From a bacterium (lineage in GTDB: Bacteria; Elusimicrobiota; Elusimicrobia; Elusimicrobiales; UBA9959): 64,000 nucleotides of DNA. The DNA is taken from the NCBI GenBank assembly GCA_021811315.1, contig JAJZPF010000007.1, forward strand, positions 1-64,000, in the 5' to 3' direction. The position numbers and the translations under genes are program-made. How positions within the stretch are numbered: position 1 is the stretch's first letter; each line of letters starts with the position of its first letter. The notes under the pieces are model-generated. The model had not been told where the DNA came from. It searched no databases and saw only the letters and a list, made by a program, of their open reading frames with translations. Positions 1 through 64,000 of the stretch are shown here, piece after piece.

Positions 1-544
1 TAAGCGGGGCGCGCTCCTTGTCTACGTGGATGGTATGGGTAGCGATGTCATTGAGGTAGCCCATCGGCGCCCAGGAAGGCCAGATACCGTTGCGGAGCTT
101 CTGGCGTATACCGCGCTTTACGTTTTCGGAGAGGTTGTCCACGTAGTATTTGGACTGGCCGAAGGCGATAGACAGCATGAACTTGCCCTGGGGCGTAGGA
201 TCAAACCAGAAGGTAGGGAACTTGAGCTCCAGCACCTTGCCGGTGTCTACGAGGTAAATGATGCGCCCGCCGTCTATGGAGTTGCGGGCCAGCCGGTCAG
301 GGTGCCAGGCCACTATGCCGTGGGCCGCGCCCTGCTCAAGCTGCGCCACCATGTCGTTGAATATCTCGCGGCCCGGTTCCTTGGCGGTCTTGCTTTCGAT
401 GAACTCGCGGGCTATGGCGAGGCCGTTCTTTTGGGCGTAGTCCCGCAGTTCAGCGAGCTGCGCCTCTATGGACAGGATCTGCCGGTCAGGCTCGTCCGTG
501 GACTTGCGAGCGTATAAGAAATACCGCATTGTAAGATTCTGCAT
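1..544 (-). CDS. Large serine recombinase, N-terminal part (3' end beyond window)
   Basis: Reading the minus strand from an ATG at 544 gives about 181 residues without a stop, running off the window. The N-terminus reads MQNLTMRYFLYARKSTDEPD, the resolvase-fold start with its catalytic Ser in YARKST. GIVAWHPDRLARN follows, the conserved catalytic Arg region of serine recombinases, and then the start of the recombinase domain (SENVKRGIRQKLRNGIWPS, GYLND). Family members cut and rejoin DNA through a phosphoserine link and integrate or invert mobile DNA. A Shine-Dalgarno-like GGAGG precedes the ATG. It lies just outside the left 347-bp inverted repeat, so it may have mobilised the island or belong to an adjacent element. 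Whether the C-terminal zinc-ribbon and coiled coil are intact cannot be seen. Confidence 0.9.
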   Translation of the reverse strand, partial: MQNLTMRYFLYARKSTDEPDRQILSIEAQLAELRDYAQKNGLAIAREFIESKTAKEPGREIFNDMVAQLEQGAAHGIVAWHPDRLARNSIDGGRIIYLVDTGKVLELKFPTFWFDPTPQGKFMLSIAFGQSKYYVDNLSENVKRGIRQKLRNGIWPSWAPMGYLNDIATHTIHVDKERAPL

Positions 545-561
545 ACCTTGCCTCCCCTGCT

Positions 562-603
562 CTTAATTCCGGCTTTGCCCAGCAGGGCTAAGACGGAATT
601 AAG
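562..603. promoter_or_regulatory. Inverted repeat in the recombinase leader
   Basis: A perfect 10-bp inverted repeat, CTTAATTCCG (562-571) and CGGAATTAAG (594-603), encloses a second small hairpin GCCC-AGCA-GGGC. It lies 18 nt upstream of the recombinase start codon. It could be an operator, an RNA leader structure or a recombination half-site pair; the sequence alone does not decide. Confidence 0.5.
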
Positions 604-811
604 TGCTTATTCTCCAACTCTGCGCCGCGGGTAAGGCCGGCCAGGCGCAGCAGCGCTGGGCCGGCCGCACCGGCGGCCATAAGGACAATAATTCGGTTCG
701 CACTTTATCATTGGCGGGAAAAAAATAAATTTAAAATTTAATTTTCCGGCGGAGAAACTGCGGGCGCTGGCCGGAGCAGCGGATTTAAATTGTGCCAAAT
801 TTTCCGAGAAG
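604..811. other. Non-coding stretch before the left repeat
   Basis: I see no convincing gene. The stretch contains an AT-rich patch around 719-745 and ends with a perfect hairpin, CCAAATTTTC (795-804), loop CGAGAA, GAAAATTTGG (811-820), which straddles the left boundary of the 347-bp repeat. The only open frame (minus, 607-798) has no recognisable protein features. Confidence 0.5.
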
Positions 812-1158
812 AAAATTTGGCGGTCCTTTCAGGATGAAATTAGAACCTACTTTGCGCAACATCCTGAGGTTAACTTATAAATACCGCCAGCAAAGCCGTT
901 AAAGCTGCGGTATGGGGATCTTATCCGCGAGATGTCGTCGCAGGCGTGGCCACGAAGCGCGGCCCCGCACTGCTCCTTGCCGCGAGAAGGCCGTTCGCAG
1001 GGCTCCGGCACTACGCGCCGTCGCACCTGCTCCCAAGGAGGCCCGCACTTATTAACAACCTCCTATGCGCGGCCGGCCGGTACCCAACTGGGCCTTACAG
1101 GGCCGCTCCCGGCCGCCTTCGGCGGCCGTACAACGCAGAAAATTATTTCCCGCGCCCA
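812..1158 (+). repeat. Left copy of a 347-bp inverted repeat flanking the island
   Basis: This segment recurs, reverse-complemented, at 24177-24523 with only a handful of mismatches, clustered around 1080-1115. It holds nested palindromes: GGCGGT (819-824) pairs with ACCGCC further in, TCAGGATG with CATCCTGA, AGGAGG with CCTCCT, and GGCCGCC-TTCG-GGCGGCC forms a UUCG-capped hairpin. Overlapping open frames exist in both copies, but neither has a start context or recognisable domain. Downstream is GCCTGTTTTT, as also follows the right copy. It could be the end of a composite element, a MITE-like repeat or a structured RNA gene. Confidence 0.85.
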
Positions 1159-1217
1159 TCAACTCTTTGCTGTTGTAAGGCGCAGTACTCCAACTCTCTG
1201 CCTGTTTTTATTATAAC

Positions 1218-2333
1218 TTATTTTGCGGTATTATTTCTGATGTATTTCTGATAAATTTCTGATAACTTGTAGGCGCGGGAGCGCCTTGAGGGGTTAGCCA
1301 GCACTATCCAGCCGTCCTTTACCCATTCGGCAAGCAGGTACAGAACCATCCGGTCGGACAGCCCTAAAGCGGCGGCCATCTCCTGTGTGGAGACCACGTC
1401 TTTCCCCGCAAAAAGGCCCAGGATCACCCGCGCCCTGCGGTCCAACTTGCGCAAAGGCTCGGGCTCCACCGGCAAGCCTTCCTTTGCACCCTTCAGGGCC
1501 TCGTCCTTGGCGCGTTTAAAGACATCTGCAAGCAGCACCACAAAATACTCAACCCAAACGGTCAGGTCGGCATCGGCGCGGCCCTCGTAATAGTTGTGGT
1601 GCTTATGCGTCGCGAGCGAAGTGTAATAAGCCTCAATATCCCGCGCATGATGCTCTTCCATAGAGAAGAACCCGCGCATACCGTAACCATCCCTGTGCAG
1701 CAGGAAAGTGGCCAGCAGCCGGGCGGTGCGCCCGTTGCCGTCATAATAGGGGTGGATGGTAACGAACTGATAATGCGCCAGCGCCGCTATTATGGGGCCG
1801 GGTATTCCGTTGCGCTCGGCCTGGCGCACCCAGGCGGCCATCTCGCTCATCAGCTTGGGCACGTCTTTGGCCTCGGGCGGCATATACACAATAGCGCCGG
1901 TGGCCGAATCTTTAATTACGTTCTGCCCGGTGCGGTAGGGCGTTTCCTTTGAGCGTTTACCTTTCTCGACAATAGCGTGGAGCCGCCGCACCAACTCTTC
2001 GGTGAACTCGGCGCGCTTCGCCGCCCACTCTTCCACCTTAAGCATCGCGTTCCAATAGTTGCGGACCTCGCTGGTGTCACGCTCACGGCCGTGGAAAGAG
2101 GTTTTCTTATGCTCAATAGCGTCCTGCGCCTCTTTTAGTGTAAGGCGGTTGCCCTCAATACGGGTAGAGAAGTGCGTGGACCGCACCCTGGCCGCGCGCC
2201 GCAGTTCCGCCTCAACAGCGGGCGGCAAAGCCGTGCGCTCTACAATGGTCTTTGCGGACTCAATGTCCATCAAAGCCCTGGTGACTTTAAGGGTTATGGC
2301 GTAACATGGCGCCCATTTTTTTGCCTTATTCAT
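1218..2333 (-). CDS. Fic family protein with N-terminal inhibitory motif and C-terminal winged helix
   Basis: 371 residues. The Fic core motif HPYYDGNGRTAR matches HPFx(D/E)GNGRxxR of AMP-transferring Fic enzymes, which attach AMP to Ser, Thr or Tyr of target proteins. An N-terminal STRIEGN matches the (S/T)xxxE(G/N) inhibitory helix placed before the core (class II), so the enzyme is probably auto-inhibited. The last ~90 residues look like a winged-helix DNA-binding domain. It is the distal gene of the island, separated from moeA by 195 bp. The ATG at 2333 has no clear ribosome site; an in-frame ATG at 2270 is an alternative. No antitoxin partner is adjacent. Target unknown. Confidence 0.85.
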   Translation of the reverse strand: MNKAKKWAPCYAITLKVTRALMDIESAKTIVERTALPPAVEAELRRAARVRSTHFSTRIEGNRLTLKEAQDAIEHKKTSFHGRERDTSEVRNYWNAMLKVEEWAAKRAEFTEELVRRLHAIVEKGKRSKETPYRTGQNVIKDSATGAIVYMPPEAKDVPKLMSEMAAWVRQAERNGIPGPIIAALAHYQFVTIHPYYDGNGRTARLLATFLLHRDGYGMRGFFSMEEHHARDIEAYYTSLATHKHHNYYEGRADADLTVWVEYFVVLLADVFKRAKDEALKGAKEGLPVEPEPLRKLDRRARVILGLFAGKDVVSTQEMAAALGLSDRMVLYLLAEWVKDGWIVLANPSRRSRAYKLSEIYQKYIRNNTAK

Positions 2334-2359
2334 TTATAAGCATTAAAAGTAATCAGTTT

Positions 2360-2512
2360 CTATTCGTCCATCTCAAGCACGAAGGAATAGGTCTTGCCTG
2401 CATTTTTTCAATAATTCAACAATGGATTGCTGAAAATTATGATCCTTAATAAAAGGGCACAGCCTACCCTTTATAATATCAAAATCAGGAGGCACAGGTT
2501 GATTAAGGTAAT
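2360..2512 (-). pseudogene. Probable remnant of a short gene, frameshifted in an A-run
   Basis: Between moeA and the Fic gene the minus strand carries two short open stretches that look coding but lie in different frames: one containing DFDIIKGRLCPFIKDHNF, the next ending AGKTYSFVLEMDE before a TAG at 2360-2362. They meet at a run of six A residues. A one-base change there would join them into one C-terminal segment of roughly 50 residues. No start codon or ribosome site was found. It may be a decayed gene or chance; the composition and peptide character favour decay. Confidence 0.35.
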
Positions 2513-2528
2513 GCGGCCGGGAGCGGCA

Positions 2529-3710
2529 TTAAAGCAGCAGGACTTTCACCTTTTCACCGGCACGGAGGGTCCTAGCCGGGGAAGGGCCGAGTTCAATCAG
2601 GCAATTGGTTCTCAAAAAAGAGGACAGCATATGGGAGCCCTGCCCTGGGAGCGGCTTAACTTTGCCGCCGTTGAAACGCCCCCTGAGGAAACTAGCGCGG
2701 TTGCCACCGGCTTTAACCGGCCCCGACAGCGAAGCTATGGTCTCGGGGAGAAAAACCTCGCGCCTCTGCATATATTTGTTTATCGCAGGGAGCACATACA
2801 GGTAAAAACAGGTTATTACGGCCGCAGGATTACCCGGAAGGCCGAGGAACAAAGTCCTGTTCCTGGCCCCGGCATACATGGGCTTGCCGGGTTTCTGCGC
2901 GACCTTCCAGAATATTCTTTTTACCCCGTACTCCTCCAGTTCCTCCTTCACATAGTCATGTCCGCCCACGGAAACCCCGCCGGTCAGAATTACTATTTCA
3001 GGAAGTTTTTTAAGTTTTCCCAGGAACGCCGGCAACAGCCCTTTTTTATCAGGTAGGGCCCTCAGGAACGCAGGTTTTACTCCGGCCGCTCCGAGAAGAG
3101 CCGCAAGGCTCCAGAGGTTGGCGTTGCGGATCTGATTCTTTCCGAGGCGCCGGGAGCTGACGGGGGCGACCTCGCTGCCGGTGGTTATTACTCCCACGGA
3201 AGGAGGCTGGAAGACCCTGAGGCTGGTAATTCCCAGCGCCCCGAAGCTCCCCATTGCCTGTGGAGTTACCAAGTCGCCTTTATTGCAAAGACGGGCTCCT
3301 TTTTTAATATCGTCACCGGCTTTCCTTATGTTGTCCCCTTTCCCGGGCTTAACGCGGATCTTGATGCTAGCGGCCTCCGCCATAACATCCTCTACCCGCA
3401 CCACGGCGCCGGTATTGCCGGGGAGCGGCGAGCCGGTGGCGATATAAGCTGATTCTCCGGCCTTCAGCACCTGCATAGATATGCCCCCGGCGAAGATCTT
3501 GCCGGATACTTTTAACGAGGCCCTTTCAAGGTCTCCGGCCCTTACGGCGTAGCCATCCATAGCCGACTGTTTAAAGCGCGGCAAATTCTCAGGGGAAGTC
3601 ACCTCCCCGGCAAGAACGCGGCCGGCGCAATTCATGGTTTCGAGACGTCCGACAAGGCCTTTCCCGATATTCTTCAAGATCAGTTGTTGGGCTTTTTTTA
3701 CGCTTATCAT
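2529..3710 (-). CDS. moeA: Molybdopterin molybdenumtransferase MoeA
   Basis: 393 residues, normal for MoeA, which inserts molybdate into adenylylated molybdopterin to give Mo-MPT in the cytoplasm. Visible family motifs are PRFKQSAMDGYAVRAGD near residue 45, the TGSPLPGNTGAVVRVEDV segment, VGVITTGSEV, and LTGGVSVGGHDYVKEEL of the MoCF fold, followed by the C-terminal domain IV with LGLPGNPAAVITCF. GAGGA precedes the ATG at 3710. It is the last Moco gene in the leftward operon that serves the molybdoreductase at 8607-11816. Confidence 0.95.
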   Translation of the reverse strand: MISVKKAQQLILKNIGKGLVGRLETMNCAGRVLAGEVTSPENLPRFKQSAMDGYAVRAGDLERASLKVSGKIFAGGISMQVLKAGESAYIATGSPLPGNTGAVVRVEDVMAEAASIKIRVKPGKGDNIRKAGDDIKKGARLCNKGDLVTPQAMGSFGALGITSLRVFQPPSVGVITTGSEVAPVSSRRLGKNQIRNANLWSLAALLGAAGVKPAFLRALPDKKGLLPAFLGKLKKLPEIVILTGGVSVGGHDYVKEELEEYGVKRIFWKVAQKPGKPMYAGARNRTLFLGLPGNPAAVITCFYLYVLPAINKYMQRREVFLPETIASLSGPVKAGGNRASFLRGRFNGGKVKPLPGQGSHMLSSFLRTNCLIELGPSPARTLRAGEKVKVLLL

Positions 3711-3794
3711 GACAAGTCCTCGTAAACCGGAGGCGCACCTTGTGCGCCGGCCGGAGTTTAAACAGTCAGTTTTTAAACCACTCTTAGCTGTTCT

Positions 3795-4253
3795 TCAAAG
3801 ATCTTCAACCTTTTCCACCCTGTCTCCCACGGCTATCGTTCCGCCTTCCACGACCTCCGCGAAGATCCCTTCACGCGGCATTATACAGTCGCCAACCTGG
3901 TGGTAGATGGCGCAGCGCTTATGACATTCCTTGCCTATTTTCGAAATCTTAAGAATGGCCCCTCCGCCCACCCTAAGATTATCCCCGATCCTGAGGAGCG
4001 CCAGGTTTATGCCTTCGGTAGTTATGTTCTCCGCATAAATCCCGGCGCGGATCTCCACCGCGGCGTTCTTAAGCCTGGCTGCCTCCATCTGGCCGCGCAC
4101 GCTCTCCATGGGGAGCAGGCTGACCTGGCGCAATGCGGTGCCGGCGTGGGCGTCGTTCTTTATTCCGTAGTTTTTCACAAGCACTGCGCCCGGCGCTTGT
4201 ATCTTAGGCACGCCTTTCTCCGTGCTGTAATTTATCGAAAATATTTTTCCCAT
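3795..4253 (-). CDS. MOSC domain protein
   Basis: 152 residues spanning a single MOSC domain, the fold found at the C-terminus of Moco sulfurases and in YiiM-type proteins. The typical features are an N-terminal beta segment with GIKNDAHAG, the RAGIYAENITTEGI block, and a conserved cysteine in GKECHKRC followed by DCIMPREGIFAEV. Stand-alone MOSC proteins are often found inside molybdenum cofactor operons and are thought to handle sulfur or modified Moco. It sits between moeA and the TauE/SafE gene on the same strand, supporting a role in finishing Moco for the reductase. Exact reaction unknown. Confidence 0.85.
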   Translation of the reverse strand: MGKIFSINYSTEKGVPKIQAPGAVLVKNYGIKNDAHAGTALRQVSLLPMESVRGQMEAARLKNAAVEIRAGIYAENITTEGINLALLRIGDNLRVGGGAILKISKIGKECHKRCAIYHQVGDCIMPREGIFAEVVEGGTIAVGDRVEKVEDL

Positions 4254-4288
4254 ATTGTCCCTCCCGGTCTGAAGCGAGCCGACGGGGC

Positions 4289-5026
4289 TTATGCCATTAC
4301 CCGGCCCAGCAGTTTAAAGGCGGCCATCACCATAACGGCCGCCAAAACGCGGCAGAGGGCGAGCCCCCCAAGGCGCCTCGCCCCCAGGTGCGAACCGATA
4401 ATGCCGCCTAGAAAGGCGGCAAAGACCAGCGGTAAAAGCTGGCCCACGTCCAGCGAGTTGCGCGCCGAATGCCCATAGAACGCCGCGAGAGAGTTAACCC
4501 AGATAAAGCAGGCGGCGGCGGCCGCCGCACGCTTCGCGTCGGCCCAGCGCAGCAGGATAAGAATGGGGCTCAAAAAGATACCGCCGCCGATCCCGATCAG
4601 GCCCGACAAAAATCCGATGCCTGCGCCGATAGGCAAAGCCAGGCGCAGCGGAGGCCCGGAGAATTCACTTTCCTCCTCGTTGCGCCGGCCAACGCCTAAA
4701 AGGCGGAGGGCGGAAAAAAGCAGGGCCGCGGCCAGCAGCCAGCCGTATAACCGGGGGGAAACCTCGACCAGTCCGCCAAGGAGGGCTGCGGGGACGGAAG
4801 CGATTGCAAAAGGCCAGAACAGCCTTGGCACAAAATAACCGGCGCGCCAGTAAGTGATAAAAGCCACACCGGACACCAGCAGGTTCAGCACCAGAGCGCC
4901 AGGGGCCATCTGCGCCGGCGAAGAACCCATAAGCGCCATGACCAGCAGGTAGCCGGAGGCGCCGCCGTGGCCTACGGCAGAGTAAGCGACGGCGACAAGA
5001 AAGACCAGCGGAAAGGTAGCGTCCAT
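4289..5026 (-). CDS. TauE/SafE family membrane permease
   Basis: 245 residues with about seven or eight hydrophobic segments and the duplicated half-signature of the TauE/SafE family (SAVGHGGASGYLLVMALMG near the start; GIGFLSGLIGIGGGIFLSPILI near residue 150). Characterised members export sulfite, sulfoacetate or related anions. It is inserted between the MOSC gene and the moaC-mog fusion, two bases downstream of the latter, so it is in the same transcript. In a molybdoenzyme operon it might move sulfite, sulfide or an oxyanion related to the reductase substrate; that is inference. Confidence 0.85.
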   Translation of the reverse strand: MDATFPLVFLVAVAYSAVGHGGASGYLLVMALMGSSPAQMAPGALVLNLLVSGVAFITYWRAGYFVPRLFWPFAIASVPAALLGGLVEVSPRLYGWLLAAALLFSALRLLGVGRRNEEESEFSGPPLRLALPIGAGIGFLSGLIGIGGGIFLSPILILLRWADAKRAAAAAACFIWVNSLAAFYGHSARNSLDVGQLLPLVFAAFLGGIIGSHLGARRLGGLALCRVLAAVMVMAAFKLLGRVMA

Positions 5027-5027
5027 T

Positions 5028-5996
5028 TTATTTTATCGACCCCGCGAGCCCGCTTTTAGCGGGCTTGTTCCCGGCTTTGCGCTTCTGCTGCCAGGCGCCG
5101 CCGCCGTACATCATGGGGAAAGCGTGGAAGACGCCTGGCAGAATGGCATTGAGGGATTCTTTCACCCCCCTCGAGCTGCCGGGCAGGGCTACCACCAGCA
5201 TTTTATTGACCAGACCGCTCACAGACCTGGAGAACATGGCGTAAGGAGTTCGCTGCTGCCCGAAGGCGCGCATAGCTTCTGAGATGCCGGGTGTTTCCAT
5301 GGTGATGATCGCCTTAAGCGCTTCCACGGTGACATCGGTGGCGCCCATCCCGGTGCCTCCGGCGGTAAAAACGGCGTCCACGCCCATTTTCTCCCAGCCT
5401 AGCACCTTTGCTTTTATCTGCTCCACATCGTCAGGCAAAACGTCATAGGCCGCTATCTTTACCGGGAAAGCAGCGAGCATTTCTTTTATGAGCTGCCCGG
5501 CTTTATCCTCCTTTTTTCCGGCCGCGATCCCGTTGGAAACTGCTAGCACGGCGACCTTAAGCGGAGTGGCGAAGGAGTCCGCGAAGTCGGATTTCCCGCC
5601 CCTCTTTTCCAGCAGCTTTATCTCCTCTATAACGGCGTTCGCGTCCAGGGATTTTACCATGTCGTAAACGGTAAGCGCCGCCACCGCGCAGGCCGTAAGC
5701 GCCTCCATCTCTATGCCGGTTTTCCAGATAGTGGAAGCCGAGGCGGTTATTTCGATCTTGTCCTTTAAAGCGTTGAACGTTATTTTCACGTCGTCTATGG
5801 GAAGCGGGTGGCAATAAGGGATAAGTTCTGACGTCTTTTTAGCAGCCATGGTGCCGGCCACTCTGGCGGTTTCAAGGACATTGCCTTTTTCGACCCGGTT
5901 CTCCACTATCCGGCGGATAAAGGCGGGCGCCATCTTTACCGACCCCATGGCGGTGGCCGTACGCAGTGTGGAATACTTGTTTGAAATATCTCTCAT
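5028..5996 (-). CDS. MoaC-MogA/MoaB fusion, bifunctional Moco biosynthesis protein
   Basis: 322 residues. The N-terminal ~145 residues are MoaC (cyclic pyranopterin monophosphate synthase), with ARVAGTMAAKKTSELIPYCHPLPI and the GIEMEALTACAVAALTVYDM segment. The remainder is a MogA/MoaB-type molybdopterin adenylyltransferase domain with FTAGGTGMGATDVTVEAL and a LVVALPGSSRGVKESL segment. The fusion thus combines the first ring-closing step of MPT synthesis with adenylylation before metal insertion by MoeA. It lies one base after moaA and before the TauE gene. MoaD and MoaE, which add the dithiolene sulfurs in between, are not present in this window. Confidence 0.92.
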   Translation of the reverse strand: MRDISNKYSTLRTATAMGSVKMAPAFIRRIVENRVEKGNVLETARVAGTMAAKKTSELIPYCHPLPIDDVKITFNALKDKIEITASASTIWKTGIEMEALTACAVAALTVYDMVKSLDANAVIEEIKLLEKRGGKSDFADSFATPLKVAVLAVSNGIAAGKKEDKAGQLIKEMLAAFPVKIAAYDVLPDDVEQIKAKVLGWEKMGVDAVFTAGGTGMGATDVTVEALKAIITMETPGISEAMRAFGQQRTPYAMFSRSVSGLVNKMLVVALPGSSRGVKESLNAILPGVFHAFPMMYGGGAWQQKRKAGNKPAKSGLAGSIK

Positions 5997-5997
5997 A

Positions 5998-6987
5998 CTA
6001 TCCTCCTATAAACCGCATTGAATTCTTCACGCGCTTCAAATCGGCCGGGCTGGCGGAACTGATACCGTGAAATTCTTTTTTTCCCGCCAGGAACTTCCCG
6101 ATATGCTCCGGCAGGTCTCCGGCGCTTGCTTCGCGCAGAGTTTTAACATCAAGTCCGTGGGAGTCGAAAAGGCAGCGGTAAAGGACGCCGCGCGAAGAGA
6201 GCCGCAGGCGGTCGCAGGAACCGCAGAAAGGATGGGACAAAGCGGAAATGAAACCGATCTTCCCGCCGTTTATCCGATAATTCCTGGCTACGCCGTCCGT
6301 TTCGGGCGGGCCGGCGGAATATTTCCGCGCGAGGTAGTTCTCTATGCGGCTTATGGGCGCGAAAGCCGTTTTGGTAAAATCGTCCTCGCAGAAAGGCATA
6401 AGCTCTATAAACCTGACGGTGAGCCGGTTCTCCGAAGCGAACTTCACGAATGCGTCTATCTCTTCAAAAGAGAGGTCGGCGAGCGCTACGGCGTTTATCT
6501 TTGGTTTAAAACCCAGGCCAAGGGCACGGTCTATCCCGGCCCTGACGCCGCCAAGGCCGTCCGAGCCGGTAATCCTCCGGAACCGGTCCCGGTCAAGGCT
6601 GTCAAGGCTGACATTGAGGGCGTCCAGCCCGGCGTCTTTAAGCGCGGCCGCTTTGCCGGCGAGCAGGACGCCGTTAGTGGTCAGGCAGACCCTTTTTATG
6701 CCGGGTATAGCCTTTGCGCCTTCGACAAGCTGCTCTATATCGGGCCGCACTAAAGGCTCGCCGCCGGTAAAGCGCACCTTCTCTACGCCGATAGCCCCCA
6801 GCGCGCGGATAAACCCCAGCATTTCAGGTAAAGAGATCTCGGTCCCTTTGTTGTTTTTTTGTGAACAGGGAGAAGGCTGCGCGCCCGGGGCGCAGTAGCG
6901 GCAGGACAAATTACATTTAGGTGTGACGGAAACGCGCACATAGGTATGGGCGCGCCCGAAGGAATCGATATTATCAAATCTCTCCAT
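5998..6987 (-). CDS. moaA: GTP 3',8-cyclase MoaA
   Basis: 329 residues from the ATG at 6987, which is preceded by AAGGAAAG; an upstream in-frame ATG at 7041 is unlikely. MoaA is the radical SAM enzyme that starts molybdopterin synthesis from GTP. The N-terminal cluster motif is CNLSCRYC, followed by VRFTGGEPLVRPDIE. The C-terminal second cluster has FCGSCDRLRLSSRG with a third Cys in YRCLF. The protein ends in the double glycine (MRFIGG) needed for the cyclase step. It has an unusual short Cys/Ser/Gln-rich insertion right after the first cluster. It is co-transcribed with mobA and moaC-mog. Confidence 0.95.
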   Translation of the reverse strand: MERFDNIDSFGRAHTYVRVSVTPKCNLSCRYCAPGAQPSPCSQKNNKGTEISLPEMLGFIRALGAIGVEKVRFTGGEPLVRPDIEQLVEGAKAIPGIKRVCLTTNGVLLAGKAAALKDAGLDALNVSLDSLDRDRFRRITGSDGLGGVRAGIDRALGLGFKPKINAVALADLSFEEIDAFVKFASENRLTVRFIELMPFCEDDFTKTAFAPISRIENYLARKYSAGPPETDGVARNYRINGGKIGFISALSHPFCGSCDRLRLSSRGVLYRCLFDSHGLDVKTLREASAGDLPEHIGKFLAGKKEFHGISSASPADLKRVKNSMRFIGG

Positions 6988-7068
6988 CTTTCTTTCCTTA
7001 CTGTGGAGGCATAGCCGTTTCCAGCTACACCCTGTCGGCATCAGGTCCTGGCCAGAAGGCTTTAGCCC

Positions 7069-7677
7069 TTAATGCTCGAAAGATTTTAATAACCGCAGAT
7101 CCTGCGGGGTATTTATGTTCCGGAAGAAAACATCCGGATCCCCGAACCTGAGCAGTTCATTCCCTGCTACTTTCTTAACTTTAAACTCGCTTAAAAGCCG
7201 CGCCAGTTTCAGCTTTCCCGCAGCCAGCGCTTCACTTATCTTTCCCAGACAACTCCGCGAATATACGGCGTACAGCGGTTGATACTTTCCTTGATGGTGC
7301 GGAATTACCGCCTGAAAACCTTGTTTAATGCTTCCCGCCATATAACTCGCGAGGTCCTGGCTGATGAACGGGAGATCACAGGCGGTCACGAAATTATACT
7401 CGGAATCAGAATTTTTCAACCCGGTGTAAAGACCGCCCATGGGCCCCAGCCCGGGAACGATATCGGTTACGATTTTTACGCGGCTCATGGCCTTATATTG
7501 CCACGGGGAATTGGTTACAAGAATGAACTTCCCGAACCGCTCTTTCAAAAATTCGACCTGCCGTTCCACCAGGGTTTTTCCACCCAGCCTTAGAAAAGCC
7601 TTATCAAAGCCCATCCTGCTGGACCTGCCGCCGCAGAGTATGATCGCGTTCACCTGATCGCGGTCGGAAAGAGTCAT
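7069..7677 (-). CDS. mobA: Molybdenum cofactor guanylyltransferase MobA
   Basis: 202 residues. MobA adds GMP to Mo-MPT to make the bis-MGD cofactor used by the DMSO reductase family, exactly the class of enzyme encoded upstream. The nucleotide-binding signature ILCGGRSSRMGFDKA is at the N-terminus, with TDIVPGLGPMGGLYTGL and the metal-binding TACDLPFIS motif further on. Its start overlaps the end of tatC by four bases, which ties cofactor maturation to export of the folded enzyme. Confidence 0.94.
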   Translation of the reverse strand: MTLSDRDQVNAIILCGGRSSRMGFDKAFLRLGGKTLVERQVEFLKERFGKFILVTNSPWQYKAMSRVKIVTDIVPGLGPMGGLYTGLKNSDSEYNFVTACDLPFISQDLASYMAGSIKQGFQAVIPHHQGKYQPLYAVYSRSCLGKISEALAAGKLKLARLLSEFKVKKVAGNELLRFGDPDVFFRNINTPQDLRLLKSFEH

Positions 7678-8393
7678 GCTCCGGAACCAGCAGCCGCTAA
7701 CTTCGAGACCCAGATGCTTAGCTCGTACAGGGCCAGCATAGGAACAGCAAGGAGAAGCAGGTTGAAAACATCCGAGGTCGGCGTAATTATGGCCGCCGCT
7801 ATTAAGATCCCTACGACGGCGTAGCGGTATTTTTCTCTGAGAACTCCGCTTTTCAGGATACCCAGCCTGGTTAAGATATAACTTAAAACCGGCATTTCAA
7901 AAACAATTCCGGTTGCCAAAGCGGTCCAGATCACAAAAGAAATGTATTCCTGGGCCGAAATCATCGGCTGAAGCTCGCCTCCGGCAAAACCGAGCAGGAA
8001 TTTAAGCGCAGGCGGGATCAGGATCAGGTAGGCGAACGCCGCGCCTGCAATAAAGGCCGTAAAAACCCCGCCCACGAAAACAAAAGCTTTTCTCCTGAAG
8101 TTATCTCCGGAGGCCGGCTCCACGAACTTCCAGATCTCGTACAGAACGACCGGCAGCGAAAGCACCAGACCAAAAGCGAACGAGATATTAAGATAGATCG
8201 AAAACGCTTCCTGGGGCGAGAAAAACACCAGCCTATCCACAATACCCGAAAGCGGGCGCTTCAGGAACCCCAGAAGAAGCGGGGAATAATTGAAAGACAC
8301 GCCTGCCGCGACACCGAAGAAGCCCAGCGAAACGATCAGCCTCTTTCTAAGTTCTATCAAATGCCCGCTAAGAGGGAGTTCCTGGTCCATCAC
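7674..8393 (-). CDS. tatC: Sec-independent translocase subunit TatC
   Basis: 239 residues with six predicted membrane segments and the TatC signature near the N-terminus (SGHLIELRKRLIVSL). A conserved mid-protein motif follows the second segment (SPQEAFSIYLNISFAFG). TatC recognises twin-arginine signal peptides on folded cofactor-containing proteins. It overlaps tatA by four bases and lies just after the reductase genes, both of which have Tat-like signal peptides, so it may be a dedicated export system for this island. A chromosomal Tat system elsewhere cannot be excluded. Confidence 0.95.
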   Translation of the reverse strand: MMDQELPLSGHLIELRKRLIVSLGFFGVAAGVSFNYSPLLLGFLKRPLSGIVDRLVFFSPQEAFSIYLNISFAFGLVLSLPVVLYEIWKFVEPASGDNFRRKAFVFVGGVFTAFIAGAAFAYLILIPPALKFLLGFAGGELQPMISAQEYISFVIWTALATGIVFEMPVLSYILTRLGILKSGVLREKYRYAVVGILIAAAIITPTSDVFNLLLLAVPMLALYELSIWVSKLAAAGSGA

Positions 8394-8578
8394 TTCTGCG
8401 GTTTTTCCGCGGCGGGGGCAGCCGCGTCGGAAGAGGCCTCCCGCATTGATTTCTTGAATTCCTTTATGGTGGTAGCCACGGATTTGCCGAGTTGCGGGAG
8501 CTTATCCGCCCCGAAAAGCAGTACGCAGATGAATCCGATAAAAATAAGTTCAGGGGTATCCATTCCAAGTATTCTCAT
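8390..8578 (-). CDS. tatA: Sec-independent translocase subunit TatA
   Basis: 62 residues: one N-terminal membrane helix (ELIFIGFICVLLFGADKLP), the Phe-Gly hinge FGADKLPQLGKS, an amphipathic helix and a charged, Ala/Pro-rich tail, as in TatA/TatE. AGGAG precedes the ATG at 8578. TatA forms the pore with TatC. No separate TatB is seen; minimal TatAC systems are known. It begins 28 bp after the reductase gene. Confidence 0.93.
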   Translation of the reverse strand: MRILGMDTPELIFIGFICVLLFGADKLPQLGKSVATTIKEFKKSMREASSDAAAPAAEKPQK

Positions 8579-8606
8579 AGTTTCTCCTATTATTGACCTC
8601 TATTTA

Positions 8607-11600
8607 TCAACCGGCTTTTTCAAGTCTTATGCGCGTGTCATAGAACACGGCGCTGGCGCCGACGGAATCGGTCAGGCAGATATTCTTCAGGTACGGATCC
8701 ACGCGCAGGGCGGCATTGGCGTGCACGCCCCTGCTGCGGCGCTCGTCGCCCTTGATCGTCAGGCCGTTCACCATAACATCGCCGGCGCCGCAAGCCCAGT
8801 GGCCCATGCCGAGACTGAAAGCCACCACGCCGGGGCGCATACCTGAGTCCAGTTCCGCCCGGCCGATCATGGGCTTGGCCCACTTATCGGTAAGCTGCCA
8901 TACTCCCTCCGGATTGCTGGCCGACACCACCTTGACGAGATCCCCGTCCTTGATACCGGCGGCGCCGGCGTCAGCCGGGTTTATCAGGAAGGAATTATCC
9001 GGCTTGACGTCCAGCAGCCAGTAGTTAGTGACCGTGCGGCTTTTGGTGTGCTGGGCCCGGCGGTAGGTGATCAGCTGCAGCGGGTAAGCGCTGTCTTCCA
9101 GAGGCCGTCCCAGGCAGTCCAGGCCAGCCGGGACATAAGTAGCTACGCCGTGCAGTTTCTTGCCGGTCATGGAGTCTTTGGTCGTGCCCGTCTTTTCGCA
9201 GTACATATTGGCGAGCTTGCCGTATTTATTGGAGGCCAGGTCTCCCTCATAGTCCTTGGAGGAATTGGCGAAGCGCCCGCCGCGGTTGAGGACATAAACC
9301 ACCTTCGGCCAAAGCGCGTAGCCCACTATCTTTTTCCAGCGCGCCTCGTCGAAAACGCTTTTCGGGAGATGGCGCCGCGCCTGGCGGAAAAGCTCCATCT
9401 CTTCCGGGGAGGCGTCGGGCACGGAGGCCGAGCCGTCGGATTTCTCGCCGAAGGCCAGGTTGGCCACCATCCGCAGGTAGAGATCGTCCTGGTGGTAAAA
9501 GTCGACGCCGTCAAGGCCGTATTTGCCAAAACCCGAAAGCCCCAGCTTCAAAGCCAGGGCGATTATCATGGATTCCAGGCCGATAGGCATCTCCCGCCCG
9601 GCTACCGTCACGGTCTCCACCAAAGGAGCGATGACAGGCTGGCGCACCGGCATCACTTTCTGCACTATCGTTGGATGCGAACCGTGGAATTCCCACCTTT
9701 CAAGGTAGGTCAGGTCGGGAAAGATATAATCGGCGTACATTGAAGTTTCGCCTATAGTGATATCCGAAGTAATGAAGAGCGGCAGCTTCGCCGGGTCTTT
9801 CAGCACTTCTATGTTCTTATGGCCCGCCGGTAATGAATACACCGGGCTGCCCATGTAGAGGATCATAGCCTTCACCGGGTATGGATAGGCGTCGCCCATG
9901 GACGGGAATATCTCCTGGTAAATGTCGGACGCGAGCGGGTACCAGGGCCTTTTGGCAGGATAGCCGGCGAACAGTGTGGACTCCTCGTATTTCTCATTGC
10001 GGATGATGGGGGTGCCGAACGGGCTCTGCTTGCCTGTGTGCAGGTTCTTCAGGTTGAACGGACCATTGGCCTTGTCGCCTCTGAAGTCATAGGTTCCGGC
10101 CTTGATCAAACCGCCCTTATGGTCGTAGTTGCCTACCAGCAGGTTCAGGGTGAACATTGCGTGGCAGTTGTAGTAGCCGTTGGTATGCTGGGAGACGCCG
10201 CGGTGTATATCGGCTACGGCCTTCTTACCGTGGCTGGTGAACTCGCGGGCCAGTTCCTCAAGCACGGCGGCGGACACGCCGCACAGCTCGCCCCACTGTT
10301 CCAGGGTCTTTTCCTGCGCGCTTTCCTTGAGCAGCAGGAAGGCAGTCTTAACCGTCTGGCCGTTGACAATACCGGAGAACTCAAGGTCGCCCTCAACGGA
10401 GGTCTTCTCGTTATAGGGATCGCAGGGGATGGCCGAGGAGCCTTTCATTACCACCATGCTTTCATACTCGTAATCGCCCCCGGCGCCGGTCCGCTTTTCG
10501 GGCGCGACACCGATCTCGGAGGCGCGCAGGAATTGCCCCGGATGCCCTTTCTCGTCCAGCTTGACGAGCCAGGACGCGTTACACCAGGTGCTTTCCTTAT
10601 CCGCGGCGGCGGCCGCCTTGTTCGCATTGGAAAGGAATGCCGCGTCGTAGCGCTTATTTTCAATTATCCAGCGCATCAGTCCCAGCGCCAGTGCGCCCTC
10701 GCTGCCGGGCTTGTTAGGGACCCATTTCCAGGCTTTGGCGGCCAGGTTGGAGAAGCGCGGGTCCACTACCGCGAACTTCAGCCGGCCGGAGGCCACCCCG
10801 TCAGAAATGCGGGGAGCGCGGTAGCTCAGATAGTTGCCTTCCATGGGAGAGACGCCGCTGTAAAGGATGAATTCCGCATTAGCGTCGTCAGCTTCCCAGA
10901 AAAACTTATCGCCGCCGCTCCATTTTACGTGGTTCTCTTTCTCGTCATAGGCCCACTGCTCGCTCATGGCCTTGCCGGTAAAATACAGCGAACCCTGGCA
11001 CACGGTGGTGTGTCCATGGGCGTTGACCGACCCGAACGAGTCGCCGGTGAAGCGCTTGATCATATCGCCGCGCCCGTCTTTAAGGCGGCCCCAGACGAAA
11101 GCGAACTGGTTGTTCTTAGGGCCCAGGTCCGGCTTGTCTGGGTCGATCAGCGCGCTTAACTGCTCGCGCCATTTCTTCTTGAATTTTTCAGGCGTCATCT
11201 TCTTCTTGCCGACCTTTTTGGCGTCCGCGGCCATGAACTTGGCCACACCGGGGTCCTTGAGCGCGTAAAGGCTGCGCAGGCCCTCCACCTGCCGGTTCTC
11301 CTCGCCCGGCACATACTTGAACAAAAGCCCGCCTTCCACTATTTCATCCACGGCCTTGTCGAAAGGTATGGTAGCCCACTTGTTCTCGCCGCGCTTGCCT
11401 ATGCGCTTGAGCACCTTGGTGATCCGGTAAGGGTCGTAGGCGGTCTGCAGGCCGGCCTGCCCTTTGGCGCAGATAGCGCCGTCCAACTTCTCAGTTTTCT
11501 GCAGGGGGGTCTCGTAATCGGTGTGGGGGAACATTGTCCACGGGCTGTAGGGATTGCCGTCGATCTTCACCACTACCCCGTCCACTATTTTCGCCTTGAT

Positions 11601-11816
11601 GCCGCAGCCGGTATTGCACTGCAGACATACGGAGGAGATATAATTGGCGGCATTGTTCAGCTCGTAGCCCGGCAGTTCGGCTGCGCAGGCCTCGCCTATC
11701 AGGCCACTGGCCCTGTCAAAGATCGGCGACAGCATGGCGCTGCCGCCTAGGAAAGCCGCGCTCTGCAGGAATTTCTTACGGGTGCAAGCGAGTGGTTCAG
11801 ATTTTTTTTCATCCAT
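8607..11816 (-). CDS. Molybdopterin oxidoreductase catalytic subunit, TtrA/SrdA/ArrA-like (terminal reductase)
   Basis: 1069 residues, bis-MGD DMSO reductase superfamily. The signal peptide contains TRKKFLQS, a Tat motif with Arg-Lys instead of Arg-Arg. A [4Fe-4S] site is formed by C64, C67, C71 and C116 (CX2CX3CX44C). C273 in HGHTTVCQGS is the likely Mo ligand. The long final spacing, the length and the overall order resemble tetrathionate (TtrA) or selenate (SrdA) reductases more than the ~850-residue ArrA. The C-terminal MGD-binding domain is present (ITYRRAQHTKSRT). It is exported to the periplasm with the ferredoxin-like subunit encoded upstream. The neighbouring ars operon and the PhnD-type sensor point to arsenate as a plausible substrate; tetrathionate, selenate or polysulfide remain open. 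Confidence 0.85.
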   Translation of the reverse strand: MDEKKSEPLACTRKKFLQSAAFLGGSAMLSPIFDRASGLIGEACAAELPGYELNNAANYISSVCLQCNTGCGIKAKIVDGVVVKIDGNPYSPWTMFPHTDYETPLQKTEKLDGAICAKGQAGLQTAYDPYRITKVLKRIGKRGENKWATIPFDKAVDEIVEGGLLFKYVPGEENRQVEGLRSLYALKDPGVAKFMAADAKKVGKKKMTPEKFKKKWREQLSALIDPDKPDLGPKNNQFAFVWGRLKDGRGDMIKRFTGDSFGSVNAHGHTTVCQGSLYFTGKAMSEQWAYDEKENHVKWSGGDKFFWEADDANAEFILYSGVSPMEGNYLSYRAPRISDGVASGRLKFAVVDPRFSNLAAKAWKWVPNKPGSEGALALGLMRWIIENKRYDAAFLSNANKAAAAADKESTWCNASWLVKLDEKGHPGQFLRASEIGVAPEKRTGAGGDYEYESMVVMKGSSAIPCDPYNEKTSVEGDLEFSGIVNGQTVKTAFLLLKESAQEKTLEQWGELCGVSAAVLEELAREFTSHGKKAVADIHRGVSQHTNGYYNCHAMFTLNLLVGNYDHKGGLIKAGTYDFRGDKANGPFNLKNLHTGKQSPFGTPIIRNEKYEESTLFAGYPAKRPWYPLASDIYQEIFPSMGDAYPYPVKAMILYMGSPVYSLPAGHKNIEVLKDPAKLPLFITSDITIGETSMYADYIFPDLTYLERWEFHGSHPTIVQKVMPVRQPVIAPLVETVTVAGREMPIGLESMIIALALKLGLSGFGKYGLDGVDFYHQDDLYLRMVANLAFGEKSDGSASVPDASPEEMELFRQARRHLPKSVFDEARWKKIVGYALWPKVVYVLNRGGRFANSSKDYEGDLASNKYGKLANMYCEKTGTTKDSMTGKKLHGVATYVPAGLDCLGRPLEDSAYPLQLITYRRAQHTKSRTVTNYWLLDVKPDNSFLINPADAGAAGIKDGDLVKVVSASNPEGVWQLTDKWAKPMIGRAELDSGMRPGVVAFSLGMGHWACGAGDVMVNGLTIKGDERRSRGVHANAALRVDPYLKNICLTDSVGASAVFYDTRIRLEKAG

Positions 11817-11872
11817 GATTATTCTCCATATGCTTGTATAGGTGCGGCAATAGGGGCCTGCGCCCCGGCGTC

Positions 11873-12691
11873 CTAGACCAGATAGAATGTGGTAGGCCTT
11901 GTGCCCTCGGACTCTTTAAGACGCCGCATGCGTGACGATACGGAAAGTTCGAAGATCAGGCTGTCCGTATCGTTGAGGTCGCCGAAGAAAGTGGCGTGGC
12001 CGATGCAGGTGGTAGTGCAGGCAGGCAGCGTACCCGATTGCAGGCGGTGGAAGCAATAAGTGCACTTGCGCGTGCGCCCCATCGGCGCTTTCCCGTCCTT
12101 ATTGCGCGCCAGCTTTACGCCCATCTCGTAGGCCGCGGCTTTCTCATAGGCCTGGACGGCCGGAGTATTGTCGGTAAAATAACCGCCGTCGTCGAAGTTA
12201 GGGACCTCGTAGGGACAGGCCGGGATGCAGGCCCTCACGCCTTTGCAGGCCGCGTAGTTCACATAAACAATGCCGTCTGGCGTTCTCTTGATGGCGCCCT
12301 CGGGGCAGGCCGCCAGGCAGGCGGGCTTCTCGCAGTGCATGCAGGGCTTAGGAGTTAAAGTCCGTTTGACTTCCGGGAAAGTCCCCGTATTCTCTACGAG
12401 AACGGGCCGGTAGGAAACCCCGGGCCCGGTCTTGTTTTCAGAGCGGCAGGCCACGGTACAGGCCTCGCAGCCGATGCACTTGCGCAGGTCTATGCCCATC
12501 GCCCAGCGGCGCTGGTCCGCCGGCTTAGCCATGGCCCGCTTAAGGTCCGCCACCATGCGCCCCATCGTGTCGGACGCTTCCGCGCCGCCCACGCCGGCGG
12601 CCTTGGCCGCGGCCTTGGCCAGCACGGTCAGGCCGGCGGCAGCAAGCACCACCTCTGGGACGGCCTTCAGGAATTCACGCCGTGTTTTCAT
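11873..12691 (-). CDS. Tat-exported iron-sulfur subunit of the molybdoreductase (TtrB/SrdB-like)
   Basis: 272 residues from the ATG at 12691, chosen because AGAAGGAG precedes it and the product begins with a standard Tat signal, KTRREFLK. It is the electron-transfer subunit. Cluster motifs are C72-C75-C78-C82, C117-C120-C125-C129, C149-x2-V152-x2-C155-x3-C159, and a C-terminal pair-rich segment (RKCTYCFHR, PACTTTC). V152 stands where a Cys is expected, resembling the Trp-for-Cys change in NarH that gives a [3Fe-4S] cluster. It lies 56 bp upstream of the catalytic gene. No NrfD/PsrC-type membrane anchor follows. Confidence 0.9.
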   Translation of the reverse strand: MKTRREFLKAVPEVVLAAAGLTVLAKAAAKAAGVGGAEASDTMGRMVADLKRAMAKPADQRRWAMGIDLRKCIGCEACTVACRSENKTGPGVSYRPVLVENTGTFPEVKRTLTPKPCMHCEKPACLAACPEGAIKRTPDGIVYVNYAACKGVRACIPACPYEVPNFDDGGYFTDNTPAVQAYEKAAAYEMGVKLARNKDGKAPMGRTRKCTYCFHRLQSGTLPACTTTCIGHATFFGDLNDTDSLIFELSVSSRMRRLKESEGTRPTTFYLV

Positions 12692-12791
12692 AAACTTTCT
12701 CCTTCTGGGAACTGGACACAAGCCTCATGCGGCCGGAGGCCGCCTGATGGCGATAAACCGTTTACCGCGCCTGCCAGGCTTAAAGAGCCCG

Positions 12792-13820
12792 TCAGAATTT
12801 AGCGAACAGGTCTACCGACGTTATATGCTGGTGCCTGCGCTCGACGACCGCCTGGCCCTGGGTAGTGATGCGCTCGGTCAGCGCGACCTTCACGTCCTTG
12901 GCGAGTTCTCTGGCGAAGCCGTAGATCTGCAGGGTTTTCTTGTCGTAGTTCTTGGATTTAAGGAAGCTGTTGTCCAGCCAGTCGAACCTGGCGAAGGCGC
13001 TCAGGCTTTCGGAAAGCGGCACATTTCCATAGATCGAGTAGCCGGATTTCCCGGTGGGAGCGACGGTGAGGGAGAAGGTGGAGTAATCCACGGACTTGAA
13101 AGCCGAAGCTCCGAGAGAGAACTTCTTTCCCTGGTAGGCTGCGCCGCCCATGAACCTCTCACGCACCCGGCCCAGTCCGAAGGAGCCTAGGTAGCCGGCC
13201 GAGATCGAGAAGTCTTTGTTCTTGAAAGGGGTCAGGCCCAGCCTCAACTGCCCGTCCTTGGTGTTCTTTTTCCGCCAATCCGCCGTCTCAAGAGTTTTGT
13301 AGCCTTCGCCGTTGGCCAGCATGCCTTCCGCGGTGCCGAAGCCTTTAGGAAGCTTGTATATTACCTTGATGCCTTTGTCTGCGGACTGAAGCACGCCCTC
13401 CAGGTCCGTCTGCACTTTCTCAACGAACCTGTACTTCCAGACGCCCTCTTCGGGGCTGATCCAGAGAGTTCCGGGCATACCGCCTTCAATGGTCAGCTCG
13501 CCTGTGTCATCTTTCCACTGGAGGAAAGCGTTCTTGAGAAAAATAGCGTTCCCGGCGGTGGTCGAGTTGCCTTCCAGCACTATTTTAGAGGCGATATTCG
13601 GAGAGTATTTGGTGCTCGCTGTGACATAAACACGGCCCACATCGAAAGTATTGTAGTCGTAGGCCAGAGTGTTGTCGGCTTTATAGTCCGAAGTGTAAAG
13701 GCCGTAATTGGCGAACAGCACGCCTTCGATCTTGGTTTCTGCCGCGTACACGCCGACAGCCGGCGCAAATAACAGGATGCCGGCCAACGCCAGCAACCGC
13801 TTTATGGATATGCTTTTCAT
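12792..13820 (-). CDS. Outer-membrane porin-like beta-barrel protein
   Basis: 342 residues from the ATG at 13820, supported by GGAGG 11 bases upstream. An N-terminal signal peptide (KRLLALAGILLFAPAVGVYAAE) is followed by alternating amphipathic strands rich in Tyr, Gly and Phe, ending in the aromatic terminus LFAKF typical of barrels inserted by BAM. It resembles short porins with 14-16 strands. Its position between the regulator and the reductase genes suggests an uptake route for the periplasmic reductase's oxyanion substrate or release of the product. Specific family not recognised. Confidence 0.75.
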   Translation of the reverse strand: MKSISIKRLLALAGILLFAPAVGVYAAETKIEGVLFANYGLYTSDYKADNTLAYDYNTFDVGRVYVTASTKYSPNIASKIVLEGNSTTAGNAIFLKNAFLQWKDDTGELTIEGGMPGTLWISPEEGVWKYRFVEKVQTDLEGVLQSADKGIKVIYKLPKGFGTAEGMLANGEGYKTLETADWRKKNTKDGQLRLGLTPFKNKDFSISAGYLGSFGLGRVRERFMGGAAYQGKKFSLGASAFKSVDYSTFSLTVAPTGKSGYSIYGNVPLSESLSAFARFDWLDNSFLKSKNYDKKTLQIYGFARELAKDVKVALTERITTQGQAVVERRHQHITSVDLFAKF

Positions 13821-13900
13821 GGATCCTTTGTCCTCCAATAAGATTGCTTGAACTTATAGCAAGGACAAATTTACCAAAACAAGCACTCACGGAATAGTCA

Positions 13901-13931
13901 GGAAAAACCCTGAGCGATGTAGGGTTTTTCC
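13901..13931. terminator. Long perfect hairpin between regulator and porin
   Basis: GGAAAAACCCT (13901-13911) and AGGGTTTTTCC (13921-13931) form an 11-bp perfect inverted repeat with a 9-nt loop, five bases after the regulator's stop codon. The A5/T5 tracts inside the stem allow it to act as a terminator in either direction. As it lies about 80 bp upstream of the porin start it could alternatively be a binding site for the LuxR-type regulator. Confidence 0.55.
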
Positions 13932-13936
13932 CTACA

Positions 13937-14569
13937 TTACAGCTCCGGGCTGAACAGCCCGTTTTTCTGCGCGTAACGCAAAAGTTCAGCCCTTCCGCTG
14001 ATCCCCAGTTTAGCGGTGATACGCGCGCGGTACGTTTCCACAGTTTTCACGCTTATTTTTAGACGCGCCGCGACCTCCTTTCCCAAATAGCCCTTTACCA
14101 GCAGGCGTAACACATCCTCCTCCCTGCTGCTCAGCGCCTGGCCCCGTACCGGTGCTTCCGCGACCAGCGCTTTGGTTAAAGAAGGGTCAATGGCCATGTC
14201 CCCGCGGTCCACGGCGCGTACAGCGTTTATAAGCTCGCTGTCCGCCGATCTTTTGACTATATAGCCGGAAACGCCAAGGCGGAGGAATTCGCGCACGTAA
14301 CTTTCATTGTCGTGCATTGTCAGGACCAATATTTTCGCCGCCCGGTCAATTCTTTTTATCTCCCTGGCCACATCCAGACCGTTCATGTCAGGCAGTGTTA
14401 TGTCCAGTATAACTATATCCGGAGAATTGTTTTTAAAGCTTTCCACGGCCTCGCGCCCGGTGCCGGCTTCGCCTACGACTTTAAGGCCTTCCGCGCCGTT
14501 TATAAGCATTTTAAGGCCGGACCTGAGTATGGCATGGTCGTCGACCAGCAGGACAGTTATAGTTTTCAT
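13937..14569 (-). CDS. NarL/FixJ-type response regulator
   Basis: 210 residues. A receiver domain (residues 1-120) carries the acidic pair LLVDDH, phosphorylated D56 in VILDITLPDMNG, and K in IVKRS. A LuxR-type helix-turn-helix (about 145-205) follows, with LSSREEDVLRLLVKGYLGKEVA and SVKTVETYRARI. It overlaps the kinase gene by four bases, so the two form a cognate pair. By position it should control the porin-reductase operon, as TtrR does for tetrathionate reductase. Confidence 0.93.
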   Translation of the reverse strand: MKTITVLLVDDHAILRSGLKMLINGAEGLKVVGEAGTGREAVESFKNNSPDIVILDITLPDMNGLDVAREIKRIDRAAKILVLTMHDNESYVREFLRLGVSGYIVKRSADSELINAVRAVDRGDMAIDPSLTKALVAEAPVRGQALSSREEDVLRLLVKGYLGKEVAARLKISVKTVETYRARITAKLGISGRAELLRYAQKNGLFSPEL

Positions 14570-15969
14570 ATATTCTCCGGCAGTGAAACCGTTATTTCCG
14601 TGCCTTGGCCAGGCTTGGAGCTCATATTAAATTTCCCTCCCAGTATTTCCGCGCGCTCCTTCATCCCGAACAACCCCAGCGGCTTTCTACCGGTTTTTAG
14701 CGACGCCAGGCCGGGATCAAAGCCCCTGCCGTTATCTTTGACCGAGATAACGATCTCGCCCGCAGTTTTCCTGAAGCTGACCAGCACAACACCGGCCCCA
14801 GCGTGCTTTTCAATGTTGGAAAAGGCTTCCTGGATGATCCTGTATAATCCTATTTCCGCCTCGGGCTTAAGCCTGTTCTCCCTGAAGTACCGCTCAATGG
14901 AACATTTAACTTCCAGGCCGAATACTTTTTCAAAATCCGCACCCAGTTCTTCTACGATACTCGGCAGACCAAGATCCCCCAGGGCCGGCGGGCGGAGCTC
15001 CACGGCCAGCCTATGTATTTCATCGAGGGACCTGTTAAGGAGCGCCCGGAACTCTTCCAGCTTAGGCAGCGCCTCCCGCGGCAAGACCTGCGCCTCCAGA
15101 ACCTTAAGCCCTATCTTAAGGGAAGTCAGCGACTGGCTTGTCTGGTCGTGCAATTCCCGGGAAATTCTCTGACGCTCCTCCTCCTGGCTTGTCAGCAGCT
15201 TGCGCACCAGCTCCGTCCTGAATATTTTCTCCCGGCCCAGGCCGCCGGCCATATTATTGAAAGCGGCCGTCAGCCTGCCTATTTCATCGTCGAACCAGGG
15301 GCGGACCCTGATAGTAAGATCTCCAGTTTCCACACGCGCTACCCCTTTCATCAGGTCGGCGATCGGTCTGATCAGGATGAAAGCGAGCAGATAGGAAGTC
15401 CCCGCACCTATCAGCCCTACCAGGAGGACCGACAGCAAAAGCCGGACGGTCATAGTGTTTACCACATGCTCCACATGGCCTTGCGAAATTCCTATCCTTA
15501 GAGTTCCAAGTCTGCCGCCCATCAGAGGAACGGCAATGTCATTTATTATAGCTTCTTCGGTTTCCAGCAGTTCCTCGGCCAGTGAACCGCCCTCATCCGC
15601 CGCATTCGCCCCGATCAGGTCCTGCGACAAAGCGAACCCCAGAGTGTTCACAAGAACGCGCTTCTGCGGGCTGAGAATGAATATATACGCCACGTCCGGG
15701 TAGATTTCCGCGACTTCCTTCAGGGACCCGGAAACGCCCACCAAGTCCCCCGTAATCAGCCGGTCTATGATGCTGCTTTCAATATACTTGGCCAGAAGGC
15801 GGCCTTTTTCATCCGTTTCTTTTTTAACAGAATCCCGCATCAGCGTCCGTGTTTCGATTATTGTTCCCATTCCGAACAAGGCTATAAGCAGCAAAGCGAT
15901 GCCCATGACCTTTACGAAAAGGGAAACCCCCGTGATCTTTCCGAATATTCCCGCATGATCGAGCGTCAT
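14566..15969 (-). CDS. Sensor histidine kinase, HisKA_3 type
   Basis: 467 residues. Two membrane helices (about 18-38 and 175-200) bracket a periplasmic domain of roughly 130 residues. A HAMP linker (RPIADLMKGVARVETGDL) follows, then a HisKA_3 dimerisation helix with the phospho-acceptor His in RISRELHDQTSQSL, and a HATPase domain with NIEKHAGAG and DNGRGFDPG. This is the NarX/NarQ/TtrS kinase class that pairs with LuxR-type regulators. Unlike TtrS it has no PhnD domain of its own; the adjacent gene supplies one as a separate lipoprotein, recalling AioXSR/ArrXSR arrangements. Confidence 0.93.
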   Translation of the reverse strand: MTLDHAGIFGKITGVSLFVKVMGIALLLIALFGMGTIIETRTLMRDSVKKETDEKGRLLAKYIESSIIDRLITGDLVGVSGSLKEVAEIYPDVAYIFILSPQKRVLVNTLGFALSQDLIGANAADEGGSLAEELLETEEAIINDIAVPLMGGRLGTLRIGISQGHVEHVVNTMTVRLLLSVLLVGLIGAGTSYLLAFILIRPIADLMKGVARVETGDLTIRVRPWFDDEIGRLTAAFNNMAGGLGREKIFRTELVRKLLTSQEEERQRISRELHDQTSQSLTSLKIGLKVLEAQVLPREALPKLEEFRALLNRSLDEIHRLAVELRPPALGDLGLPSIVEELGADFEKVFGLEVKCSIERYFRENRLKPEAEIGLYRIIQEAFSNIEKHAGAGVVLVSFRKTAGEIVISVKDNGRGFDPGLASLKTGRKPLGLFGMKERAEILGGKFNMSSKPGQGTEITVSLPENI

Positions 15970-16898
15970 TTTTTATTCAAGCCCTTATACACCTGCTCCG
16001 CGTAGGAGTAAAGCCCGGGCTCTGGCGCGGCGAAGCGCTCTATAGAGATAGCCTTCAGGATGCGAGCTCCGTCCGCATCTTTATGCATGGCAAGGAGGAT
16101 AGCGCGCGCCCGGTCTTTAACCTCGGCGGGAAGGGCATGCCTTGCCACTACAGGCGGGATCCCGAAAGGCGGAGATTTTTCGATGATCTTCAATTGTTTG
16201 GCGTAAAAATCCCCTTGGCGGAGCAGGGCCTGGAAGACGAGATTATCTACGGACGCCGCGTCAGCGAAACCCTCGGCGACGGCTTTTACGGACTTATCAT
16301 GGCTGCCGGTATAGACAGTGCCGGAGAAAAAAGAGGAGGTCTGCTTCAGCTCAGCCAGCCTTGCTTGTACATACAGGTGCCCGGTCAGAGAAAACTCGTC
16401 CGTAAAAGCGAATGTCTTCCCTTTTAAATCCACCAAACTGCGCGCGGCGCTGCTTTTGCCTGTGACAATGACCGAATTATAAACCGTCTCACCGTTTACA
16501 ACCGGCACGGCAATAATATCCAGCGGGAACGTCTCTATTGCGGCGAGGTAGGCACCGGTGCAGACAAAGGCTATATCCGATCCGGAATTTCTGAGGGAAT
16601 CATTCGTTTCAGCATATTTTTTAGTGAAAGCTATTTTAACCGGGCTGTTCAGGCGTTTACCGAGATATTGCGCCAGCTCGCCGTAAGTCACCAGCGAGGA
16701 TTTCGGCGAAAGCATGGCGGCGATGGAGATCCTGAGCGGGGGCTTTTCATAAGCACCCGCAGCTGTTTCAGCCACAACCGGCTCGGCGGCCGCTCTGAGC
16801 TTGACCTTTTTTGCGTGACCGGAATCCTTACACGCGCAGAAGGATACTATGGTCAGCAAACCAAGCAGAACGGCCGAGGAATAATGTCTTTTAATCAT
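15966..16898 (-). CDS. PhnD-like periplasmic oxyanion-binding lipoprotein (AioX/ArrX-like sensor component)
   Basis: 310 residues. A signal peptide ends at a probable lipobox (SFCAC), so it is likely anchored in a membrane. The rest is a PhnD/TtrS-type binding fold: RISIAAMLSPKSSLVTYGELAQYL, SDIAFVCTGAYLAAI, and LKGKTFAFTDEFSLTGHLY, which matches the classic phosphonate/phosphite-binding block. Relatives AioX and ArrX bind arsenite or arsenate and feed a partner histidine kinase. The stop codon overlaps the kinase start by four bases, a strong sign of joint function. The ligand (arsenate, arsenite, tetrathionate or other) cannot be read from the sequence. Confidence 0.82.
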   Translation of the reverse strand: MIKRHYSSAVLLGLLTIVSFCACKDSGHAKKVKLRAAAEPVVAETAAGAYEKPPLRISIAAMLSPKSSLVTYGELAQYLGKRLNSPVKIAFTKKYAETNDSLRNSGSDIAFVCTGAYLAAIETFPLDIIAVPVVNGETVYNSVIVTGKSSAARSLVDLKGKTFAFTDEFSLTGHLYVQARLAELKQTSSFFSGTVYTGSHDKSVKAVAEGFADAASVDNLVFQALLRQGDFYAKQLKIIEKSPPFGIPPVVARHALPAEVKDRARAILLAMHKDADGARILKAISIERFAAPEPGLYSYAEQVYKGLNKK

Positions 16899-17019
16899 GA
16901 GAGCGTCCGCCAGGCCTGCTTATTTTTTCCAGTATCTGGGCGGTAAATACCCGCTTGTTCGGGTTGCACTTAATATCGCCTGATTCCGCAGCTTCAATAC
17001 CTTGTGCTTTCACCGCCAT
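16891..17019 (-). CDS. Small ORF at the head of the sensor operon, leaderless
   Basis: A 42-residue reading frame starting at 17019 (MAVKAQGIEAAESGDI at its N-terminus, ending GGRSHD) overlaps the start of the PhnD-like gene by eight bases. Its ATG follows a consensus TATAAT by only seven bases, so the transcript would begin at or next to the start codon. It has no signal peptide or known domain. It may be a leader peptide coupling translation into the lipoprotein gene, which has no good ribosome site of its own. Confidence 0.5.
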   Translation of the reverse strand: MAVKAQGIEAAESGDIKCNPNKRVFTAQILEKISRPGGRSHD

Positions 17020-17026
17020 AGAGCGT

Positions 17027-17032
17027 ATTATA
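17027..17032 (-). promoter_or_regulatory. -10 box of the sensor/reductase operon
   Basis: On the minus strand TATAAT lies seven bases before the small ORF's ATG. No good -35 is present at 16-18 bp (GAGTTT or similar), which fits a promoter needing an activator. It sits just inside the 3' end of the preceding radical SAM gene region and would separate the ars transcript from the sensor-kinase-regulator transcript. Confidence 0.5.
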
Positions 17033-17053
17033 CTTAACTAAAATTTTAAAAAC

Positions 17054-18283
17054 TCACGGGCACTGTATCACGCCCTGGCCCCACAGGCAGCCTCCGCAGG
17101 CTGCGGGGTGCAGGTTGCCGCCGCAGTCTTCGGCGTTGGTCTCGGCGTAGTGGCAGACGCCGCACACCTGGCAGGGTGAAAAATCGAACTTTACCACCTT
17201 GTTCCTGAAATCGGCGTAGCCGGCCGAGTTCCAGATCTCCGCCAGGCCTTGCGCGGCAATATCGCCAAAAGCGTGTGCCTTGTTGTTTCTTACTCCGCCG
17301 CGGAAATGTATCTGGTGGTCGTGCAGCAGCGCCATGCAGGGCGCAACCTTGCCGTCCCAGCGTATGAATGCGCAGCGCTCGCGCACAAAGCGGCATTCGT
17401 CCTTGGCGGCGGCCAGCGCATTGCCCATAAGCGAAATATTCTCGCTGCCGCCCAGCGTTTTAAGCAGCGCCTCGCGCGTTTCAACGCTTATGTCCAGGCG
17501 CGGCAGGTCTATATTCACCCGGCCTTCCACCGTGGAGAAAGTGCCCAGGCTAATAGCCAGGCCGCAGAGCATCTGTTTTTCCATCTCCGCGGTGTACGGG
17601 ATCACGTTGCTTACGGAAACGCGGTCTACGCCGGCCGCGCGCGCAAGATCCCCGAGCTTTGGGAGGTCCGCCACGTTGGCCTTTGTAACCACAAAGGCCA
17701 TGCCCACCTTAACACGGCCGGCGGCGGTAAGGCGCTTTACGTTTTCCAACACCGCCTTGAACTTGCCGCCCTCCCTGATATGCTCGTAGTTGCCGGTATC
17801 GGCCCCGTCGAAAGAAACCCACAGCCGGTCCAGCCCGGCCCCGGCCAGGCCAGCCGAAAATTTTTCGTCCAGCAGCGTGCCGTTGGTGACCATCTCCACG
17901 CCCAGCCCCAGCCCTTTCAGGCCGGCTATCATGCGCAGTATATCGGGGTGCGCCGCAGGCTCGCCAAAGCCGCCCAGCATGGCGGACTCCAGGTGCGGGA
18001 AAGCCCGCAGGCCGGCCAGCAGTTTGTCGAACACTTCCCGCCCCATATCGCCCAGCGGCTCGCCCCAGCCGCGCTGCACGCAGGTGCGGCAGGCCAGGTT
18101 GCAGCGGGAGGTGGGTTCAATATAAACGCGGGCGAGGCTGTGAATATCCGGCAGTATCTCCACGCGGCCGCGCCGGACCACAACGTCCAGCTTTGCGCCC
18201 GGCGCAAGCCCCAGCCGCCGCGCCGCCTCGGGAGGCAGCGCAATGCTATTGGCGTCAACGGCTTTAGCCTGCGGATTTTCCAT
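17054..18283 (-). CDS. AbrB-domain radical SAM/SPASM-like maturase
   Basis: 409 residues. The N-terminal ~50 residues form a SpoVT/AbrB-like swapped-hairpin segment (SIALPPEAARRLGLAPG, VVVRRGRVEILPD). A radical SAM core follows with CNLACRTC and GGFGEPAAHPDI. The C-terminus is Cys-rich: CQVCGVC, a C in EDCGG, then ACGGCLWGQGVIQCP, suggesting two auxiliary Fe-S clusters. The RCNLACRTCVQRGWGEPLG and GCLWGQGVIQCP segments match what I recall of maturases of tungsten-cofactor aldehyde oxidoreductases. No such oxidoreductase is in the window; here it ends the ars operon, four bases after the ACR3 gene. Its substrate is therefore uncertain. Confidence 0.8.
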   Translation of the reverse strand: MENPQAKAVDANSIALPPEAARRLGLAPGAKLDVVVRRGRVEILPDIHSLARVYIEPTSRCNLACRTCVQRGWGEPLGDMGREVFDKLLAGLRAFPHLESAMLGGFGEPAAHPDILRMIAGLKGLGLGVEMVTNGTLLDEKFSAGLAGAGLDRLWVSFDGADTGNYEHIREGGKFKAVLENVKRLTAAGRVKVGMAFVVTKANVADLPKLGDLARAAGVDRVSVSNVIPYTAEMEKQMLCGLAISLGTFSTVEGRVNIDLPRLDISVETREALLKTLGGSENISLMGNALAAAKDECRFVRERCAFIRWDGKVAPCMALLHDHQIHFRGGVRNNKAHAFGDIAAQGLAEIWNSAGYADFRNKVVKFDFSPCQVCGVCHYAETNAEDCGGNLHPAACGGCLWGQGVIQCP

Positions 18284-18286
18284 TTA

Positions 18287-19342
18287 TCAGGAAACGGTCT
18301 GCACGCCGTACCAGCGCCGCCCTATCCACAGGGAAACGTTCACCAGCCCTATCAGCACGGGGACTTCCACCAGCGGGCCTATAACGGCGGCAAAGGCCGC
18401 GCCGTGGCTTATGCCGAAGGTGGCTATGGCTACGGCTATAGCCAGCTCAAAGTTGTTCGACGCGGCGGTAAAAGAAAGCGTGGCGGATTCCTCGTAGTTG
18501 GCGCCCGCCTTTTTGCTCATATAGAACGAGACAAAGAACATCAGCGTGAAGTAGACCAACAGCGGTATGGCTATGCGCACCACGTCCAGCGGCACGGCCA
18601 CAATGTTCTCGCCTTTAATGGAGAACATCACTATTATGGTGAACAGCAGGGCCACCAGCGTGAGCGGGCTTAAGACATGGGTGAATTTTGAATACCATTC
18701 TTTGCCCTTCACGGCTATAAGCGAGAACCGCGTTATTATGCCCGCTATGAAAGGTATGCCCAGGTAGACGAACACGCTTTTGGCTATTTCGCCCATGGTT
18801 ATGTTCACCACCGCGCCTTCAAGCCCCAGCCAGCGCGGCACCAGCGTGACGAAGAAATAAGCGTACACCGAGAAGAACAGCACCTGGAACACGGAGTTGA
18901 ACGCGACGAGCCCCGCGCAGTATTCCCTGTCGCCGCGGGCGAGGTCGTTCCACACTATCACCATGGCTATGCAGCGGGCGAGGCCGATCATGATAAGGCC
19001 CACCATGTATTCCGGCTTGTCGCGCAGAAAAATTATGGCAAGGGCCGTCATCAGCACCGGCCCCACCAGCCAGTTCTGTATGAGCGACAGCGCCAGCACT
19101 TTCTTGTTGGCGAAGACGCGGTGCATCTCCTCGTATTTCACCTTGGCCAGCGGCGGGTACATCATAAGGATGAGGCCGATGGCTATGGGGATGGAGGTGG
19201 TGCCCACGCTGGACGCGGCGTTGAACCGCGCCACGGCGGAGGGCCACACCCAGCCCACGCCAACGCCCACGGCCATAGCCGCGAAGATCCACAGCGTAAG
19301 GTAACGGTCCAGGAACGAAAGTTTAGCTATTATCCGGTTCAT
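18287..19342 (-). CDS. acr3: ACR3 family arsenite efflux permease
   Basis: 351 residues with about ten membrane helices. The key ACR3 motif with the essential Cys is present ([16 protein letters not shown], near residue 130), as are the N-terminal [14 protein letters not shown] block and the glutamate in [15 protein letters not shown]. It expels arsenite, using the proton gradient. It overlaps arsC by four bases, so reduction of arsenate by ArsC and export of arsenite are translationally coupled. Confidence 0.95.
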
Positions 19343-19770
19343 TTCATGGCCTCCAGAGTTGCAGGCATATTTTTTACGAATTCTTTTATCTGGTCGCGCA
19401 CGCGGCGGTAATGGGCCAGCGCCTCTTCTTCCGACGCGGCGCTTTTTGCCAGGAAAGGCGGGTCTTCAAAACTCTGGTGCAGTTTCTTGGACTTGCCGAA
19501 CCACACCGGGCAGGTCTCGCGCGCATTGTCGCATACGGTCACTACCAGGTCGAAGGCCACGTCCTTAAACTCCTCCGCGCCCTTGGCCCTGTGCCCCGAA
19601 ATATCCACGCCGGCTTCGGCCATTACCTTTACTGCCCTGGGGTCCAGAATGCCGGGCTTTGTGCCGGCGGAGAAGGCCTTATAATTCGGGGCCAGCAGCT
19701 TGTCGGCCCAGCCTTCGGCCATCTGGCTGCGGCAGGAATTGCCTGTGCAGAGAAAAAGTATCTTTTTCAT
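19339..19770 (-). CDS. arsC: Thioredoxin-coupled arsenate reductase ArsC
   Basis: 143 residues, low-molecular-weight phosphatase fold. The P-loop is C8-TGNSC-R14; C80 and C87 ([12 protein letters not shown]) form the relay disulfide used by the Staphylococcus pI258 type. It reduces cytoplasmic arsenate to arsenite, which the neighbouring ACR3 pump exports. It overlaps both acr3 and arsM by four bases. This detoxifying enzyme is distinct from the periplasmic molybdoreductase encoded downstream. Confidence 0.95.
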
Positions 19771-20594
19771 TTTGCTTTCCTCGCGTATACCGTAATGCTA
19801 GCCGCCGCGCCGTCCAGCGCTTTTGAAGCTTTGGAAGTTATAGGGTCTGAGCAGCTGCCCTCGGAGCGGTAGGTATTGTCGCTGAGCAGTTTAATGCCCG
19901 TGAACCCGGCGGCTTTTATTGCGCCCAAATAATCCCGGCGCTGGAGCGCCCCGGCCACGCAGGCGGCATAAAGCCCGGCGTGTTTTTTAAGCGCCGGCGG
20001 CAGCTCGCGGTTAAGCACTATGTCGCTTACCACAATAAAACCGCCCGGCTTAAGCGCGCGGAAAGCCTCGCGGAACACGGCCGGTTTATCGGGCGACAGG
20101 TTTATAACGCAGTTGGAGATGATGAGGTCCGCCTCGGCGTTCTTCACCGGCAGTTTCTCTATTACGCCTTTGCGGAATTCCACATTGGCCAGGCCGGTGC
20201 GCTTTGTGAATTTAACCAAGTTGGCTTTGGCGAGTTTCAGCATTTCCGGCGTCATGTCCACGCCTATCACTTTGCCTTTGGCCCCGGCCAGCGGCGCGGC
20301 TATGAACACGTCCTTGCCGGCCCCGCTGCCCAGGTCCAGCACGGTCATGCCCTTTTTTATTTTTGAGAAAGCCACCGGGTTGCCGCAGGAAAGCCCCATT
20401 TCGCCCTCGGAGGCGGCGGTGTGCTTGAGGGCTTTTTTCATGGCTTTCATTTCGCCGGAGAGCCCCTTTTTCCCCGTGGCGTCCGGCGCTGACCCGCCGC
20501 AGCAGGAGGAACCGGAACAGCAGGAAACTGATTTCTGGGCCACTTCGCCATAGGCTTTTCTTACCAGCTGCCGCGTCTTTTCATGTGTTTTCAT
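19767..20594 (-). CDS. arsM: Arsenite S-adenosylmethionine methyltransferase ArsM
   Basis: 275 residues from the ATG at 20594 (GGAGAG upstream); a longer frame up to 20681 overlaps arsG and is not favoured. SAM-binding motif VLDLGSGAGKDVFIAA. The three cysteines that bind As(III) in ArsM are present: C70 in LSCGNP, C162 in ISNCVINLSPDK, C212 in LYAACVAGAL. An extra cluster of cysteines near the N-terminus (VSCCSGSSCCGG) may gather arsenic. The product is mono- to trimethylated arsenicals, which the ArsP-like permease could export. Confidence 0.94.
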   Translation of the reverse strand: MKTHEKTRQLVRKAYGEVAQKSVSCCSGSSCCGGSAPDATGKKGLSGEMKAMKKALKHTAASEGEMGLSCGNPVAFSKIKKGMTVLDLGSGAGKDVFIAAPLAGAKGKVIGVDMTPEMLKLAKANLVKFTKRTGLANVEFRKGVIEKLPVKNAEADLIISNCVINLSPDKPAVFREAFRALKPGGFIVVSDIVLNRELPPALKKHAGLYAACVAGALQRRDYLGAIKAAGFTGIKLLSDNTYRSEGSCSDPITSKASKALDGAAASITVYARKAK

Positions 20595-20620
20595 TTGGGT
20601 CTCTCCTGTGTTCGCCTTTT

Positions 20621-21313
20621 TCACAAAACGCCGAAAATGTCTTTCAGCCCCAGGTAAACGCCGCAGGCTATGAACACCCAAGCCGTAGCCGGCTTGGCGT
20701 ATTTTTCGAACCTGGCGGCCAGGCCGGTGACAGCGGATATTTTCTTAAGGCCTAGATCCAGTATTACCGCCAGCCCCATAACCGGCAGCGCCGTGCCTAT
20801 GCCGTAGAGCAGCGGCAGGTAGAAAGGGGAGGCGTTCTTTGCGGCCAGCGGCAGTATAACCCCAAAGTAAAGCGCGGCCGAGATTGGGCAGAAGGCCAGC
20901 GCGAAGACCAGCCCCATAAGCAAAGAAGACGCGGCGCCCGCGCCGCTCTTGAACTTTGCCAGGTTGAACACGTTAAAGCCTTCAAAACCGCGGCCGAACA
21001 TGTCCAGCATGTACATGCCGGCCAGCACCAGCACGGGCGACAGCGCCTGGTTGCCGTATTTCTGCATGAAGAAAGAGAAAGCCGGGGCGGACAGCAAACT
21101 TTTTACCAGCAGGAAACCGATGATCACATAGGCCAGCGCGCGGCCCAGGGCGTAAAGCCCGCCGTGCGCCAGCACCGCCAGGCGGTGCGAGCCCGAGTGT
21201 TTTGAGATATAAGTGAGCGCGGCTATATTGGTGGCCAGCGGGCAGGGGCTCACCGAAGTGATAACCCCCGCCCACAAAGCCGTAACCGCCGCAGCCCAGA
21301 GTTCAGCGCTCAT
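20621..21313 (-). CDS. ArsG-type membrane protein (CcdA/DsbD-like fold), putative aromatic-arsenical efflux
   Basis: 230 residues with six or seven hydrophobic segments and a duplicated CcdA-like pattern: SVSPCPLATNIAAL in the first half and FALAFCPISAALYFGV in the second. It resembles ArsG-family transporters paired with ArsF-type proteins in Shewanella arsEFG, reported to act on aromatic arsenicals such as roxarsone. The gene overlaps the ArsF-like gene by four bases. An alternative is a plain CcdA-like thiol electron carrier feeding the exported thioredoxin-like neighbour. The pairing with ArsF favours the ArsG reading. Confidence 0.75.
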   Translation of the reverse strand: MSAELWAAAVTALWAGVITSVSPCPLATNIAALTYISKHSGSHRLAVLAHGGLYALGRALAYVIIGFLLVKSLLSAPAFSFFMQKYGNQALSPVLVLAGMYMLDMFGRGFEGFNVFNLAKFKSGAGAASSLLMGLVFALAFCPISAALYFGVILPLAAKNASPFYLPLLYGIGTALPVMGLAVILDLGLKKISAVTGLAARFEKYAKPATAWVFIACGVYLGLKDIFGVL

Positions 21314-21891
21314 TTTTCGTCCAACAGTTTATGCGTTTCGCCGGTGACATAGGCCATGAAAGCTTCTTTATCGTCCAGCAACTGCCAGACCTTTTCCAGC
21401 TTGCCCCATTTAAGGGCTTTCTCGCCGGAGAATTTCTGCACCACCACGGACTTCGAGTTAAGCCAGTAGTCCTGCTTGAAATGTTCGTTGGGCTCGTCCT
21501 CTATGTTTACGCCCTTAAAAACGACCTTCCAGCCTTTGTAGTCGGCGGTGAAGTTTTTTTCAATGGCTTCCTTTGTATAGGCCTCAATGGTTTTGCAGGA
21601 AGAGCAGCGCGTGTTGGTGTAGAAGTAATAGACCACCGCCGTTTTGGCCGCGGTGGTTTTTGCGGGGGCAGTTTTTACCGGAGCGGCGGGCGTTTTTGCC
21701 TGCTCTTTTTCCGTCGGGGCTGCTGCGGCGGCTGCGGTTTCGGCCGGGAGCGCCGCGGCTTTGGCGGCGGAGCAGCAGGGCAGCACTTTGTAAACGGCCG
21801 CGCCGATGCTCGCGGCCACAAAGGCCAGCAGCACGTATTTCAGCACATTGCCCGGCTTTTTGGGCGCGGGATCAGATAAGTTGTTTTGCAT
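21310..21891 (-). CDS. ArsF-like membrane-anchored thioredoxin-fold protein
   Basis: 193 residues. One N-terminal membrane helix (YVLLAFVAASIGAAVYKVL) is followed by a low-complexity Ala/Pro/Lys/Thr linker (about 45-80). A thioredoxin-like domain follows with CSSC in YFYTNTRCSSCKTIEAYT, then DEPNEHFKQDYWLNSKSVVV and WGKLEKVWQLLDDKEAF. This pattern is that of the ArsF family, described as part of nitroaryl-arsenical processing with ArsE and ArsG. The domain would lie outside the membrane. A second Cys pair (LPCCSAAK) lies just after the helix. Confidence 0.75.
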   Translation of the reverse strand: MQNNLSDPAPKKPGNVLKYVLLAFVAASIGAAVYKVLPCCSAAKAAALPAETAAAAAAPTEKEQAKTPAAPVKTAPAKTTAAKTAVVYYFYTNTRCSSCKTIEAYTKEAIEKNFTADYKGWKVVFKGVNIEDEPNEHFKQDYWLNSKSVVVQKFSGEKALKWGKLEKVWQLLDDKEAFMAYVTGETHKLLDEK

Positions 21892-22237
21892 GTTTATATA
21901 CCTTTTCTATATTGCGCTCGGTCACGGGGGCTTTGCCCTTTTCAAGGCCGCAGTCGGTCACTTTCAAATGCTTGAACTTTTTAACGCCGTGGGTCTCCAG
22001 CGTTTTCTTGGCGCAGCCCACCGCGCAGCCGTCCAGCGCTATCACCAGGTCCGCCCCGTTGGCCGAAGCTATGAAGCCGCTGATATTGGCGCCCACGCCG
22101 GCCAGGCAGCTTAACTTCACGCAGGTTTCCTTGGAAAGCAGCCGCGCGGCCCTGTCGGCCAGCTCGCCCACGTCCGCCGCCCCGGAACACGGGAACACCA
22201 GCATGGTCTTACCGCCGCAAGCGCATTGTTCGGCCAT
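21872..22237 (-). CDS. DGC-domain putative zinc-binding protein
   Basis: 121 residues. It has the DGC family motif LDGCAVGCAKKTLE and further conserved cysteines in CACGG, FPCSGAADVGELADRAA, KLSCLAGVGA and TDCGLEKG. Proteins of this family are predicted metal- or thiol-binding and often sit with ArsP/thioredoxin/ArsR genes. Its 3' end overlaps the arsF-like gene by 20 bases. It might buffer or hand over As(III) or take part in thiol exchange with the thioredoxin encoded just upstream; neither is demonstrated. Confidence 0.8.
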   Translation of the reverse strand: MAEQCACGGKTMLVFPCSGAADVGELADRAARLLSKETCVKLSCLAGVGANISGFIASANGADLVIALDGCAVGCAKKTLETHGVKKFKHLKVTDCGLEKGKAPVTERNIEKVYKHAKQLI

Positions 22238-22238
22238 A

Positions 22239-22481
22239 TTATTTCGCCTCCAGGATTATTTTCTTAAGGTCTTCCGTGGACGGGAGTCTGCCCGCGAACT
22301 TAACCTCGCCGTTTATAGCCAGCGCGGGTGTCATCATCACGCCCATCTCGGTTATTTTCTCGATGTCGTCCACCTTTTCTATTTCGTATTCTAGGCCTAG
22401 CTCTTTGGCCGCGGCCTCGGCGGCGGAGTAAAGTTTGGCGCATTTAGCGCAGCCCATGCCCAGTATCTGGATCTTTTTCAT
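22239..22481 (-). CDS. Small thioredoxin-like protein (redox-active disulfide protein 2 type)
   Basis: 80 residues, the compact thioredoxin fold found beside ArsP-like permeases. The redox pair is C14-A-K-C17 in LGMGCAKCAKLY, and the cis-proline loop is in MTPALAINGEVKFAGRLPS. It lacks a signal peptide, so it acts in the cytoplasm. It may reduce arsenicals or recycle ArsC, or serve as ArsE in the ArsEFG sense. It is separated from arsP by 12 bases and from the DGC gene by one. Confidence 0.85.
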   Translation of the reverse strand: MKKIQILGMGCAKCAKLYSAAEAAAKELGLEYEIEKVDDIEKITEMGVMMTPALAINGEVKFAGRLPSTEDLKKIILEAK

Positions 22482-22493
22482 AATCTGAACTCC

Positions 22494-23456
22494 TTATTTC
22501 ATCACGTAATTGAACAGAAAGCCGGTGAACATAATGCCGAGCCCGACGATGCCGAAGAAAATGAACAGCAGTTTCAACTTCATCACGCGGCGCAGGATCA
22601 GGAACTCGGGCAGGGACAGCCCGGTGACGGCCATCATGAAAGCCAGCGTAGTGCCCAGCGCCACACCTTTCTCGGTAAGGGCGCTCACCAGCGGTATAAC
22701 GCCGGCGGCGTTGGAATACAGCGGTATGCCCACCAGCGTGGCCAGCGGCACCGCGTACCATTTATCCGCCCCGGCCCAGCGGGCCAGGAAGTTCTCCGGC
22801 ACATAGCCGTGTATCCATGCGCCTATGCCAATGCCGATAAGCACATAGGGCCAGACCGTCTTGAGAATGTCTATGGTATATTCCCGGGCGAAAGAAAAAC
22901 GCTCGGCCCAGGGCATATCCGCGCCAAAGGCCACGTTCTGTATGCGCTTTGAAAGGTCGAAGCCTTCAAGCAAGTGTTCCAGATTAAGCCTGCCGATTAT
23001 CAGGCCGGAAACCACCGCTATGATATAACCGCTCACGGCATAAAGCAGGGCTATCTTGAAACCGAACATGCCGAACAGCATGACCAGCGCCACTTCGTTT
23101 ATCATGGGCGAGGCCACCAGGAAAGAGAACGTAACGCCCAGCGGTATGCCGGTCTGCACGAAGCCGAGGAACAGCGGTATGGCGCTGCATGTGCAGAACG
23201 GGGTGATAATGCCGAGACCCGCCGCCCACAAATGCCCGGAGAAACGGCTCTTTTTCAGAATTATCTCGCGGATCTTCGACGGGGGCAGGAAGGTGCGGAT
23301 TATGGAGACCGCGAAGATTATCCCGGCCAGCAGAATGAAGATCTTTATGGTGTCGAATACAAAGAAGTTGACCGCGCCGCCAGCGAGCGTTGCGCGGCCG
23401 AGGCCGAAAACCGAGTATGTGAGCCAGACGGCGAATAGTTGAACAGGTCTGAACAT
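22494..23456 (-). CDS. arsP: ArsP-like permease (DUF318 family)
   Basis: 320 residues with about eight membrane helices and the family hallmark TPFCTCSAIPLFLGF (near residue 90) plus VASPMINEVALVM. Characterised ArsP proteins expel trivalent organoarsenicals such as MAs(III) and reduced roxarsone. That fits the presence of ArsM, ArsF-like and ArsG-like genes in the same operon. Some members of this broad family have other roles, so the substrate is inferred from context. Starts one base after arsR. Confidence 0.85.
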   Translation of the reverse strand: MFRPVQLFAVWLTYSVFGLGRATLAGGAVNFFVFDTIKIFILLAGIIFAVSIIRTFLPPSKIREIILKKSRFSGHLWAAGLGIITPFCTCSAIPLFLGFVQTGIPLGVTFSFLVASPMINEVALVMLFGMFGFKIALLYAVSGYIIAVVSGLIIGRLNLEHLLEGFDLSKRIQNVAFGADMPWAERFSFAREYTIDILKTVWPYVLIGIGIGAWIHGYVPENFLARWAGADKWYAVPLATLVGIPLYSNAAGVIPLVSALTEKGVALGTTLAFMMAVTGLSLPEFLILRRVMKLKLLFIFFGIVGLGIMFTGFLFNYVMK

Positions 23457-23457
23457 A

Positions 23458-23763
23458 TTACCTCTTGATCCCGGCTATGCAGCCGGTGAAATCCAGCACG
23501 CAGGGACAGATAAGGCGGTAATGCAGCCAGTTGCCCTCGCGCCGCGCGGCTACCAGCCCCGCGTTCTTGAGTATGGACAGGTGCTTGGACACCGTCGAGA
23601 TATCGTCCCCGACCAGGTCCCGCAGCTCGCAGACGCAGACCTCTTTTTTCTTAAGGGAATTAAGTATTAAAAGCCGGGTCGGGTGCGCCATAGCCTTTAT
23701 TATCTCGGCCTGGGCCGCGTAGTCGTGCTTGGTCTTGGGTTCGGGTCTTGCCTTGGTCTTCAT
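23458..23763 (-). CDS. arsR: ArsR/SmtB family arsenic-responsive repressor
   Basis: 101 residues. A winged helix with AMAHPTRLLILNSL, the arsenic-sensing ELR helix KEVCVCELRDLVGDD (two Cys in CVC), and the recognition helix DISTVSKHLSILKNAGLV. Two extra cysteines occur in ICPCVLDFTGC at the C-terminus, which may add a metal ligand. It is the first gene of the leftward ars operon and should repress it from the operator region immediately upstream. No ribosome site is seen in front of the ATG; see the promoter entry. Confidence 0.95.
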   Translation of the reverse strand: MKTKARPEPKTKHDYAAQAEIIKAMAHPTRLLILNSLKKKEVCVCELRDLVGDDISTVSKHLSILKNAGLVAARREGNWLHYRLICPCVLDFTGCIAGIKR

Positions 23764-23771
23764 ATGTTGCT

Positions 23772-23800
23772 ATTTTGCCAAATTGCCAAATAGATGTCAA
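23772..23800 (-). promoter_or_regulatory. ars promoter with direct-repeat operator, near-leaderless
   Basis: Minus strand: TTGACA (23795-23800), 17-bp spacer, CAAAAT (23772-23777), then eight bases to the arsR ATG at 23763. The transcript would start at or within a base or two of the ATG, explaining the missing ribosome site. The spacer to -10 region contains TTTGGCAA twice in direct repeat, a likely ArsR contact site overlapping the -10 box. Confidence 0.65.
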
Positions 23801-23882
23801 GAAGGGGCGGGCGCGGCAAGGGGATATTGTTTCCGGGTGGGTCATTCAGATGTATCATGGTAGGGCGGGGACAGCATAAGGC

Positions 23883-23938
23883 GGGCCAGGCCGGGGGCGG
23901 CAGCGCCTCCCGAGCGCAAGACGCTACCGGCCTGGCCC
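23883..23938. repeat. 12-bp inverted repeat, large hairpin
   Basis: GGGCCAGGCCGG (23883-23894) and CCGGCCTGGCCC (23927-23938) are perfectly complementary, with a 32-nt loop that has its own GC-rich pairing potential. It lies between the ars promoter and the right 347-bp repeat, in a stretch (23801-24060) where I see no gene. Possible transcription stop for either direction or a small RNA stem. Confidence 0.5.
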
Positions 23939-23998
23939 TCTGCTACCTTATTTCCCCGCAGTTCTCTCCCCGGTGGCTGCAAAACAATAACAGAAAAG

Positions 23999-24041
23999 AC
24001 CAGCGCGGCGGCCGCAGCAGCGGACGCCGGGCTGGTGTTTT
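23999..24041 (+). terminator. Rho-independent terminator-like hairpin
   Basis: ACCAGC(G)CGGCG pairs with CGCCGGGCTGGT, followed by GTTTTATAAT on the plus strand. No plus-strand protein gene lies upstream, so a short non-coding plus-strand transcript from the ars promoter region is a possibility. Confidence 0.45.
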
Positions 24042-24080
24042 ATAATTACGGCGGCCACCGGTCAGCCTGAGATAGATAAC

Positions 24081-24134
24081 AAAAACAGGCCCGAGCCGCG
24101 AGCGGTGCGCGGCGCACCGCTGGCGAGCGAGGGC
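24081..24134 (-). terminator. Terminator-like hairpin after the right repeat
   Basis: On the minus strand a GC-rich stem with a perfect 10-bp core (AGCGGTGCGC/GCGCACCGCT) and flanking GCCC/GGGC pairing is followed by CTGTTTTTGTT. A minus-strand transcript passing through the right copy of the 347-bp repeat would end here. The left copy is followed in the same relative position by GCCTGTTTTT, though without an obvious stem. Confidence 0.5.
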
Positions 24135-24176
24135 AGATACTTTATAGAATTAAACTGTTCAATTTGCTCTTTGCAG

Positions 24177-24523
24177 TGGGCGCGGGAAATAATTTTCTGC
24201 GTTGTACGGCCGCCGAAGGCGGACGGGAGCGGCCGGGTAAGGCCCTGTTGGGGGCCGGCCGGCCGCGCATAGGAGGTTGTTAATAAGTGCGGGCCTCCTT
24301 GGGAGCAGGTGCGACGGCGCGTAGTGCCGGAGCCCTGCGAACGGCCTTCTCGCGGCAAGGAGCAGTGCGGGGCCGCGCTTCGTGGCCACGCCTGCGACGA
24401 CATCTCGCGGATAAGATCCCCATACCGCAGCTTTAACGGCTTTGCTGGCGGTATTTATAAGTTAACCTCAGGATGTTGCGCAAAGTAGGTTCTAATTTCA
24501 TCCTGAAAGGACCGCCAAATTTT
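24177..24523 (-). repeat. Right copy of the 347-bp inverted repeat
   Basis: Reverse complement of 812-1158 with a few substitutions. The two copies mark the ends of the arsenic/molybdoenzyme island, since housekeeping ychF begins just beyond this one. The copy's outer end carries CAGCAAAGCCG, repeated in inverted form (CGGCTTTGCTG) inside the copy about 85 bp further in, making a large imperfect palindrome with GGCGGT/ACCGCC stems. The UUCG hairpin is kept with one change in the stem. Homologous exchange between the two copies would invert the whole island. Confidence 0.85.
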
Positions 24524-24528
24524 TCAGC

Positions 24529-24566
24529 AAAGCCGATATAGCGTTTCGACACCGTATCGGCTTTTT
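24529..24566 (+). terminator. Rho-independent terminator before ychF
   Basis: AGCCGATA (24531-24538) pairs perfectly with TATCGGCT (24554-24561), followed by TTTTTC. It reads on the plus strand and lies 18 bases upstream of the ychF start. It would stop transcripts leaving the island or could act as an attenuator in the ychF leader. Confidence 0.65.
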
Positions 24567-24584
24567 CATTATAAGGAACAAATC

Positions 24585-25658
24585 ATGGAAATAGGAATCG
24601 TAGGCCTGCCCAATGTCGGCAAATCAACCCTGTTCAACGCGCTCACCAAAGCCGGAGCCGCCTCCTCCAATTATCCTTTCACCACCATAAACCCGAACAT
24701 CGGCGTGGCGTCCGTGCCGGACAAGCGCCTGGACGCGCTGTTCGACCTGTTCAAGCCGCCGAAGAAAGTGCCCTCCTTCATCAAGTTCGTGGACATCGCC
24801 GGCCTGGTGAAAGGCGCCTCCAAGGGCGAGGGCCTGGGCAATAAATTTCTCGCCAATATCCGCGAGGTGGACGCGATCGTGCAGGTGGTGCGCGTCTTCA
24901 AGAACCCCGACGTGGTGCACGTGCTGGGCGAAGTGGAGCCGATCCGCGACATCGAAGTGATCGAGACCGAGCTGATGCTGGCCGACATGGAGACCGTGGA
25001 CAAAGCGCTGGAGAAGAACCAGCGCGACCTGAAAGCCAAGACCAAGGACGCCGAGGAAAAGAAGGTCAGGCTCGAGAAGATCAAGGGCCTGCTGGCCGAA
25101 GGCAAGCCCGCCCGCGACGCCGGCTATACCATAGAGGAAGTGCGCGATTTCAATCTGCTGACCGTGAAGCCCGTCTTCTTCGTGGCCAACACCTCCGAGC
25201 AGCCCGACAAGGAAGTGCTCGCCAAACTGCAGGACTACATAAAGGCCCGCGGCGCTATTTTAGTGGAGATCTCCGCCAAGATAGAGTCGGAGATCAGCGA
25301 GCTTCCCGACGAGGAAAAAGCGATGTTCATGAAGGACCTGGGCGAGGACTACACCGGCCTCGAGAAGATGGCGCTGGCCGGCTACAAGCTGCTCGAGCAG
25401 ATCTCTTTCTTCACCGCCGGCTCGGAGGACGAGGTCCGCGCTTGGAACCTGCACCGCGGGCTCAAAGCCCCGCAGGCCGCGGGCCGCATCCACACCGATT
25501 TCGAGAAAGGCTTCATCCGCGCCGAGGTCTACTCTTTCGACGACATCATGAAGTATAAAGACGAGAAAGTCCTGAAAGAGAAGGGCCTGATCCGCTCGGA
25601 AGGGAAGGATTACGTGATGAAGGACGGGGATATCTGCTTCTTCAAGTTCAACGTGTAG
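24585..25658 (+). CDS. ychF: Redox-regulated ATPase YchF (Obg family)
   Basis: 357 residues, usual length. Walker A GLPNVGKSTLFNALT near the N-terminus, PFTTINPN switch I, DIAGLVKGASKGEGLGNKFL (G3 region). The G4 position reads VFFVANTSE, the non-canonical N(M/T)xE type that makes YchF an ATPase. A TGS domain closes the protein (RAWNLHRGLKAPQAAGRIHTDFEKGFIRAEV). It binds ribosomes. AAGGAA precedes the ATG. It is a conserved single-copy gene and marks the chromosomal backbone right of the island. Its 3' end overlaps the convergent cyclase gene by 11 bases. Confidence 0.97.
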   Translation: MEIGIVGLPNVGKSTLFNALTKAGAASSNYPFTTINPNIGVASVPDKRLDALFDLFKPPKKVPSFIKFVDIAGLVKGASKGEGLGNKFLANIREVDAIVQVVRVFKNPDVVHVLGEVEPIRDIEVIETELMLADMETVDKALEKNQRDLKAKTKDAEEKKVRLEKIKGLLAEGKPARDAGYTIEEVRDFNLLTVKPVFFVANTSEQPDKEVLAKLQDYIKARGAILVEISAKIESEISELPDEEKAMFMKDLGEDYTGLEKMALAGYKLLEQISFFTAGSEDEVRAWNLHRGLKAPQAAGRIHTDFEKGFIRAEVYSFDDIMKYKDEKVLKEKGLIRSEGKDYVMKDGDICFFKFNV

Positions 25659-26892
25659 CCGTCAGCAATTCATAGACCGCGGCCGGCTCGGCATAGCCCT
25701 TGAATTCCATCCGGCCCAGGTCTTTATAGCTAAAATCCCCTGAAGTTTTATTCCGCACCGCGGCCGAAACATAGACGGCCCCGGCCGGGGCTTTGCCCTG
25801 CAGCCGGGAAGTGAAATTAACGGTATCCCCCATTACCGTATAATCCATGCGGGAGGCCGAACCGATATTACCTGCCACCACCGGTCCGCAGTGCACGCCT
25901 ATCCCTACGCCGAGCGTCCTTTTCCCGCCCGCCTCCTGCTCCCGGTTGAAAGCGGCTATCTCCGCCTGCATCTCCGCGGCGCAGGCCAGGGCGCGCTTTT
26001 CCGCGTCGGGCTGTTCGAAAGGGTCGTTGAAGACCACGATCAGCGCGTCGCCCACGAACTTGTCCAGCGTGCCGTCGTGCCTGAAGACCACGTCCACCAT
26101 CCGGCTGAAATAAAGGTTGAGCAGCCTGACCAGCTCCTCGGGGCCCATCGCCTCGGACATCGGGGTGAAGCCGCGGATGTCCGAGATAAGTATCGCCGCG
26201 TGGGTGCGCCGGCCCTCGCTCATGATAGCGCCGCCGTCCGGGGAATCCAGTATCTTCCGGGCTACCTGGTGCGAGACGTACCGGGACAGGGCGCTTTCGG
26301 CCAGCTCCCGGCGGACCAAATTGTGGGCGAACTTCAGCACCAGCCCGCGCATCTTCCTGACCACATAGCCGGCGAAAGCCCCTACCAGCGCCATTATCAG
26401 GATCTGCAGGACCGCCACATACGTGGAAATAGGCACCAGCCGCGGATTGCCGAAGGAAAAATACCAGACGGCGGCGTAGCCGGCCGCGGAAAAAGCGGCC
26501 GAGGCGAAGATAGCGCGGCGGCTGTAGCGCAGCGATGATTCGATTATGAGGACGTAGTACATCGGGACCAGCGGCCCGTTATTGCCCTCGACCAGGACCA
26601 GGATAAGGGTCAGGAAGAGCGCGTCCGCGCCGGCCGAAACATATTTCATCCAGCGGCCGTACACGCCCCTGCGGTTCACGAAGTACCAGGCCGCGGCGGC
26701 GTAGACTTCCCAGGAGAGCAGCAGGAAGACCGCGCGCATATGCAGCCGGGAGTCCACCACGCCCAGCACGTGGAAATTAAACAGCTCGTTGAGGAAGAAT
26801 ACCGCGATAGCGACCAGGCGCAGCAGGTTTATTTTACGCTCGCCGGACCTTTCCTCCGCGGCGAAGAAGTCGTTGAGTTTTTCTTTAGTCAC
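25648..26892 (-). CDS. Membrane adenylate/guanylate cyclase (class III)
   Basis: 414 residues. The N-terminal ~190 residues have five or six hydrophobic segments resembling a MASE-type sensor. A short coiled segment follows, then a class III catalytic domain from about residue 225: ILISDIRGFTPMSEAMGPEELV with the first metal Asp, HDGTLDKFVGDALIVVF with the second, GIGVHCGPVVAGNIGS, and MDYTVMGDTVNFTSRLQG. The Lys of DKFVGD and Asp of YTVMGDTVN are the usual adenine-specific positions, so cAMP is the likelier product. No effector gene is recognised nearby. Confidence 0.93.
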   Translation of the reverse strand: MTKEKLNDFFAAEERSGERKINLLRLVAIAVFFLNELFNFHVLGVVDSRLHMRAVFLLLSWEVYAAAAWYFVNRRGVYGRWMKYVSAGADALFLTLILVLVEGNNGPLVPMYYVLIIESSLRYSRRAIFASAAFSAAGYAAVWYFSFGNPRLVPISTYVAVLQILIMALVGAFAGYVVRKMRGLVLKFAHNLVRRELAESALSRYVSHQVARKILDSPDGGAIMSEGRRTHAAILISDIRGFTPMSEAMGPEELVRLLNLYFSRMVDVVFRHDGTLDKFVGDALIVVFNDPFEQPDAEKRALACAAEMQAEIAAFNREQEAGGKRTLGVGIGVHCGPVVAGNIGSASRMDYTVMGDTVNFTSRLQGKAPAGAVYVSAAVRNKTSGDFSYKDLGRMEFKGYAEPAAVYELLTATR

Positions 26893-26932
26893 AAAATCGC
26901 CGGGGGCCGGCCGGCTTTCCGGCGGCCGGGGG

Positions 26933-27760
26933 TCAGCGGGGGATCCCCGACATGTTGATCTGGGTCACGACGCCGGCGGTCTTCGGATTATTGATCAGGG
27001 CGCTAAGGATGGCCGGGTTCGAGATAACGCTGACCAGGCCCGGGTTGGCCTTCAGCACCTCGCCAAGGGCGTTCGGATCTTTTAAAAGGGCCCGCCCGCC
27101 GGGCGTGTCCATCAGGGCCCCGACCAGCTGGCTGCCGGCTACCGCGTTTACCAGCTGCTGGTCGTTCATGCCGTTCCGCACCACCCCTTTGCTCATAAAG
27201 TTGTTCAAATTGGCCGGGTTCTTCAGGTAGTTAGCGAGCGACGCGGCGCTAGCCGTCGCGTTCTTTACTGTATCCCTGGACATAAAGCCCTTAACCACAT
27301 ATTCATTGTTCAAAAGCGCGGATACGGCTTTTGGATTATTCATGAGCTTTTCAACGGCTTTGCTGATGGCTCCGCGGGCGAAGCCCAGGGTGCGGGATTT
27401 CTTCTCGTCCCCGGGGGCGGCGGCGGCGGCCGGGGCGGGGGCGGGTGGCTGGGCCGCGCCGGTTTTGGCAGGCCCCGCCGCGGAAGGCTTATCTTTCCAG
27501 ATAATCCCGGAATCGCCGGCGGGCTCGTCGCCGGGCAGGTCGTAGCCGGCGGTGTCGGAAGCAGCGGGTGCAGGGGTTTGCGGAGCGGCGGCGGGCGCCT
27601 CTACGGGAACCGCGGCCGCGACCTGCTCTTCAGCCGGAGCGGGGCGGGCGGCCTTGCCGGGCTGCAGGGCCCATTTTGTAAGCAGGACGCCGGCGGCCAT
27701 GGCGACCGGAACTATCAGCACCCATATCAGCCAGCTTCTTCCCTGTTCTTCTTCTTCCAT
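26933..27760 (-). CDS. Single-pass membrane protein with NP-repeat helical domain
   Basis: 275 residues from the ATG at 27760, picked because GGAGG stands just upstream. A short acidic cytoplasmic tail is followed by a membrane helix (WLIWVLIVPVAMAAGVLLTKW), a long Ala/Pro-rich linker (to about 125), and a helical C-terminal half. That half has recurrent Asn-Pro turns: NNPKAVSALLNN, KNPANLNNFM, ANPGLVSVISNPAILSALINNPK. The last pattern resembles STI1/ubiquilin-type peptide-binding repeats, though that is only a resemblance. No function assigned. It lies 40 bp upstream of the cyclase gene and may be co-transcribed with it. Confidence 0.7.
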   Translation of the reverse strand: MEEEEQGRSWLIWVLIVPVAMAAGVLLTKWALQPGKAARPAPAEEQVAAAVPVEAPAAAPQTPAPAASDTAGYDLPGDEPAGDSGIIWKDKPSAAGPAKTGAAQPPAPAPAAAAAPGDEKKSRTLGFARGAISKAVEKLMNNPKAVSALLNNEYVVKGFMSRDTVKNATASAASLANYLKNPANLNNFMSKGVVRNGMNDQQLVNAVAGSQLVGALMDTPGGRALLKDPNALGEVLKANPGLVSVISNPAILSALINNPKTAGVVTQINMSGIPR

Positions 27761-27868
27761 GAGACCTCCGCGCCGCGCCGGCCCGCAAGGGCGGGCGGAA
27801 TTTGCAGTCTTCAATATAGCAATTTTGAGTTTGGCGCGCGACAGAAGCCGGAGAAGGCCGCCGGGAGG

Positions 27869-28285
27869 TTAAAAAGGCGAGGGCTTTTTAAGCCGCAGGC
27901 TGGCTTTCATGGTCCGCGAGAGAAGCTCGAGATCCACGGGCTTCGGCACATAGTCGAAGGCGCCCAGCTCCAGGCAGGAACTGGCGATCTTCTCGTCTTC
28001 ATTTCCCGTAACGATTATGAAGCAGGTATCCGGCAGCACGGGAACAAGCTCTTTTAAAACTTCCAGCCCGTCCCTGCCGGGCATGGCCAGGTCAAGGAGC
28101 ATGACGTCCGGTTTCCGCTCGCGCGCCAGGTCTATAGCCGCGCGCCCGTCTGCGGCCTCGATAACTTCATAGCCCTGGGCGTGCAGGAAACGGACCAGCC
28201 CGCGTCTCGATTGCGCCTCGTCCTCGGCCACCAGCACAAGGGAGCCGCCGTTTTTCGCGCCTGGTTTTCCGGTCATAGGACTCAA
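27869..28285 (-). CDS. Stand-alone response-regulator receiver protein
   Basis: 138 residues, a CheY-like receiver with N-terminal extension: acidic pair in LVAEDEAQSR, phospho-acceptor Asp in VMLLDLAMPGRDGLEV, T in FIIVTGNEDEK and Lys in DYVPKPVDLELL. No output domain. It overlaps the REC-GGDEF gene upstream by four bases, so both are made together and may share a kinase, which is not encoded nearby. Confidence 0.9.
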   Translation of the reverse strand: MSPMTGKPGAKNGGSLVLVAEDEAQSRRGLVRFLHAQGYEVIEAADGRAAIDLARERKPDVMLLDLAMPGRDGLEVLKELVPVLPDTCFIIVTGNEDEKIASSCLELGAFDYVPKPVDLELLSRTMKASLRLKKPSPF

Positions 28286-29220
28286 TCCCCTCTTTTATCC
28301 TTCAAGTAAACGCTGCCCGGGCGGCCCTTGAGAGCTTTAAGGTATTTCTTTATTTCGCCCGCCGTGTCCACAATTTTAGCATAATGGGAGAATTTCTTTT
28401 TTTCATTGGTGGCGATGGCTACGCTGAGCGTCATCAGCGGGAACTCGCGGATCTCCCCGAAACTGTCCCTTGAATCGATAGCGCCGCGCGCCGCATCTCC
28501 GGCCGAGTAGAAACCGGGGACCAGCGCGTCGAACCTTCCGGCTATGGCCCCGCCTATCTCCTCGGCTTTGCCGGGGGCGGAGACCAGCACGAAATCATCG
28601 CCCCCTGCATGACCAAGGAAGACGTCCTCGCCTGCAAAGTCCTCTTGCACGCCCGACAGCATCTCCGCCGTCCGCTTTATCACGTTATCCCCGTTAAGAT
28701 AGCCGTATCTGTCATTGTAAGCCTTGAAATTGTCTATGTCTATGTAAAAAAAGGCCATCGGGCCGCCGGCGGCCAGGCGGCGAGCCGCTTCCTCTTCTAT
28801 GGCCGGGCTGCCGGGCAGGCGGGTCAGCGGGTTGGCGGCAAGTATCCGGCGCGCCCGCCTGGCGGCGCCCTCCACGCGCGATACCAGCTCCAGGGCGTTG
28901 AAAGGTTTTGAAATGAAATCGTCCGCGCCCAGCCAGAACTCGCAGGCCTGCTCCTGGGGGCCGCTGTCGCCGCTTATTATTATCACGGGGATCATGGCCA
29001 GGCTGGAGGTTTTTCGGATCTTCGACAGCAGTTCACGCCCGCCGAGGCGCGGCATGTTCAGGTCGAGCAGTATTATATCGGGCGGCCGCGCGGCTATCCG
29101 CTCCAGCGCGCTGATCCCGTCCCCAGCCGTTTCCACGCGCCATTCGCGGCCCTCGAACAGCCTGGTCACTATGCCCTGGAAATCCTTGTCGTCGTCCGCC
29201 ACCAAAAGCGTTTTCCTCAT
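28282..29220 (-). CDS. REC-GGDEF response regulator (GGDDF variant)
   Basis: 312 residues from the ATG at 29220 (MRKTLLVADDDKDF). A receiver domain (1-120) with DIILLDLNMPRLGGREL and SKPFNALEL. Then a GGDEF domain with FYIDIDNFKAYNDRYGYLNGDNVI and active-site loop GHAGGDDFV, where Asp replaces the usual Glu. Active GGDEF enzymes make cyclic di-GMP; the GGDDF loop may retain or alter activity. It is a close paralogue of the divergent gene at 29486-30424, with which it shares the same domain order and many identical segments. Confidence 0.9.
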   Translation of the reverse strand: MRKTLLVADDDKDFQGIVTRLFEGREWRVETAGDGISALERIAARPPDIILLDLNMPRLGGRELLSKIRKTSSLAMIPVIIISGDSGPQEQACEFWLGADDFISKPFNALELVSRVEGAARRARRILAANPLTRLPGSPAIEEEAARRLAAGGPMAFFYIDIDNFKAYNDRYGYLNGDNVIKRTAEMLSGVQEDFAGEDVFLGHAGGDDFVLVSAPGKAEEIGGAIAGRFDALVPGFYSAGDAARGAIDSRDSFGEIREFPLMTLSVAIATNEKKKFSHYAKIVDTAGEIKKYLKALKGRPGSVYLKDKRGD

Positions 29221-29456
29221 AACCCCCCCCGTCAACAAAAACCGCGCCCGGCCTGGATCCCGGCTTCCTGCCTAAGCGGGCCCGCCGTTTTAATTCTGTT
29301 CCCACGATCCCTCTCATATATAGCCTAAGAGAGAAAGCTACGGGACGGCTCCGGTAAACCTCATATCTTCCTCATATCCCGGGGAGGAGCGGCCCGGCGG
29401 TTATCGAATTGAACAAAAAATGAACTTTGCGGGAGCTTTCGCTTAGCCCGCCGCCG

Positions 29457-29462
29457 TATACT
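29457..29462 (+). promoter_or_regulatory. -10 box for the rightward REC-GGDEF gene
   Basis: TATACT at 29457-29462, 23 bases before the ATG at 29486, with a GGGGGG ribosome-site-like run between. No good -35 is visible. The 247-bp space between the two divergent REC-GGDEF genes holds both promoters. Confidence 0.4.
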
Positions 29463-29485
29463 ATTAGCGTGGACAAGGGGGGGAT

Positions 29486-30424
29486 ATGAACAGGAAGCTG
29501 CTGGTAGCGGACGACGACAAGGCGTTCCAGAACGTCGTCAGCCGCGTCTTCGAGGGCACCGACTGGCAGGTGAACTCCGCGGAGGACGGCGTCGCCGCGC
29601 TGGAGCAGATCTCCGCGCAGCCGCCTGACGTAATATTGCTGGACCTGAACATGCCGCGCCTCGGCGGCCGCGAGCTGCTGACCCTGCTGCGCAGGGATCC
29701 GCGCTTCTCGATGATCCCGATAATAATTATCAGCGGGGACGACAGCCCGCAGGAAAAAACCGCGGAGTTCAGCAGCGGCGCCGACGATTTCGTTTCGAAG
29801 CCCTTCGATATAAAGGAGCTCGCGGCCAGGATAGAGAGCGCCTCCAGGCGGGCGCGCCGGATGCTTGCCGCCAACCCGCTTACCTTTCTGCCCGGCGGGC
29901 CGGCCATAGAGGAGGAGGCCTCCGCGAGAATAAAAGCCGGCACGCCTTTAGCTTTCTTTTATATCGACATAGACAATTTCAAGGCCTATAACGACAAGTA
30001 CGGCTACCTGAACGGCGACACCGCGATAAAACAGCTGGCCGCGCTGCTCGCCAGGCTGCAGTCGGGCAGGCCCGCGGAAGAGATCTTCATCGGGCACGTC
30101 GGCGGGGACGACTTCGTGGCGATGACCGACCCGGCGAAGGCCGAAGAAATAGCGCGCGCGCTGGCCTCCGGCTTCGACGCGCTTGCGCCCGAATTATATA
30201 ACCGCGAGGACAGGGAGCGGGGGTTTATCGTTTCAAAGGACCGGATGGGGAATATCAGGGAGTTTCCCCTGATGACGCTTACCATCGCCGTAGCGACCAA
30301 TGAGAAGCGGGAGCTGGACCACTATGCCAGGATAGTGGACATAGTTTCTGAGATAAAAAAACACCTCAAAGGACTTAAACACCGGTTCGGCAGCGTCTAC
30401 CTGAAGGACAGGAGGGCGGCTTAG
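29486..30424 (+). CDS. REC-GGDEF response regulator (GGDDF variant), paralogue
   Basis: 312 residues. Receiver (LVADDDKAFQ, phospho-acceptor in VILLDLNMPRLGGREL, SKPFDIKEL) followed by a GGDEF domain with FYIDIDNFKAYNDKYGYLNGDTAI and active-site loop GHVGGDDFV. It is colinear with the gene at 28282-29220 on the opposite strand, so the pair makes a roughly 0.9-kb inverted duplication around 29221-29485. Probable c-di-GMP synthase under control of an unlinked kinase; degeneracy at the third acidic position leaves activity open. Confidence 0.9.
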   Translation: MNRKLLVADDDKAFQNVVSRVFEGTDWQVNSAEDGVAALEQISAQPPDVILLDLNMPRLGGRELLTLLRRDPRFSMIPIIIISGDDSPQEKTAEFSSGADDFVSKPFDIKELAARIESASRRARRMLAANPLTFLPGGPAIEEEASARIKAGTPLAFFYIDIDNFKAYNDKYGYLNGDTAIKQLAALLARLQSGRPAEEIFIGHVGGDDFVAMTDPAKAEEIARALASGFDALAPELYNREDRERGFIVSKDRMGNIREFPLMTLTIAVATNEKRELDHYARIVDIVSEIKKHLKGLKHRFGSVYLKDRRAA

Positions 30425-30428
30425 GGAA

Positions 30429-30450
30429 AAGCCGCCTTCTGCAGCGGCTT
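30429..30450. terminator. Short bidirectional hairpin terminator
   Basis: AAGCCGC (30429-30435) pairs with GCGGCTT (30444-30450), five bases after the REC-GGDEF stop. On the minus strand the stem is followed by TTTTCCC. It would serve both the rightward REC-GGDEF gene and the leftward OmpR-type regulator transcript. Confidence 0.5.
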
Positions 30451-30453
30451 CCT

Positions 30454-30558
30454 TCACTTTATAACTGAGCCGGCGAGACGCCGCGAGGCGAGAATAACGG
30501 CGCCCCGGTCGTCCTCGACCAGCAGGCTATAAGGCGCCCGCTTTTCGGTTTCGGGCAT
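30454..30558 (-). CDS. Small ORF downstream of the OmpR-type regulator
   Basis: 34 residues (MPETEKRAPYSLLVEDDRGA at its N-terminus, ending GSVIK). It starts 13 bases after the regulator's stop with AAGCGGAG upstream and ends just before a hairpin terminator, so it is placed as the last gene of the unit. The pattern of alternating hydrophobic residues suggests two or three strands. No family recognised. Confidence 0.45.
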   Translation of the reverse strand: MPETEKRAPYSLLVEDDRGAVILASRRLAGSVIK

Positions 30559-30570
30559 CCAGCGCTCCGC

Positions 30571-31263
30571 TTATTCGAATTTGTAGCCGTGCCCGGTAAC
30601 GCTTACCAGCCGCGGGGCGAATCTCTTCCCCAGCTTTTTCCTCAGGGAAGAGATATGCGTTTCTACCGTATGCGGATTATCGTAGGTGGCCATGTCGTAG
30701 CCCCAGACCGTTTCCAGGATATACGGCACGCCCAGCACCCGCCCTTTCTTTTCCAGCAGAAGAGTAAGCAGGTCGAATTCTTTGCGGGTAAGCGCCGCCG
30801 GCTTGCCGGCCACTTTAACGGTGCGGGCGGCCGGGTCCAGCTCCAGGCCCTGCTCCCTGATCTTGCCGGCGCGCGGGCTTTCATTTGCGGCGTAGCGCCG
30901 CAGCACGGCGTTTATCTTGGCCGTAAGCACCGAGAAAGCGAAAGGCTTGGTGAGGTAATCGTCCGCGCCCTTGTCGTAGCCGGACACAAGGTCGGTCTCC
31001 CCGGTTTTTTCCCCGGAAATTATAATGACCGGGACCGAGGAGGTCTCGGCCGAGCATTTAACGGCCTTGCACAGGCTGAAACCGTCCAGGCCGGGCACGT
31101 CCACGTCGGTGACCACCATATCGGGCCTGGAGTCGCGCACCAGCATCAGCGCTTCCGAACCGTTATCCGTGAAGATCACGGAAAAACCGTGGTTTTCCAG
31201 GTAGCGGCGCATAACGTCCAGCATCTGACGGTCGTCTTCCACCAGCAATATTTTTTTTGACAT
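30571..31263 (-). CDS. OmpR/PhoB-type response regulator
   Basis: 230 residues. Receiver domain with LLVEDDRQML, phospho-acceptor in DMVVTDVDVPGLDGFSL, and TKPFAFSVL. A winged-helix output domain (about 135-230) has LELDPAARTVKVAGKPAALTRKEFDLL, VWGYDMATYDNPHTVETHISSLRKKLG and VTGHGYKFE. It binds DNA directly, target unknown. No histidine kinase is adjacent. It is divergent from the REC gene at 31395. Confidence 0.94.
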   Translation of the reverse strand: MSKKILLVEDDRQMLDVMRRYLENHGFSVIFTDNGSEALMLVRDSRPDMVVTDVDVPGLDGFSLCKAVKCSAETSSVPVIIISGEKTGETDLVSGYDKGADDYLTKPFAFSVLTAKINAVLRRYAANESPRAGKIREQGLELDPAARTVKVAGKPAALTRKEFDLLTLLLEKKGRVLGVPYILETVWGYDMATYDNPHTVETHISSLRKKLGKRFAPRLVSVTGHGYKFE

Positions 31264-31349
31264 ACCCGGCCCCTCCGCTTCAAAGCAAATTCTACTCTAT
31301 TCACTTACCCGGCACAATAGCCGCCGGCCGCGCCGTTCAGCGGCTGTTT

Positions 31350-31377
31350 TTGACCCGCGCCGGTTTTGCAGTATAAT
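31350..31377 (+). promoter_or_regulatory. Strong sigma-70-like promoter for the REC protein gene
   Basis: TTGACC (31350-31355), 16-bp spacer, TATAAT (31372-31377). The start site would fall near 31384, leaving a leader of about eleven bases that contains GGAGGGGGA before the ATG at 31395. Confidence 0.7.
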
Positions 31378-31394
31378 AGGCGGAGGGGGACATT

Positions 31395-32003
31395 ATGAAC
31401 GATAGATCTATACGCATCCTTTTAATAGAGGACGAGCCTCTTTCCGCGAAAATAGCGCTCAGAATGCTGCGGGAAGCGGGCCTTGACGCAAATACCAGGC
31501 AGGAGGGAACCCTCGCCGGCGGGCTTGCCGCCCTGGACGCGGGCGCGGCGGACATCGCCCTCCTGGACCTCAGCCTGCCCGACAGCGGCGGCCTGGATAC
31601 CGTAAAAGCCGTCTGCGGCGGATTCCCGAACCTGCCGGTAATAGTTATGACCGGGACGGACGACGAAGCTCTCGGGCTGGAGGCCCTTAAGGACGGGGCG
31701 CAGGATTACCTGGTCAAGGGGCAGTTTACCGGCAAAGAACTGGCGCGCGCCATCCGCTACGCCGTCGAACGGAAAGAGCTGCTGAATGAAAAAGAGGACC
31801 TGATCGCGAAACTGCAGGACGCCCTTAAGAACGTAAAAGTGCTCACCGGCCTGCTCCCCACCTGCGCCGACTGCAAAAAGATAAGGACGACGGAGGGGAC
31901 CTGGGTGCAGATGGAAGCCTATATAAGCCGCCATTCCGACGCTCTTTTCAGCCACGGTTTTTGCGACGCCTGCTACCAGAAAAGGATCAAGAGCCTCAAA
32001 TAG
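31395..32003 (+). CDS. Receiver protein with C-terminal Cys-rich LPTCADCKKI module
   Basis: 202 residues. A receiver domain (1-125) with LLIEDEPLSAK, IALLDLSLPDSGGLD and DYLVKGQFTGKEL. A coiled-coil linker (about 128-152) follows, then a module with LLPTCADCKKIRTTEGTW, EAYISRHSDALFSHGFC and DACYQK. The two CxxC pairs could bind a metal. The same module caps many PAS- or receiver-containing signalling proteins, often recognised as a conserved tail of unknown role. No output enzymatic domain. Confidence 0.88.
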   Translation: MNDRSIRILLIEDEPLSAKIALRMLREAGLDANTRQEGTLAGGLAALDAGAADIALLDLSLPDSGGLDTVKAVCGGFPNLPVIVMTGTDDEALGLEALKDGAQDYLVKGQFTGKELARAIRYAVERKELLNEKEDLIAKLQDALKNVKVLTGLLPTCADCKKIRTTEGTWVQMEAYISRHSDALFSHGFCDACYQKRIKSLK

Positions 32004-32098
32004 TTTTTAACCCTAGATACGGCGCCCGCGCAAGTATTGTAAAATCATCTTTGTGGCCGTTTGATGGGCATAGCCCCCGATACGGCACCTGCATAGCA

Positions 32099-35000
32099 AT
32101 GAGCCTTGACCTTAACCTGAACCCTACGCTGCTGCCGAAGCTCGGCCTGAATCCCAAACAGGACGAGGCCGTGCAGTATTTCGCCGGCCCGCTTTTAATA
32201 CTCGCCGGGGCGGGCACAGGCAAGACCAAGACCCTCACCTCGAAAATAGCTTTGCTGATCGCCTCCGGCATTTCGCCCGCCCGCGTGCTCGCCATAACTT
32301 TCACCAACAAGGCCGCGCAGGAGATGCAGCACCGCGTAGGGAAGATAGTACCGTATTCCGGCGGGATGTGGATCCACACTTTCCACGCGCTGGGCGCCCG
32401 CATTTTGCGGCAGCACGGCCGCCTGATAGGGATACCGCCGGGCTTCGTCATCTACGACGACGACGACCAGAAAAAGCTGCTAGGGCTGGCCATGGAGGAG
32501 CTGGGCTTCGAAAGCGAGAAGAACAAGGCCTCGATGTACCTCAGCATCATCTCGCGCGCCAAGGACGACCTGCTTGATTCGCAGTCCTACCTGATCAACG
32601 CGCAGGCCGTGAACGACCCCGCCCGGCTGAAGGCCGCCCAGATCTACCACCGCTACCAGAAAAAGCTCCAGGAAGCCGGCGCGATGGACTTCGGCGACCT
32701 GATAGTGCGCACCGTCGAGCTCCTGACCCAGAACGAGGAGATCCGCGGCTATTTCCAGGAAAATTTCCAGTACATCCTCGTCGACGAGTACCAGGACACC
32801 AACCACGCGCAGTACGTCCTGGTCAAGACCCTCTCGGCCAAGCACAAGAACCTCTGCGTGGTCGGGGACCCGGACCAGTGCCTCCCGCCAGGCGCCATGA
32901 TAAAAACCGAAGCCGGGGAGAAACGCATAGACAGTGTTCGTGAGGGCGACGTCGTTATTTCCGCCTCCGGCTGGGGAAAAACCGCCGCCGGAAAAGTGAA
33001 CAAGGTAATAAAGCGGCCTTACTCCGGAGAATTAATAGAGATAAAAACCAAAAGCGGCAGAAAACTTACCTGCACACCGAACCATATCTGCTTCGCCAGG
33101 CTGGATTCTTTTGAGGGAGCGCATTACGTTTATCTTATGCATAGGCGCGACAAAGGCTACCGTATAGGGATAACTTCCGGCTCGCGCTCGTCAAAAGATA
33201 ATGTCATTTTAAACGGACTGATGGTGCGTACCAACCAGGAAGTCGCCGACGCGATGTGGATACTTAAAACCTGCGAAACCGGCGCCGAAGCCCGCTATTA
33301 CGAACAGTTCCTTTCAGTGACCTACGGCCTGCCCACCATGGTTTTCCACGTACGGGGGCGCCGCATGGCCGTAGGACAGGATTTAATAGACCGCCTCTAT
33401 CGCGAGATAAACACCGAAAAAGCGGCGGAAAAGCTTATGGGCGATTTCGGCCTGAACCACGATTTCCCCCATCACCGGCCTTATGCCGTTACGCGCGGAA
33501 GTTTTAACAGGAAATACGTCTGGTTCACGGTTTTTGGAGACAGCAGGGAAAAAATTTCAGACAAAACACATTACCACAGGGTGCAGCTGGTCACTTCCGG
33601 GGAAGAGCTTAGAAAAAAAGCTGCGAACAAATTCAATGTGCGGACGGATAAAAAAGACACCTGGCGCATCGAGACCTCCCGCAAAGATTATGACGAAGCC
33701 CTAAAACTGGCTTCCGCCATTTCAGACCTGGACGGGCTGGACGTAATTTCCAGGGCGAAATTAACCGGAGGAAAGCCTTTTCATTTCATGCCGGCCTCGC
33801 ATATTCAACCCGGCATGTCCCTCCCGGTATTGGCTGGCGGCAGGGTAACCGAGGACACCGTAACAGAGATAAACAACCGCCGCTACAACGGGCCGGTTTT
33901 CGACATCTCAACCCCCGGCGGCAGGAATTTTTCATCCGGGGGGGTGATAGTCCACAATTCCGTGTACGGCTGGCGCGGCGCGGACATCCGCAATATCATG
34001 GAGTTCGAGAAGGATTTTCCCGACGCTTTCACCGTGGTGCTGGAGGAGAATTACCGCTCCACCTCCCGCATTTTGCACGCCGCGAACGAGGTCATCAAGC
34101 ACAACAAGAACCGCCGCGCGAAGAACCTCTGGACCAAGGCCGAGGAAGGCGAAGCGCCGCAGGTGCAGGAATACGCCAACGAGAACGACGAAGCGCGCGG
34201 GATCTGCGACCAGGTCAAGCAGCTCACTTCCCGCGGCCCCCTCACTTACAACGATATAGCCGTTTTCTACCGCACTAACGCCCAGAGCCGCTCTTTCGAA
34301 GAAGCCTGCCGCCGCTACCGCATCCCTTACAGGCTGATCGGCTCGGTGCGCTTCTACGACCGCAAAGAAGTGAAAGACGTCCTGGCCTATCTGAAGCTGC
34401 TGGTGAACCCGGGCGACACTATCAGCCTGCTGCGCGTGATAAACCTCCCGGCCCGCGGCGTGGGCAAAACCGCCCTGGACCGCGTGATGGCCCATTCCCG
34501 GCAGAAAGAGATGCCGCTTTACGACGCGCTCCTGAGCGCCGACCAGGTCCCGGACATCACAAATACGGCCCGGCGCGGGATAAAAGAATTTTTAGACCTC
34601 CTCGAAGGCGTAAAATCGGACCTGTTCTCGGGAACGCCGACTTTGATGCTGGAAAAGGTCCTGACCAATTCCGGCTACTGGAAGATGACCGAGGACCTGG
34701 CGGAGAAAGAGCCGCAGGAATCCCTGGCCCGCCTAGGCAATCTGCAGGAACTCGTGAACGCCGTGAAAGAGTTCGAGGATCACTGCGTGAAAGAGGGGAC
34801 AGTCCCCACGCTGCACAAATACCTCGAGGAAGTGATGCTCTCCTCCCAGGTGGACAAGCTTAATACCGACACCCACGCGATCACCCTGATGACGGTGCAC
34901 CTCGCCAAGGGCCTGGAATTCCCGGCGGTTTTCCTGACGGGCCTGGAAGAGAACCTTTTCCCCATAAACGCCGCGAATTCCGACGAAGAGGACCTGGAAG

Positions 35001-35371
35001 AAGAGCGCCGGCTTGCCTATGTGGGCATGACCCGCGCTCGCGAGCGCCTCTTCCTGACCTGGGCCGCCACCCGCCGGCTTTACGGGACCACCTATCCCAA
35101 TCTGGCCTCGCGGTTCATCTTCGAGAGCAGGGTGGCCCGCGAGACCGCCGTGCGCCCCGGCGAGGAGGACGTGCAGGTGATCGCTTCGTACCAGGCGCCG
35201 CCCTCCATTCCCCGCATCGGCCGGGGCAGGCGCGTGATGCACCCGGTGCACGGCCCGGGCCGCGTAGTGGACCAGATAGGCGCCGGCGAATTCGCCAAGG
35301 TGACCGTGGTTTTCGACAGCGGCGTGCGGCAGACCTTCATGCTCAAGTACGCGCCGCTGCAGCCGATGTAA
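32099..35371 (+). CDS. pcrA: ATP-dependent DNA helicase PcrA/UvrD with in-frame intein
   Basis: 1090 codons from the ATG at 32099; after removal of a 360-residue intein the helicase is 730 residues, normal for PcrA/UvrD. Start chosen because NLNPKQDEAV follows shortly; the frame is open further up but overlaps the REC gene. Superfamily 1A motifs: Walker A LILAGAGTGKTKTLTSK, ITFTNKAAQEMQHR, VDEYQDTNHAQY, then motif III GDPDQ split by the intein and resumed as SVYGWRGADI. Later come ENYRST, TVHLAKGLEF and YVGMTRARERLFLT. A C-terminal Tudor-like domain has MHPVHGPGRVV. It unwinds DNA in repair and replication restart. The ribosome site before 32099 is weak. Confidence 0.95.
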   Translation: MSLDLNLNPTLLPKLGLNPKQDEAVQYFAGPLLILAGAGTGKTKTLTSKIALLIASGISPARVLAITFTNKAAQEMQHRVGKIVPYSGGMWIHTFHALGARILRQHGRLIGIPPGFVIYDDDDQKKLLGLAMEELGFESEKNKASMYLSIISRAKDDLLDSQSYLINAQAVNDPARLKAAQIYHRYQKKLQEAGAMDFGDLIVRTVELLTQNEEIRGYFQENFQYILVDEYQDTNHAQYVLVKTLSAKHKNLCVVGDPDQCLPPGAMIKTEAGEKRIDSVREGDVVISASGWGKTAAGKVNKVIKRPYSGELIEIKTKSGRKLTCTPNHICFARLDSFEGAHYVYLMHRRDKGYRIGITSGSRSSKDNVILNGLMVRTNQEVADAMWILKTCETGAEARYYEQFLSVTYGLPTMVFHVRGRRMAVGQDLIDRLYREINTEKAAEKLMGDFGLNHDFPHHRPYAVTRGSFNRKYVWFTVFGDSREKISDKTHYHRVQLVTSGEELRKKAANKFNVRTDKKDTWRIETSRKDYDEALKLASAISDLDGLDVISRAKLTGGKPFHFMPASHIQPGMSLPVLAGGRVTEDTVTEINNRRYNGPVFDISTPGGRNFSSGGVIVHNSVYGWRGADIRNIMEFEKDFPDAFTVVLEENYRSTSRILHAANEVIKHNKNRRAKNLWTKAEEGEAPQVQEYANENDEARGICDQVKQLTSRGPLTYNDIAVFYRTNAQSRSFEEACRRYRIPYRLIGSVRFYDRKEVKDVLAYLKLLVNPGDTISLLRVINLPARGVGKTALDRVMAHSRQKEMPLYDALLSADQVPDITNTARRGIKEFLDLLEGVKSDLFSGTPTLMLEKVLTNSGYWKMTEDLAEKEPQESLARLGNLQELVNAVKEFEDHCVKEGTVPTLHKYLEEVMLSSQVDKLNTDTHAITLMTVHLAKGLEFPAVFLTGLEENLFPINAANSDEEDLEEERRLAYVGMTRARERLFLTWAATRRLYGTTYPNLASRFIFESRVARETAVRPGEEDVQVIASYQAPPSIPRIGRGRRVMHPVHGPGRVVDQIGAGEFAKVTVVFDSGVRQTFMLKYAPLQPM
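32879..33958 (+). other. Intein in helicase motif III
   Basis: 360 residues (261-620 of the product) inserted between Gln of GDPDQ and Ser of SVYGWRGAD. It starts with Cys in block A (CLPPGAMIKTEAGEKRIDSV), has block B TCTPNHICFA with the TxxH residues, block F-like YNGPVFDISTPGGRNF, and ends in VIVHN before the +1 Ser. About 200 residues between the splicing blocks have no LAGLIDADG motif that I can see, but include EARYYEQFLSVTYGLPTMVF. The intein is visibly richer in A/T and AAA/ATA codons than the flanking helicase, consistent with horizontal arrival. Confidence 0.92.
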
Positions 35372-35384
35372 AGGAGCTTCGCTC

Positions 35385-35792
35385 ATGTCCAACAAAGAAC
35401 ATTCCGCCGGCGGCGTGATCCTGGAAGACGGGAGCGTGCTGCTTATACTCGTGAAGAACCTCAAGGGCGACCAGGTCTGGACCTTTCCCAAAGGCCATAT
35501 CGAGCCCGGCGAAACCCCCGAAGCGGCGGCCCTGCGCGAAGTCGGCGAGGAGACCGGCTGGGACTGCGAGATAACCTCCCCCCTCTACAGGGCGGAATAT
35601 TCTTTCATGCGCGGCGAGATGCTGGTGGACAAAGAAGTGCAGTGGTTCCTGGTCAAGCGCGTCGGCGGCGACGGCCTGCCCAGGACCCCGGACGAAGTCC
35701 TGGACATGAAATGGCTGCCGCTCGCGGAAGCCGAGAACGAGCTCATCTACAAAAGCGACCTGGACCTGGTAGACCTGCTGAAGAAGTTATAA
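35385..35792 (+). CDS. NUDIX hydrolase
   Basis: 135 residues. The full Nudix box is present: GHIEPGETPEAAALREVGEETGW (residues about 35-57), with the metal-binding REVGEE core. It is most like the short AP4A/8-oxo-dGTP-type hydrolases that begin SAGGVIL and use WTFPKGH. It lies 13 bases after the helicase stop with GGAG before the ATG, so is co-transcribed. Substrate likely a dinucleoside polyphosphate or damaged nucleotide; not determinable here. Confidence 0.93.
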   Translation: MSNKEHSAGGVILEDGSVLLILVKNLKGDQVWTFPKGHIEPGETPEAAALREVGEETGWDCEITSPLYRAEYSFMRGEMLVDKEVQWFLVKRVGGDGLPRTPDEVLDMKWLPLAEAENELIYKSDLDLVDLLKKL

Positions 35793-35805
35793 GCGGGAGC
35801 CCGTC

Positions 35806-37224
35806 TTATTTACTTCCCGCCACCTCGTAGAAGGTAAGGGCGGGGAAGAATAAAGCGCGGCCGTTCCTGACCGAAATTTTATATTCCACCGGCCTGAAAG
35901 CCAGGCCCCATAAAAAGAACTGCGCTCCGCGGTTGAAGGAAGACGCGGAGCTCGCAGTCGCGGCGGCGGCTTCCACCCGCGCCGTTTCCACTACGGAAAA
36001 CGCCCCGGCGAGATCCCCCGAACCCGCTTTCAGGAGCGCGGCGTCCAGCGTCCCGGCCGCCGCGGCCAGCTCCGCGCGCGCCCCGGGGTAGGGCGCATCC
36101 GGGAAAAAAGCCGCGAGGTAGCGGTAAAAAGCGTAATCGTAAAGGCAGGAAAAACCCGGGCTGGCGGCCCGGCGTTTCAGGCTGAGCAGCCCGTCGTAAG
36201 CCGAGTAACGGAGATAGAGCGCCGCGAAATCGTTTTCCGAAGCGTTAACCAGCCGCCCCAGGCCGGCAAGCCCCCCGGCGCCGCCCTCGACCCCGGCGGC
36301 TGAAACCTCCAGCCTGTCCTTCAGCCGCGCTACGGCGGCCAGCAGCTCTTTGGCGCCCGGCTCCGCGCCGAGCTTTTCAAGCGAAGCCGCAGCGGCGGCC
36401 AGGGCCGAGACGCGGGAGCGCAGAGCGAGCGCCGCCAGCGCCGAGCGCAGCTTCGCGCGCAGGGCCTCGAGCCGCGCGGACTCCCGCTCCGTTACGGCCT
36501 CCCTGCCTTTAAGGGCGGAAGCCGCGACGATAAAGTCGCTGTACAGGGAGAAAGCGGCGGAATACGCGCCCTCGATCTCCAGCCGCGGCCCGGCGCCGCG
36601 GGCGGCCTCCAGGTACGACCCGGCCTGCAGTATTTCCCGCTGCAGCCCGGCCTTATTAAGCCGGTAAGCCGCGTAGTTTATCGAAAAGAAATTATTGCCG
36701 GCGGCGCCGGCGCCGCCGGCCCTCACTTCCGGCGCCCCCCCGGCTTCCGCCTGCTGCCCCTCGTAAAGCCGGCGCGCGGACAGCTCGAGCGCTTCCCTCG
36801 ACACGGATGAATTGCCGGCGGCGGCGTTCAGCGCTTTTATCACTTCCAGGAATTTAGGATTGAACTCCCAGACCGAGGTCCGCGTCTCGAGAGTGTCCGG
36901 CAGCTGCCCGCCCGCCCCTTTCATGTTCAGGTAAACCTCGGCGGCCTTGGCCGGGTTTTTATGGATCCAGGCCAGGAGGGCGCTTCTCGCCCCGGCATTG
37001 GTCTCTATGCCTTCCAGGTTCACGAAGCGCCCGGCCATCCCGGCCTCCATTATCCTGTCGGCCAGCTCCCCGCGGAAAAAGAGGCTGGTCAGCAGCCTGT
37101 CCTTTACCGAAGACAGCTCTTCCGCCTGCGCGTTCTGAGGGGCCGGTTCCTGCCCGGCGCGGAGCGCCGCCCCGGGCAAAGAGAGGGCGAGCAGCAGCGC
37201 CGAAAATATTATCTTTATAGCCAT
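35806..37224 (-). CDS. Exported helical protein of unknown function
   Basis: 472 residues with a signal peptide (IIFSALLLALSLPGAALRAG). The mature part is strongly helical and Ala/Leu/Arg-rich, with a long probable coiled-coil stretch around residues 230-310 (TERESARLEALRAKLRSALAA region). There are no cysteine motifs or catalytic signatures that I recognise. The C-terminus has a short hydrophobic beta-like segment (YKISVRNGRALFFPALTFYEV). Its 3' end meets the convergent NUDIX gene. Its start overlaps the end of the phospholipase-D-like gene by 10 bases, suggesting co-expression with that membrane-lipid enzyme. Confidence 0.7.
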   Translation of the reverse strand: MAIKIIFSALLLALSLPGAALRAGQEPAPQNAQAEELSSVKDRLLTSLFFRGELADRIMEAGMAGRFVNLEGIETNAGARSALLAWIHKNPAKAAEVYLNMKGAGGQLPDTLETRTSVWEFNPKFLEVIKALNAAAGNSSVSREALELSARRLYEGQQAEAGGAPEVRAGGAGAAGNNFFSINYAAYRLNKAGLQREILQAGSYLEAARGAGPRLEIEGAYSAAFSLYSDFIVAASALKGREAVTERESARLEALRAKLRSALAALALRSRVSALAAAAASLEKLGAEPGAKELLAAVARLKDRLEVSAAGVEGGAGGLAGLGRLVNASENDFAALYLRYSAYDGLLSLKRRAASPGFSCLYDYAFYRYLAAFFPDAPYPGARAELAAAAGTLDAALLKAGSGDLAGAFSVVETARVEAAAATASSASSFNRGAQFFLWGLAFRPVEYKISVRNGRALFFPALTFYEVAGSK

Positions 37225-38369
37225 GAGCGGAACAGGTAGAGGAACTTTGAAACCGCCTTGGAGATGAACGGCCTGTTCCTGACTTCTTCCAAAGTTATCA
37301 GCCTGGTCTTTTTGAGGTCGTCCCTGAAAGCGCGCGTCATGACCCCCCCGAACGCCCCGTCGTAGACGTTCAGGTTCAGCTCCAGGTTATAATGGAGGCT
37401 GCGGTGGTCCAGGTTATGGCTGCCCACCGAAGACCACATCCCGTCTATCACCGCCGTCTTGGAGTGCAGGATGGACCCCTGCCACTCGTAGATCTTTACC
37501 CCGTTCTTAATGAGGTGGGCGTACATCGCCCAGGAGGCCAGGCGCACATAAGGATAATCGGTATCCCTAGGGGCTATGATCCTGACGTCGACGCCGCGCC
37601 GCGCGGCCTTTACCAGCCGCCGGTAGACCAGGCGGTCGGGCAGGAAATAGGCGTTGGTGATATAGATATATTCCACCGCGCGGTCTATCGCGCAGCGGTA
37701 GCTGCGCCGGATGGAGCGCACATTGCGGATGCCGCCGGCGTAAACCACCGCGACGCGCTTATCCCCCGCCTTCTTCGGCTCGGAGAGGGGCAGGCAGGGC
37801 GCGGCCGGCCCGCTCAAAGGCGTGGAGGCGGCCCAGGCCTCCCAGAAGATCTTCTCTATCCCCGCGACTACCGGGCCGCTCGCGCAGGTCAGCGTAGCCT
37901 TCCAGCCGCGGCCGCCCATAGACCTGGGCGCGTCGCTCTCCGTGATATTGAAGCCGCCCACGAAAGCGCAGCGCCCGTCGACGCAGACGGTCTTCCTGTG
38001 GTCGCGCTTTATCCAGTTCCAGTAGGGCTTCCAGTAAATGACCGGGCGGTACTCAGCCACCTTTACCCCCGCCGCCGCCAGGCCGGTGAAAAAATCCCGG
38101 TGCGTGAGGATGGAGCCGACGGAATCGTAGATCAGGTACACTTTCACGCCATGGCGCGCTTTCTCGCGCAGCAGGTCGCCCAGGGTCCTGCCTATCGAGT
38201 CGTCGGAGAAAGCGTAAAATTCGAGCAGCACGAATTCGCGCGCTCCGCCGATGGCGGAGAGCAGCGCGGGAAAAGCTTCCTCGCCGTCCCTCAGCAGCGC
38301 GACTTCGTTCCCGGCTACCGCGTCATGCGTCGAGACGCAGTACCGGCTCCATTTTTCTTTTTCCTGCAT
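37215..38369 (-). CDS. Phospholipase D family protein, cardiolipin synthase-like
   Basis: 384 residues with two HKD motifs: HRKTVCVDGRCAFVGGFNITESD and HSKTAVIDGMWSSVGSHNLDHRS. The spacing and flanking blocks (LLEFYAFSDDSIGR near residue 50) are those of bacterial cardiolipin synthases, which transfer phosphatidyl groups between phosphatidylglycerol molecules. The two N-terminal membrane helices of ClsA are missing, so it is closer to the ClsB type or a related phosphodiesterase. Its start overlaps the upstream O-antigen-ligase-like gene by 55 bases; an internal start is possible. Confidence 0.88.
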   Translation of the reverse strand: MQEKEKWSRYCVSTHDAVAGNEVALLRDGEEAFPALLSAIGGAREFVLLEFYAFSDDSIGRTLGDLLREKARHGVKVYLIYDSVGSILTHRDFFTGLAAAGVKVAEYRPVIYWKPYWNWIKRDHRKTVCVDGRCAFVGGFNITESDAPRSMGGRGWKATLTCASGPVVAGIEKIFWEAWAASTPLSGPAAPCLPLSEPKKAGDKRVAVVYAGGIRNVRSIRRSYRCAIDRAVEYIYITNAYFLPDRLVYRRLVKAARRGVDVRIIAPRDTDYPYVRLASWAMYAHLIKNGVKIYEWQGSILHSKTAVIDGMWSSVGSHNLDHRSLHYNLELNLNVYDGAFGGVMTRAFRDDLKKTRLITLEEVRNRPFISKAVSKFLYLFRSWL

Positions 38370-39991
38370 AGATCTTTTTCCAGTTTTTGCGCCGCGGGCC
38401 TTTCAAAACGCGCGAGCTCCCGGCCGTAAGGATCGCCTGGAACGGCGGCCGGAGTTTTCGCGAGGACGGCGAGTTCGGCGCAGGCCTCGCCGCCGCGCCC
38501 TGAAGCGGCGTAGACCGCGGCCAGGCCCAGCCGCGCCCCCGCGAAACCGGGCTCAAGGTAAAGGGCGCGCCCGAACGCGGCTTCCGCGCCGGCCGCGTCG
38601 CCGGCGGCGGCGAAAGCCCCGCCTTCTTCGGCGGCCTTGAAAACGTCCTTCGGGCTGTCCAGGGCGCCGGAGCGGGCGAGCGCGAGAACCAGCGCCGGGT
38701 TCCGGGTCAGAGCGGCCTCCCTGTAAGCGCCGGCCACGAATTTCTGCCGTCCGCTGAAAACCCAGGCGGCCGGGCCGAGGGCGAGCCCGAAGAGGCAAAG
38801 AGCGCACAGGGCCGCAATGAATTTTCCGCCGACAGGAATAGCCGCGCCGCTGCGAGGAGCTGCCTCGCCCCCGGTCGGCGCGCCGCCCGCAGAAAAGCCG
38901 AGCGAGCCCCAGAAGAGCAAAGCGGCGGCCCCTGAATAAAATATCATATCCGCGCCGCCCTGGATGAAAGCCGCGAGGGCGCAAAGCTTCAGCGGCAATT
39001 TTTCCCTCCCGCCAGGATACAGCGCCGCCGCCGCCGTCAAAAGGAACAGCGCCGCCGCCGGGAAACCGGCTTCGGCGGCAAGGTTAAGGACCTCGCTGTG
39101 CGCGTGCAGGGTGCTATGCCCGTAAAACGAAAGCCCGTCGAAATACGGGAATTTGAAGGCTTCGAAGATCCCGCCGAAGCGGCCGGGACCCCAGCCGAGC
39201 AGCGGGCTGGCGGCCGCGGCCTCCAGCGCCGCGCCCCACAGCCGGGGCCGAGCGAAAGCGCGCGGATCCTGGAACTTGAACAGGATCTCCAGGCCCGTAG
39301 CCGGCAGGAAAGCCGCGGCGGCCAGGCCCGCGGCGAAAAGCCCCGCCAGCCATTTCCAGCGGCGCGTGAAGCCCAGGCCCGCGGCGGCGCTCAGGAAAGC
39401 CGCCAAAGCCGCGCCCCTCGACGCGGCCGCCGCGATGCCCGCCGCGAGAAGGAGGGCGAGGGCCGAATACAGGAACTTATTTTTTTTCGAGGCTGCCGCG
39501 GACAGGGCGAGAACGGCGGCGGGAAACCCCGCGGCGCAGAAGGCGGCGGAGTAATTAGGATTGGCGCCTATGAGCCCGGCGAGGCCCCGCCCCGTAATTC
39601 GCTGCAGGATTAAAACCGCGGCCGCGGCCAGGCCCAGGCCGTATACGGCGGCCAGCCAGCCTTTCCCCCCCTCATCCGATGAGGCCGCGTAAAAAAATAG
39701 CAGCCCGAAAACGGCATACCGCGAGGAAGCGCCGAGAGAGACGAGCGGCTCCGGAGAAAAGAGCGCCGCGGCTGCGACCCAGGAAAAGAACAGAAAAGGC
39801 GCCGTTAAGCCGGCCCCCGCCAGGCCCCGTAAAGAGAGCGCCGCCCAGGGCAGAAAAACCGCGCCGAAGGCCAGCCAGGCGCCGGGCGAGCGCAAGCCGC
39901 CCGCCGCTACCGCCAGCAAAAGAAAAAAGGCCGGGGCCCATGGGCCTGCCGCTTCTATGGCGAGGCGAAGCCTCGACAAGGCGGTGGTCAT
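38315..39991 (-). CDS. O-antigen ligase/polymerase-like membrane protein with helical tail
   Basis: 558 residues, about ten membrane segments. The central loop has the Wzy_C/O-antigen ligase pattern: LLGWGPGRFGGIFEAF and HAHSEVLNLAAEAGFPAAALFL with the conserved His. The last ~120 residues are TPR-like (AFGRALYLEPGFAGARLGLAAVYAASGRGGEACAEL). Such proteins join or polymerise surface glycans or glycosylate pilins. The stop of the neighbouring homologue overlaps this start by four bases, so the two are translated together. Exact glycan unknown. Confidence 0.82.
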   Translation of the reverse strand: MTTALSRLRLAIEAAGPWAPAFFLLLAVAAGGLRSPGAWLAFGAVFLPWAALSLRGLAGAGLTAPFLFFSWVAAAALFSPEPLVSLGASSRYAVFGLLFFYAASSDEGGKGWLAAVYGLGLAAAAVLILQRITGRGLAGLIGANPNYSAAFCAAGFPAAVLALSAAASKKNKFLYSALALLLAAGIAAAASRGAALAAFLSAAAGLGFTRRWKWLAGLFAAGLAAAAFLPATGLEILFKFQDPRAFARPRLWGAALEAAAASPLLGWGPGRFGGIFEAFKFPYFDGLSFYGHSTLHAHSEVLNLAAEAGFPAAALFLLTAAAALYPGGREKLPLKLCALAAFIQGGADMIFYSGAAALLFWGSLGFSAGGAPTGGEAAPRSGAAIPVGGKFIAALCALCLFGLALGPAAWVFSGRQKFVAGAYREAALTRNPALVLALARSGALDSPKDVFKAAEEGGAFAAAGDAAGAEAAFGRALYLEPGFAGARLGLAAVYAASGRGGEACAELAVLAKTPAAVPGDPYGRELARFERPAAQKLEKDLCRKKKNGAGTASRRMTR

Positions 39992-41478
39992 TTAAAGACC
40001 TCCCGCCGCCGTCTCTCCAGGCCGGCGGCCCGGGACTCCAGGCCCGGCTGGGAGTATATGCGCCTGAGCGCGCCCCAGGCCGTAGCGCTGTACCGGTTTT
40101 CGAGCAGGGCCATTTCAAGATAGACCGAAGAGCGGAAACCGGGGCCGCCCGCGGTGTCGGCGATATTAAGGCGCCCGAGGAGCTCCAGAGCCGGGGCCCT
40201 GAAAAGCTTTGTCCCGAGCGCCGGGCGGAGTTCGGCTTCGGCGGCCGCGAGGTCCCGGCAGGCCGCCGCCCGGACCCTGGCTTTTTCGAAGGCCAGGCTG
40301 CGGAGATCGAGCAGCGCCAGGGAGACCAGGAGCAGGCAGGCGAAAGCGAGCGCCGCGCCGGCGGCGCGCCGGGAAGGGAGACGGAAACCAGGCACTTCGG
40401 ACGGCGTGCTGAGCAGCAGGCAGAAGACCCAGAAGTTCGCCGGCACGGAAAGGCCGAAATCCATCGTCGAGTGGACGAGGGCCGCTATGACCGAATATTT
40501 CAGCAGCCCGGTTTTAGCCCGCGCGGCGGAAAAGAGCAGCCAGAACCAGGCGAGCGCCGCGGGCAGGCCGTTCTCCGCGAGGAACTCAAGGTAATAGTTG
40601 TGGGCGTAAATAGCGTGCTCCCTGAAAGCGCCGGCCGGCTGGAAAGCCGCCTGGGCCCAGGTGAAAGAAGCGTGGCCGAAGCCCGCGAGCGGCCGGAGCG
40701 AGAACATCCCCCAGGCGCTGCGCCACCAGGCCAGCCGCCCCGCCACGGAATCCGCCTGCAGCAGGTAGAACACCGGCACGGCCACCGCGGCCAGGCCGGC
40801 CAAGAGCCAGATATTTTCTTTAAGTTCCCGCCCCTTTAAGCGCGAAGCGGCGTAAAAGCCGGCGGCGGCCAGGCCGGCCAGCGCCGCGCCCAGCGACTGC
40901 GTCCAGACCACCAGCACCACCATGGCCGCGGCCAGCGCCCAGTTCTTCCGGTCCAGCGCCAGCGGTATGACCATGACCGCGTAAAGCGCCAGCGCGTTCA
41001 TATTGGTCAGGGGCGGCCTTTCGATAAAGTTCCCGAGCGCGAAAGCCTGCAGCAGCGCCACCGCGAAAACCAGCCAGGCGCCCCAGGCCACCGCGGCCTC
41101 GGCCCGGCCGCGTTCTTCCTTATTAAAGAAGGAGGCGGAAAAATAAATAAGCAGGCCGGCGGCGTAATTGCCCCACTCGTTGAAAATATACCCCCTGAAA
41201 GGGCTGGCCAGCAGCGAAATAAAGGAGAGGGCCGCGGCGGCCCAGAGAGGGTAGAATCTTTTTTCGCCCAGGCCGCGGGGGAGCCCGGCGCCGTAGGCGC
41301 CGATAAAGAGCCAGGCCAGGCAGCCGAGCAGCACGGCCCGCTGGAGGGCGAGCTGCAGCGGCAGGTCGAAGACCGCCTGCAGCTCCGGGGAAAGGCCCAG
41401 CACGAAAATAAAAATATATGACAGCATTATCGTAAAAAACAAGGACCAGGTCCTCTGCGGCCCTGGTCCCTGTCGCAA
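39988..41478 (-). CDS. O-antigen ligase/polymerase-like membrane protein
   Basis: 496 residues with about ten membrane segments. The ligase-type loop includes PLAGFGHASFTWAQAAF and HAIYAHNYYLEFLAENGLPAAL, the second containing the conserved His of the Wzy_C family. The C-terminal ~110 residues are soluble and helical. It lies 16 bases downstream of the pilQ stop in the same orientation, so it may be read from the pil operon. That raises the chance that the pair acts as pilin or surface-glycan oligosaccharyl transferases (PglL/PilO type) rather than LPS ligases. Confidence 0.82.
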   Translation of the reverse strand: MRQGPGPQRTWSLFFTIMLSYIFIFVLGLSPELQAVFDLPLQLALQRAVLLGCLAWLFIGAYGAGLPRGLGEKRFYPLWAAAALSFISLLASPFRGYIFNEWGNYAAGLLIYFSASFFNKEERGRAEAAVAWGAWLVFAVALLQAFALGNFIERPPLTNMNALALYAVMVIPLALDRKNWALAAAMVVLVVWTQSLGAALAGLAAAGFYAASRLKGRELKENIWLLAGLAAVAVPVFYLLQADSVAGRLAWWRSAWGMFSLRPLAGFGHASFTWAQAAFQPAGAFREHAIYAHNYYLEFLAENGLPAALAWFWLLFSAARAKTGLLKYSVIAALVHSTMDFGLSVPANFWVFCLLLSTPSEVPGFRLPSRRAAGAALAFACLLLVSLALLDLRSLAFEKARVRAAACRDLAAAEAELRPALGTKLFRAPALELLGRLNIADTAGGPGFRSSVYLEMALLENRYSATAWGALRRIYSQPGLESRAAGLERRRREVFK

Positions 41479-41494
41479 CCGAACCGCGGCCCGG

Positions 41495-43258
41495 TCAGTC
41501 CGCTATTATCCTCGGGGTAACGAAGATCAGCAGCTCCAGGCGCTTTCTCGCCACGGACTTCTTCCTGAAAAGCAGGCCGAGCAGCGGGATATCCCCGAGT
41601 ATGGGCACTTTATAAACGTCGTCAGACTGGCTGTCCCGGATCAGGCCGCCTATCACGACGGTCTCCCCGTCTTTCACTATAACGTTAGTATCCGTGCCCC
41701 TGACATTGGTGCTGGGGGGCGTGGTCGCGCTCCCGCCCGAAGCCTGGCTCACCGAGGGCGTGAGGTGCATGGCGATGCGGCCGTCGGAATTTATGGTGGG
41801 CGTCACCTTCAGGGTTATCCCGGAGGGCACGTAGGTCACTTTCTGGGAGGTGACCGTGGCGCCGCCGGTGCCGACGGCGGAGTCGGTCGTGGTATAAGGA
41901 ACCTGGTCGGTAATGTCGATCGTGGCCTCTTTATTATTGAGGGTAGCGACCTTCGGGTCGGAAAGCACCTTGAGCTTTCCCTTTTTAACCGCGGCGGCTA
42001 TGACCGTGTTGAAAGTGAAGTCGTTTATCTTTCCGAAGAAGGTCAGGGCGCCGCCGAATGTGCTTCCGCCGGGCGTGGGCCCGGGCAGGTTGGTCTCGCC
42101 GACGGTGGTGCCCATGGCGTTCTTGAAGTTCCAGTTCACGCCGAGGTCGAAAGAATTATCGAGCGCCACTTCCACCAGCTTCACCTCTATCATCACCTGC
42201 TTGGGCACGCGGTCCAGGCTGCGGATCAGCCTGGCCGTGGAATCCAGGCCGAGGGAGGTGTCGGTGACTATCAGGGCGTTATTGTTCTCGTCCGGGGTGG
42301 ACTTCGAGGTCCGGCCCTCGGCCGAGGCGACCGCGTCTATCTGCGTCTTCATTTCAGCGGCCTTGAAGTAGTTCAGGAAGAAAACGCGCGTCTGCTGCAG
42401 GCCTTTCTTCTGCTCCGTGATAAAAGTGGACGGGGTGGCTATGCGGATTATGTTGTCGCCGACCTGCTGCGCGGCCAGGCCTTTGACGTTAAGCAGGGTC
42501 TTGAAGGCCTCTTCGAAAGGAACTTTAGACAGGCTGATCGTTACGGTGCCCGAGACGTCGTCGCTGTAGATGACGTTGAGGTTGGCCTTGGCCGCCATCA
42601 TGTCTATCACTTCCCGCACTTCGGCCTCGCTGTAATCGAAAGTGATCGGCTCGCGGGACAAATTGTCCATGATATTGCGCGAGGTGGGAGCTGCGTAGGT
42701 CCTCTTAGGGGCTATTACCGGCGCTTTCTGGCTGAGAAGGCTGGCGGGTTTGGCCGGCTCCAGCGTCAGTTCCACCGGCTTTTCGGAAACGGTTTCGGGG
42801 GCGATGATCTTGACTCCGGCCGGGACCGCGGCCGGGGAATCTTTTATCGAAGGCGAGGCTGGCTTCCGGGACGACGCCCCGAACATGACCACCAGCTCGG
42901 TGCCCTTGCGGGAGATCTCGTAGACGGTCTTCTGCGTAAGCTCCATCACCACGCGGGAAACGCTCACCGGGCTGTCCTTGAACTGGCCGGTCCGCACCTT
43001 GACCAGCGAGCGGCCGTTAACGGGGATCTCCTGGAGGGTCTTCAGCTTCGAGTCCATCAGTTCCAGCACCAGCCTGGAAGGGTTCTCCGTGGTAAAGGCT
43101 TTGTACTGCACCGGCTTGTCGGTGTCGATGTAGACGCTTTCCGCGGAAACCCGGACGGATTTTACCGTGGCGTTCTCCACGGCAAAAAGCAGCAGCGGGT
43201 TCTGCGCGAGGAAAAGGCCGGTCAGGGCGGTCGCTATGAATTTTTTCATTTTTTTCAC
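41495..43258 (-). CDS. pilQ: Type IV pilus secretin PilQ
   Basis: 587 residues. Signal peptide, then an AMIN domain (residues about 30-125, with QYKAFTTENPSRLVLELMDS). A secretin/STN short domain follows (ITFDYSEAEVREVIDMMAAKANLNVIYSDD), an N1-type domain (RVFFLNYFKAAEMKTQIDAV), and a secretin core ending GDIPLLGLLFRKKSVARKRLELLIFVTPRI. It forms the outer-membrane gate for the pilus. It has one AMIN domain, fewer than proteobacterial PilQ. It is the last pil gene of the pilMNOPQ operon, 11 bases after pilP. Confidence 0.95.
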   Translation of the reverse strand: MKKMKKFIATALTGLFLAQNPLLLFAVENATVKSVRVSAESVYIDTDKPVQYKAFTTENPSRLVLELMDSKLKTLQEIPVNGRSLVKVRTGQFKDSPVSVSRVVMELTQKTVYEISRKGTELVVMFGASSRKPASPSIKDSPAAVPAGVKIIAPETVSEKPVELTLEPAKPASLLSQKAPVIAPKRTYAAPTSRNIMDNLSREPITFDYSEAEVREVIDMMAAKANLNVIYSDDVSGTVTISLSKVPFEEAFKTLLNVKGLAAQQVGDNIIRIATPSTFITEQKKGLQQTRVFFLNYFKAAEMKTQIDAVASAEGRTSKSTPDENNNALIVTDTSLGLDSTARLIRSLDRVPKQVMIEVKLVEVALDNSFDLGVNWNFKNAMGTTVGETNLPGPTPGGSTFGGALTFFGKINDFTFNTVIAAAVKKGKLKVLSDPKVATLNNKEATIDITDQVPYTTTDSAVGTGGATVTSQKVTYVPSGITLKVTPTINSDGRIAMHLTPSVSQASGGSATTPPSTNVRGTDTNVIVKDGETVVIGGLIRDSQSDDVYKVPILGDIPLLGLLFRKKSVARKRLELLIFVTPRIIAD

Positions 43259-43269
43259 CTGTTCACCAC

Positions 43270-43710
43270 TTATTCTTTCTCGTGCAGGTTGAGCTGCTGG
43301 ACCTTCTTGTCCTCGGTCATCAGCACTACCTGTTTCCCCTTTACCACGCCGGAGATCCCGGGGACCTGCTTCTTCTTCGCGTCGGTCAGGCGCCCGGCTT
43401 TAAGAGTATAGACCGCCCCGGAGGCGTCCTTCAGCAGGGCCTGCCGGCCGCTGGAGTCCTCCATGATGCCGGTCAGCGTAAGGCCGTAAACGGAAAAAGT
43501 CCCTTTTTCCACGGCGGCCGCGCCGCTTTTATCTTTCGGCCTGGCCGTGGTCCCTTTCTGGTCGCTGTAAACGGTGGACGCGACCAGCGGGTCGCGGGTG
43601 TTGACCGGCGCGTAGGCCTGGTCCACGGTCAGGACGGGGGTGGACACGGCGACCTGGGCCGCGGCCGGGGCGGCGCTGAGAGCGGAGAGGAGGATCAGGG
43701 TAAGGCTCAT
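43270..43710 (-). CDS. pilP: PilP-like pilus assembly lipoprotein/periplasmic protein
   Basis: 146 residues with a signal peptide (ILLSALSAAPAAAQVA) and no lipobox Cys. The C-terminal half has the PilP beta-sandwich pattern (LTGIMEDSSGRQALLKDASGAVYTLKAGRL, VPGISGVVKGKQVVLM). PilP links the inner-membrane PilNO complex to PilQ. Gene order between pilO and pilQ supports the call; primary sequence similarity in this family is low. Confidence 0.85.
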   Translation of the reverse strand: MSLTLILLSALSAAPAAAQVAVSTPVLTVDQAYAPVNTRDPLVASTVYSDQKGTTARPKDKSGAAAVEKGTFSVYGLTLTGIMEDSSGRQALLKDASGAVYTLKAGRLTDAKKKQVPGISGVVKGKQVVLMTEDKKVQQLNLHEKE

Positions 43711-43713
43711 AAT

Positions 43714-44265
43714 TTAGCCGTTATACTGGTAGGCCACCAGCGTAAAACTCGCGGTCACGGAAGAGTCGGAAGAGCCGGTGCCGTTCATGGTAAGGTTCTC
43801 CGAGGTCAGGATGCGCTCCTCCAGGCCGAGCGCCGTCAGGAAGCGCCCCACGTCGTGGTAATTCCCTTTCAAAGTAATGCTGTAGCTGACCTTGGTGAAG
43901 TACTCCACCTTGGACTGGCCGGAGGGATTTATCGCCGTGACGCTCACCTTGTATTTTTTGCTGAGGGTGGTCACGGTGCGGATCAGGTCCGGGATCCTGC
44001 GCTCGTTGGGCAGCTTTTTAACGGCGGCTTCTTTGTCCGACCTCAGGCTGGCCAGCTTGGCCTCGAGGTCCTTGTACTTGGCCTTCTGCTCCTTGGCCTT
44101 TTTTATGTCCGACGTTATCGAGGCGACCTTCTGCGAATTCTCCTCGATCTGCCTGGAGGCCGGCAGCCAGAAGTACTGCAGGTAAAGGAAAATGAACAGC
44201 CCGCCGAAAAGCACCCCGCCGGCGATCTGGCCCATCTGCTCTTTAGTCAGCTGTATCTTGCCCAT
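43714..44265 (-). CDS. pilO: Type IV pilus inner-membrane protein PilO
   Basis: 183 residues: one N-terminal membrane helix (IAGGVLFGGLFIFLYLQYFWL), a coiled coil (about 35-75, SDIKKAKEQKAKYKDLEAKL), and a ferredoxin-like domain with YSITLKGNYHDVGRFLTALG. It pairs with PilN to form the alignment complex. It lies three bases after pilN. Confidence 0.92.
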   Translation of the reverse strand: MGKIQLTKEQMGQIAGGVLFGGLFIFLYLQYFWLPASRQIEENSQKVASITSDIKKAKEQKAKYKDLEAKLASLRSDKEAAVKKLPNERRIPDLIRTVTTLSKKYKVSVTAINPSGQSKVEYFTKVSYSITLKGNYHDVGRFLTALGLEERILTSENLTMNGTGSSDSSVTASFTLVAYQYNG

Positions 44266-44268
44266 AGT

Positions 44269-44820
44269 TTATTTATAGTTGTACTTCGCCGTAATGGCGA
44301 CGGTCAGCCTTTTGCCCGTATCCACGTCGCTCACCGAGATGCCCCCGATGCCTATGTCGGAGTAGGGGCCGGAGGTCTCCAGCGAATTTATCCAGTAAGC
44401 CAGGTCGTAGGCGGAGTTGGAATACACGGCCAGCGACACGCTCACGGTATTGCCGGACAGGGAGGTGTTCACGCTGCCGAACCAGATGGTCGAGGGCAGG
44501 TCGCTGGTAAGGTCCTGCAGGAAGCGCGTGTAGATGAAGCGGCCCTTGTTTATGCTGTTTATGGAATTCAGGTATTTCTGGACTTCGGAGATCTGGGCCT
44601 CTATGGCCTTCACCTGGTCCACGTCCTTCTGCAGGACCACCATTTCCGCCTCGCACTTGGCCAGGGAGGCCCCTATGGTCTTGGCGCGGCCTATGTGCCA
44701 GATGGAAGCCACCGCGACCACCGCGATCACCAGGACGGCGGCCAGCACGGCCTTGGCGATGAGGACCTTGCGGTTTATCCTCGCTATATATTCGGGCGGA
44801 ATGAGGTTTATCCTTATCAT
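44269..44820 (-). CDS. pilN: Type IV pilus inner-membrane protein PilN
   Basis: 183 residues. The short cytoplasmic tail MIRINLIPPEY is the conserved PilM-binding motif (INLLP type). A membrane helix follows (LIAKAVLAAVLVIAVVAVASIWH), a coiled coil, then a PilN periplasmic domain. It overlaps pilM by four bases. Confidence 0.94.
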   Translation of the reverse strand: MIRINLIPPEYIARINRKVLIAKAVLAAVLVIAVVAVASIWHIGRAKTIGASLAKCEAEMVVLQKDVDQVKAIEAQISEVQKYLNSINSINKGRFIYTRFLQDLTSDLPSTIWFGSVNTSLSGNTVSVSLAVYSNSAYDLAYWINSLETSGPYSDIGIGGISVSDVDTGKRLTVAITAKYNYK

Positions 44821-45926
44821 TCTTCCCAGTCCTTCATCTTGCGCAGCGCGAGGCCGGCCGCCACGGCGAGGGCCGGAAGCACGTCCTTGGGCATATTTTT
44901 GGGGATCTCGGGCAGGAAAGAGAGCGGGTTGACTATCTCCACCGGGACCTTGAATTCCGCGGACAGGAACTTGTTGATATTGCCGAGGTTGGCCATGCCG
45001 CCGGAAAGCATTATCCTGGAGACGGAATGGTCCACGCCCTGGGAGAGGTAAAAGTCGATGGAGCGCGAGACCTCCGTGTAAAGGTCCCTCAGCACCCCGG
45101 AGGCGGCCTTGGAAACCGCTATGCCGTCGCGGTCGAAGCTCTCTATCGCGGCTTCCTTGTCCTCGTCGGAAACCAGCACGGAGCGGGTTTTCTTCACCGC
45201 GTCGGAGCCGGCGGTGTCCGTTTTCAGGACCTTGGAGATGGCCTTGTCGAAAGTGGCGCCGGCTATGAAGATGTCGCGGACCACGCGCGTGACGCCCTGC
45301 GAAATTATGGACAGGTTGGTGACCTTCTGCCCGATATTGAGCATCAGGACGGAAGTGTTCTCCCCTTTAGGGGCTATCCGCTCGTAAAGCGTCTCGAGGG
45401 CGAAAGAATCCACGTCGATGATCAGCGGGTCCAGGCCGGCCCCGCTGATGATGTCCAGCTTGTCCTGCACGGCGTCGCGCTTGGCGGCCACCAGCACCGT
45501 GTCGATCTTCGGGTCGCCGTCCTCGGAGGTGTCGTTGAGGATGCTGTAGGTCAGGTTGACGTCTTTTATGTCGAAGGGGATGAAGGGCTCGGCCTCGACG
45601 CTGATGGTGAGGTCGAGCTCTTTTTTGGACAGCTTGGGCAGCTTGACGTAGCGCACAATCACGGCGTTGCCGGAGATGGAGGCGACGGCGTTCTTGGCCT
45701 GGATGTTCTTCTTCTTGAGGTAGGTCTTTATCTCCTCGGAAATTATGGCCTTCTTTTCCTCGGGCGGGGTATCCGGCTTGATAGAGAGGGGGATATAGCC
45801 CCAGTCCTTGAGCGTCAGGACTTTCTTAACCTCGCCGATCCAGACCAGCTTCACGGCGTAGTTGCCGATGTCGACGCCTATGACGTCCTTGGCCGGGAAC
45901 ATATGTTTGAAGATATTTGAAAGCAT
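44817..45926 (-). CDS. pilM: Type IV pilus assembly ATPase-fold protein PilM
   Basis: 369 residues, actin/FtsA-like fold: phosphate-1 motif VIGVDIGNYAVKLV, SHS2-like insertion in the first half, and adenosine motif IMLSGGMANLGNINKFL near residue 310. It sits on the cytoplasmic side and binds the PilN tail. It is the first gene of the pilMNOPQ operon, with an upstream AT-rich region that probably carries the promoter. Confidence 0.95.
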   Translation of the reverse strand: MLSNIFKHMFPAKDVIGVDIGNYAVKLVWIGEVKKVLTLKDWGYIPLSIKPDTPPEEKKAIISEEIKTYLKKKNIQAKNAVASISGNAVIVRYVKLPKLSKKELDLTISVEAEPFIPFDIKDVNLTYSILNDTSEDGDPKIDTVLVAAKRDAVQDKLDIISGAGLDPLIIDVDSFALETLYERIAPKGENTSVLMLNIGQKVTNLSIISQGVTRVVRDIFIAGATFDKAISKVLKTDTAGSDAVKKTRSVLVSDEDKEAAIESFDRDGIAVSKAASGVLRDLYTEVSRSIDFYLSQGVDHSVSRIMLSGGMANLGNINKFLSAEFKVPVEIVNPLSFLPEIPKNMPKDVLPALAVAAGLALRKMKDWEE

Positions 45927-45990
45927 CTGTTTGTTTTCAGCCCCGCCGCCATCCCTAAAAAAGCTCTGCCGCCCCGTTTCTCTATTAGCC

Positions 45991-46033
45991 AGTATAGAAC
46001 AATTATATTAACTAATTATTACAGCTAAAGCAA
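45991..46033 (-). promoter_or_regulatory. AT-rich promoter region of the pil operon
   Basis: Minus strand holds TATAAT (46003-46008) with TTGCTT 19 bp upstream, and a second -10-like TATACT (45991-45996). Either would give a leader of 60-75 bases for pilM. The same AT-rich 144-bp gap must also hold the promoter of the divergent gene at 46071. Confidence 0.35.
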
Positions 46034-46070
46034 TTTCTTTCGCTCCCTTTCTATTTGCTTAAATATATCT

Positions 46071-47003
46071 ATGTTAAAAGGAGCTTTCATCGGTGGGCCC
46101 GGAGCTTTCGGCTTCAGCCCCTCCTCTTTTGCCGGCGGCGATCTCAAGATCACGGCTTTCGCGGCTCCCGGGGCCCGGAGGGAAAGGCCGGCTTTTCCCC
46201 GCGAAGCCCAGGAGTACCCGGCCATCAAAAGCCTGCTCGCGGCCGAGCTGCAGCTTGATTTCGCCGCCATAAGCCTGCCGCCGGGAGAGACTTTCGGCGC
46301 GATGCTGCCGGCCCTCGAGCGGGGCCTGCACGTGATCTCTTCCTCCCCGCCCTGCCTTTCCAGCACTGAATTCGAAGCGCTGCGCGGGGCCGCTGAAAAA
46401 ACGGGGAAGGTCATCTTCATCGTCCAGCCCTGGGAGCACGCCGCCCCCTGGCTCGCGCTGAGCAAGGCGCTGACCCGCGGCCTGGCCGGAGAGATCAATT
46501 ACGCCGAGGTGCAGGCGCTGCTCCCCGGCCCCGCGCCGGAAGGCGGCGCTATCGCGGCCCTGGGCTGGCAGGCCGCTTCGATGCTCCTGGCCATGGTGCG
46601 CCGCCCCCCGTCCGCGATAGAGGCCAGGCTGGACTCCGGGGCCGCCGCGGCCTGCCACGTGCATTTCGGAGGCGCCGACGGCTTCCTGCACCTGGCCTGC
46701 GGCGCCCACGCCCCGCGCCTGCGGGCGGCGGTCGCCGGGGACAAAGGACGGATAGAGCTGGACGGGAACCTGCTGCGCCTGGACATAAAAGACATGGCGC
46801 CGGAGACGGTGGAGCTGCGGCATGAACTGGCCCCGGGGGCCTGCCTCCCGGAGTGGCTGGCGGCCGAGGTTTCGGATTTCAAGAAGGAAATAGAGGGAAG
46901 CAGGGAGCGCGGCTCCGGGCTGCGCAATTCGCGCTACTGCGTCAAGCTGCTCAGGAACGCCTCTTACTCGGCGTCGGTGAAGTCGGCGGCGATACCGCTG
47001 TAA
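46071..47003 (+). CDS. Degenerate Gfo/Idh/MocA-like protein
   Basis: 310 residues. The middle of the N-terminal half follows the Gfo/Idh/MocA pattern (LDFAAISLPPGETFGAMLPALERGLHVI, then EALRGAAEKTGKVIFIV), and the C-terminal part resembles that family's beta domain (GDKGRIELDGNLLRLDI). The catalytic EKP Lys is replaced by SSPPCL, and the N-terminal GxGxxG dinucleotide motif is not clear (GAFIGGPGAFG). It may have lost dehydrogenase activity. No ribosome site precedes the ATG; upstream AT-rich sequence could place it on a short leader. Function unknown. Confidence 0.65.
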   Translation: MLKGAFIGGPGAFGFSPSSFAGGDLKITAFAAPGARRERPAFPREAQEYPAIKSLLAAELQLDFAAISLPPGETFGAMLPALERGLHVISSSPPCLSSTEFEALRGAAEKTGKVIFIVQPWEHAAPWLALSKALTRGLAGEINYAEVQALLPGPAPEGGAIAALGWQAASMLLAMVRRPPSAIEARLDSGAAAACHVHFGGADGFLHLACGAHAPRLRAAVAGDKGRIELDGNLLRLDIKDMAPETVELRHELAPGACLPEWLAAEVSDFKKEIEGSRERGSGLRNSRYCVKLLRNASYSASVKSAAIPL

Positions 47004-47074
47004 AGAATAAATCGGGGATCTAAAATCGAGAGTCGGGCGTCGGGAGTCGGGGAACGGGGATCAGAGAGAAGGTA
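47004..47074. repeat. Degenerate GGGAGTC/GGGGATC intergenic repeat
   Basis: A run of imperfect 6-8-base units (CGGGGATC, CGAGAGTC, GGGCGTC, GGGAGTC, GGGGAAC, GGGGATC) fills the gap. The same type of run occurs at 49345-49440. No coding or hairpin structure is apparent. Confidence 0.6.
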
Positions 47075-47641
47075 TCAGGGGACCGGGGGCGGCTCGCTTT
47101 GAGCCGCCTGTTTTTTTTCGGGCGCCGGTTTTTCCGTCGACGCGGCAGTTTTATACGGGCGCAGGCCGGCGACGAGGAATTTGCTTATCTCCTCGCTCGA
47201 TTCGTAGACCTGCAGCCCGGCCCTCACGAGGAAGAAAAGCGTGAAGCCGAGAAAAACTGTCTGGTAGGCCCATTCGTAGTCCTCGATAAAAGGGAAGATC
47301 GCGGCCTGGAAAGCGTAGTAGGCGAAAAGCAGCGCCATTATTTTTATCAGGCTGCGGACCAGCCTGCCCGCGCCCGGGATAAAATCGAGTATCCCGTCGG
47401 CCGCCGGGGAGGCCTCGGCCCCGAATTTCACGAAGACGATCACGCTGAGCAGCGAAACGACCGCGTTCAGGAAAACGCTGACGGAGAGCTTCAGGCTCAG
47501 GAAAGGCAGCGACCGGGCGTAAGGCAGGCTTTCCACGAAGAACCCGATGGCGAAAAGCGTGAACAGCGCCACCAGGGTCTTGACGGCTTTTATCAGAAGG
47601 TCCCACAGAAGTTCTTTTTTCCCCATACTGAAATTTAACAA
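47075..47641 (-). CDS. Four-helix membrane protein of unknown function
   Basis: 188 residues. About four hydrophobic segments (TLVALFTLFAIGFFVESL; VFLNAVVSLLSVIVFVKFG; LIKIMALLFAYYAFQAAIF; AYQTVFLGFTLFFLVRAGL) are followed by a charged, Pro/Gln-rich cytoplasmic tail. No catalytic motif seen. It stands alone between two oppositely oriented genes. Confidence 0.7.
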   Translation of the reverse strand: MLNFSMGKKELLWDLLIKAVKTLVALFTLFAIGFFVESLPYARSLPFLSLKLSVSVFLNAVVSLLSVIVFVKFGAEASPAADGILDFIPGAGRLVRSLIKIMALLFAYYAFQAAIFPFIEDYEWAYQTVFLGFTLFFLVRAGLQVYESSEEISKFLVAGLRPYKTAASTEKPAPEKKQAAQSEPPPVP

Positions 47642-47725
47642 ATATGCCCCGCCGGGCGCAAACCCCGGGAGCGGCCCCGCGGTCAGCTCCGCCGCCGCAT
47701 ATATATATGAATAAATAATATATTA

Positions 47726-47755
47726 TTGATAAGCCCGCCTTTTTTGTGCTAGTAT
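47726..47755 (+). promoter_or_regulatory. Sigma-70-like promoter for the small gene at 47804
   Basis: TTGATA (47726-47731), 18-bp spacer, TAGTAT (47750-47755). The leader of about 40 bases contains a GCCCCCGGGGGC palindrome and GGAGGAAG ahead of the ATG. The quality of these signals suggests strong expression of the small protein. Confidence 0.65.
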
Positions 47756-47803
47756 AGGGGCTTAAGCCGCCCCCGGGGGCAAATCGCAGTGGAGGAAGAA
47801 ACC

Positions 47804-47977
47804 ATGATAGTTGAAAGAACAGAATACAAAGGCCAGCCCGTACTCATACTCAAGCGGAACGAGAACGACAAATACCCGTTCTCCTTCGGCCTCTCCAAAG
47901 CCCGCCTCATCATAGAGGGCTTCGAAGAAATAAAGAAATTCGTGGCGGAAAACGACAACAAAGAAGAGAAGAAATAG
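47804..47977 (+). CDS. Small protein of unknown function
   Basis: 57 residues from the ATG at 47804, chosen because GGAGGAAG lies directly upstream; an in-frame GTG at 47789 would overlap it. The sequence starts MIVERTEYKGQPVLILKRNE, then FGLSKARLIIEGFEEIKKFV and a Lys/Glu/Asn tail. Two or three strands followed by a helix recall the PC4/YdbC single-stranded nucleic acid binders, but this is only a resemblance. It precedes the ubiE-like gene by 26 bases. Confidence 0.75.
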   Translation: MIVERTEYKGQPVLILKRNENDKYPFSFGLSKARLIIEGFEEIKKFVAENDNKEEKK

Positions 47978-48003
47978 TTTTTCTTCTTTCTTTCGGAAGA
48001 TAA

Positions 48004-48708
48004 ATGCCGTCTAACAAAGAACTGGCTATCGCCGGGTTTTATGACGGCATTTACCTTTTTTACAGCAAGGCCAACTCCTTCCTGACTTTCGGCCTCGACC
48101 TTTACTGGCGGGCCGCCGCCGCGAAGCTCGCAGCGGCTTCTGCCCCCGGCGCGGTCTCGGCGCTGGACGCCTGCTGCGGCACCGGCGACTTCTCCCTCTC
48201 CCTGAAAAAAGCCTTCGGCCCGCGCCTGCGTCTGACCGGCGCCGACCTGAGCGAAGCCATGCTTTCCGCCGCCAAGGCGAAGCTCCCCGGCGTGGAATTT
48301 GTCCGGGCGGAGATGAAGGAACTGCCTTTCCCCGACGGCAGCTTCGACCTGCTAACTATCGCCTTCGCCACGCGCAACCTGGACATCGACAAGGAAAAAC
48401 TTCTGGCCGCGCTCAGGGAATTCCGCCGCGTGCTCAAGCCCGGCGGGCTTTTCCTGAACCTGGAAACCACCCGGCCGAAAAATCCCGCGCTCTGGTTTTT
48501 AATGCGGGCCTACGTAAGAACGCTTATCGGGCTCCTTAACCTCCTGTCCCCGAAAAGCCGCGATTCCTATTCTTTCCTTAAGAACACGATACTCGGTTTT
48601 TACGGCGCGGATGAATTTTCAGCGCTGCTCTCCGAGGCCGGCTTCTCCGGGGCCTCGTACAGGATCCTCTTCCCCGGCGCCGTCGCCGCCCATACCGCGC
48701 GCAAGTGA
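48004..48708 (+). CDS. UbiE/COQ5-type methyltransferase
   Basis: 234 residues. SAM motif I ALDACCGTGDFSLSLKKA, motif II region GADLSEAMLSAAKAKLPG, and the UbiE signatures FDLLTIAFATRNLDIDKEKLLAALREFRRVLKPGG (split here in reading) and SYSFLKNTILGFYGADEF. UbiE/MenG methylates demethylmenaquinone or a ubiquinone precursor. Menaquinone would be the natural electron donor for the anaerobic reductase in the island. It ends back-to-back with the V-ATPase D gene. ubiE or menG are both possible names. Confidence 0.88.
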   Translation: MPSNKELAIAGFYDGIYLFYSKANSFLTFGLDLYWRAAAAKLAAASAPGAVSALDACCGTGDFSLSLKKAFGPRLRLTGADLSEAMLSAAKAKLPGVEFVRAEMKELPFPDGSFDLLTIAFATRNLDIDKEKLLAALREFRRVLKPGGLFLNLETTRPKNPALWFLMRAYVRTLIGLLNLLSPKSRDSYSFLKNTILGFYGADEFSALLSEAGFSGASYRILFPGAVAAHTARK

Positions 48709-49338
48709 TCAGCCGCGCCCGGCCCGCAGCCTGTCCCGGATCATCGCGAGGATAACGAAAGAATCCCTCTCCCGCTCCTCGAGCGACCCGCCCAGGTAAG
48801 CTATCGTCTCCCTGCAGTCGGGGATAAGCTTCTTCGAAAGCGCGTTGCAGCGCCGCTGCGTTTTTTTAAGCTCGCGGGCGAGGCGGGCCGCGGCGGTTTC
48901 CAGGCCCGCCAGTTCGCCCAGCCCAGGCAGCGCCTCCCTGAAAGCCAGCATGGCCGCGTCCGCCCCGGCCGGCGTGCCGCCGGGGCCGAAGCGGGCGCCG
49001 GCCGGCGCTGCCGCCGCCGAGGCTTCCGGCAGCCTGACGCCCATGAACCGCCGCTCCCGGATCTCCACGCCGTACCCGGGCCCGACGCCGAGCGCCGCCC
49101 TGTCCACCGCCGCCGAGCCCGCGTCGAGCTCGGCCTCCCGCAGTTCCGCGAGGGCGCGGTCCAGGACCGCCCGAGCCGCGGCGCGCGCCTTCGCGGCGCG
49201 CCCGGCCAGGACCCCGAGTTCAAGCAGCAGCAGCTCCCGCTTGCGGTCCAGCAGGCTGTAGCCCTCCTCGGCCAGCTCCACCTGCCGCCTCAGCGCAAGC
49301 AGAGCGGACTTGGTAGCGGGCACGTTCAATAAAGCCAT
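48709..49338 (-). CDS. ntpD: V-type ATP synthase subunit D
   Basis: 209 residues, the coiled-coil central stalk. The N-terminus has VPATKSALLALRRQVELAEEGYSLLDRKRELL, and the C-terminal helix has RELKKTQRRCNALSKKLIPDCRETIAYL, matching the family's TNRRVNALE(N/Y)V(L/I)IP stretch. It is the last gene of the leftward V-ATPase operon, 75 bp after subunit B. Confidence 0.94.
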   Translation of the reverse strand: MALLNVPATKSALLALRRQVELAEEGYSLLDRKRELLLLELGVLAGRAAKARAAARAVLDRALAELREAELDAGSAAVDRAALGVGPGYGVEIRERRFMGVRLPEASAAAAPAGARFGPGGTPAGADAAMLAFREALPGLGELAGLETAAARLARELKKTQRRCNALSKKLIPDCRETIAYLGGSLEERERDSFVILAMIRDRLRAGRG

Positions 49339-49344
49339 ATCTTC

Positions 49345-49440
49345 CCCAAGCCCTTTCCCAGGTCTTAGATCTCAGGTCGTCTATCCCCGGCTCCGCATCC
49401 CCGATTCCCGGCTCTAGATTCCCGACTCCTGATTCTTGAT
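49345..49440. repeat. Degenerate GGGAATC-type repeat overlapping the 3' end of ntpB
   Basis: Minus-strand units such as AGGAGTC, GGGAATC, GGGAATC, GGGGATG, GGGGATA form a run like that at 47004-47074. The run reaches into the coding sequence: the final codons of subunit B (ending NQESGI) are made from repeat units. Confidence 0.6.
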
Positions 49441-50847
49441 TATTATTCCTGATCTATAATGTTCATCCAGCATTTTTTCGCCGACCCGGCGCAGCTCCTC
49501 GCGCGGGAGCATCGACAGGATCTCCCAGCCGAGGTCGAGCGTAAGCTCTATAGGCCTGTCCTCGCGCTCGCCCTGGCTGATGAACCTGTTTTCGAAAGCT
49601 TCACCGAATTTCAGATATAATTTATCGCCCGCGCCGAGCTCCTCCTCCCCGATAATGTCGGCCAGCGCCCTCACCCGCTTGACGTAAGCGTAGCAGGCGA
49701 AAAGCTGGCTGGTCAGCGCCGGGTGGTCTTCGCGCGTATAGCCTTTCCCCACGCCGTCCTTCATCAGCCGCGAAAGGCTCGGCAGCCCGGAGATGGGCGG
49801 GTAGATCCCGCGCTGGGAAAGCTCCCGGTCCAGCACTATCTGGCCCTCGGTTATGTAGCCGGTCAGGTCCGGCACCGGGTGGCTGATATCGTCGGAGGGC
49901 ATCGTCAGGATGGCGGTCTGCGTGATGGAGCCGGGCGAGCCGTCCACGCGCCCGGCGCGCTCGTAAAGCGAGGCCAGGTCCGAATACAGGTAGCCGGGAT
50001 AGCCCTTGCGCCCGGGTATCTCGCCCCTGGCGCTGCCCACCTCGCGCAGGCTCTCGCAGTAATTGGTCATATCGGTCAGCACCACCAGGACGTGCTGGCC
50101 GCAGTCGAAGGCCAGGTGCTCGGCCAGCGTCAGGGCGGAGCGCGGAGTAAGCAGGCGCTCCACGCCGGGCGCGTCGGCCAGCGACAGGAACATAGCCACG
50201 CGGGAGAGCGCCCCCGACGCCGCGAAGTCGCGCATGAAATAATCGGCCACGTCGCGCTTCACGCCCATCGCGGCGAAAACTATGGAGAACCCTTCCTTCT
50301 CGCCCGGCAGGCGGGCCTGCCGTATCAGCTGGGCGCAGACCCTGTCATGGGGCAGGCCGTTGCCGGAAAAGATCGGCAGCTTCTGCCCCCGCACCAGCGC
50401 GTTCATGCCGTCGATGGCCGAGATCCCGGTCTGGATGAATTCGCGCGGGTAGCGCCGGGCCACGGGGTTTATGGGCGAGCCGTTCACGTCCCGCCTGTCG
50501 CCCGAAAGCGGCGGCGGCCCGCCGTCGGCGGGACGGCCCAGCCCGTCGAAGACCCGCCCAAGCATGCTCCGGGAGACCGGCAGCCGCAGGCTTTCGCCCA
50601 GGAACCGCGCGCTCACCGTGCGGCCGGACAGGCCGTCCGTGCCCTCAAGCACCTGGACCAGCGCGCACTTGTCCGAGACTTCCAGCACGCGGCCCAGGCG
50701 CGGCCTGCCGCCGGGCCCCGCGATCTCCACCAGCTCGTCGAAGCCCACGTCGCGCACGCGCTCCACCACCACCAGGAGCCCCTCTATGCGCGAAGCCCCG
50801 ACATATTCCAGGCCCCGGTCAGGAGGATAGCCGGAGATCGCGCTCAT
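49414..50847 (-). CDS. ntpB: V-type ATP synthase subunit B
   Basis: 477 residues, non-catalytic nucleotide-binding subunit. Family features: [57 protein letters not shown] (the P-loop-like region is degenerate as in all B subunits), [18 protein letters not shown], and [22 protein letters not shown]. It overlaps subunit A by four bases. The last few residues (KNQESGI) are unusual and come from an intergenic-type repeat. Confidence 0.96.
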
Positions 50848-52619
50848 GAGGCCCCCTTTTTCGCTGCCGCGCCGAGTTCTTCAGCCAGCCTGGCGGCGAG
50901 CTTCGCCAGGCCGGGCAGGTCGTCCCCGGCGTAGCCGGTCCTGGCGCGGAGTATTTCCGGCACGCAGGGCAGGGCCGAAACCGCCGAAAGCGGCACGCCG
51001 GCCTTCACCAGGTCCCTGCCGCCGCGGTAGAGAGCCATTATCAGGCCAAGCAGCGCGGCCTGCTTTGCGGGCGGGCAGAACATATCGTTCTCGTCGTAAG
51101 CGCTCTGCGCCAGGAAGCCGTCCCTCATCACGCCGCCGATAAAAAGGAAAAGTTTCTGGCTGTCCGGCAGGGCGTCCGGGCCTATCAGGCGGGCTATCTG
51201 CCGGCAGTGCTCCTCCCGCTGCATTACCGCCATCGCCTCGGCGCGCAGCTCGCGCCAGCCGGGGGAAAGTTTCTCCCAGGCCGGCTCGACCTCGTCGAGG
51301 TAGTCGGAATAGGAACGCAGCCAGTTGATGGCCGGATAATGCCTGGCATTGGCCAGCTCCGTGTCCAGCGACCAGAACACGCGGGTGAACCGGCGGGTAT
51401 GCTGGGTCACCGGCTCGGAAAAATCCCCGCCCGGGGGGCTCACCGCCCCGACGATGCTGATAGAGCCTCTTTCCCCGCCAAGCGTGGTGACCGCGCCGCC
51501 CCGCTCGTAGAATTTCGCGAGCCGCGAAGGCAGGCTGGCCGGGAAACCCTCCTCGGCGGGCATTTCCTCCAGGCGCGCGGCCATCTCCCGCAGGGCCTCG
51601 GCCCACCTGCTGGTGGAATCGGCGAACACCGCCACGTCGAGCCCCATGTCGCGGTAATACTCGGCCATGGTTATCCCGGTGTAAATTGAGACCTCGCGCG
51701 CCGCCACCGGCATATTGGAGGTATTAGCGATAAGTATCGTGCGCTCCATCAGCGGCCGGCCGGTGCGCGGGTCTTTCAGCCGCGGGAATTCCCGCAGGAC
51801 CTCGGTCATCTCGTTGCCGCGCTCGCCGCAGCCGATGAAGATTATTATCCCGGCGTCGGACCACTTGGCCAGCTGGTGCTGCGTTATGGTCTTGCCGGTG
51901 CCGAAACCGCCGGGGATACAGGCGCAGCCCCCTTTGCCTATCGGGAAAAAAGTGTCTATTATCCGCTGGCCGGTCACCAGCGGCCCGTCCACCCGCCGCC
52001 GCTCCCGCGCGGGCCGGGGCCGCCGCACCGGCCACTTCTGCAGCATTTTTATCTCCGCCGGGCCGGCCGCTGTTTCCACCACCGCGAGGACGTCGTTTAT
52101 TGTATAGCTTCCGGCGGGAACCGCCGAGAGCACTTTCCCGCTTATGCCGGGAGGGATCAGGACTTTATGTTCCACCAGCGGCGTTTCCGGGACCAGGCCC
52201 GCGGCCTGCCCCTCCGACACCTCCTGCCCGGCCCCGAGCAGAGGCTTGAATTCCCAGCGGCGGGCGGTATCCAGCGGGTCCGCTTTTTCCCCGCGCTTTA
52301 TCCAGGTCCCGCTCAGCGCCTGCAGCGCGGGCAGCGGGCGCTGCACTCCGTCGTAAATATTTCCTATCAGGCCGGGCCCCAGCCACAGCGAGAGCGGGGC
52401 CCCGGTGCGCTCCACCGGCGCGCCGGGCTTGAGCATCGAAGTGTCCTCGTAAACCTGCACCGTCGCGCTGTCCCCGTGCTGGCGCACCACCTCCCCCACA
52501 AGGCCGAGCTCTCCGACGCGCACGACCTCGTACATGGCGGAGCCTCCCATGCCTTTGACGGTGACCACCGGCCCGCTGACCCGGGTCACTACCGTTCCCC
52601 CCCCGTCGGCAGAACTCAC
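50844..52619 (-). CDS. ntpA: V-type ATP synthase subunit A (catalytic)
   Basis: 591 residues. Walker [21 protein letters not shown], the A-type non-homologous region upstream, [45 protein letters not shown] split across conserved blocks, and [26 protein letters not shown]. It hydrolyses or makes ATP, coupled to ion flow. It overlaps both E and B genes by four bases. Confidence 0.97.
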
Positions 52620-53239
52620 TTTTCCTCCCCTTCCCCGCCGCGCATGAGCCGCCCGCGCAATTCCGGCCAGAGCCGCTCCAGCCTGCCCCCGAAACTATTA
52701 TCCCAGCGCTGCCGCCCTTCCCCGTCCCGCACCAGAACCCCTCCGGCCAGCCCCGGGTCCTCCTCGATCCTTATTTCCAGCGGCCCGCGGCCGGCCAGCC
52801 GCTCGATCTCGGCCGGCAGCCCGGCCGCCGCGCCGAAGTCCGCGGCGGCCAGCGCGACCACGAAATTTGTTCCCTCCATCCGCCTTACCGCTTCCGCCGC
52901 CAGCCCCGCAAGCACCGCCGCCTTCCCCGCCCTCTCCGCCTCCTCCCCGGCCAGCTCCAGGGCGCGGCTCTTTATAGAATCCAGGACGGCCTCCCGGAAA
53001 TCCGCCCGCAGCCGCCCCGCCTCCCCGGGCACCGCCGCAAGCATCACCCCGCGCCGCCGCGCCGCCGCCGCCAGCGCCGAAGCGAGCAGTTCGCGCTTCG
53101 CCTTCGCCGCGGCTGCCCCGGCGTCGGCGAGGATCCCGGCCGCCTCCTGCTCGGCGGCGGAAATTATCCCCGCGCTCTCCCGCCGGGCCATCTCCCCGAT
53201 CTCCCTGACCAGTTCTTTGGCGTTCCCGATGATTTCCAT
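52616..53239 (-). CDS. ntpE: V-type ATP synthase subunit E
   Basis: 207 residues from the ATG at 53239, which overlaps the F-subunit stop (TAATG). The frame is open further upstream but that part is the F gene in another frame. The N-terminal two-fifths is a coiled coil (ELVREIGEMARRESAGIISAAEQEAAGIL). The C-terminal globular part has RIEEDPGLAGGVLVRDGEGRQRWDNSFGGRLERLWPELRGRL in pieces, typical of the stator subunit E head. High Ala/Arg content reflects local GC richness. Confidence 0.9.
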   Translation of the reverse strand: MEIIGNAKELVREIGEMARRESAGIISAAEQEAAGILADAGAAAAKAKRELLASALAAAARRRGVMLAAVPGEAGRLRADFREAVLDSIKSRALELAGEEAERAGKAAVLAGLAAEAVRRMEGTNFVVALAAADFGAAAGLPAEIERLAGRGPLEIRIEEDPGLAGGVLVRDGEGRQRWDNSFGGRLERLWPELRGRLMRGGEGEEK

Positions 53240-53478
53240 TATATCTCCACTATCAGCGGCCGCGCCCGCTCCAGCTTGATCCCGTCCACTTTCGCCCGCG
53301 CCAGCCCCGCCGCCGCTTTTGTAATTATTATCACGCCGCAGTCCGCCCGCCCGACCGCGGCTTCGAGGGCCGCCGCCGTTTCTTCCGGCCCGGACACGGC
53401 GCTGCCCTCCACCCCCGCCAGGCGGAACCCGCGCGCCGTATCTTCGTCGCCGATACAATAGAACCGCAGCCCTTCCAC
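53239..53478 (-). CDS. V-type ATP synthase subunit F
   Basis: 79 residues, starting at a GTG at 53478 that overlaps the stop of subunit K (TAGTG). CheY-like fold: FYCIGDEDTARGFRLAGVEG at the N-terminus and CGVIIITKAAAGL in the middle, as expected of the rotor tip subunit F. It is short compared with the usual ~100 residues; the C-terminal regulatory helix is reduced, ending at PLIVEI. Confidence 0.88.
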   Translation of the reverse strand: MEGLRFYCIGDEDTARGFRLAGVEGSAVSGPEETAAALEAAVGRADCGVIIITKAAAGLARAKVDGIKLERARPLIVEI

Positions 53479-53810
53479 TATATTTTCCCAAGCAGCATCA
53501 TCGAGATCACGAAGCCCAGGACGGCGAGCCCCTCGGCCAGCGCCACGAAGAGCAGGCTGCGTATCAGGAGCTCCGGCTTCTCCGCCGCCGCGCCCATAGC
53601 CGCCGAGCCTATCCTGGCGATAGCGTAAGCCGAGCCCAGCACGCAGACGGCCATGGTGGCCGCCGCGGCGAAGCCTATCCGCACCGCCCTGTAATCGCTT
53701 ATCAGGCCGCCTATGGCTTCAGTCCCCCCGGGCGCGGCCGCCAGGGCCTGCTGGCAGAACCATAGACCGGCCGCCGAAACGGAGAACAACAGCGCGTATT
53801 CTTTTCTCAT
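53478..53810 (-). CDS. ntpK: V-type ATP synthase proteolipid subunit K
   Basis: 110 residues: an N-terminal hydrophobic segment that looks like a signal peptide (LFSVSAAGLWFCQQALAAAP), followed by a single c-type hairpin (FAAAATMAVCVLGSAYAIARIGSAAM and LLFVALAEGLAVLGFVISMMLL). The ion-binding Glu is in LAEGLAV. The unduplicated size is that of bacterial/archaeal 8-kDa proteolipids plus a leader. The residue after the Glu is Gly rather than the Ser/Thr of well-known sodium-binding rings, weakly favouring protons. Confidence 0.9.
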   Translation of the reverse strand: MRKEYALLFSVSAAGLWFCQQALAAAPGGTEAIGGLISDYRAVRIGFAAAATMAVCVLGSAYAIARIGSAAMGAAAEKPELLIRSLLFVALAEGLAVLGFVISMMLLGKI

Positions 53811-55729
53811 CCTAGCCCCCTTTTATTTCCCAGGACGAACGGCCTGAAAGGCCGGCCGCCGCCTTCGAAGAATTTCCCGAAGAATTCATAATACTCCAGG
53901 CGCAGCGCCTGCACCGCCGCCACGGCGCCCTCCAGCCCCAAAGCGGCCGCGTTGCCGGCGATAAGGGCGAGTATACCCGCGAAACTGTCCGCTCCCCAGG
54001 CCCTGTCGGCCGCCTCTTTGAGCGCCCAGGCCGAGGCCAGCAGAGCGGCGTGGCTGATCGCGTAAGCCGCGAGACGGACGAAACTGACGGTATTGGCCAG
54101 ATAAAGAAGCGCTCCCTCGAAAGCCCCGGCGGCCGCCTCGGCGGCCACGGCTATAAAACCTTCATTCCCGTCTTTAGCCGCTCCGCCGGGCCCGAGCAGA
54201 TAAAGAAGCGGCTCTTTCAGCGTCCAGCAGGCCGCCGCCGCGCCCATAAAGAAAAGCGCGCCGGTTCCGGCCCTGCCCGCGGCCAGAAGCAGCGCCGCCC
54301 AGTAAAAAACCAGCCCGGCGGCCCCGAACCGGTCCAGCGCGGCGCCCAGCCTGTCGCCGAGCCGCGCGCGGTTGAAAATATTCAGGATTACCCCCAGGCT
54401 GATCACGGCGGCCCCCGTCAGAACTGCCGCGGCGAGCAGGGAGAGCGGGTCCCCCGCCAAAGGATCGCGCCAGAGCGCGTACTTTTTAAAACTCTCCAGG
54501 CCGAAAAAGCTCCCGTAGACCAGGCCGAAAAAAGCCGCCGAGAGCCCGCAGCCGAAGACCGCGCGCCCGGCTTCCCGTTCTTTAAAGCCGCGCCGGCGCG
54601 CCAGCCAGCCGCCGGCCAGGCAGAGCGCCGCCCCGTGCCCCAGGTCTCCGAACATCATTCCGAACATCATAAGAAAGCTGAGCGCGGCGAAAGCCGTGGG
54701 GTCGGCCTCGCCGTAGCGGGGCAGGCCGTAGCCGGTTACCAGCGCCGCGAAGGGCCGCAGCAGCCGCGGAGGCCGCAGAAGCACCGGCGCCCCGCCGCCA
54801 CGCGCCGCCTCTTCCGTTTCCACGGCGCAGCGCCCGCCGGAATCCTTGCCGAGCGCCCGGCTTACCCGGAGCGCGTCCCCGGACGGCGTCCAGCCGGAAA
54901 AAAACACCGAGGCTTCGGTACGGGGCAGGTTCTGTTCGGCCTCGAGAAGAAGGGACTCCGCTGTCAGGGCGCGCTCCGCGGCGGCCAGCGGCCCGGCGGC
55001 CCCGGCCGCGAGCGAAGCTATTTCCAGCCCGGCCAGTTTCAGGGCTTTCTCCGCGCGCCCGGCCTCCGCGGAATAGAAAGCCGCAAGTTCCCCCAGAACG
55101 GCGCCGGGCGGCGCCTCTTCCTGCCGGAAGCCGGCCGCTTTCAGTTCTGCCGCCAGGGCCTCGCCGGACGCCCGGCTTGCCAGCGCGGCAAGGCGCAGGC
55201 AGCCGCCATTTTCTGATAGCGGGACCAGCACGGCATTGCCGGATAGTTTAGAGCCAAGCGCCGGCAGGCTGCCCGCCGGGACGATCCCGACGGAGCAAAA
55301 AAGGTAGGAGAAACCGGAGCTCTCCGCCGGGAGCGCCAGCCCGGAGTAGACCGCCAGCCTTTCTCTTTCCGCCGAAAGACGGGCGGCTTCGGCGGCCAGG
55401 TCCCGCCTTTTCCCGAGCGGGGCCGAAGCCCGCGTTTCCCACTCCGCGACCACTTCGGAGGCCGACTTATAATCAAGTTCGCGGCCGGGCGCCGCGGCGC
55501 GCGCTGCGGCGCCGAGTTCCCGGCGCAGGGCCGCAAGCCGCGCGAGCAGCCACGCGCAGTCGTCCAGGGCCGGGCGATTATCCGCAGGAGCCGACGGTGC
55601 CGTATCAGGGCCGGGCGCTGACACCGCGAGCTCCAGCGCCCCGGCCGCGCCAAGCCCGCGCAGGACGGCCCGCGCGTCCTTTTTAAGCAGGACGGCCTCG
55701 AGCCGGGACATTTTCACCGGGCTAAACAT
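53807..55729 (-). CDS. ntpI: V-type ATP synthase subunit I
   Basis: 640 residues from the ATG at 55729, which begins MFSPVKMSRLEAVLLKKDA, the usual start of subunit I; the longer frame overlaps subunit C. The N-terminal half is cytoplasmic and coiled. The C-terminal half has seven or eight membrane helices with FLMMFGMMFGDLGHGAALCLAG, GLVYGSFFGLE, and the essential Arg region LANTVSFVRLAAYAISHAALL. It forms the ion half-channels next to the K ring. It overlaps C by eight bases and K by four. Confidence 0.94.
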   Translation of the reverse strand: MFSPVKMSRLEAVLLKKDARAVLRGLGAAGALELAVSAPGPDTAPSAPADNRPALDDCAWLLARLAALRRELGAAARAAAPGRELDYKSASEVVAEWETRASAPLGKRRDLAAEAARLSAERERLAVYSGLALPAESSGFSYLFCSVGIVPAGSLPALGSKLSGNAVLVPLSENGGCLRLAALASRASGEALAAELKAAGFRQEEAPPGAVLGELAAFYSAEAGRAEKALKLAGLEIASLAAGAAGPLAAAERALTAESLLLEAEQNLPRTEASVFFSGWTPSGDALRVSRALGKDSGGRCAVETEEAARGGGAPVLLRPPRLLRPFAALVTGYGLPRYGEADPTAFAALSFLMMFGMMFGDLGHGAALCLAGGWLARRRGFKEREAGRAVFGCGLSAAFFGLVYGSFFGLESFKKYALWRDPLAGDPLSLLAAAVLTGAAVISLGVILNIFNRARLGDRLGAALDRFGAAGLVFYWAALLLAAGRAGTGALFFMGAAAACWTLKEPLLYLLGPGGAAKDGNEGFIAVAAEAAAGAFEGALLYLANTVSFVRLAAYAISHAALLASAWALKEAADRAWGADSFAGILALIAGNAAALGLEGAVAAVQALRLEYYEFFGKFFEGGGRPFRPFVLGNKRGLG

Positions 55730-56744
55730 TATACCGTCCTCCGCCGCGCGGAAGCATCCTTCCCCGCAGCTCCTCCGCCGGCGCTCCCAGCCGCAGACCT
55801 TCCGATACGGTCGTGAGATTGGAGACCTCCAGGCGGCGAAGCGCAAGGTAGCCGGCCACCGCCCCGAAGCCGGTCTGCGTGCCCCTGAAAGCGCGCGCGG
55901 CCAGGCGGGCGTAGCGCCCCCAGGCCAGCGCCTCCAGCGCCGAGGGGTCCGGCTCCGGCGGCCCGGCCTCCACGGCCAGCCCGGCGGCCAGGGCGCGCAG
56001 CGCGGCCACGCCGCCGGAATCGAGCATTTTCGAGAATCTCCGGCCGTCTATTCCGGAACCGGGGGCGAACAAGCCGGCTAACTTTTCTTTTTCAATGCCG
56101 TAAAAGAATTTGCCGCGGGCCGCGAGCATCAGGTCGAAGACGGCTGTTTCCTGGCGCACCAGCTCCGAGGTATATTCCCGGTCCCCGGCCGGCAGCGAGG
56201 CCAGCCTGGCCTTAAGCTCGTCCAGGTAGTCCCGGTCCAGCGCGGCTTCGTAAAAAAAAGAACGGCTCCTGTCGGGGTAAACTTCGTAGGCCCGCTCGAG
56301 GCTGTCGCGCAGAACTCCACGCGGGAGGGCCGCCACGAGGGCCCCGGGAGTTTCAGCTTCCGCCGCCGGCCCGTAAACCTCCGCCCAGCCGGGGAGCGGG
56401 ATAAGCAGCGGCCGCGCGGCAGCCGGCGGGAAACCGGCCGCCAGGGCCCGGACCAGGACCTTCAGGTTTTCTACCTGGAGCCGCGCCGCGGCCCACTCTA
56501 TGAACCGGGCGCGCGCCCCGCCCAGGACGGCGGCGAGCTCCCGCGCTTCATGAACGAAATTTTCCGCCAGCCTGTTCTGCAGCCGCGCCGGTCCCGCCGC
56601 GGCCGCGCCGGGAAATAAAGCGGCCGCGAGGGCCTCCGTAGAGCCCAGGGCGCAGAGGGACCGCAGCCGCTCTCCGGCGGCCAGCCGGGCGCGCCGGCCG
56701 TGCAGCCGGGCGGACAGGTTATCGAGGTCCCCCGCCACTATCAT
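55722..56744 (-). CDS. ntpC: V-type ATP synthase subunit C
   Basis: 340 residues, all-helical, the socket that joins the central stalk to the K ring. The pattern includes NLSARLHGRRARLAAGERLRSLCALGS at the N-terminus, EWAAARLQVENLKVLVRALAAG in the middle, and FEYAALDRDYLDELKARL-like Phe-Tyr-Glu segment (FFYEAALDRDYLDEL). These fit the vATP-synt_AC39 family. Divergent, but the operon position between G/H and I supports it. Confidence 0.88.
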   Translation of the reverse strand: MIVAGDLDNLSARLHGRRARLAAGERLRSLCALGSTEALAAALFPGAAAAGPARLQNRLAENFVHEARELAAVLGGARARFIEWAAARLQVENLKVLVRALAAGFPPAAARPLLIPLPGWAEVYGPAAEAETPGALVAALPRGVLRDSLERAYEVYPDRSRSFFYEAALDRDYLDELKARLASLPAGDREYTSELVRQETAVFDLMLAARGKFFYGIEKEKLAGLFAPGSGIDGRRFSKMLDSGGVAALRALAAGLAVEAGPPEPDPSALEALAWGRYARLAARAFRGTQTGFGAVAGYLALRRLEVSNLTTVSEGLRLGAPAEELRGRMLPRGGGRYNV

Positions 56745-56753
56745 AAGCCCCCT

Positions 56754-57065
56754 TTATAGCCCAAGTATACGCCGCGCCGCTTCCAGGGACGCCCGGCGGC
56801 GGGCCGCTTCGTCCAGCCCGCAGGTCCTCTCTATTTCCCCCGCCGCGGCTTCCAGGAGCGCCGCTTTTTCCCGCGAGGCCGCCTCGAGCGCCGCGGCCGA
56901 AGCGCGTTCGGCTTCCGCCCTGGCTTCTTCCAGAGCGGCGGCACCCAGCTCCGCGGCACGCTTTTTAGCCGCGAGGACTATTTCCGGGGCGCGCGCCCGC
57001 GCGGCGGCCGTTAAACGGCTGCCCTCCGCCTCGGCGGCGAGTATTTCGGCTATTACGGCGCGCAT
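56754..57065 (-). CDS. V-type ATP synthase subunit G/H (stator coiled coil)
   Basis: 103 residues, almost entirely a heptad coiled coil rich in Ala/Glu/Arg (LEEARAEAERASAAALEAASREKAALLEAA in pieces). It matches the peripheral stalk subunit that pairs with E (AhaH/NtpF class) and is the first gene of the operon, nine bases before subunit C. The low complexity makes homology hard to prove without the context. Confidence 0.82.
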   Translation of the reverse strand: MRAVIAEILAAEAEGSRLTAAARARAPEIVLAAKKRAAELGAAALEEARAEAERASAAALEAASREKAALLEAAAGEIERTCGLDEAARRRASLEAARRILGL

Positions 57066-57161
57066 GGATAAAAGTCCGGCAAGGCCCGGGCCCTGCTGAT
57101 ATTAAATTATGTTGATGCTCCCCCAAGGTCAGATTAGCAAAACGAAAGCGAAAAAAGCAAT

Positions 57162-57193
57162 AAAAAAATACCCCGCGGGGGCGGGGTATTTTC
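57162..57193 (-). terminator. Strong Rho-independent terminator
   Basis: ATACCCCGC (57168-57176), loop GGGG, GCGGGGTAT (57181-57189). On the minus strand the stem is followed by TTTTTTTATT, so it ends the transcript of the PorV-like and giant surface-protein genes before the V-ATPase operon begins about 100 bp further on. Confidence 0.85.
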
Positions 57194-57339
57194 AAGGGCT
57201 GGAAGCGGCCCTACTGCGGCTTGTGCTTGCGCCGGAACTCGGCCACTTTCATGCGCACGGCGGCATAGGGTAAACACAAACCCATTGTGTAAAAGCGCCA
57301 CCAAATCGAAGAGATACTGGTGTCTTAGAACTTCCATTC

Positions 57340-58314
57340 TTAAAATTTCTTCTTCAGCGTTATACGCTGGGTGCTGCCCAAGCTGCCTTCGGGCGACATG
57401 GCGTAGTCCAGATCCGCGTTCATCAATTTTATCCCCGCCCCGGCGCTGAACGCGCCTGCCGCGCTTTGACCTCCACCGCCGTTTATACCGCCGCGCAGGC
57501 TCAGGCCTGTCATTCTGCCGGGCCCGCCATACAACACATATTCGGTGCCCAGGCTGTAGGTAGTGTATTTGTCGTAAACATAACGCCTGGCGTCGAAGTT
57601 CAGCATGAACCCCGCCACCGGCATATACATCAGGCCGGCGCTTACGCTTAATGGCAACTGGTCACGCTGTGAAATGTATTTAATGCCGGGGCCGAGGTTC
57701 TGCACCGCGACACCCACGGAGACAGGGAGCCCTCTTAAACCGCGCTTTACTCCCATATCGACCGCATACCCTGTGCCTTTAACACCGGCGATGGAACTTT
57801 CAATGTATTTTACGGCCCCGCCTACGCTGTATCGTCCATATTGTCTGGCTAAACCCAGGCTCACCGCCTGATCGTAAGCTGTATACCCGCCGGTGCTGGA
57901 CCTTGAAGCCGTGCGGCCTTCCATCCTGCCGCTGGATAACCGGGCAAGGCTCAACCCCATTTTCCAGCCCGCAGAACCCGGCAGGGCGAAACCGCCCCCA
58001 ACAAAGTCATGCGCCGAGCCGAGATACCACGCACTATGACTTAAAACAGCCTCGCCCTTCCCCATTGAAGCGAGCCCCGCAGGATTATAAGCCAGCGCAC
58101 TTATGCCCATTGCGGAAGCCGCGCCCGCAGAAGACATAGCACCGGCCCGGGCATCCGTGTCTATCCGCAGAAACTCCGCGCCGCTTTCGAGCGCTTCGCT
58201 TATCTTAACCGAAGGCGTAAAAACAAATATCAACGCCGCACCCAGCACCCATGGCCTTGAAAGCAGATAAACAATACGGTTCACCAAATCAGGCGGGTTA
58301 TTTTTGTTTTCCAT
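57340..58314 (-). CDS. PorV/PorQ family outer-membrane protein
   Basis: 324 residues. A leader with a hydrophobic stretch (YLLSRPWVLGAALIFVFTP) is followed by the family hallmark SGAEFLRIDTDARAGAMSSAGAASAMGISALAYNPAGLASMG (in pieces), then regular amphipathic strands, ending in ITLKKKF. PorV-type barrels carry cargo at the surface in type IX secretion and are abundant in Elusimicrobiota. It is nine bases downstream of the giant repeat protein gene, whose C-terminus looks like a type IX sorting domain; the two likely act together. The other secretion components are not in this window. Confidence 0.88.
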   Translation of the reverse strand: MENKNNPPDLVNRIVYLLSRPWVLGAALIFVFTPSVKISEALESGAEFLRIDTDARAGAMSSAGAASAMGISALAYNPAGLASMGKGEAVLSHSAWYLGSAHDFVGGGFALPGSAGWKMGLSLARLSSGRMEGRTASRSSTGGYTAYDQAVSLGLARQYGRYSVGGAVKYIESSIAGVKGTGYAVDMGVKRGLRGLPVSVGVAVQNLGPGIKYISQRDQLPLSVSAGLMYMPVAGFMLNFDARRYVYDKYTTYSLGTEYVLYGGPGRMTGLSLRGGINGGGGQSAAGAFSAGAGIKLMNADLDYAMSPEGSLGSTQRITLKKKF

Positions 58315-58323
58315 ATTACCCCC

Positions 58324-61300
58324 CTACCGCACCACAGCGAATTTTCCGGTTTTCTTAAGTTTTTGCCCGGACTTTTGTGCCTCTATGCTATAAAGGTAGA
58401 CCCCGCTGGGGATATGGCCGCGCCAGACGTATTCATAGGCGTAGCTTAACCCGTTGCCGTCGTCCAGCTCAACTGGAAGCCCCGTCAGGATCTGCTCATG
58501 CGCCGCCCTGCCGCTTATGGTGTAGATGGTTATTTTCACGCTGTCGGCTATGCCGGTCTCTATATGGAAGACAGGGGCCTCACTGCCTTTCGCGGGGTTC
58601 GGGAACACGTAGACCTCGCCCAGCCTGAAAGCGGGGTCGGGCCCGGCGAGGGCACCGGGGCCCACCGTAGGCATCGCGGACGCCTTGGTCTTCGGGCCGC
58701 CGCCCGTAGGCGGGGCGGGCACAGGCAGAGTCTCGCCGGACTGAATAAGATTACCCGTGCCGCTCACGGCGGCGGTTCTTACGAAATAATGCCCGCCCAG
58801 CAGGGCGTTGCCGGTCAGTTTCATATCCGAATAGGGAGCGTACAGGCAAGCCGCGAGAGACCCCCCGCCGTTGAATTTCAGTTCGGAGGTCGTACTGACG
58901 ACTATTGAAAGCCCGGTAGCCGGGCCGGAAGCGTTCATAGAACTCCCACCGTTTATGGACACGCCGCCTTCCACCAGTATGTCCACTTTCCCGGCAATAG
59001 TGATACTTGAGCCGCCGCTCAGTTCCAGGCCTTTGAAGTAATAAGTCCCGGTGGTAAGGGTTATCACGGCGTGCGAGGCAAGTACAAGCTTGCCGCCCAC
59101 CAGATACGCGGACACAAGCGCGTTATTGTTCGCTTCGGCGGCGCTTTGTGCTATACCGGCGGTATAGATCGGCACCGGAGCGACAGGTGTTGCGCCGCCG
59201 GCCTGCTGCCCGGTTATTTGGGCTTTGCCCGATATGGTTATGGTGCCGGCCGTGACATCACCGAGTATCCTGGCATTACCGCCAAGGCTGACAATGGCAT
59301 TAGACTTCACCGTGCCGGCAATATCCGCCGTACCTGACATATCCAGGCCGGATACCGCCGCAAGGCCATCAGCCCGCCAGCTTGAAACAGCCGCTATTTT
59401 CTCTTTGGGTATTTCCAGGTTGCTTGTGTTGTCTTTAGCCCAGTACCTGATCATGTAAGTGCCCTGCTCAGGGATGGTGAACGGCGAAGTATAGGCCTTC
59501 ACAGGCGCGAGGGCGCCGGTCTGGAGATTCTCTAGTTCGTAGAAAATAGCATTAAGCCCTGACGCCACCCCGTTCATTACAGGATCGGCGGCGGACAATG
59601 TGATAGGAGTATTCTGCATTAGCACAGGCAGACCGATGACTTCGGACTTCGGCTCGCCCAGGCTAATGCCCGTGGACGGCGGGGTATTGTCCACGGCTAT
59701 TATCGCTGACTTGGGCGACTCGGCGTTCTGCACACGGTCCAGGGAATAATACTCGAGCGTATGCAGTCCCTCGGCGGCTATAGTGAAGCTGCCCAGATAC
59801 ACCTGCCAGTTGCCGCTGTCTACCCTGTATTTAGTGAGCATCACGCCTGAGGCGGTGTAATTACTTAGCGGGTCGGCAGGTGTAAGAACGATACCGGAAT
59901 CTTTGGTGAGATAAATTTTCTCCTCACCGGGCGCTGAATACCGCACACCACTTATAGACAGCACAGTAGCAGGCGCTGTATTATCAACCCACAACTCGGC
60001 GGCTTTTACCGCTTCCGTATTGTTCACATAGTCTATGGAGTAGAAGGAAACAACGCGCTTGCCTTCGGTGTTCAGCTTGAACCGGGAATAATCGCCGAAC
60101 GCGCCGCCGTCCACTGTATATTTTGTCTCTTTAACGCCTACGGAGACTTCGTTCACGACAGGGTCAGCGGCTGTGATCACAATGTCAGTCCGCTGGCTGA
60201 TATATTGCTTATCAGTATGCGACTGGTCACCGGATAACGACAGTTCGGTCACCGGTTTGGTACCGTCAACATAGATTGCCGTAGACTTCGTTATCTCTGT
60301 ATTGTTCACATTATCTTTAGCGGTGAAGTTAACGGTCCTTATTCCCTCGGCAAGGCCGAAGGGAGCGGAGTATTTATTCGTCGCCACTGCGTCTATCCCG
60401 TAGTATATCCCCTCTACACCCGAGGCCACCGCGCTGACGACAGGGTCCGCGCTTTCTAACGCAATGCGGCCAAGGGCGTTAAGGTAGAATTTTCCGCCTT
60501 TTTCGATCCGGTCGCCGCTCGGCGCAAACCACTGGCTTACCGGGGCTGTGGCGTCGCTTTGTACCTCCAGGACGCGTTCCGCCTCAACATTTCCGACATT
60601 ATCGCTAGCGCGGTATTTTATCGTGTGCCGGCCTTCGATGAATCTAAGGGCCTGTGTATACTTAATCCACGGTCCAGAGTCTACCGCAGTTTCTATACGC
60701 TCAACACCGGCGGCTACTTCGTTTACAAGCGGGTCAGCCGCAGCAAATGCCAGCCCACTCACCGGCGTTATATAGCGCACCCCGTCTTTAATATACAACG
60801 GCTCGGAGATATTAAACGCGGTGACCGGAGCCGTGTTATCCACGTAAATTTGCGTAGACTTGAATACCTCGATATTTTCAACAAGGTCCGTCGACCGATA
60901 GGTTATCGTATGCTTGCCTTCGCCCAGCGATATCGGCTGGGCATAAATTTTAAGGGCGCTTCCATTATCAGCGTATTCTATTTTCTTCACACCGGCCGCT
61001 CCGCCGGCGGAAACAGGGTCCCAGGCAGCGAAACTGAATTCGGTAGCCAAAGAGGCGTAGAAAATCCCTGGCTCTGTTCCGGAATACTGGCTGCCGCCTG
61101 TGATATCAAGAGCACTCGACGGGGCTGTCGCATCCACCCACAATTCTGCAGTTTTCACAGTTTCGATATTATTCACATAGTCCGCGGAATAATAGGAAAC
61201 TAACCGCTTGCCCTCGGAACTCAATTTAAATTGCGAATAATCGCTGAATCCGCCGCTATCCACCGCATATTTTGTTGCCTTGACGCCTACGGAAACTTCG

Positions 61301-64000
61301 TTCACGACCGGATCGGCTGCTGCCATCAATATATCCGTCCGCCGGCTGATGTACTGCCTGTCATTTTTATACTGGTCGCCGGAAACAGAAAGTTCTGTGA
61401 CAGGTTTGGTGCCGTCCACATAGATCACCGTGGACTTCACTACCTCAGTGTTGCCCACATTGTCTATCGCCTTGTAATTCACTACCCGCACGCCCTCCCC
61501 AAGGCCGAATGCGGAATTGTATTTTACGGCAGGTACGGCGTCTATGCCATAGTAAATATTCTCGAGCCCGGAAGCCACATTGTTCACCAAGGGGTCGGCG
61601 CTAGCAAGGGCAATGCGGCCTAAAGAGTTAAAGTAGAATTTGCTCCCGCGCTCTATCCAATCGCCGCCGGACACCGACCATTTGCTTGCCGGCGCAGTAT
61701 TGTCGCACTGGACTTCAAGGCTGCGTTCCGCCTCCACATTTCCAACATTATCTATGCCACGGTATTTTATCGTGTGCCGGCCCTCGGCAAATTTCAGGGC
61801 CTGCGTATACTTAATCCACGGTCCAGAGTCTACCGCAGTTTCTATACGCTCAACACCAGCGGCAACTTCATTCGAAAGCGGGTCAGCCGCCGCAAATGTC
61901 AAAGCGCTCGCCGGCGTTATATAGCGCGCGCCGTCTTTAAGGTACAGCGGCTCGGAGATATTGAATGAGGTAACAGGCGGCGTCGCATCTATAAATACCG
62001 AGCTGGACTTTTCCACTTCCAGGTTCTCAAGATTATCTTTGCTGCGGTATTTAATCAAGTACCCACCGTCGGCCGCGGGCAAGGTGAATTTAAGAGGCGC
62101 AGTTGAAACGACGGCGGCGTTTATGCTGTAGGCCGTTTCCTTCACGCCGCTCGCAAAGGCGCCAGGGTCTATGGGTGCAAGTTCAAAAAGCGTCCAGGTT
62201 GAGACATAATTCAGATAAGCCGGCCCCGAAACGCGGTTGAACGCCGTTTGCGGCGCGGTATTATCCACTATGAACGTGCTGATAATTATTTTCTCCACGT
62301 TACCCAGCACGTCTTCCGAATTATAGGCGAGGCCGTATACCCCGTCGGCTTCGCGGTCCAGGCTGAACGTGGAAATAAAGACTTCGCCCTGCTTTGGGGC
62401 CGGGTTCGGGAAAGCCCATTCCCTTGCCCCGCCCGAGGCGATACGCGCGGACTGGCTCTTTACCCCAAGGCCGCTGCCGTCCATTACAGCCACCAGGTCG
62501 TCTACACTGGCCAGGGTGAACGTGGTGCGCCCGGTCACATATAAGTCCGCGCCGGCACGGTAGCCGCCCGCCGCCGACAACGCAGCCCGGGGCGGCAGCA
62601 CGTCGTGCACAACCTCGAACACGCCGCCCGCCGCGGAACTTATATTATCCGCGAAATCAGCCGCGCCCACGGTAAGCTGCCACAGGCCGTCGTCCAGGTC
62701 CAGCGGTTCTATGAGCTGGCCGTTTACCACCACTACGCTTGAAGGTCTGCCGCCGCGCGGGCTGCCCAGATCTTCCAACTGCGTAAGCACAGCCGTTGTC
62801 TTAGGCGCGGGGTCAAGATTATCTTTAACCGTAAAATACATACCCACTTTCTCCCTAGTAGCCACATACACCCGCCCCGCCGCCGGCGAGGATATAGTTA
62901 TGGCCGGCGCGGTCCTGTCTATATTAAGCGCCACCGTCGCGGTAGACGACCAGCCCGCGTAATCCAGGCAGTACCCGGAAGCGGTCTGGCTGGAACCCTC
63001 GGTTGATATTATTTTTGCCGGAGTGCAGTAAGCAATTCCTGAAAGCGCGTCGGTACCGGCAAATGTGACAGCCAACGGGGTGTTATTCCAGCCATAGTTG
63101 TTTTTAGCGGGAGTCTGAGCGGCTGTAACGATCGGGCGTGTAAGGTCCACATTCACAGCAGCAGTCGTATAGCTTATATTTCCCGCATTGTCCCGGCACC
63201 AGCCGGAAAGTACCTGCTCCCCGCCTTCGGCTGCAACTGTTCCCGAGGAACACTCCGCAACCCCGGACAAAGTGTCTGTCCCATTGAAAACAACTTGAAC
63301 CGCCGTATTGTTCCAGTTATTGCTATTCGCCGGAGGAATCAGCCTGGAGCCGATCTGCGGCTGGGTGCGGTCTATCTTAAAGGCTGTGGATTTCTCGGTT
63401 TCGGCATTTCCGGCTTTGTCGGTGCCGTAATAATATACGCTATACAGCCCGTCCGCGCTTACGGCCACCGACGAGACATACACGCCGGAACTTACCAGAA
63501 CCCCGCCCCGCTCCAGGCGGTAATTTGTCTGCCTGATACCGGAAAGCGCGTCTATTGAATCGAGCGATATTGAGACCGGCGTATTGTACCAGCCGTTCAC
63601 AATGCTGCCGGCAAGCCCCGCCGTGGTCGCGGGCCTGGTCATATCGATGCTGACCGCACGGAAAGCGGTGCGTGTGTTTCCCGCTTTATCCTCGCAGTAG
63701 CCGGTGGCAAACTGCTCCTTCCCCTCGGAAGGCACTGGTATGTCGGCGGAGCAGGAAAGAACCCCGGAAATATCATCGGAGCCGCTGAATGCCACCGTCA
63801 CAGGCGTATTATTCCAGTTGAAGCTATTGGCCGCGGGGTTTGCAATTACAGTTACAACAGGGGACGAAATATCAATATTAACTACGGCGGTAGAATAGCC
63901 GATATTGCCGGCAATATCCCGGCACCAGCCTGAGAGCGTCTTGCCTGCGCCTTCTATGTATGTCCGGGAGGAAGAACAGATTTCCGTGCCCGATAGGGTA
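58324..64000 (-). CDS. Giant Ig-like repeat surface protein with C-terminal sorting domain (5' end beyond window)
   Basis: At least 1890 residues; the frame is open to the window edge at 64000, so the N-terminus is missing. The visible N-terminal part has Cys-containing Ig-like repeats (NNTPVTVAFSGSDDISGV, then CxDxAGN). A long array of ~95-residue OmpL47/Ig-like repeats follows (AADPVVNEVSVGVK, TKYAVDSGGF, EGKRLVSYYS, VDGTKPVTELS). After that come a beta-helical polymer-forming-type domain (about 59,390-58,740) with repeated short strands, a Pro/Gly linker, and a FlgD-like/type IX sorting domain (VYVFPNPAKG, VKITIYTISGRAAHEQ, GVYLYSIEAQKSG). Within the array a four-repeat block is duplicated in tandem with a 1149-bp period. 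Likely secreted to the surface via a PorV-type system. Confidence 0.9.
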   Translation of the reverse strand, partial: TLSGTEICSSSRTYIEGAGKTLSGWCRDIAGNIGYSTAVVNIDISSPVVTVIANPAANSFNWNNTPVTVAFSGSDDISGVLSCSADIPVPSEGKEQFATGYCEDKAGNTRTAFRAVSIDMTRPATTAGLAGSIVNGWYNTPVSISLDSIDALSGIRQTNYRLERGGVLVSSGVYVSSVAVSADGLYSVYYYGTDKAGNAETEKSTAFKIDRTQPQIGSRLIPPANSNNWNNTAVQVVFNGTDTLSGVAECSSGTVAAEGGEQVLSGWCRDNAGNISYTTAAVNVDLTRPIVTAAQTPAKNNYGWNNTPLAVTFAGTDALSGIAYCTPAKIISTEGSSQTASGYCLDYAGWSSTATVALNIDRTAPAITISSPAAGRVYVATREKVGMYFTVKDNLDPAPKTTAVLTQLEDLGSPRGGRPSSVVVVNGQLIEPLDLDDGLWQLTVGAADFADNISSAAGGVFEVVHDVLPPRAALSAAGGYRAGADLYVTGRTTFTLASVDDLVAVMDGSGLGVKSQSARIASGGAREWAFPNPAPKQGEVFISTFSLDREADGVYGLAYNSEDVLGNVEKIIISTFIVDNTAPQTAFNRVSGPAYLNYVSTWTLFELAPIDPGAFASGVKETAYSINAAVVSTAPLKFTLPAADGGYLIKYRSKDNLENLEVEKSSSVFIDATPPVTSFNISEPLYLKDGARYITPASALTFAAADPLSNEVAAGVERIETAVDSGPWIKYTQALKFAEGRHTIKYRGIDNVGNVEAERSLEVQCDNTAPASKWSVSGGDWIERGSKFYFNSLGRIALASADPLVNNVASGLENIYYGIDAVPAVKYNSAFGLGEGVRVVNYKAIDNVGNTEVVKSTVIYVDGTKPVTELSVSGDQYKNDRQYISRRTDILMAAADPVVNEVSVGVKATKYAVDSGGFSDYSQFKLSSEGKRLVSYYSADYVNNIETVKTAELWVDATAPSSALDITGGSQYSGTEPGIFYASLATEFSFAAWDPVSAGGAAGVKKIEYADNGSALKIYAQPISLGEGKHTITYRSTDLVENIEVFKSTQIYVDNTAPVTAFNISEPLYIKDGVRYITPVSGLAFAAADPLVNEVAAGVERIETAVDSGPWIKYTQALRFIEGRHTIKYRASDNVGNVEAERVLEVQSDATAPVSQWFAPSGDRIEKGGKFYLNALGRIALESADPVVSAVASGVEGIYYGIDAVATNKYSAPFGLAEGIRTVNFTAKDNVNNTEITKSTAIYVDGTKPVTELSLSGDQSHTDKQYISQRTDIVITAADPVVNEVSVGVKETKYTVDGGAFGDYSRFKLNTEGKRVVSFYSIDYVNNTEAVKAAELWVDNTAPATVLSISGVRYSAPGEEKIYLTKDSGIVLTPADPLSNYTASGVMLTKYRVDSGNWQVYLGSFTIAAEGLHTLEYYSLDRVQNAESPKSAIIAVDNTPPSTGISLGEPKSEVIGLPVLMQNTPITLSAADPVMNGVASGLNAIFYELENLQTGALAPVKAYTSPFTIPEQGTYMIRYWAKDNTSNLEIPKEKIAAVSSWRADGLAAVSGLDMSGTADIAGTVKSNAIVSLGGNARILGDVTAGTITISGKAQITGQQAGGATPVAPVPIYTAGIAQSAAEANNNALVSAYLVGGKLVLASHAVITLTTGTYYFKGLELSGGSSITIAGKVDILVEGGVSINGGSSMNASGPATGLSIVVSTTSELKFNGGGSLAACLYAPYSDMKLTGNALLGGHYFVRTAAVSGTGNLIQSGETLPVPAPPTGGGPKTKASAMPTVGPGALAGPDPAFRLGEVYVFPNPAKGSEAPVFHIETGIADSVKITIYTISGRAAHEQILTGLPVELDDGNGLSYAYEYVWRGHIPSGVYLYSIEAQKSGQKLKKTGKFAVVR

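Follow-up and report, generated by a model that had tools for sequence, protein, structure and literature searches.

Ends and cargo of the island

The window analyzed here is a 64,000-nucleotide stretch that starts at the end of its contig, and the contig start cuts the N-terminal part of a gene for a large serine-type integrase (2..544, minus strand, from the ORF list). Over residues 5-183 this fragment is 82% identical to the integrase of another contig (C47), which has PF00239 (Resolvase) and PF07508 (Recombinase) above cut-off and PF13408 (zinc ribbon) just below, and it is through this homologue that the domains of a large serine integrase were found. Upstream of the gene, at 693..811 on the plus strand, is an inverted second copy of integrase C-terminal codons, termed seg, which reads ...FPAEKLRALAGAADLNCAKFSEK; positions 693-823 match the true integrase 3' end of a related locus (L045) at 92% over 131 bp. 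Seg continues directly into the tail, which encodes the final 22 residues of the native integrase and its stop (KIWRSFQDEIRTYFAQHPEVNL; 812..880, plus strand), and then into the conserved 3' flank of the integrase gene, the left repeat body (881..1158, plus strand). An intact attP-like core spans 794..821 of this mirrored copy, with GCCAAATTTT, an 8-bp spacer, and AAAATTTGGC, and the join of seg and tail is as in relatives. Beyond it are the 23-kb cargo unit (1159..24176) with genes mainly on the minus strand, the right repeat body (24177..24454, minus strand), and the right repeat tail (24455..24523, minus strand), which we take to be the integrase 3' end displaced by integration. The chromosomal gene ychF (24585..25658, plus strand) starts 61 bp beyond the right copy, directly outside it as the earlier note had described.

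That note had also pointed out a near-perfect 347-bp inverted repeat, and the repeat is real. The arms (812-1158 and 24177-24523) are 347 nt each, 98% complementary, and separated by 23,018 nt. There are six mismatches, all from window position 1081 onward, and the first 269 bp from the tip match perfectly; a chance origin is excluded. The repeat opens with 69 bp that encode the C-terminal 22 residues of a large serine integrase and its stop codon, and the remainder is the 3' flank of that gene; the integrase reading frame enters the repeat tip and terminates in the tail. Group II intron and attC interpretations of the repeat were dropped when this reading frame emerged, and the recombinase next to it is of the serine type, which does not fit an integron.

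The cargo described in the note, an ars operon with a sensor and a molybdenum cofactor (Moco) enzyme, was largely borne out. Matches above the NCBIfam cut-offs were obtained for an ACR3 pump (448 bits, cut-off 283), an ArsR/SmtB-family regulator (88.7 bits, cut-off 55), and a PhnD-like binding protein (125 bits, cut-off 112). The latter adjoins a response regulator and sensor kinase for which the best models, MctR and MctS, were below cut-off, as was the match of an ArsC-like protein (128.8 versus 174.3). The nearest model for the molybdopterin oxidoreductase was TtrA (479 versus a cut-off of 1750) and for its Fe-S partner ArrB (136 versus 450). Both are below cut-off, so that these names do not assign a substrate to the predicted oxidoreductase. 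MoaA, MoaC, MobA, MoeA, MOSC, and TatC were identified by eye from the ORFs, a Fic protein is also within the cargo, and a Moco riboswitch is at 6973..7093 on the minus strand (Rfam RF01055, 64.9 bits).

The repeat belongs to a family. Its own genome holds 14 matches, some of them partial, and of the 61 genomes searched, 33 gave a match: 30 of the 32 from the genus (own genome counted), three of five in the rest of the family, and none of 24 from another family of the same order. Tail and body together have 79% mean column identity among 17 Elusimicrobia copies. The earlier note had proposed that many copies at ordinary loci, together with conserved synteny of the block and its flanks, would argue against an island boundary. 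Copies are indeed many, but those mapped are located at island ends or in arrays, and in some relatives this site lacks the island.

Probable insertion at tRNA-Glu and exchange of the integrase tail

In a close relative (G019) the site is empty and tRNA-Glu(CTC) immediately precedes ychF. Identity between the window and this genome covers 24512-24584 (73 bp) and ends inside the repeat tip, so that the right junction is exact to the base and the insertion precise on this side. The identical stretch comprises the chromosomal flank (24524..24584) and the right att core CCGCCAAATTTT (24512..24523), which is common to the tRNA-Glu 3' end of the empty site. Gene order in strains lacking the island, a comparison suggested in the earlier note, gave the same answer in two more genomes (G009 and G005), where the site is empty and the order the same. 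Three others (G024, G018, and G012) have a repeat copy at the tRNA-Glu/ychF site, and in a further one (G015) tRNA-Glu(ctc) and ychF are 11 kb apart with a repeat copy between them. The note's reading of the block as a mobile island was right, and the repeats mark the boundaries of the cargo.

The left tRNA junction of the island probably lies beyond the contig start. A direct att pair is expected, with CCGCCAAATTTT at the tRNA 3' end, as in the empty site, and again at 24512-24523. The inverted orientation of the long repeats had been taken as an argument against an attL/attR pair. This argument does not hold because the expected att core pair is direct and the inverted repeat is a separate, mirrored integrase 3' end.

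In relatives, integration replaces the C-terminus of the integrase; the 3' end of the window's own integrase gene is beyond the contig. Among the integrase ORFs read first, 17 of 18 terminated in foreign residues at a tRNA or tmRNA. A larger set of 110 loci was reduced to 88 by removing identical genes, and five of these were without a 3' end. Among the remaining 83, whose 3' ends are complete, 73 continue into a gene for a tRNA or tmRNA, and pattern matching assigned a native tail to two (L151 and L163). The script placed the other eight in neither class; by eye, L119 (on the contig of L057) and L165 look native and L123 looks tRNA-antisense, and five (L143, L153, L184, L188, and L218) were left without a class.

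Changes in the tail by codon position were 0.233, 0.163, and 0.410 in 22 copies across phyla. This test was flat and uninformative within the 17 Elusimicrobia tails alone and was then repeated on mirror copies from other phyla. By this measure, the tail evolves as protein across phyla. Two relatives (45% and 23% identical) were found among viral contigs, and matches occurred in plasmids (six records) and phages (20 records), where every match was below 60% identity.

A mirrored attP in related integrases

The island has more than one attP: the window contains a second, inverted copy, and so do the upstream regions of 37 of the 39 related integrase genes for which 350 bp or more was available. 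The mirror was also found for 23 of 26 integrase genes with 150-349 bp upstream. Carriers include Elusimicrobia, Patescibacteria, and others, and the double inverted repeats occur in an isolate, Schleiferia thermophila DSM 21410 (L182), and in KatS3mg098, the record of which is titled complete genome. By pattern, translation of the mirror continues into a peptide resembling the tail in 35 of 45 cases.

As a comparison we examined 30 recombinases, most with about 900-1000 bp of upstream sequence. None of the 21 distant ones (below 36% identity to the better-matching family) had a mirror. Among the other nine, a mirror was present in the REC-B relatives L227, L238, and L243 and in the REC-A relative L252. 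It was not seen in the REC-B gene L233 (954 bp upstream), in L232, which is truncated, in L237 and L248, which have open 3' ends, or in L242.

Proposed model and alternatives

The anatomy of the element and its conservation are observed directly, and its target is given by the empty site. We consider it highly probable that this is a tRNA-Glu(CTC) island with a serine integrase, an attP in the integrase gene, a mirrored second attP, and two symmetric modules. This layout recurs in relatives from several bacterial phyla. According to the model, a large serine integrase would have inserted an island at the tRNA-Glu(CTC) 3' end, and the 23-kb block would be the cargo of this island. With attP located within the 3' part of the integrase's own gene, insertion would replace the conserved tail (about 22 residues) by codons that read antisense to the tRNA. 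The native tail and 3' flank would be left at the far island end as the right repeat. The second attP region, inverted just upstream of the integrase, would run from about 130 bp ahead of the core through core and tail and would include the 3' flank, and its tail side would be the left repeat. The integrase module would thus lie between inverted seg half-sites and the cargo module between inverted tail-and-body half-sites. Replacement of the tail may weaken or re-tune the integrase. The mirror, to judge from its sequence, would let the integrated island retain an intact attP together with a silent native tail, and an occasional re-pairing of modules might allow either attP to be used, the integrase module to be lost, or two tRNA loci to be joined.

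Rare alternative junctions at four loci, all from MAGs, suggest that the integrase and cargo modules can be re-paired. At L158 the mirror is joined to a tRNA and the integrase reads away from it, at L133 both ends of the integrase adjoin a tRNA, and at L061 and L081 cargo without an integrase appears to adjoin a tRNA. It is possible, but short of an even chance, that the element is bipartite with separately joinable modules. The same enzyme would then be able to integrate by either attP, to leave cargo at a tRNA after loss of the integrase module, or to link two tRNA loci through that module (a case suggested by L133), with movement of cargo and rearrangement of the chromosome, and the silent tail would keep the element open to re-activation. 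If both attP were used equally, half of the integrase genes would read away from the tRNA, but a tRNA on the mirror side was seen in only two of 88 loci (L133 and L158). We searched the genome of L133 (G303) for the predicted partner junction. By eye, a tail copy in this genome adjoins a remnant of a tRNA-Glu 3' end, where ARAGORN found no intact tRNA; the partner on the tRNA-Ser side was not identified.

L158 and L133 also bear on an unlikely alternative, that inversion of the integrase module switches the gene off, with a tail encoded by the tRNA, or on, with the native tail kept in the mirror, giving phase-variable mobility. The mirror holds an intact core and native tail, its arms are near-identical (median 98%) as flipping needs, and the L158 junction has the expected form. 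However, the integrase 3' end of L158 is off the contig, the second tRNA at L133 is unlike the outcome of a simple inversion, and the count of two in 88 disfavors inversion as the usual state. Flipping of the cargo by homologous exchange between the repeats, which the earlier note had raised and for which the arms would be kept alike, we regard as improbable. In seven pairs of arms compared, likeness was 0.96-1.00 within six islands versus a mean of 0.868 between islands, the exception being G008:C84 with arms only 0.87 alike, but gene conversion could keep arms alike without flipping. Cargo was found on both strands across 15 units with both ends visible (from 48 fetched stretches and the window), yet its strand tracks lineage and is not random, being that of the integrase in nine of 10 Elusimicrobia units and in none of five elsewhere (rough ORF picking).

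We think it somewhat less probable still that the repeat body is a structured RNA and that the inverted pair serves expression or processing. The body is conserved in the 17 Elusimicrobia copies, is also found beside a second integrase family, and in single copies folds better than shuffles (z of -2.5 and -3.0). By contrast, no Rfam match to the repeat at gathering score was found in the window, the covariation term was unfavorable (+0.57), and both-side changes occurred in four of 60 predicted pairs; this reading was set aside. The block is very probably not the composite element of the earlier note, a composite or terminal-inverted-repeat transposon with the 347-bp units as transposase ends and cargo that moves by transposition. 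A near-identical inverted pair around passenger genes and recurring copies in the genome would suit one, but the integrase-coding tip and an empty site that is a tRNA gene rule against it, the right end coincides with the tRNA-end core, and no transposase was seen by eye in the repeat among the listed ORFs. Least credible are chimeric joins from assembly or amplification: MAGs make up most of the loci, and many contigs stop at the repeat or close to it, but the same layout occurs in S. thermophila and KatS3mg098 as well as in the 37 of 39 relatives.

These data support the idea of an integrase that would exchange its conserved tail with every integration and keep it in reserve as a silent copy in mirrored form. 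The element would help explain how large cargo for respiration and defence can spread among uncultured Elusimicrobia and Patescibacteria. As a comparison, the SCC elements of staphylococci form tandem islands with large serine recombinases and have both inverted and direct junction repeats, with rlmH as the target; to our knowledge, their repeats are not formed from the end of the recombinase gene. The streptococcal ICEs inserted in rumA resemble the island in having a single large serine integrase with an att site within its gene, but their target is a protein gene and the cited passages do not mention a mirrored attP or inverted cargo repeats (PMC4701971). Prophage Mx8 also has attP within the integrase gene and, when integrated, an integrase with a changed C-terminus that is reported to be less active, but the integrase is of the tyrosine type with a single attP (PMC4701971, PMC4383910). 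The suicidal archaeal integrases of SSV and pTN3, the latter linked to chromosome inversions, share the att site within the integrase gene but are tyrosine recombinases whose gene is split in two, and no mirror is described in the cited passages (PMC8371274, PMC5495485). A directionality factor fused to the C-terminus of a serine integrase promotes the reverse reaction (PMC5737554), and natural tail-swapped integrases could be material for probing the control of serine integrase direction. The Islander tRNA and tmRNA islands are similar in their direct att repeats at the tRNA 3' end, tandem arrays, and cargo; according to that 2014 survey, no integrases other than those of the tyrosine type were known to target tRNA genes (PMC4383910), and the integrases described here would add a widespread serine family that targets both tRNA and tmRNA genes.

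The inverted repeats and the tRNA-Glu(CTC)–ychF site

The earlier note described the island as bounded by a 347-bp inverted repeat. This was confirmed: the left (812-1158) and right (24177-24523) copies are 98% complementary with 23,018 bp between them. As also described, ychF (24585-25658, plus strand) lies directly outside the right copy, starting 61 bp past it. A search with the repeat unit gave 14 matches in the same genome, partial ones among them, and a match in 33 of the 61 genomes compared. These were 30 of 32 in the genus (own genome counted) and 3 of 5 in the rest of the family; none of the 24 genomes in a second family of the same order had the unit. Likeness between the two arms of one island was 0.96-1.00 in six of seven islands and 0.87 in the other (G008:C84), with one pair covering only 123 bp; between islands it averaged 0.868 with a maximum of 0.930 (n = 15 comparisons).

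Gene order in relatives agrees with the repeats being an island boundary. When 17 ychF loci were scanned for tRNAs, the empty order tRNA-Glu(CTC)–ychF was seen in G019, G009, and G005. In the close relative G019, where ychF is 99% identical, the order is tRNA-Thr(TGT), tRNA-Glu(CTC), ychF and the island is absent. Positions 24512-24584 are identical to G019 over 73 bp, and divergence occurs inside the repeat tip at CCGCCAAATTTT, which is the 3' end of the tRNA plus its following bases. This is the insertion site. A repeat copy lies immediately upstream of ychF in three other genomes (G024, G018, G012), and in G015 tRNA-Glu(ctc) and ychF are 11 kb apart with a repeat copy between. Because the left junction is off the contig start, we infer the tRNA at that end.

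Closest to the left repeat, the cargo has a Fic/DOC gene (PF02661; 1218-2333). The cargo molybdopterin oxidoreductase had no match at E <= 1e-100 across 32 other genomes. Outside the island, two similar response-regulator/GGDEF-type genes facing each other (28282-30424) are a diverged inverted gene duplication, with arms 74-79% alike, that has no relation to the island.

Integrase tails and their tRNA targets

On the plus strand of the left copy, an open frame enters the repeat from outside and reads ...FPAEKLRALAGAADLNCAKFSEK|KIWRSFQDEIRTYFAQHPEVNL-stop. The portion ahead of the bar corresponds in relatives to the C-terminal part of a large serine integrase, and the N-terminal part of this gene is found at 2-544 (minus strand), with 267 bp between it and the repeat. 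Thus, the repeat begins with 69 bp (812-880) of the integrase tail, 22 codons plus the stop, and the remainder (881-1158) is the gene's 3' flank. Viewed across phyla, the tail varies like a protein, changing at 0.233, 0.163, and 0.410 per codon position in 22 mirror copies (see below) from records not labelled Elusimicrobia, where its typical form is LxEVRTFFEQNP. The same test is flat within 17 Elusimicrobia copies (0.231, 0.252, 0.270), all 17 of which have the stop at about the same place.

The integrase gene of integrated relatives runs into a tRNA. Seventeen of the first 18 integrase ORFs read have a foreign C-terminus where they meet a tRNA or tmRNA; the other (L057) has a native tail. 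Genome scans yielded 88 distinct integrase genes. The 3' end is complete in 83, of which 73 run into a tRNA or tmRNA in antisense (Ser 36, Glu 14, Gln 10, Asp 6, His 5, tmRNA 2). The native tail therefore ends up at the opposite end of the island, where it forms the right repeat. In several relatives the integrase ends at tRNA-Ser(tga)/(cga) adjoining a glmM-like gene (L265-L284), a site that is a hot spot.

The mirror, its distribution, and variant arrangements

Upstream of the integrase there is a second copy, in inverted orientation, of its 3'-end region. This copy, here called the mirror, is conserved. Among genes with 350 bp or more of upstream sequence 37 of 39 have it, as do 23 of 26 with 150-349 bp; the median over 62 mirrors is a length of 127 bp and an identity of 98%. 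By a pattern test 35 of 45 mirrors continue into a peptide resembling the tail, and L129 and L165 were added by eye. The left repeat is the tail side of the mirror; the other side, carrying C-terminal integrase codons, is at 693-811. The inner edge lies within 9 bp of TTCGAA in 32 of 62 genes (L111-L222 set) vs 4.6% of background windows, and many of the other 30 mirrors begin a few bases ahead of the same motif. TTCGAA occurs in the T-arm of tRNA, is frequent in tail copies too, and is perhaps part of how the integrase recognises tRNA ends.

A scan of genome contigs gave at least 579 pattern matches, and 486 of those listed encode a relative. The best 80 of at least 486 include Elusimicrobia, many Patescibacteria lineages, the isolate Schleiferia thermophila DSM 21410, and MAGs labelled Caldisericales, Thermodesulfovibrio, Nitrospira, and Actinobacteria. 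A clear double inverted repeat is seen in S. thermophila (626-750/5747-5871, 125 nt, 100%; 5864-5926/7380-7442, 63 nt, 98%), the KatS3mg098 genome (L165; 292 nt, 100%; 144 nt, 92%), and a locus of the second integrase family, REC-B (L059; 619 nt, 96%; 173 nt, 99%). It is plain in L189, L155, and L152 too; the same analysis of L183 and L150 gave the integrase-module repeat alone. The first family occurs in 43 of 294 genomes of the phylum sample (E <= 1e-60). As controls, 30 PF07508 recombinases from the same phylum were examined, and none of the 21 that are <36% identical to both families has a mirror. By eye, the S. thermophila cargo (L182:822-5376) resembles a defence set, comprising DNA methylase, nuclease-like, and OLD-type proteins; an IS3-type transposase lies in it or next to it.

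Several loci depart from the simple arrangement. Two REC-B islands are in tandem on G019:C15 (L059-L060; G019:C15:592000-631999), where the second integrase has a native tail and abuts the right repeat of the first island. By eye, the first island carries type I restriction-modification genes, and its integrase frame enters the start of a miaB-like gene. In L165 the integrase has a native-type tail, and after it comes a decayed integrase close to tRNA-Ser. In L158 the mirror is joined to tRNA-Ser(tga) with the integrase, its 3' end off the contig, pointing away. In L133 tRNA-Ser(tga) and tRNA-Glu(ttc) flank an integrase module. Chromosomal genes are present on either side, and the module's two C-terminal codon segments appear by eye to be of different clades. 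In L061 and L081, tRNA-Ser adjoins a tail-ended cargo unit within which no integrase was found. These last four variants are few, yet are what joinable modules would yield. L036 (G000:C35:1-8500) has three repeat bodies in direct orientation and no integrase, with small gene sets between them (by eye, a toxin-antitoxin-like pair and a CPBP-type protein), and appears to be what is left of stacked islands. The C-terminal part is missing from the second integrase in the window's own genome (L034:86-1312, contig C47), giving that end of its island a decayed look.

Proposed route of integration and known systems

The earlier note had raised flipping of the segment by homologous exchange. Random flipping is disfavoured, with the tRNA on the mirror side in just 2 of 88 loci and cargo strand tracking lineage (mostly the integrase strand in 9/10 Elusimicrobia units against 0/5 from elsewhere). 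In the route that we propose for integration into tRNA ends, the native integrase would act from a circle. Integration would swap its tail, probably altering activity. The mirror retains an intact attP and the tail.

In the literature searched, mostly outside subscription journals, we found no report of a mirrored attP or of serine integrases specific for tRNA ends. An earlier description may exist. According to the Islander paper, only tyrosine integrases were known to target tRNA genes (PMC4383910). Serine integrase genes that contain an att site are already known (PMC4701971). Two systems offer analogies for the tail swap proposed here: Mx8, where the integrated enzyme is reported to be less active, and the streptococcal rumA elements (PMC4701971).
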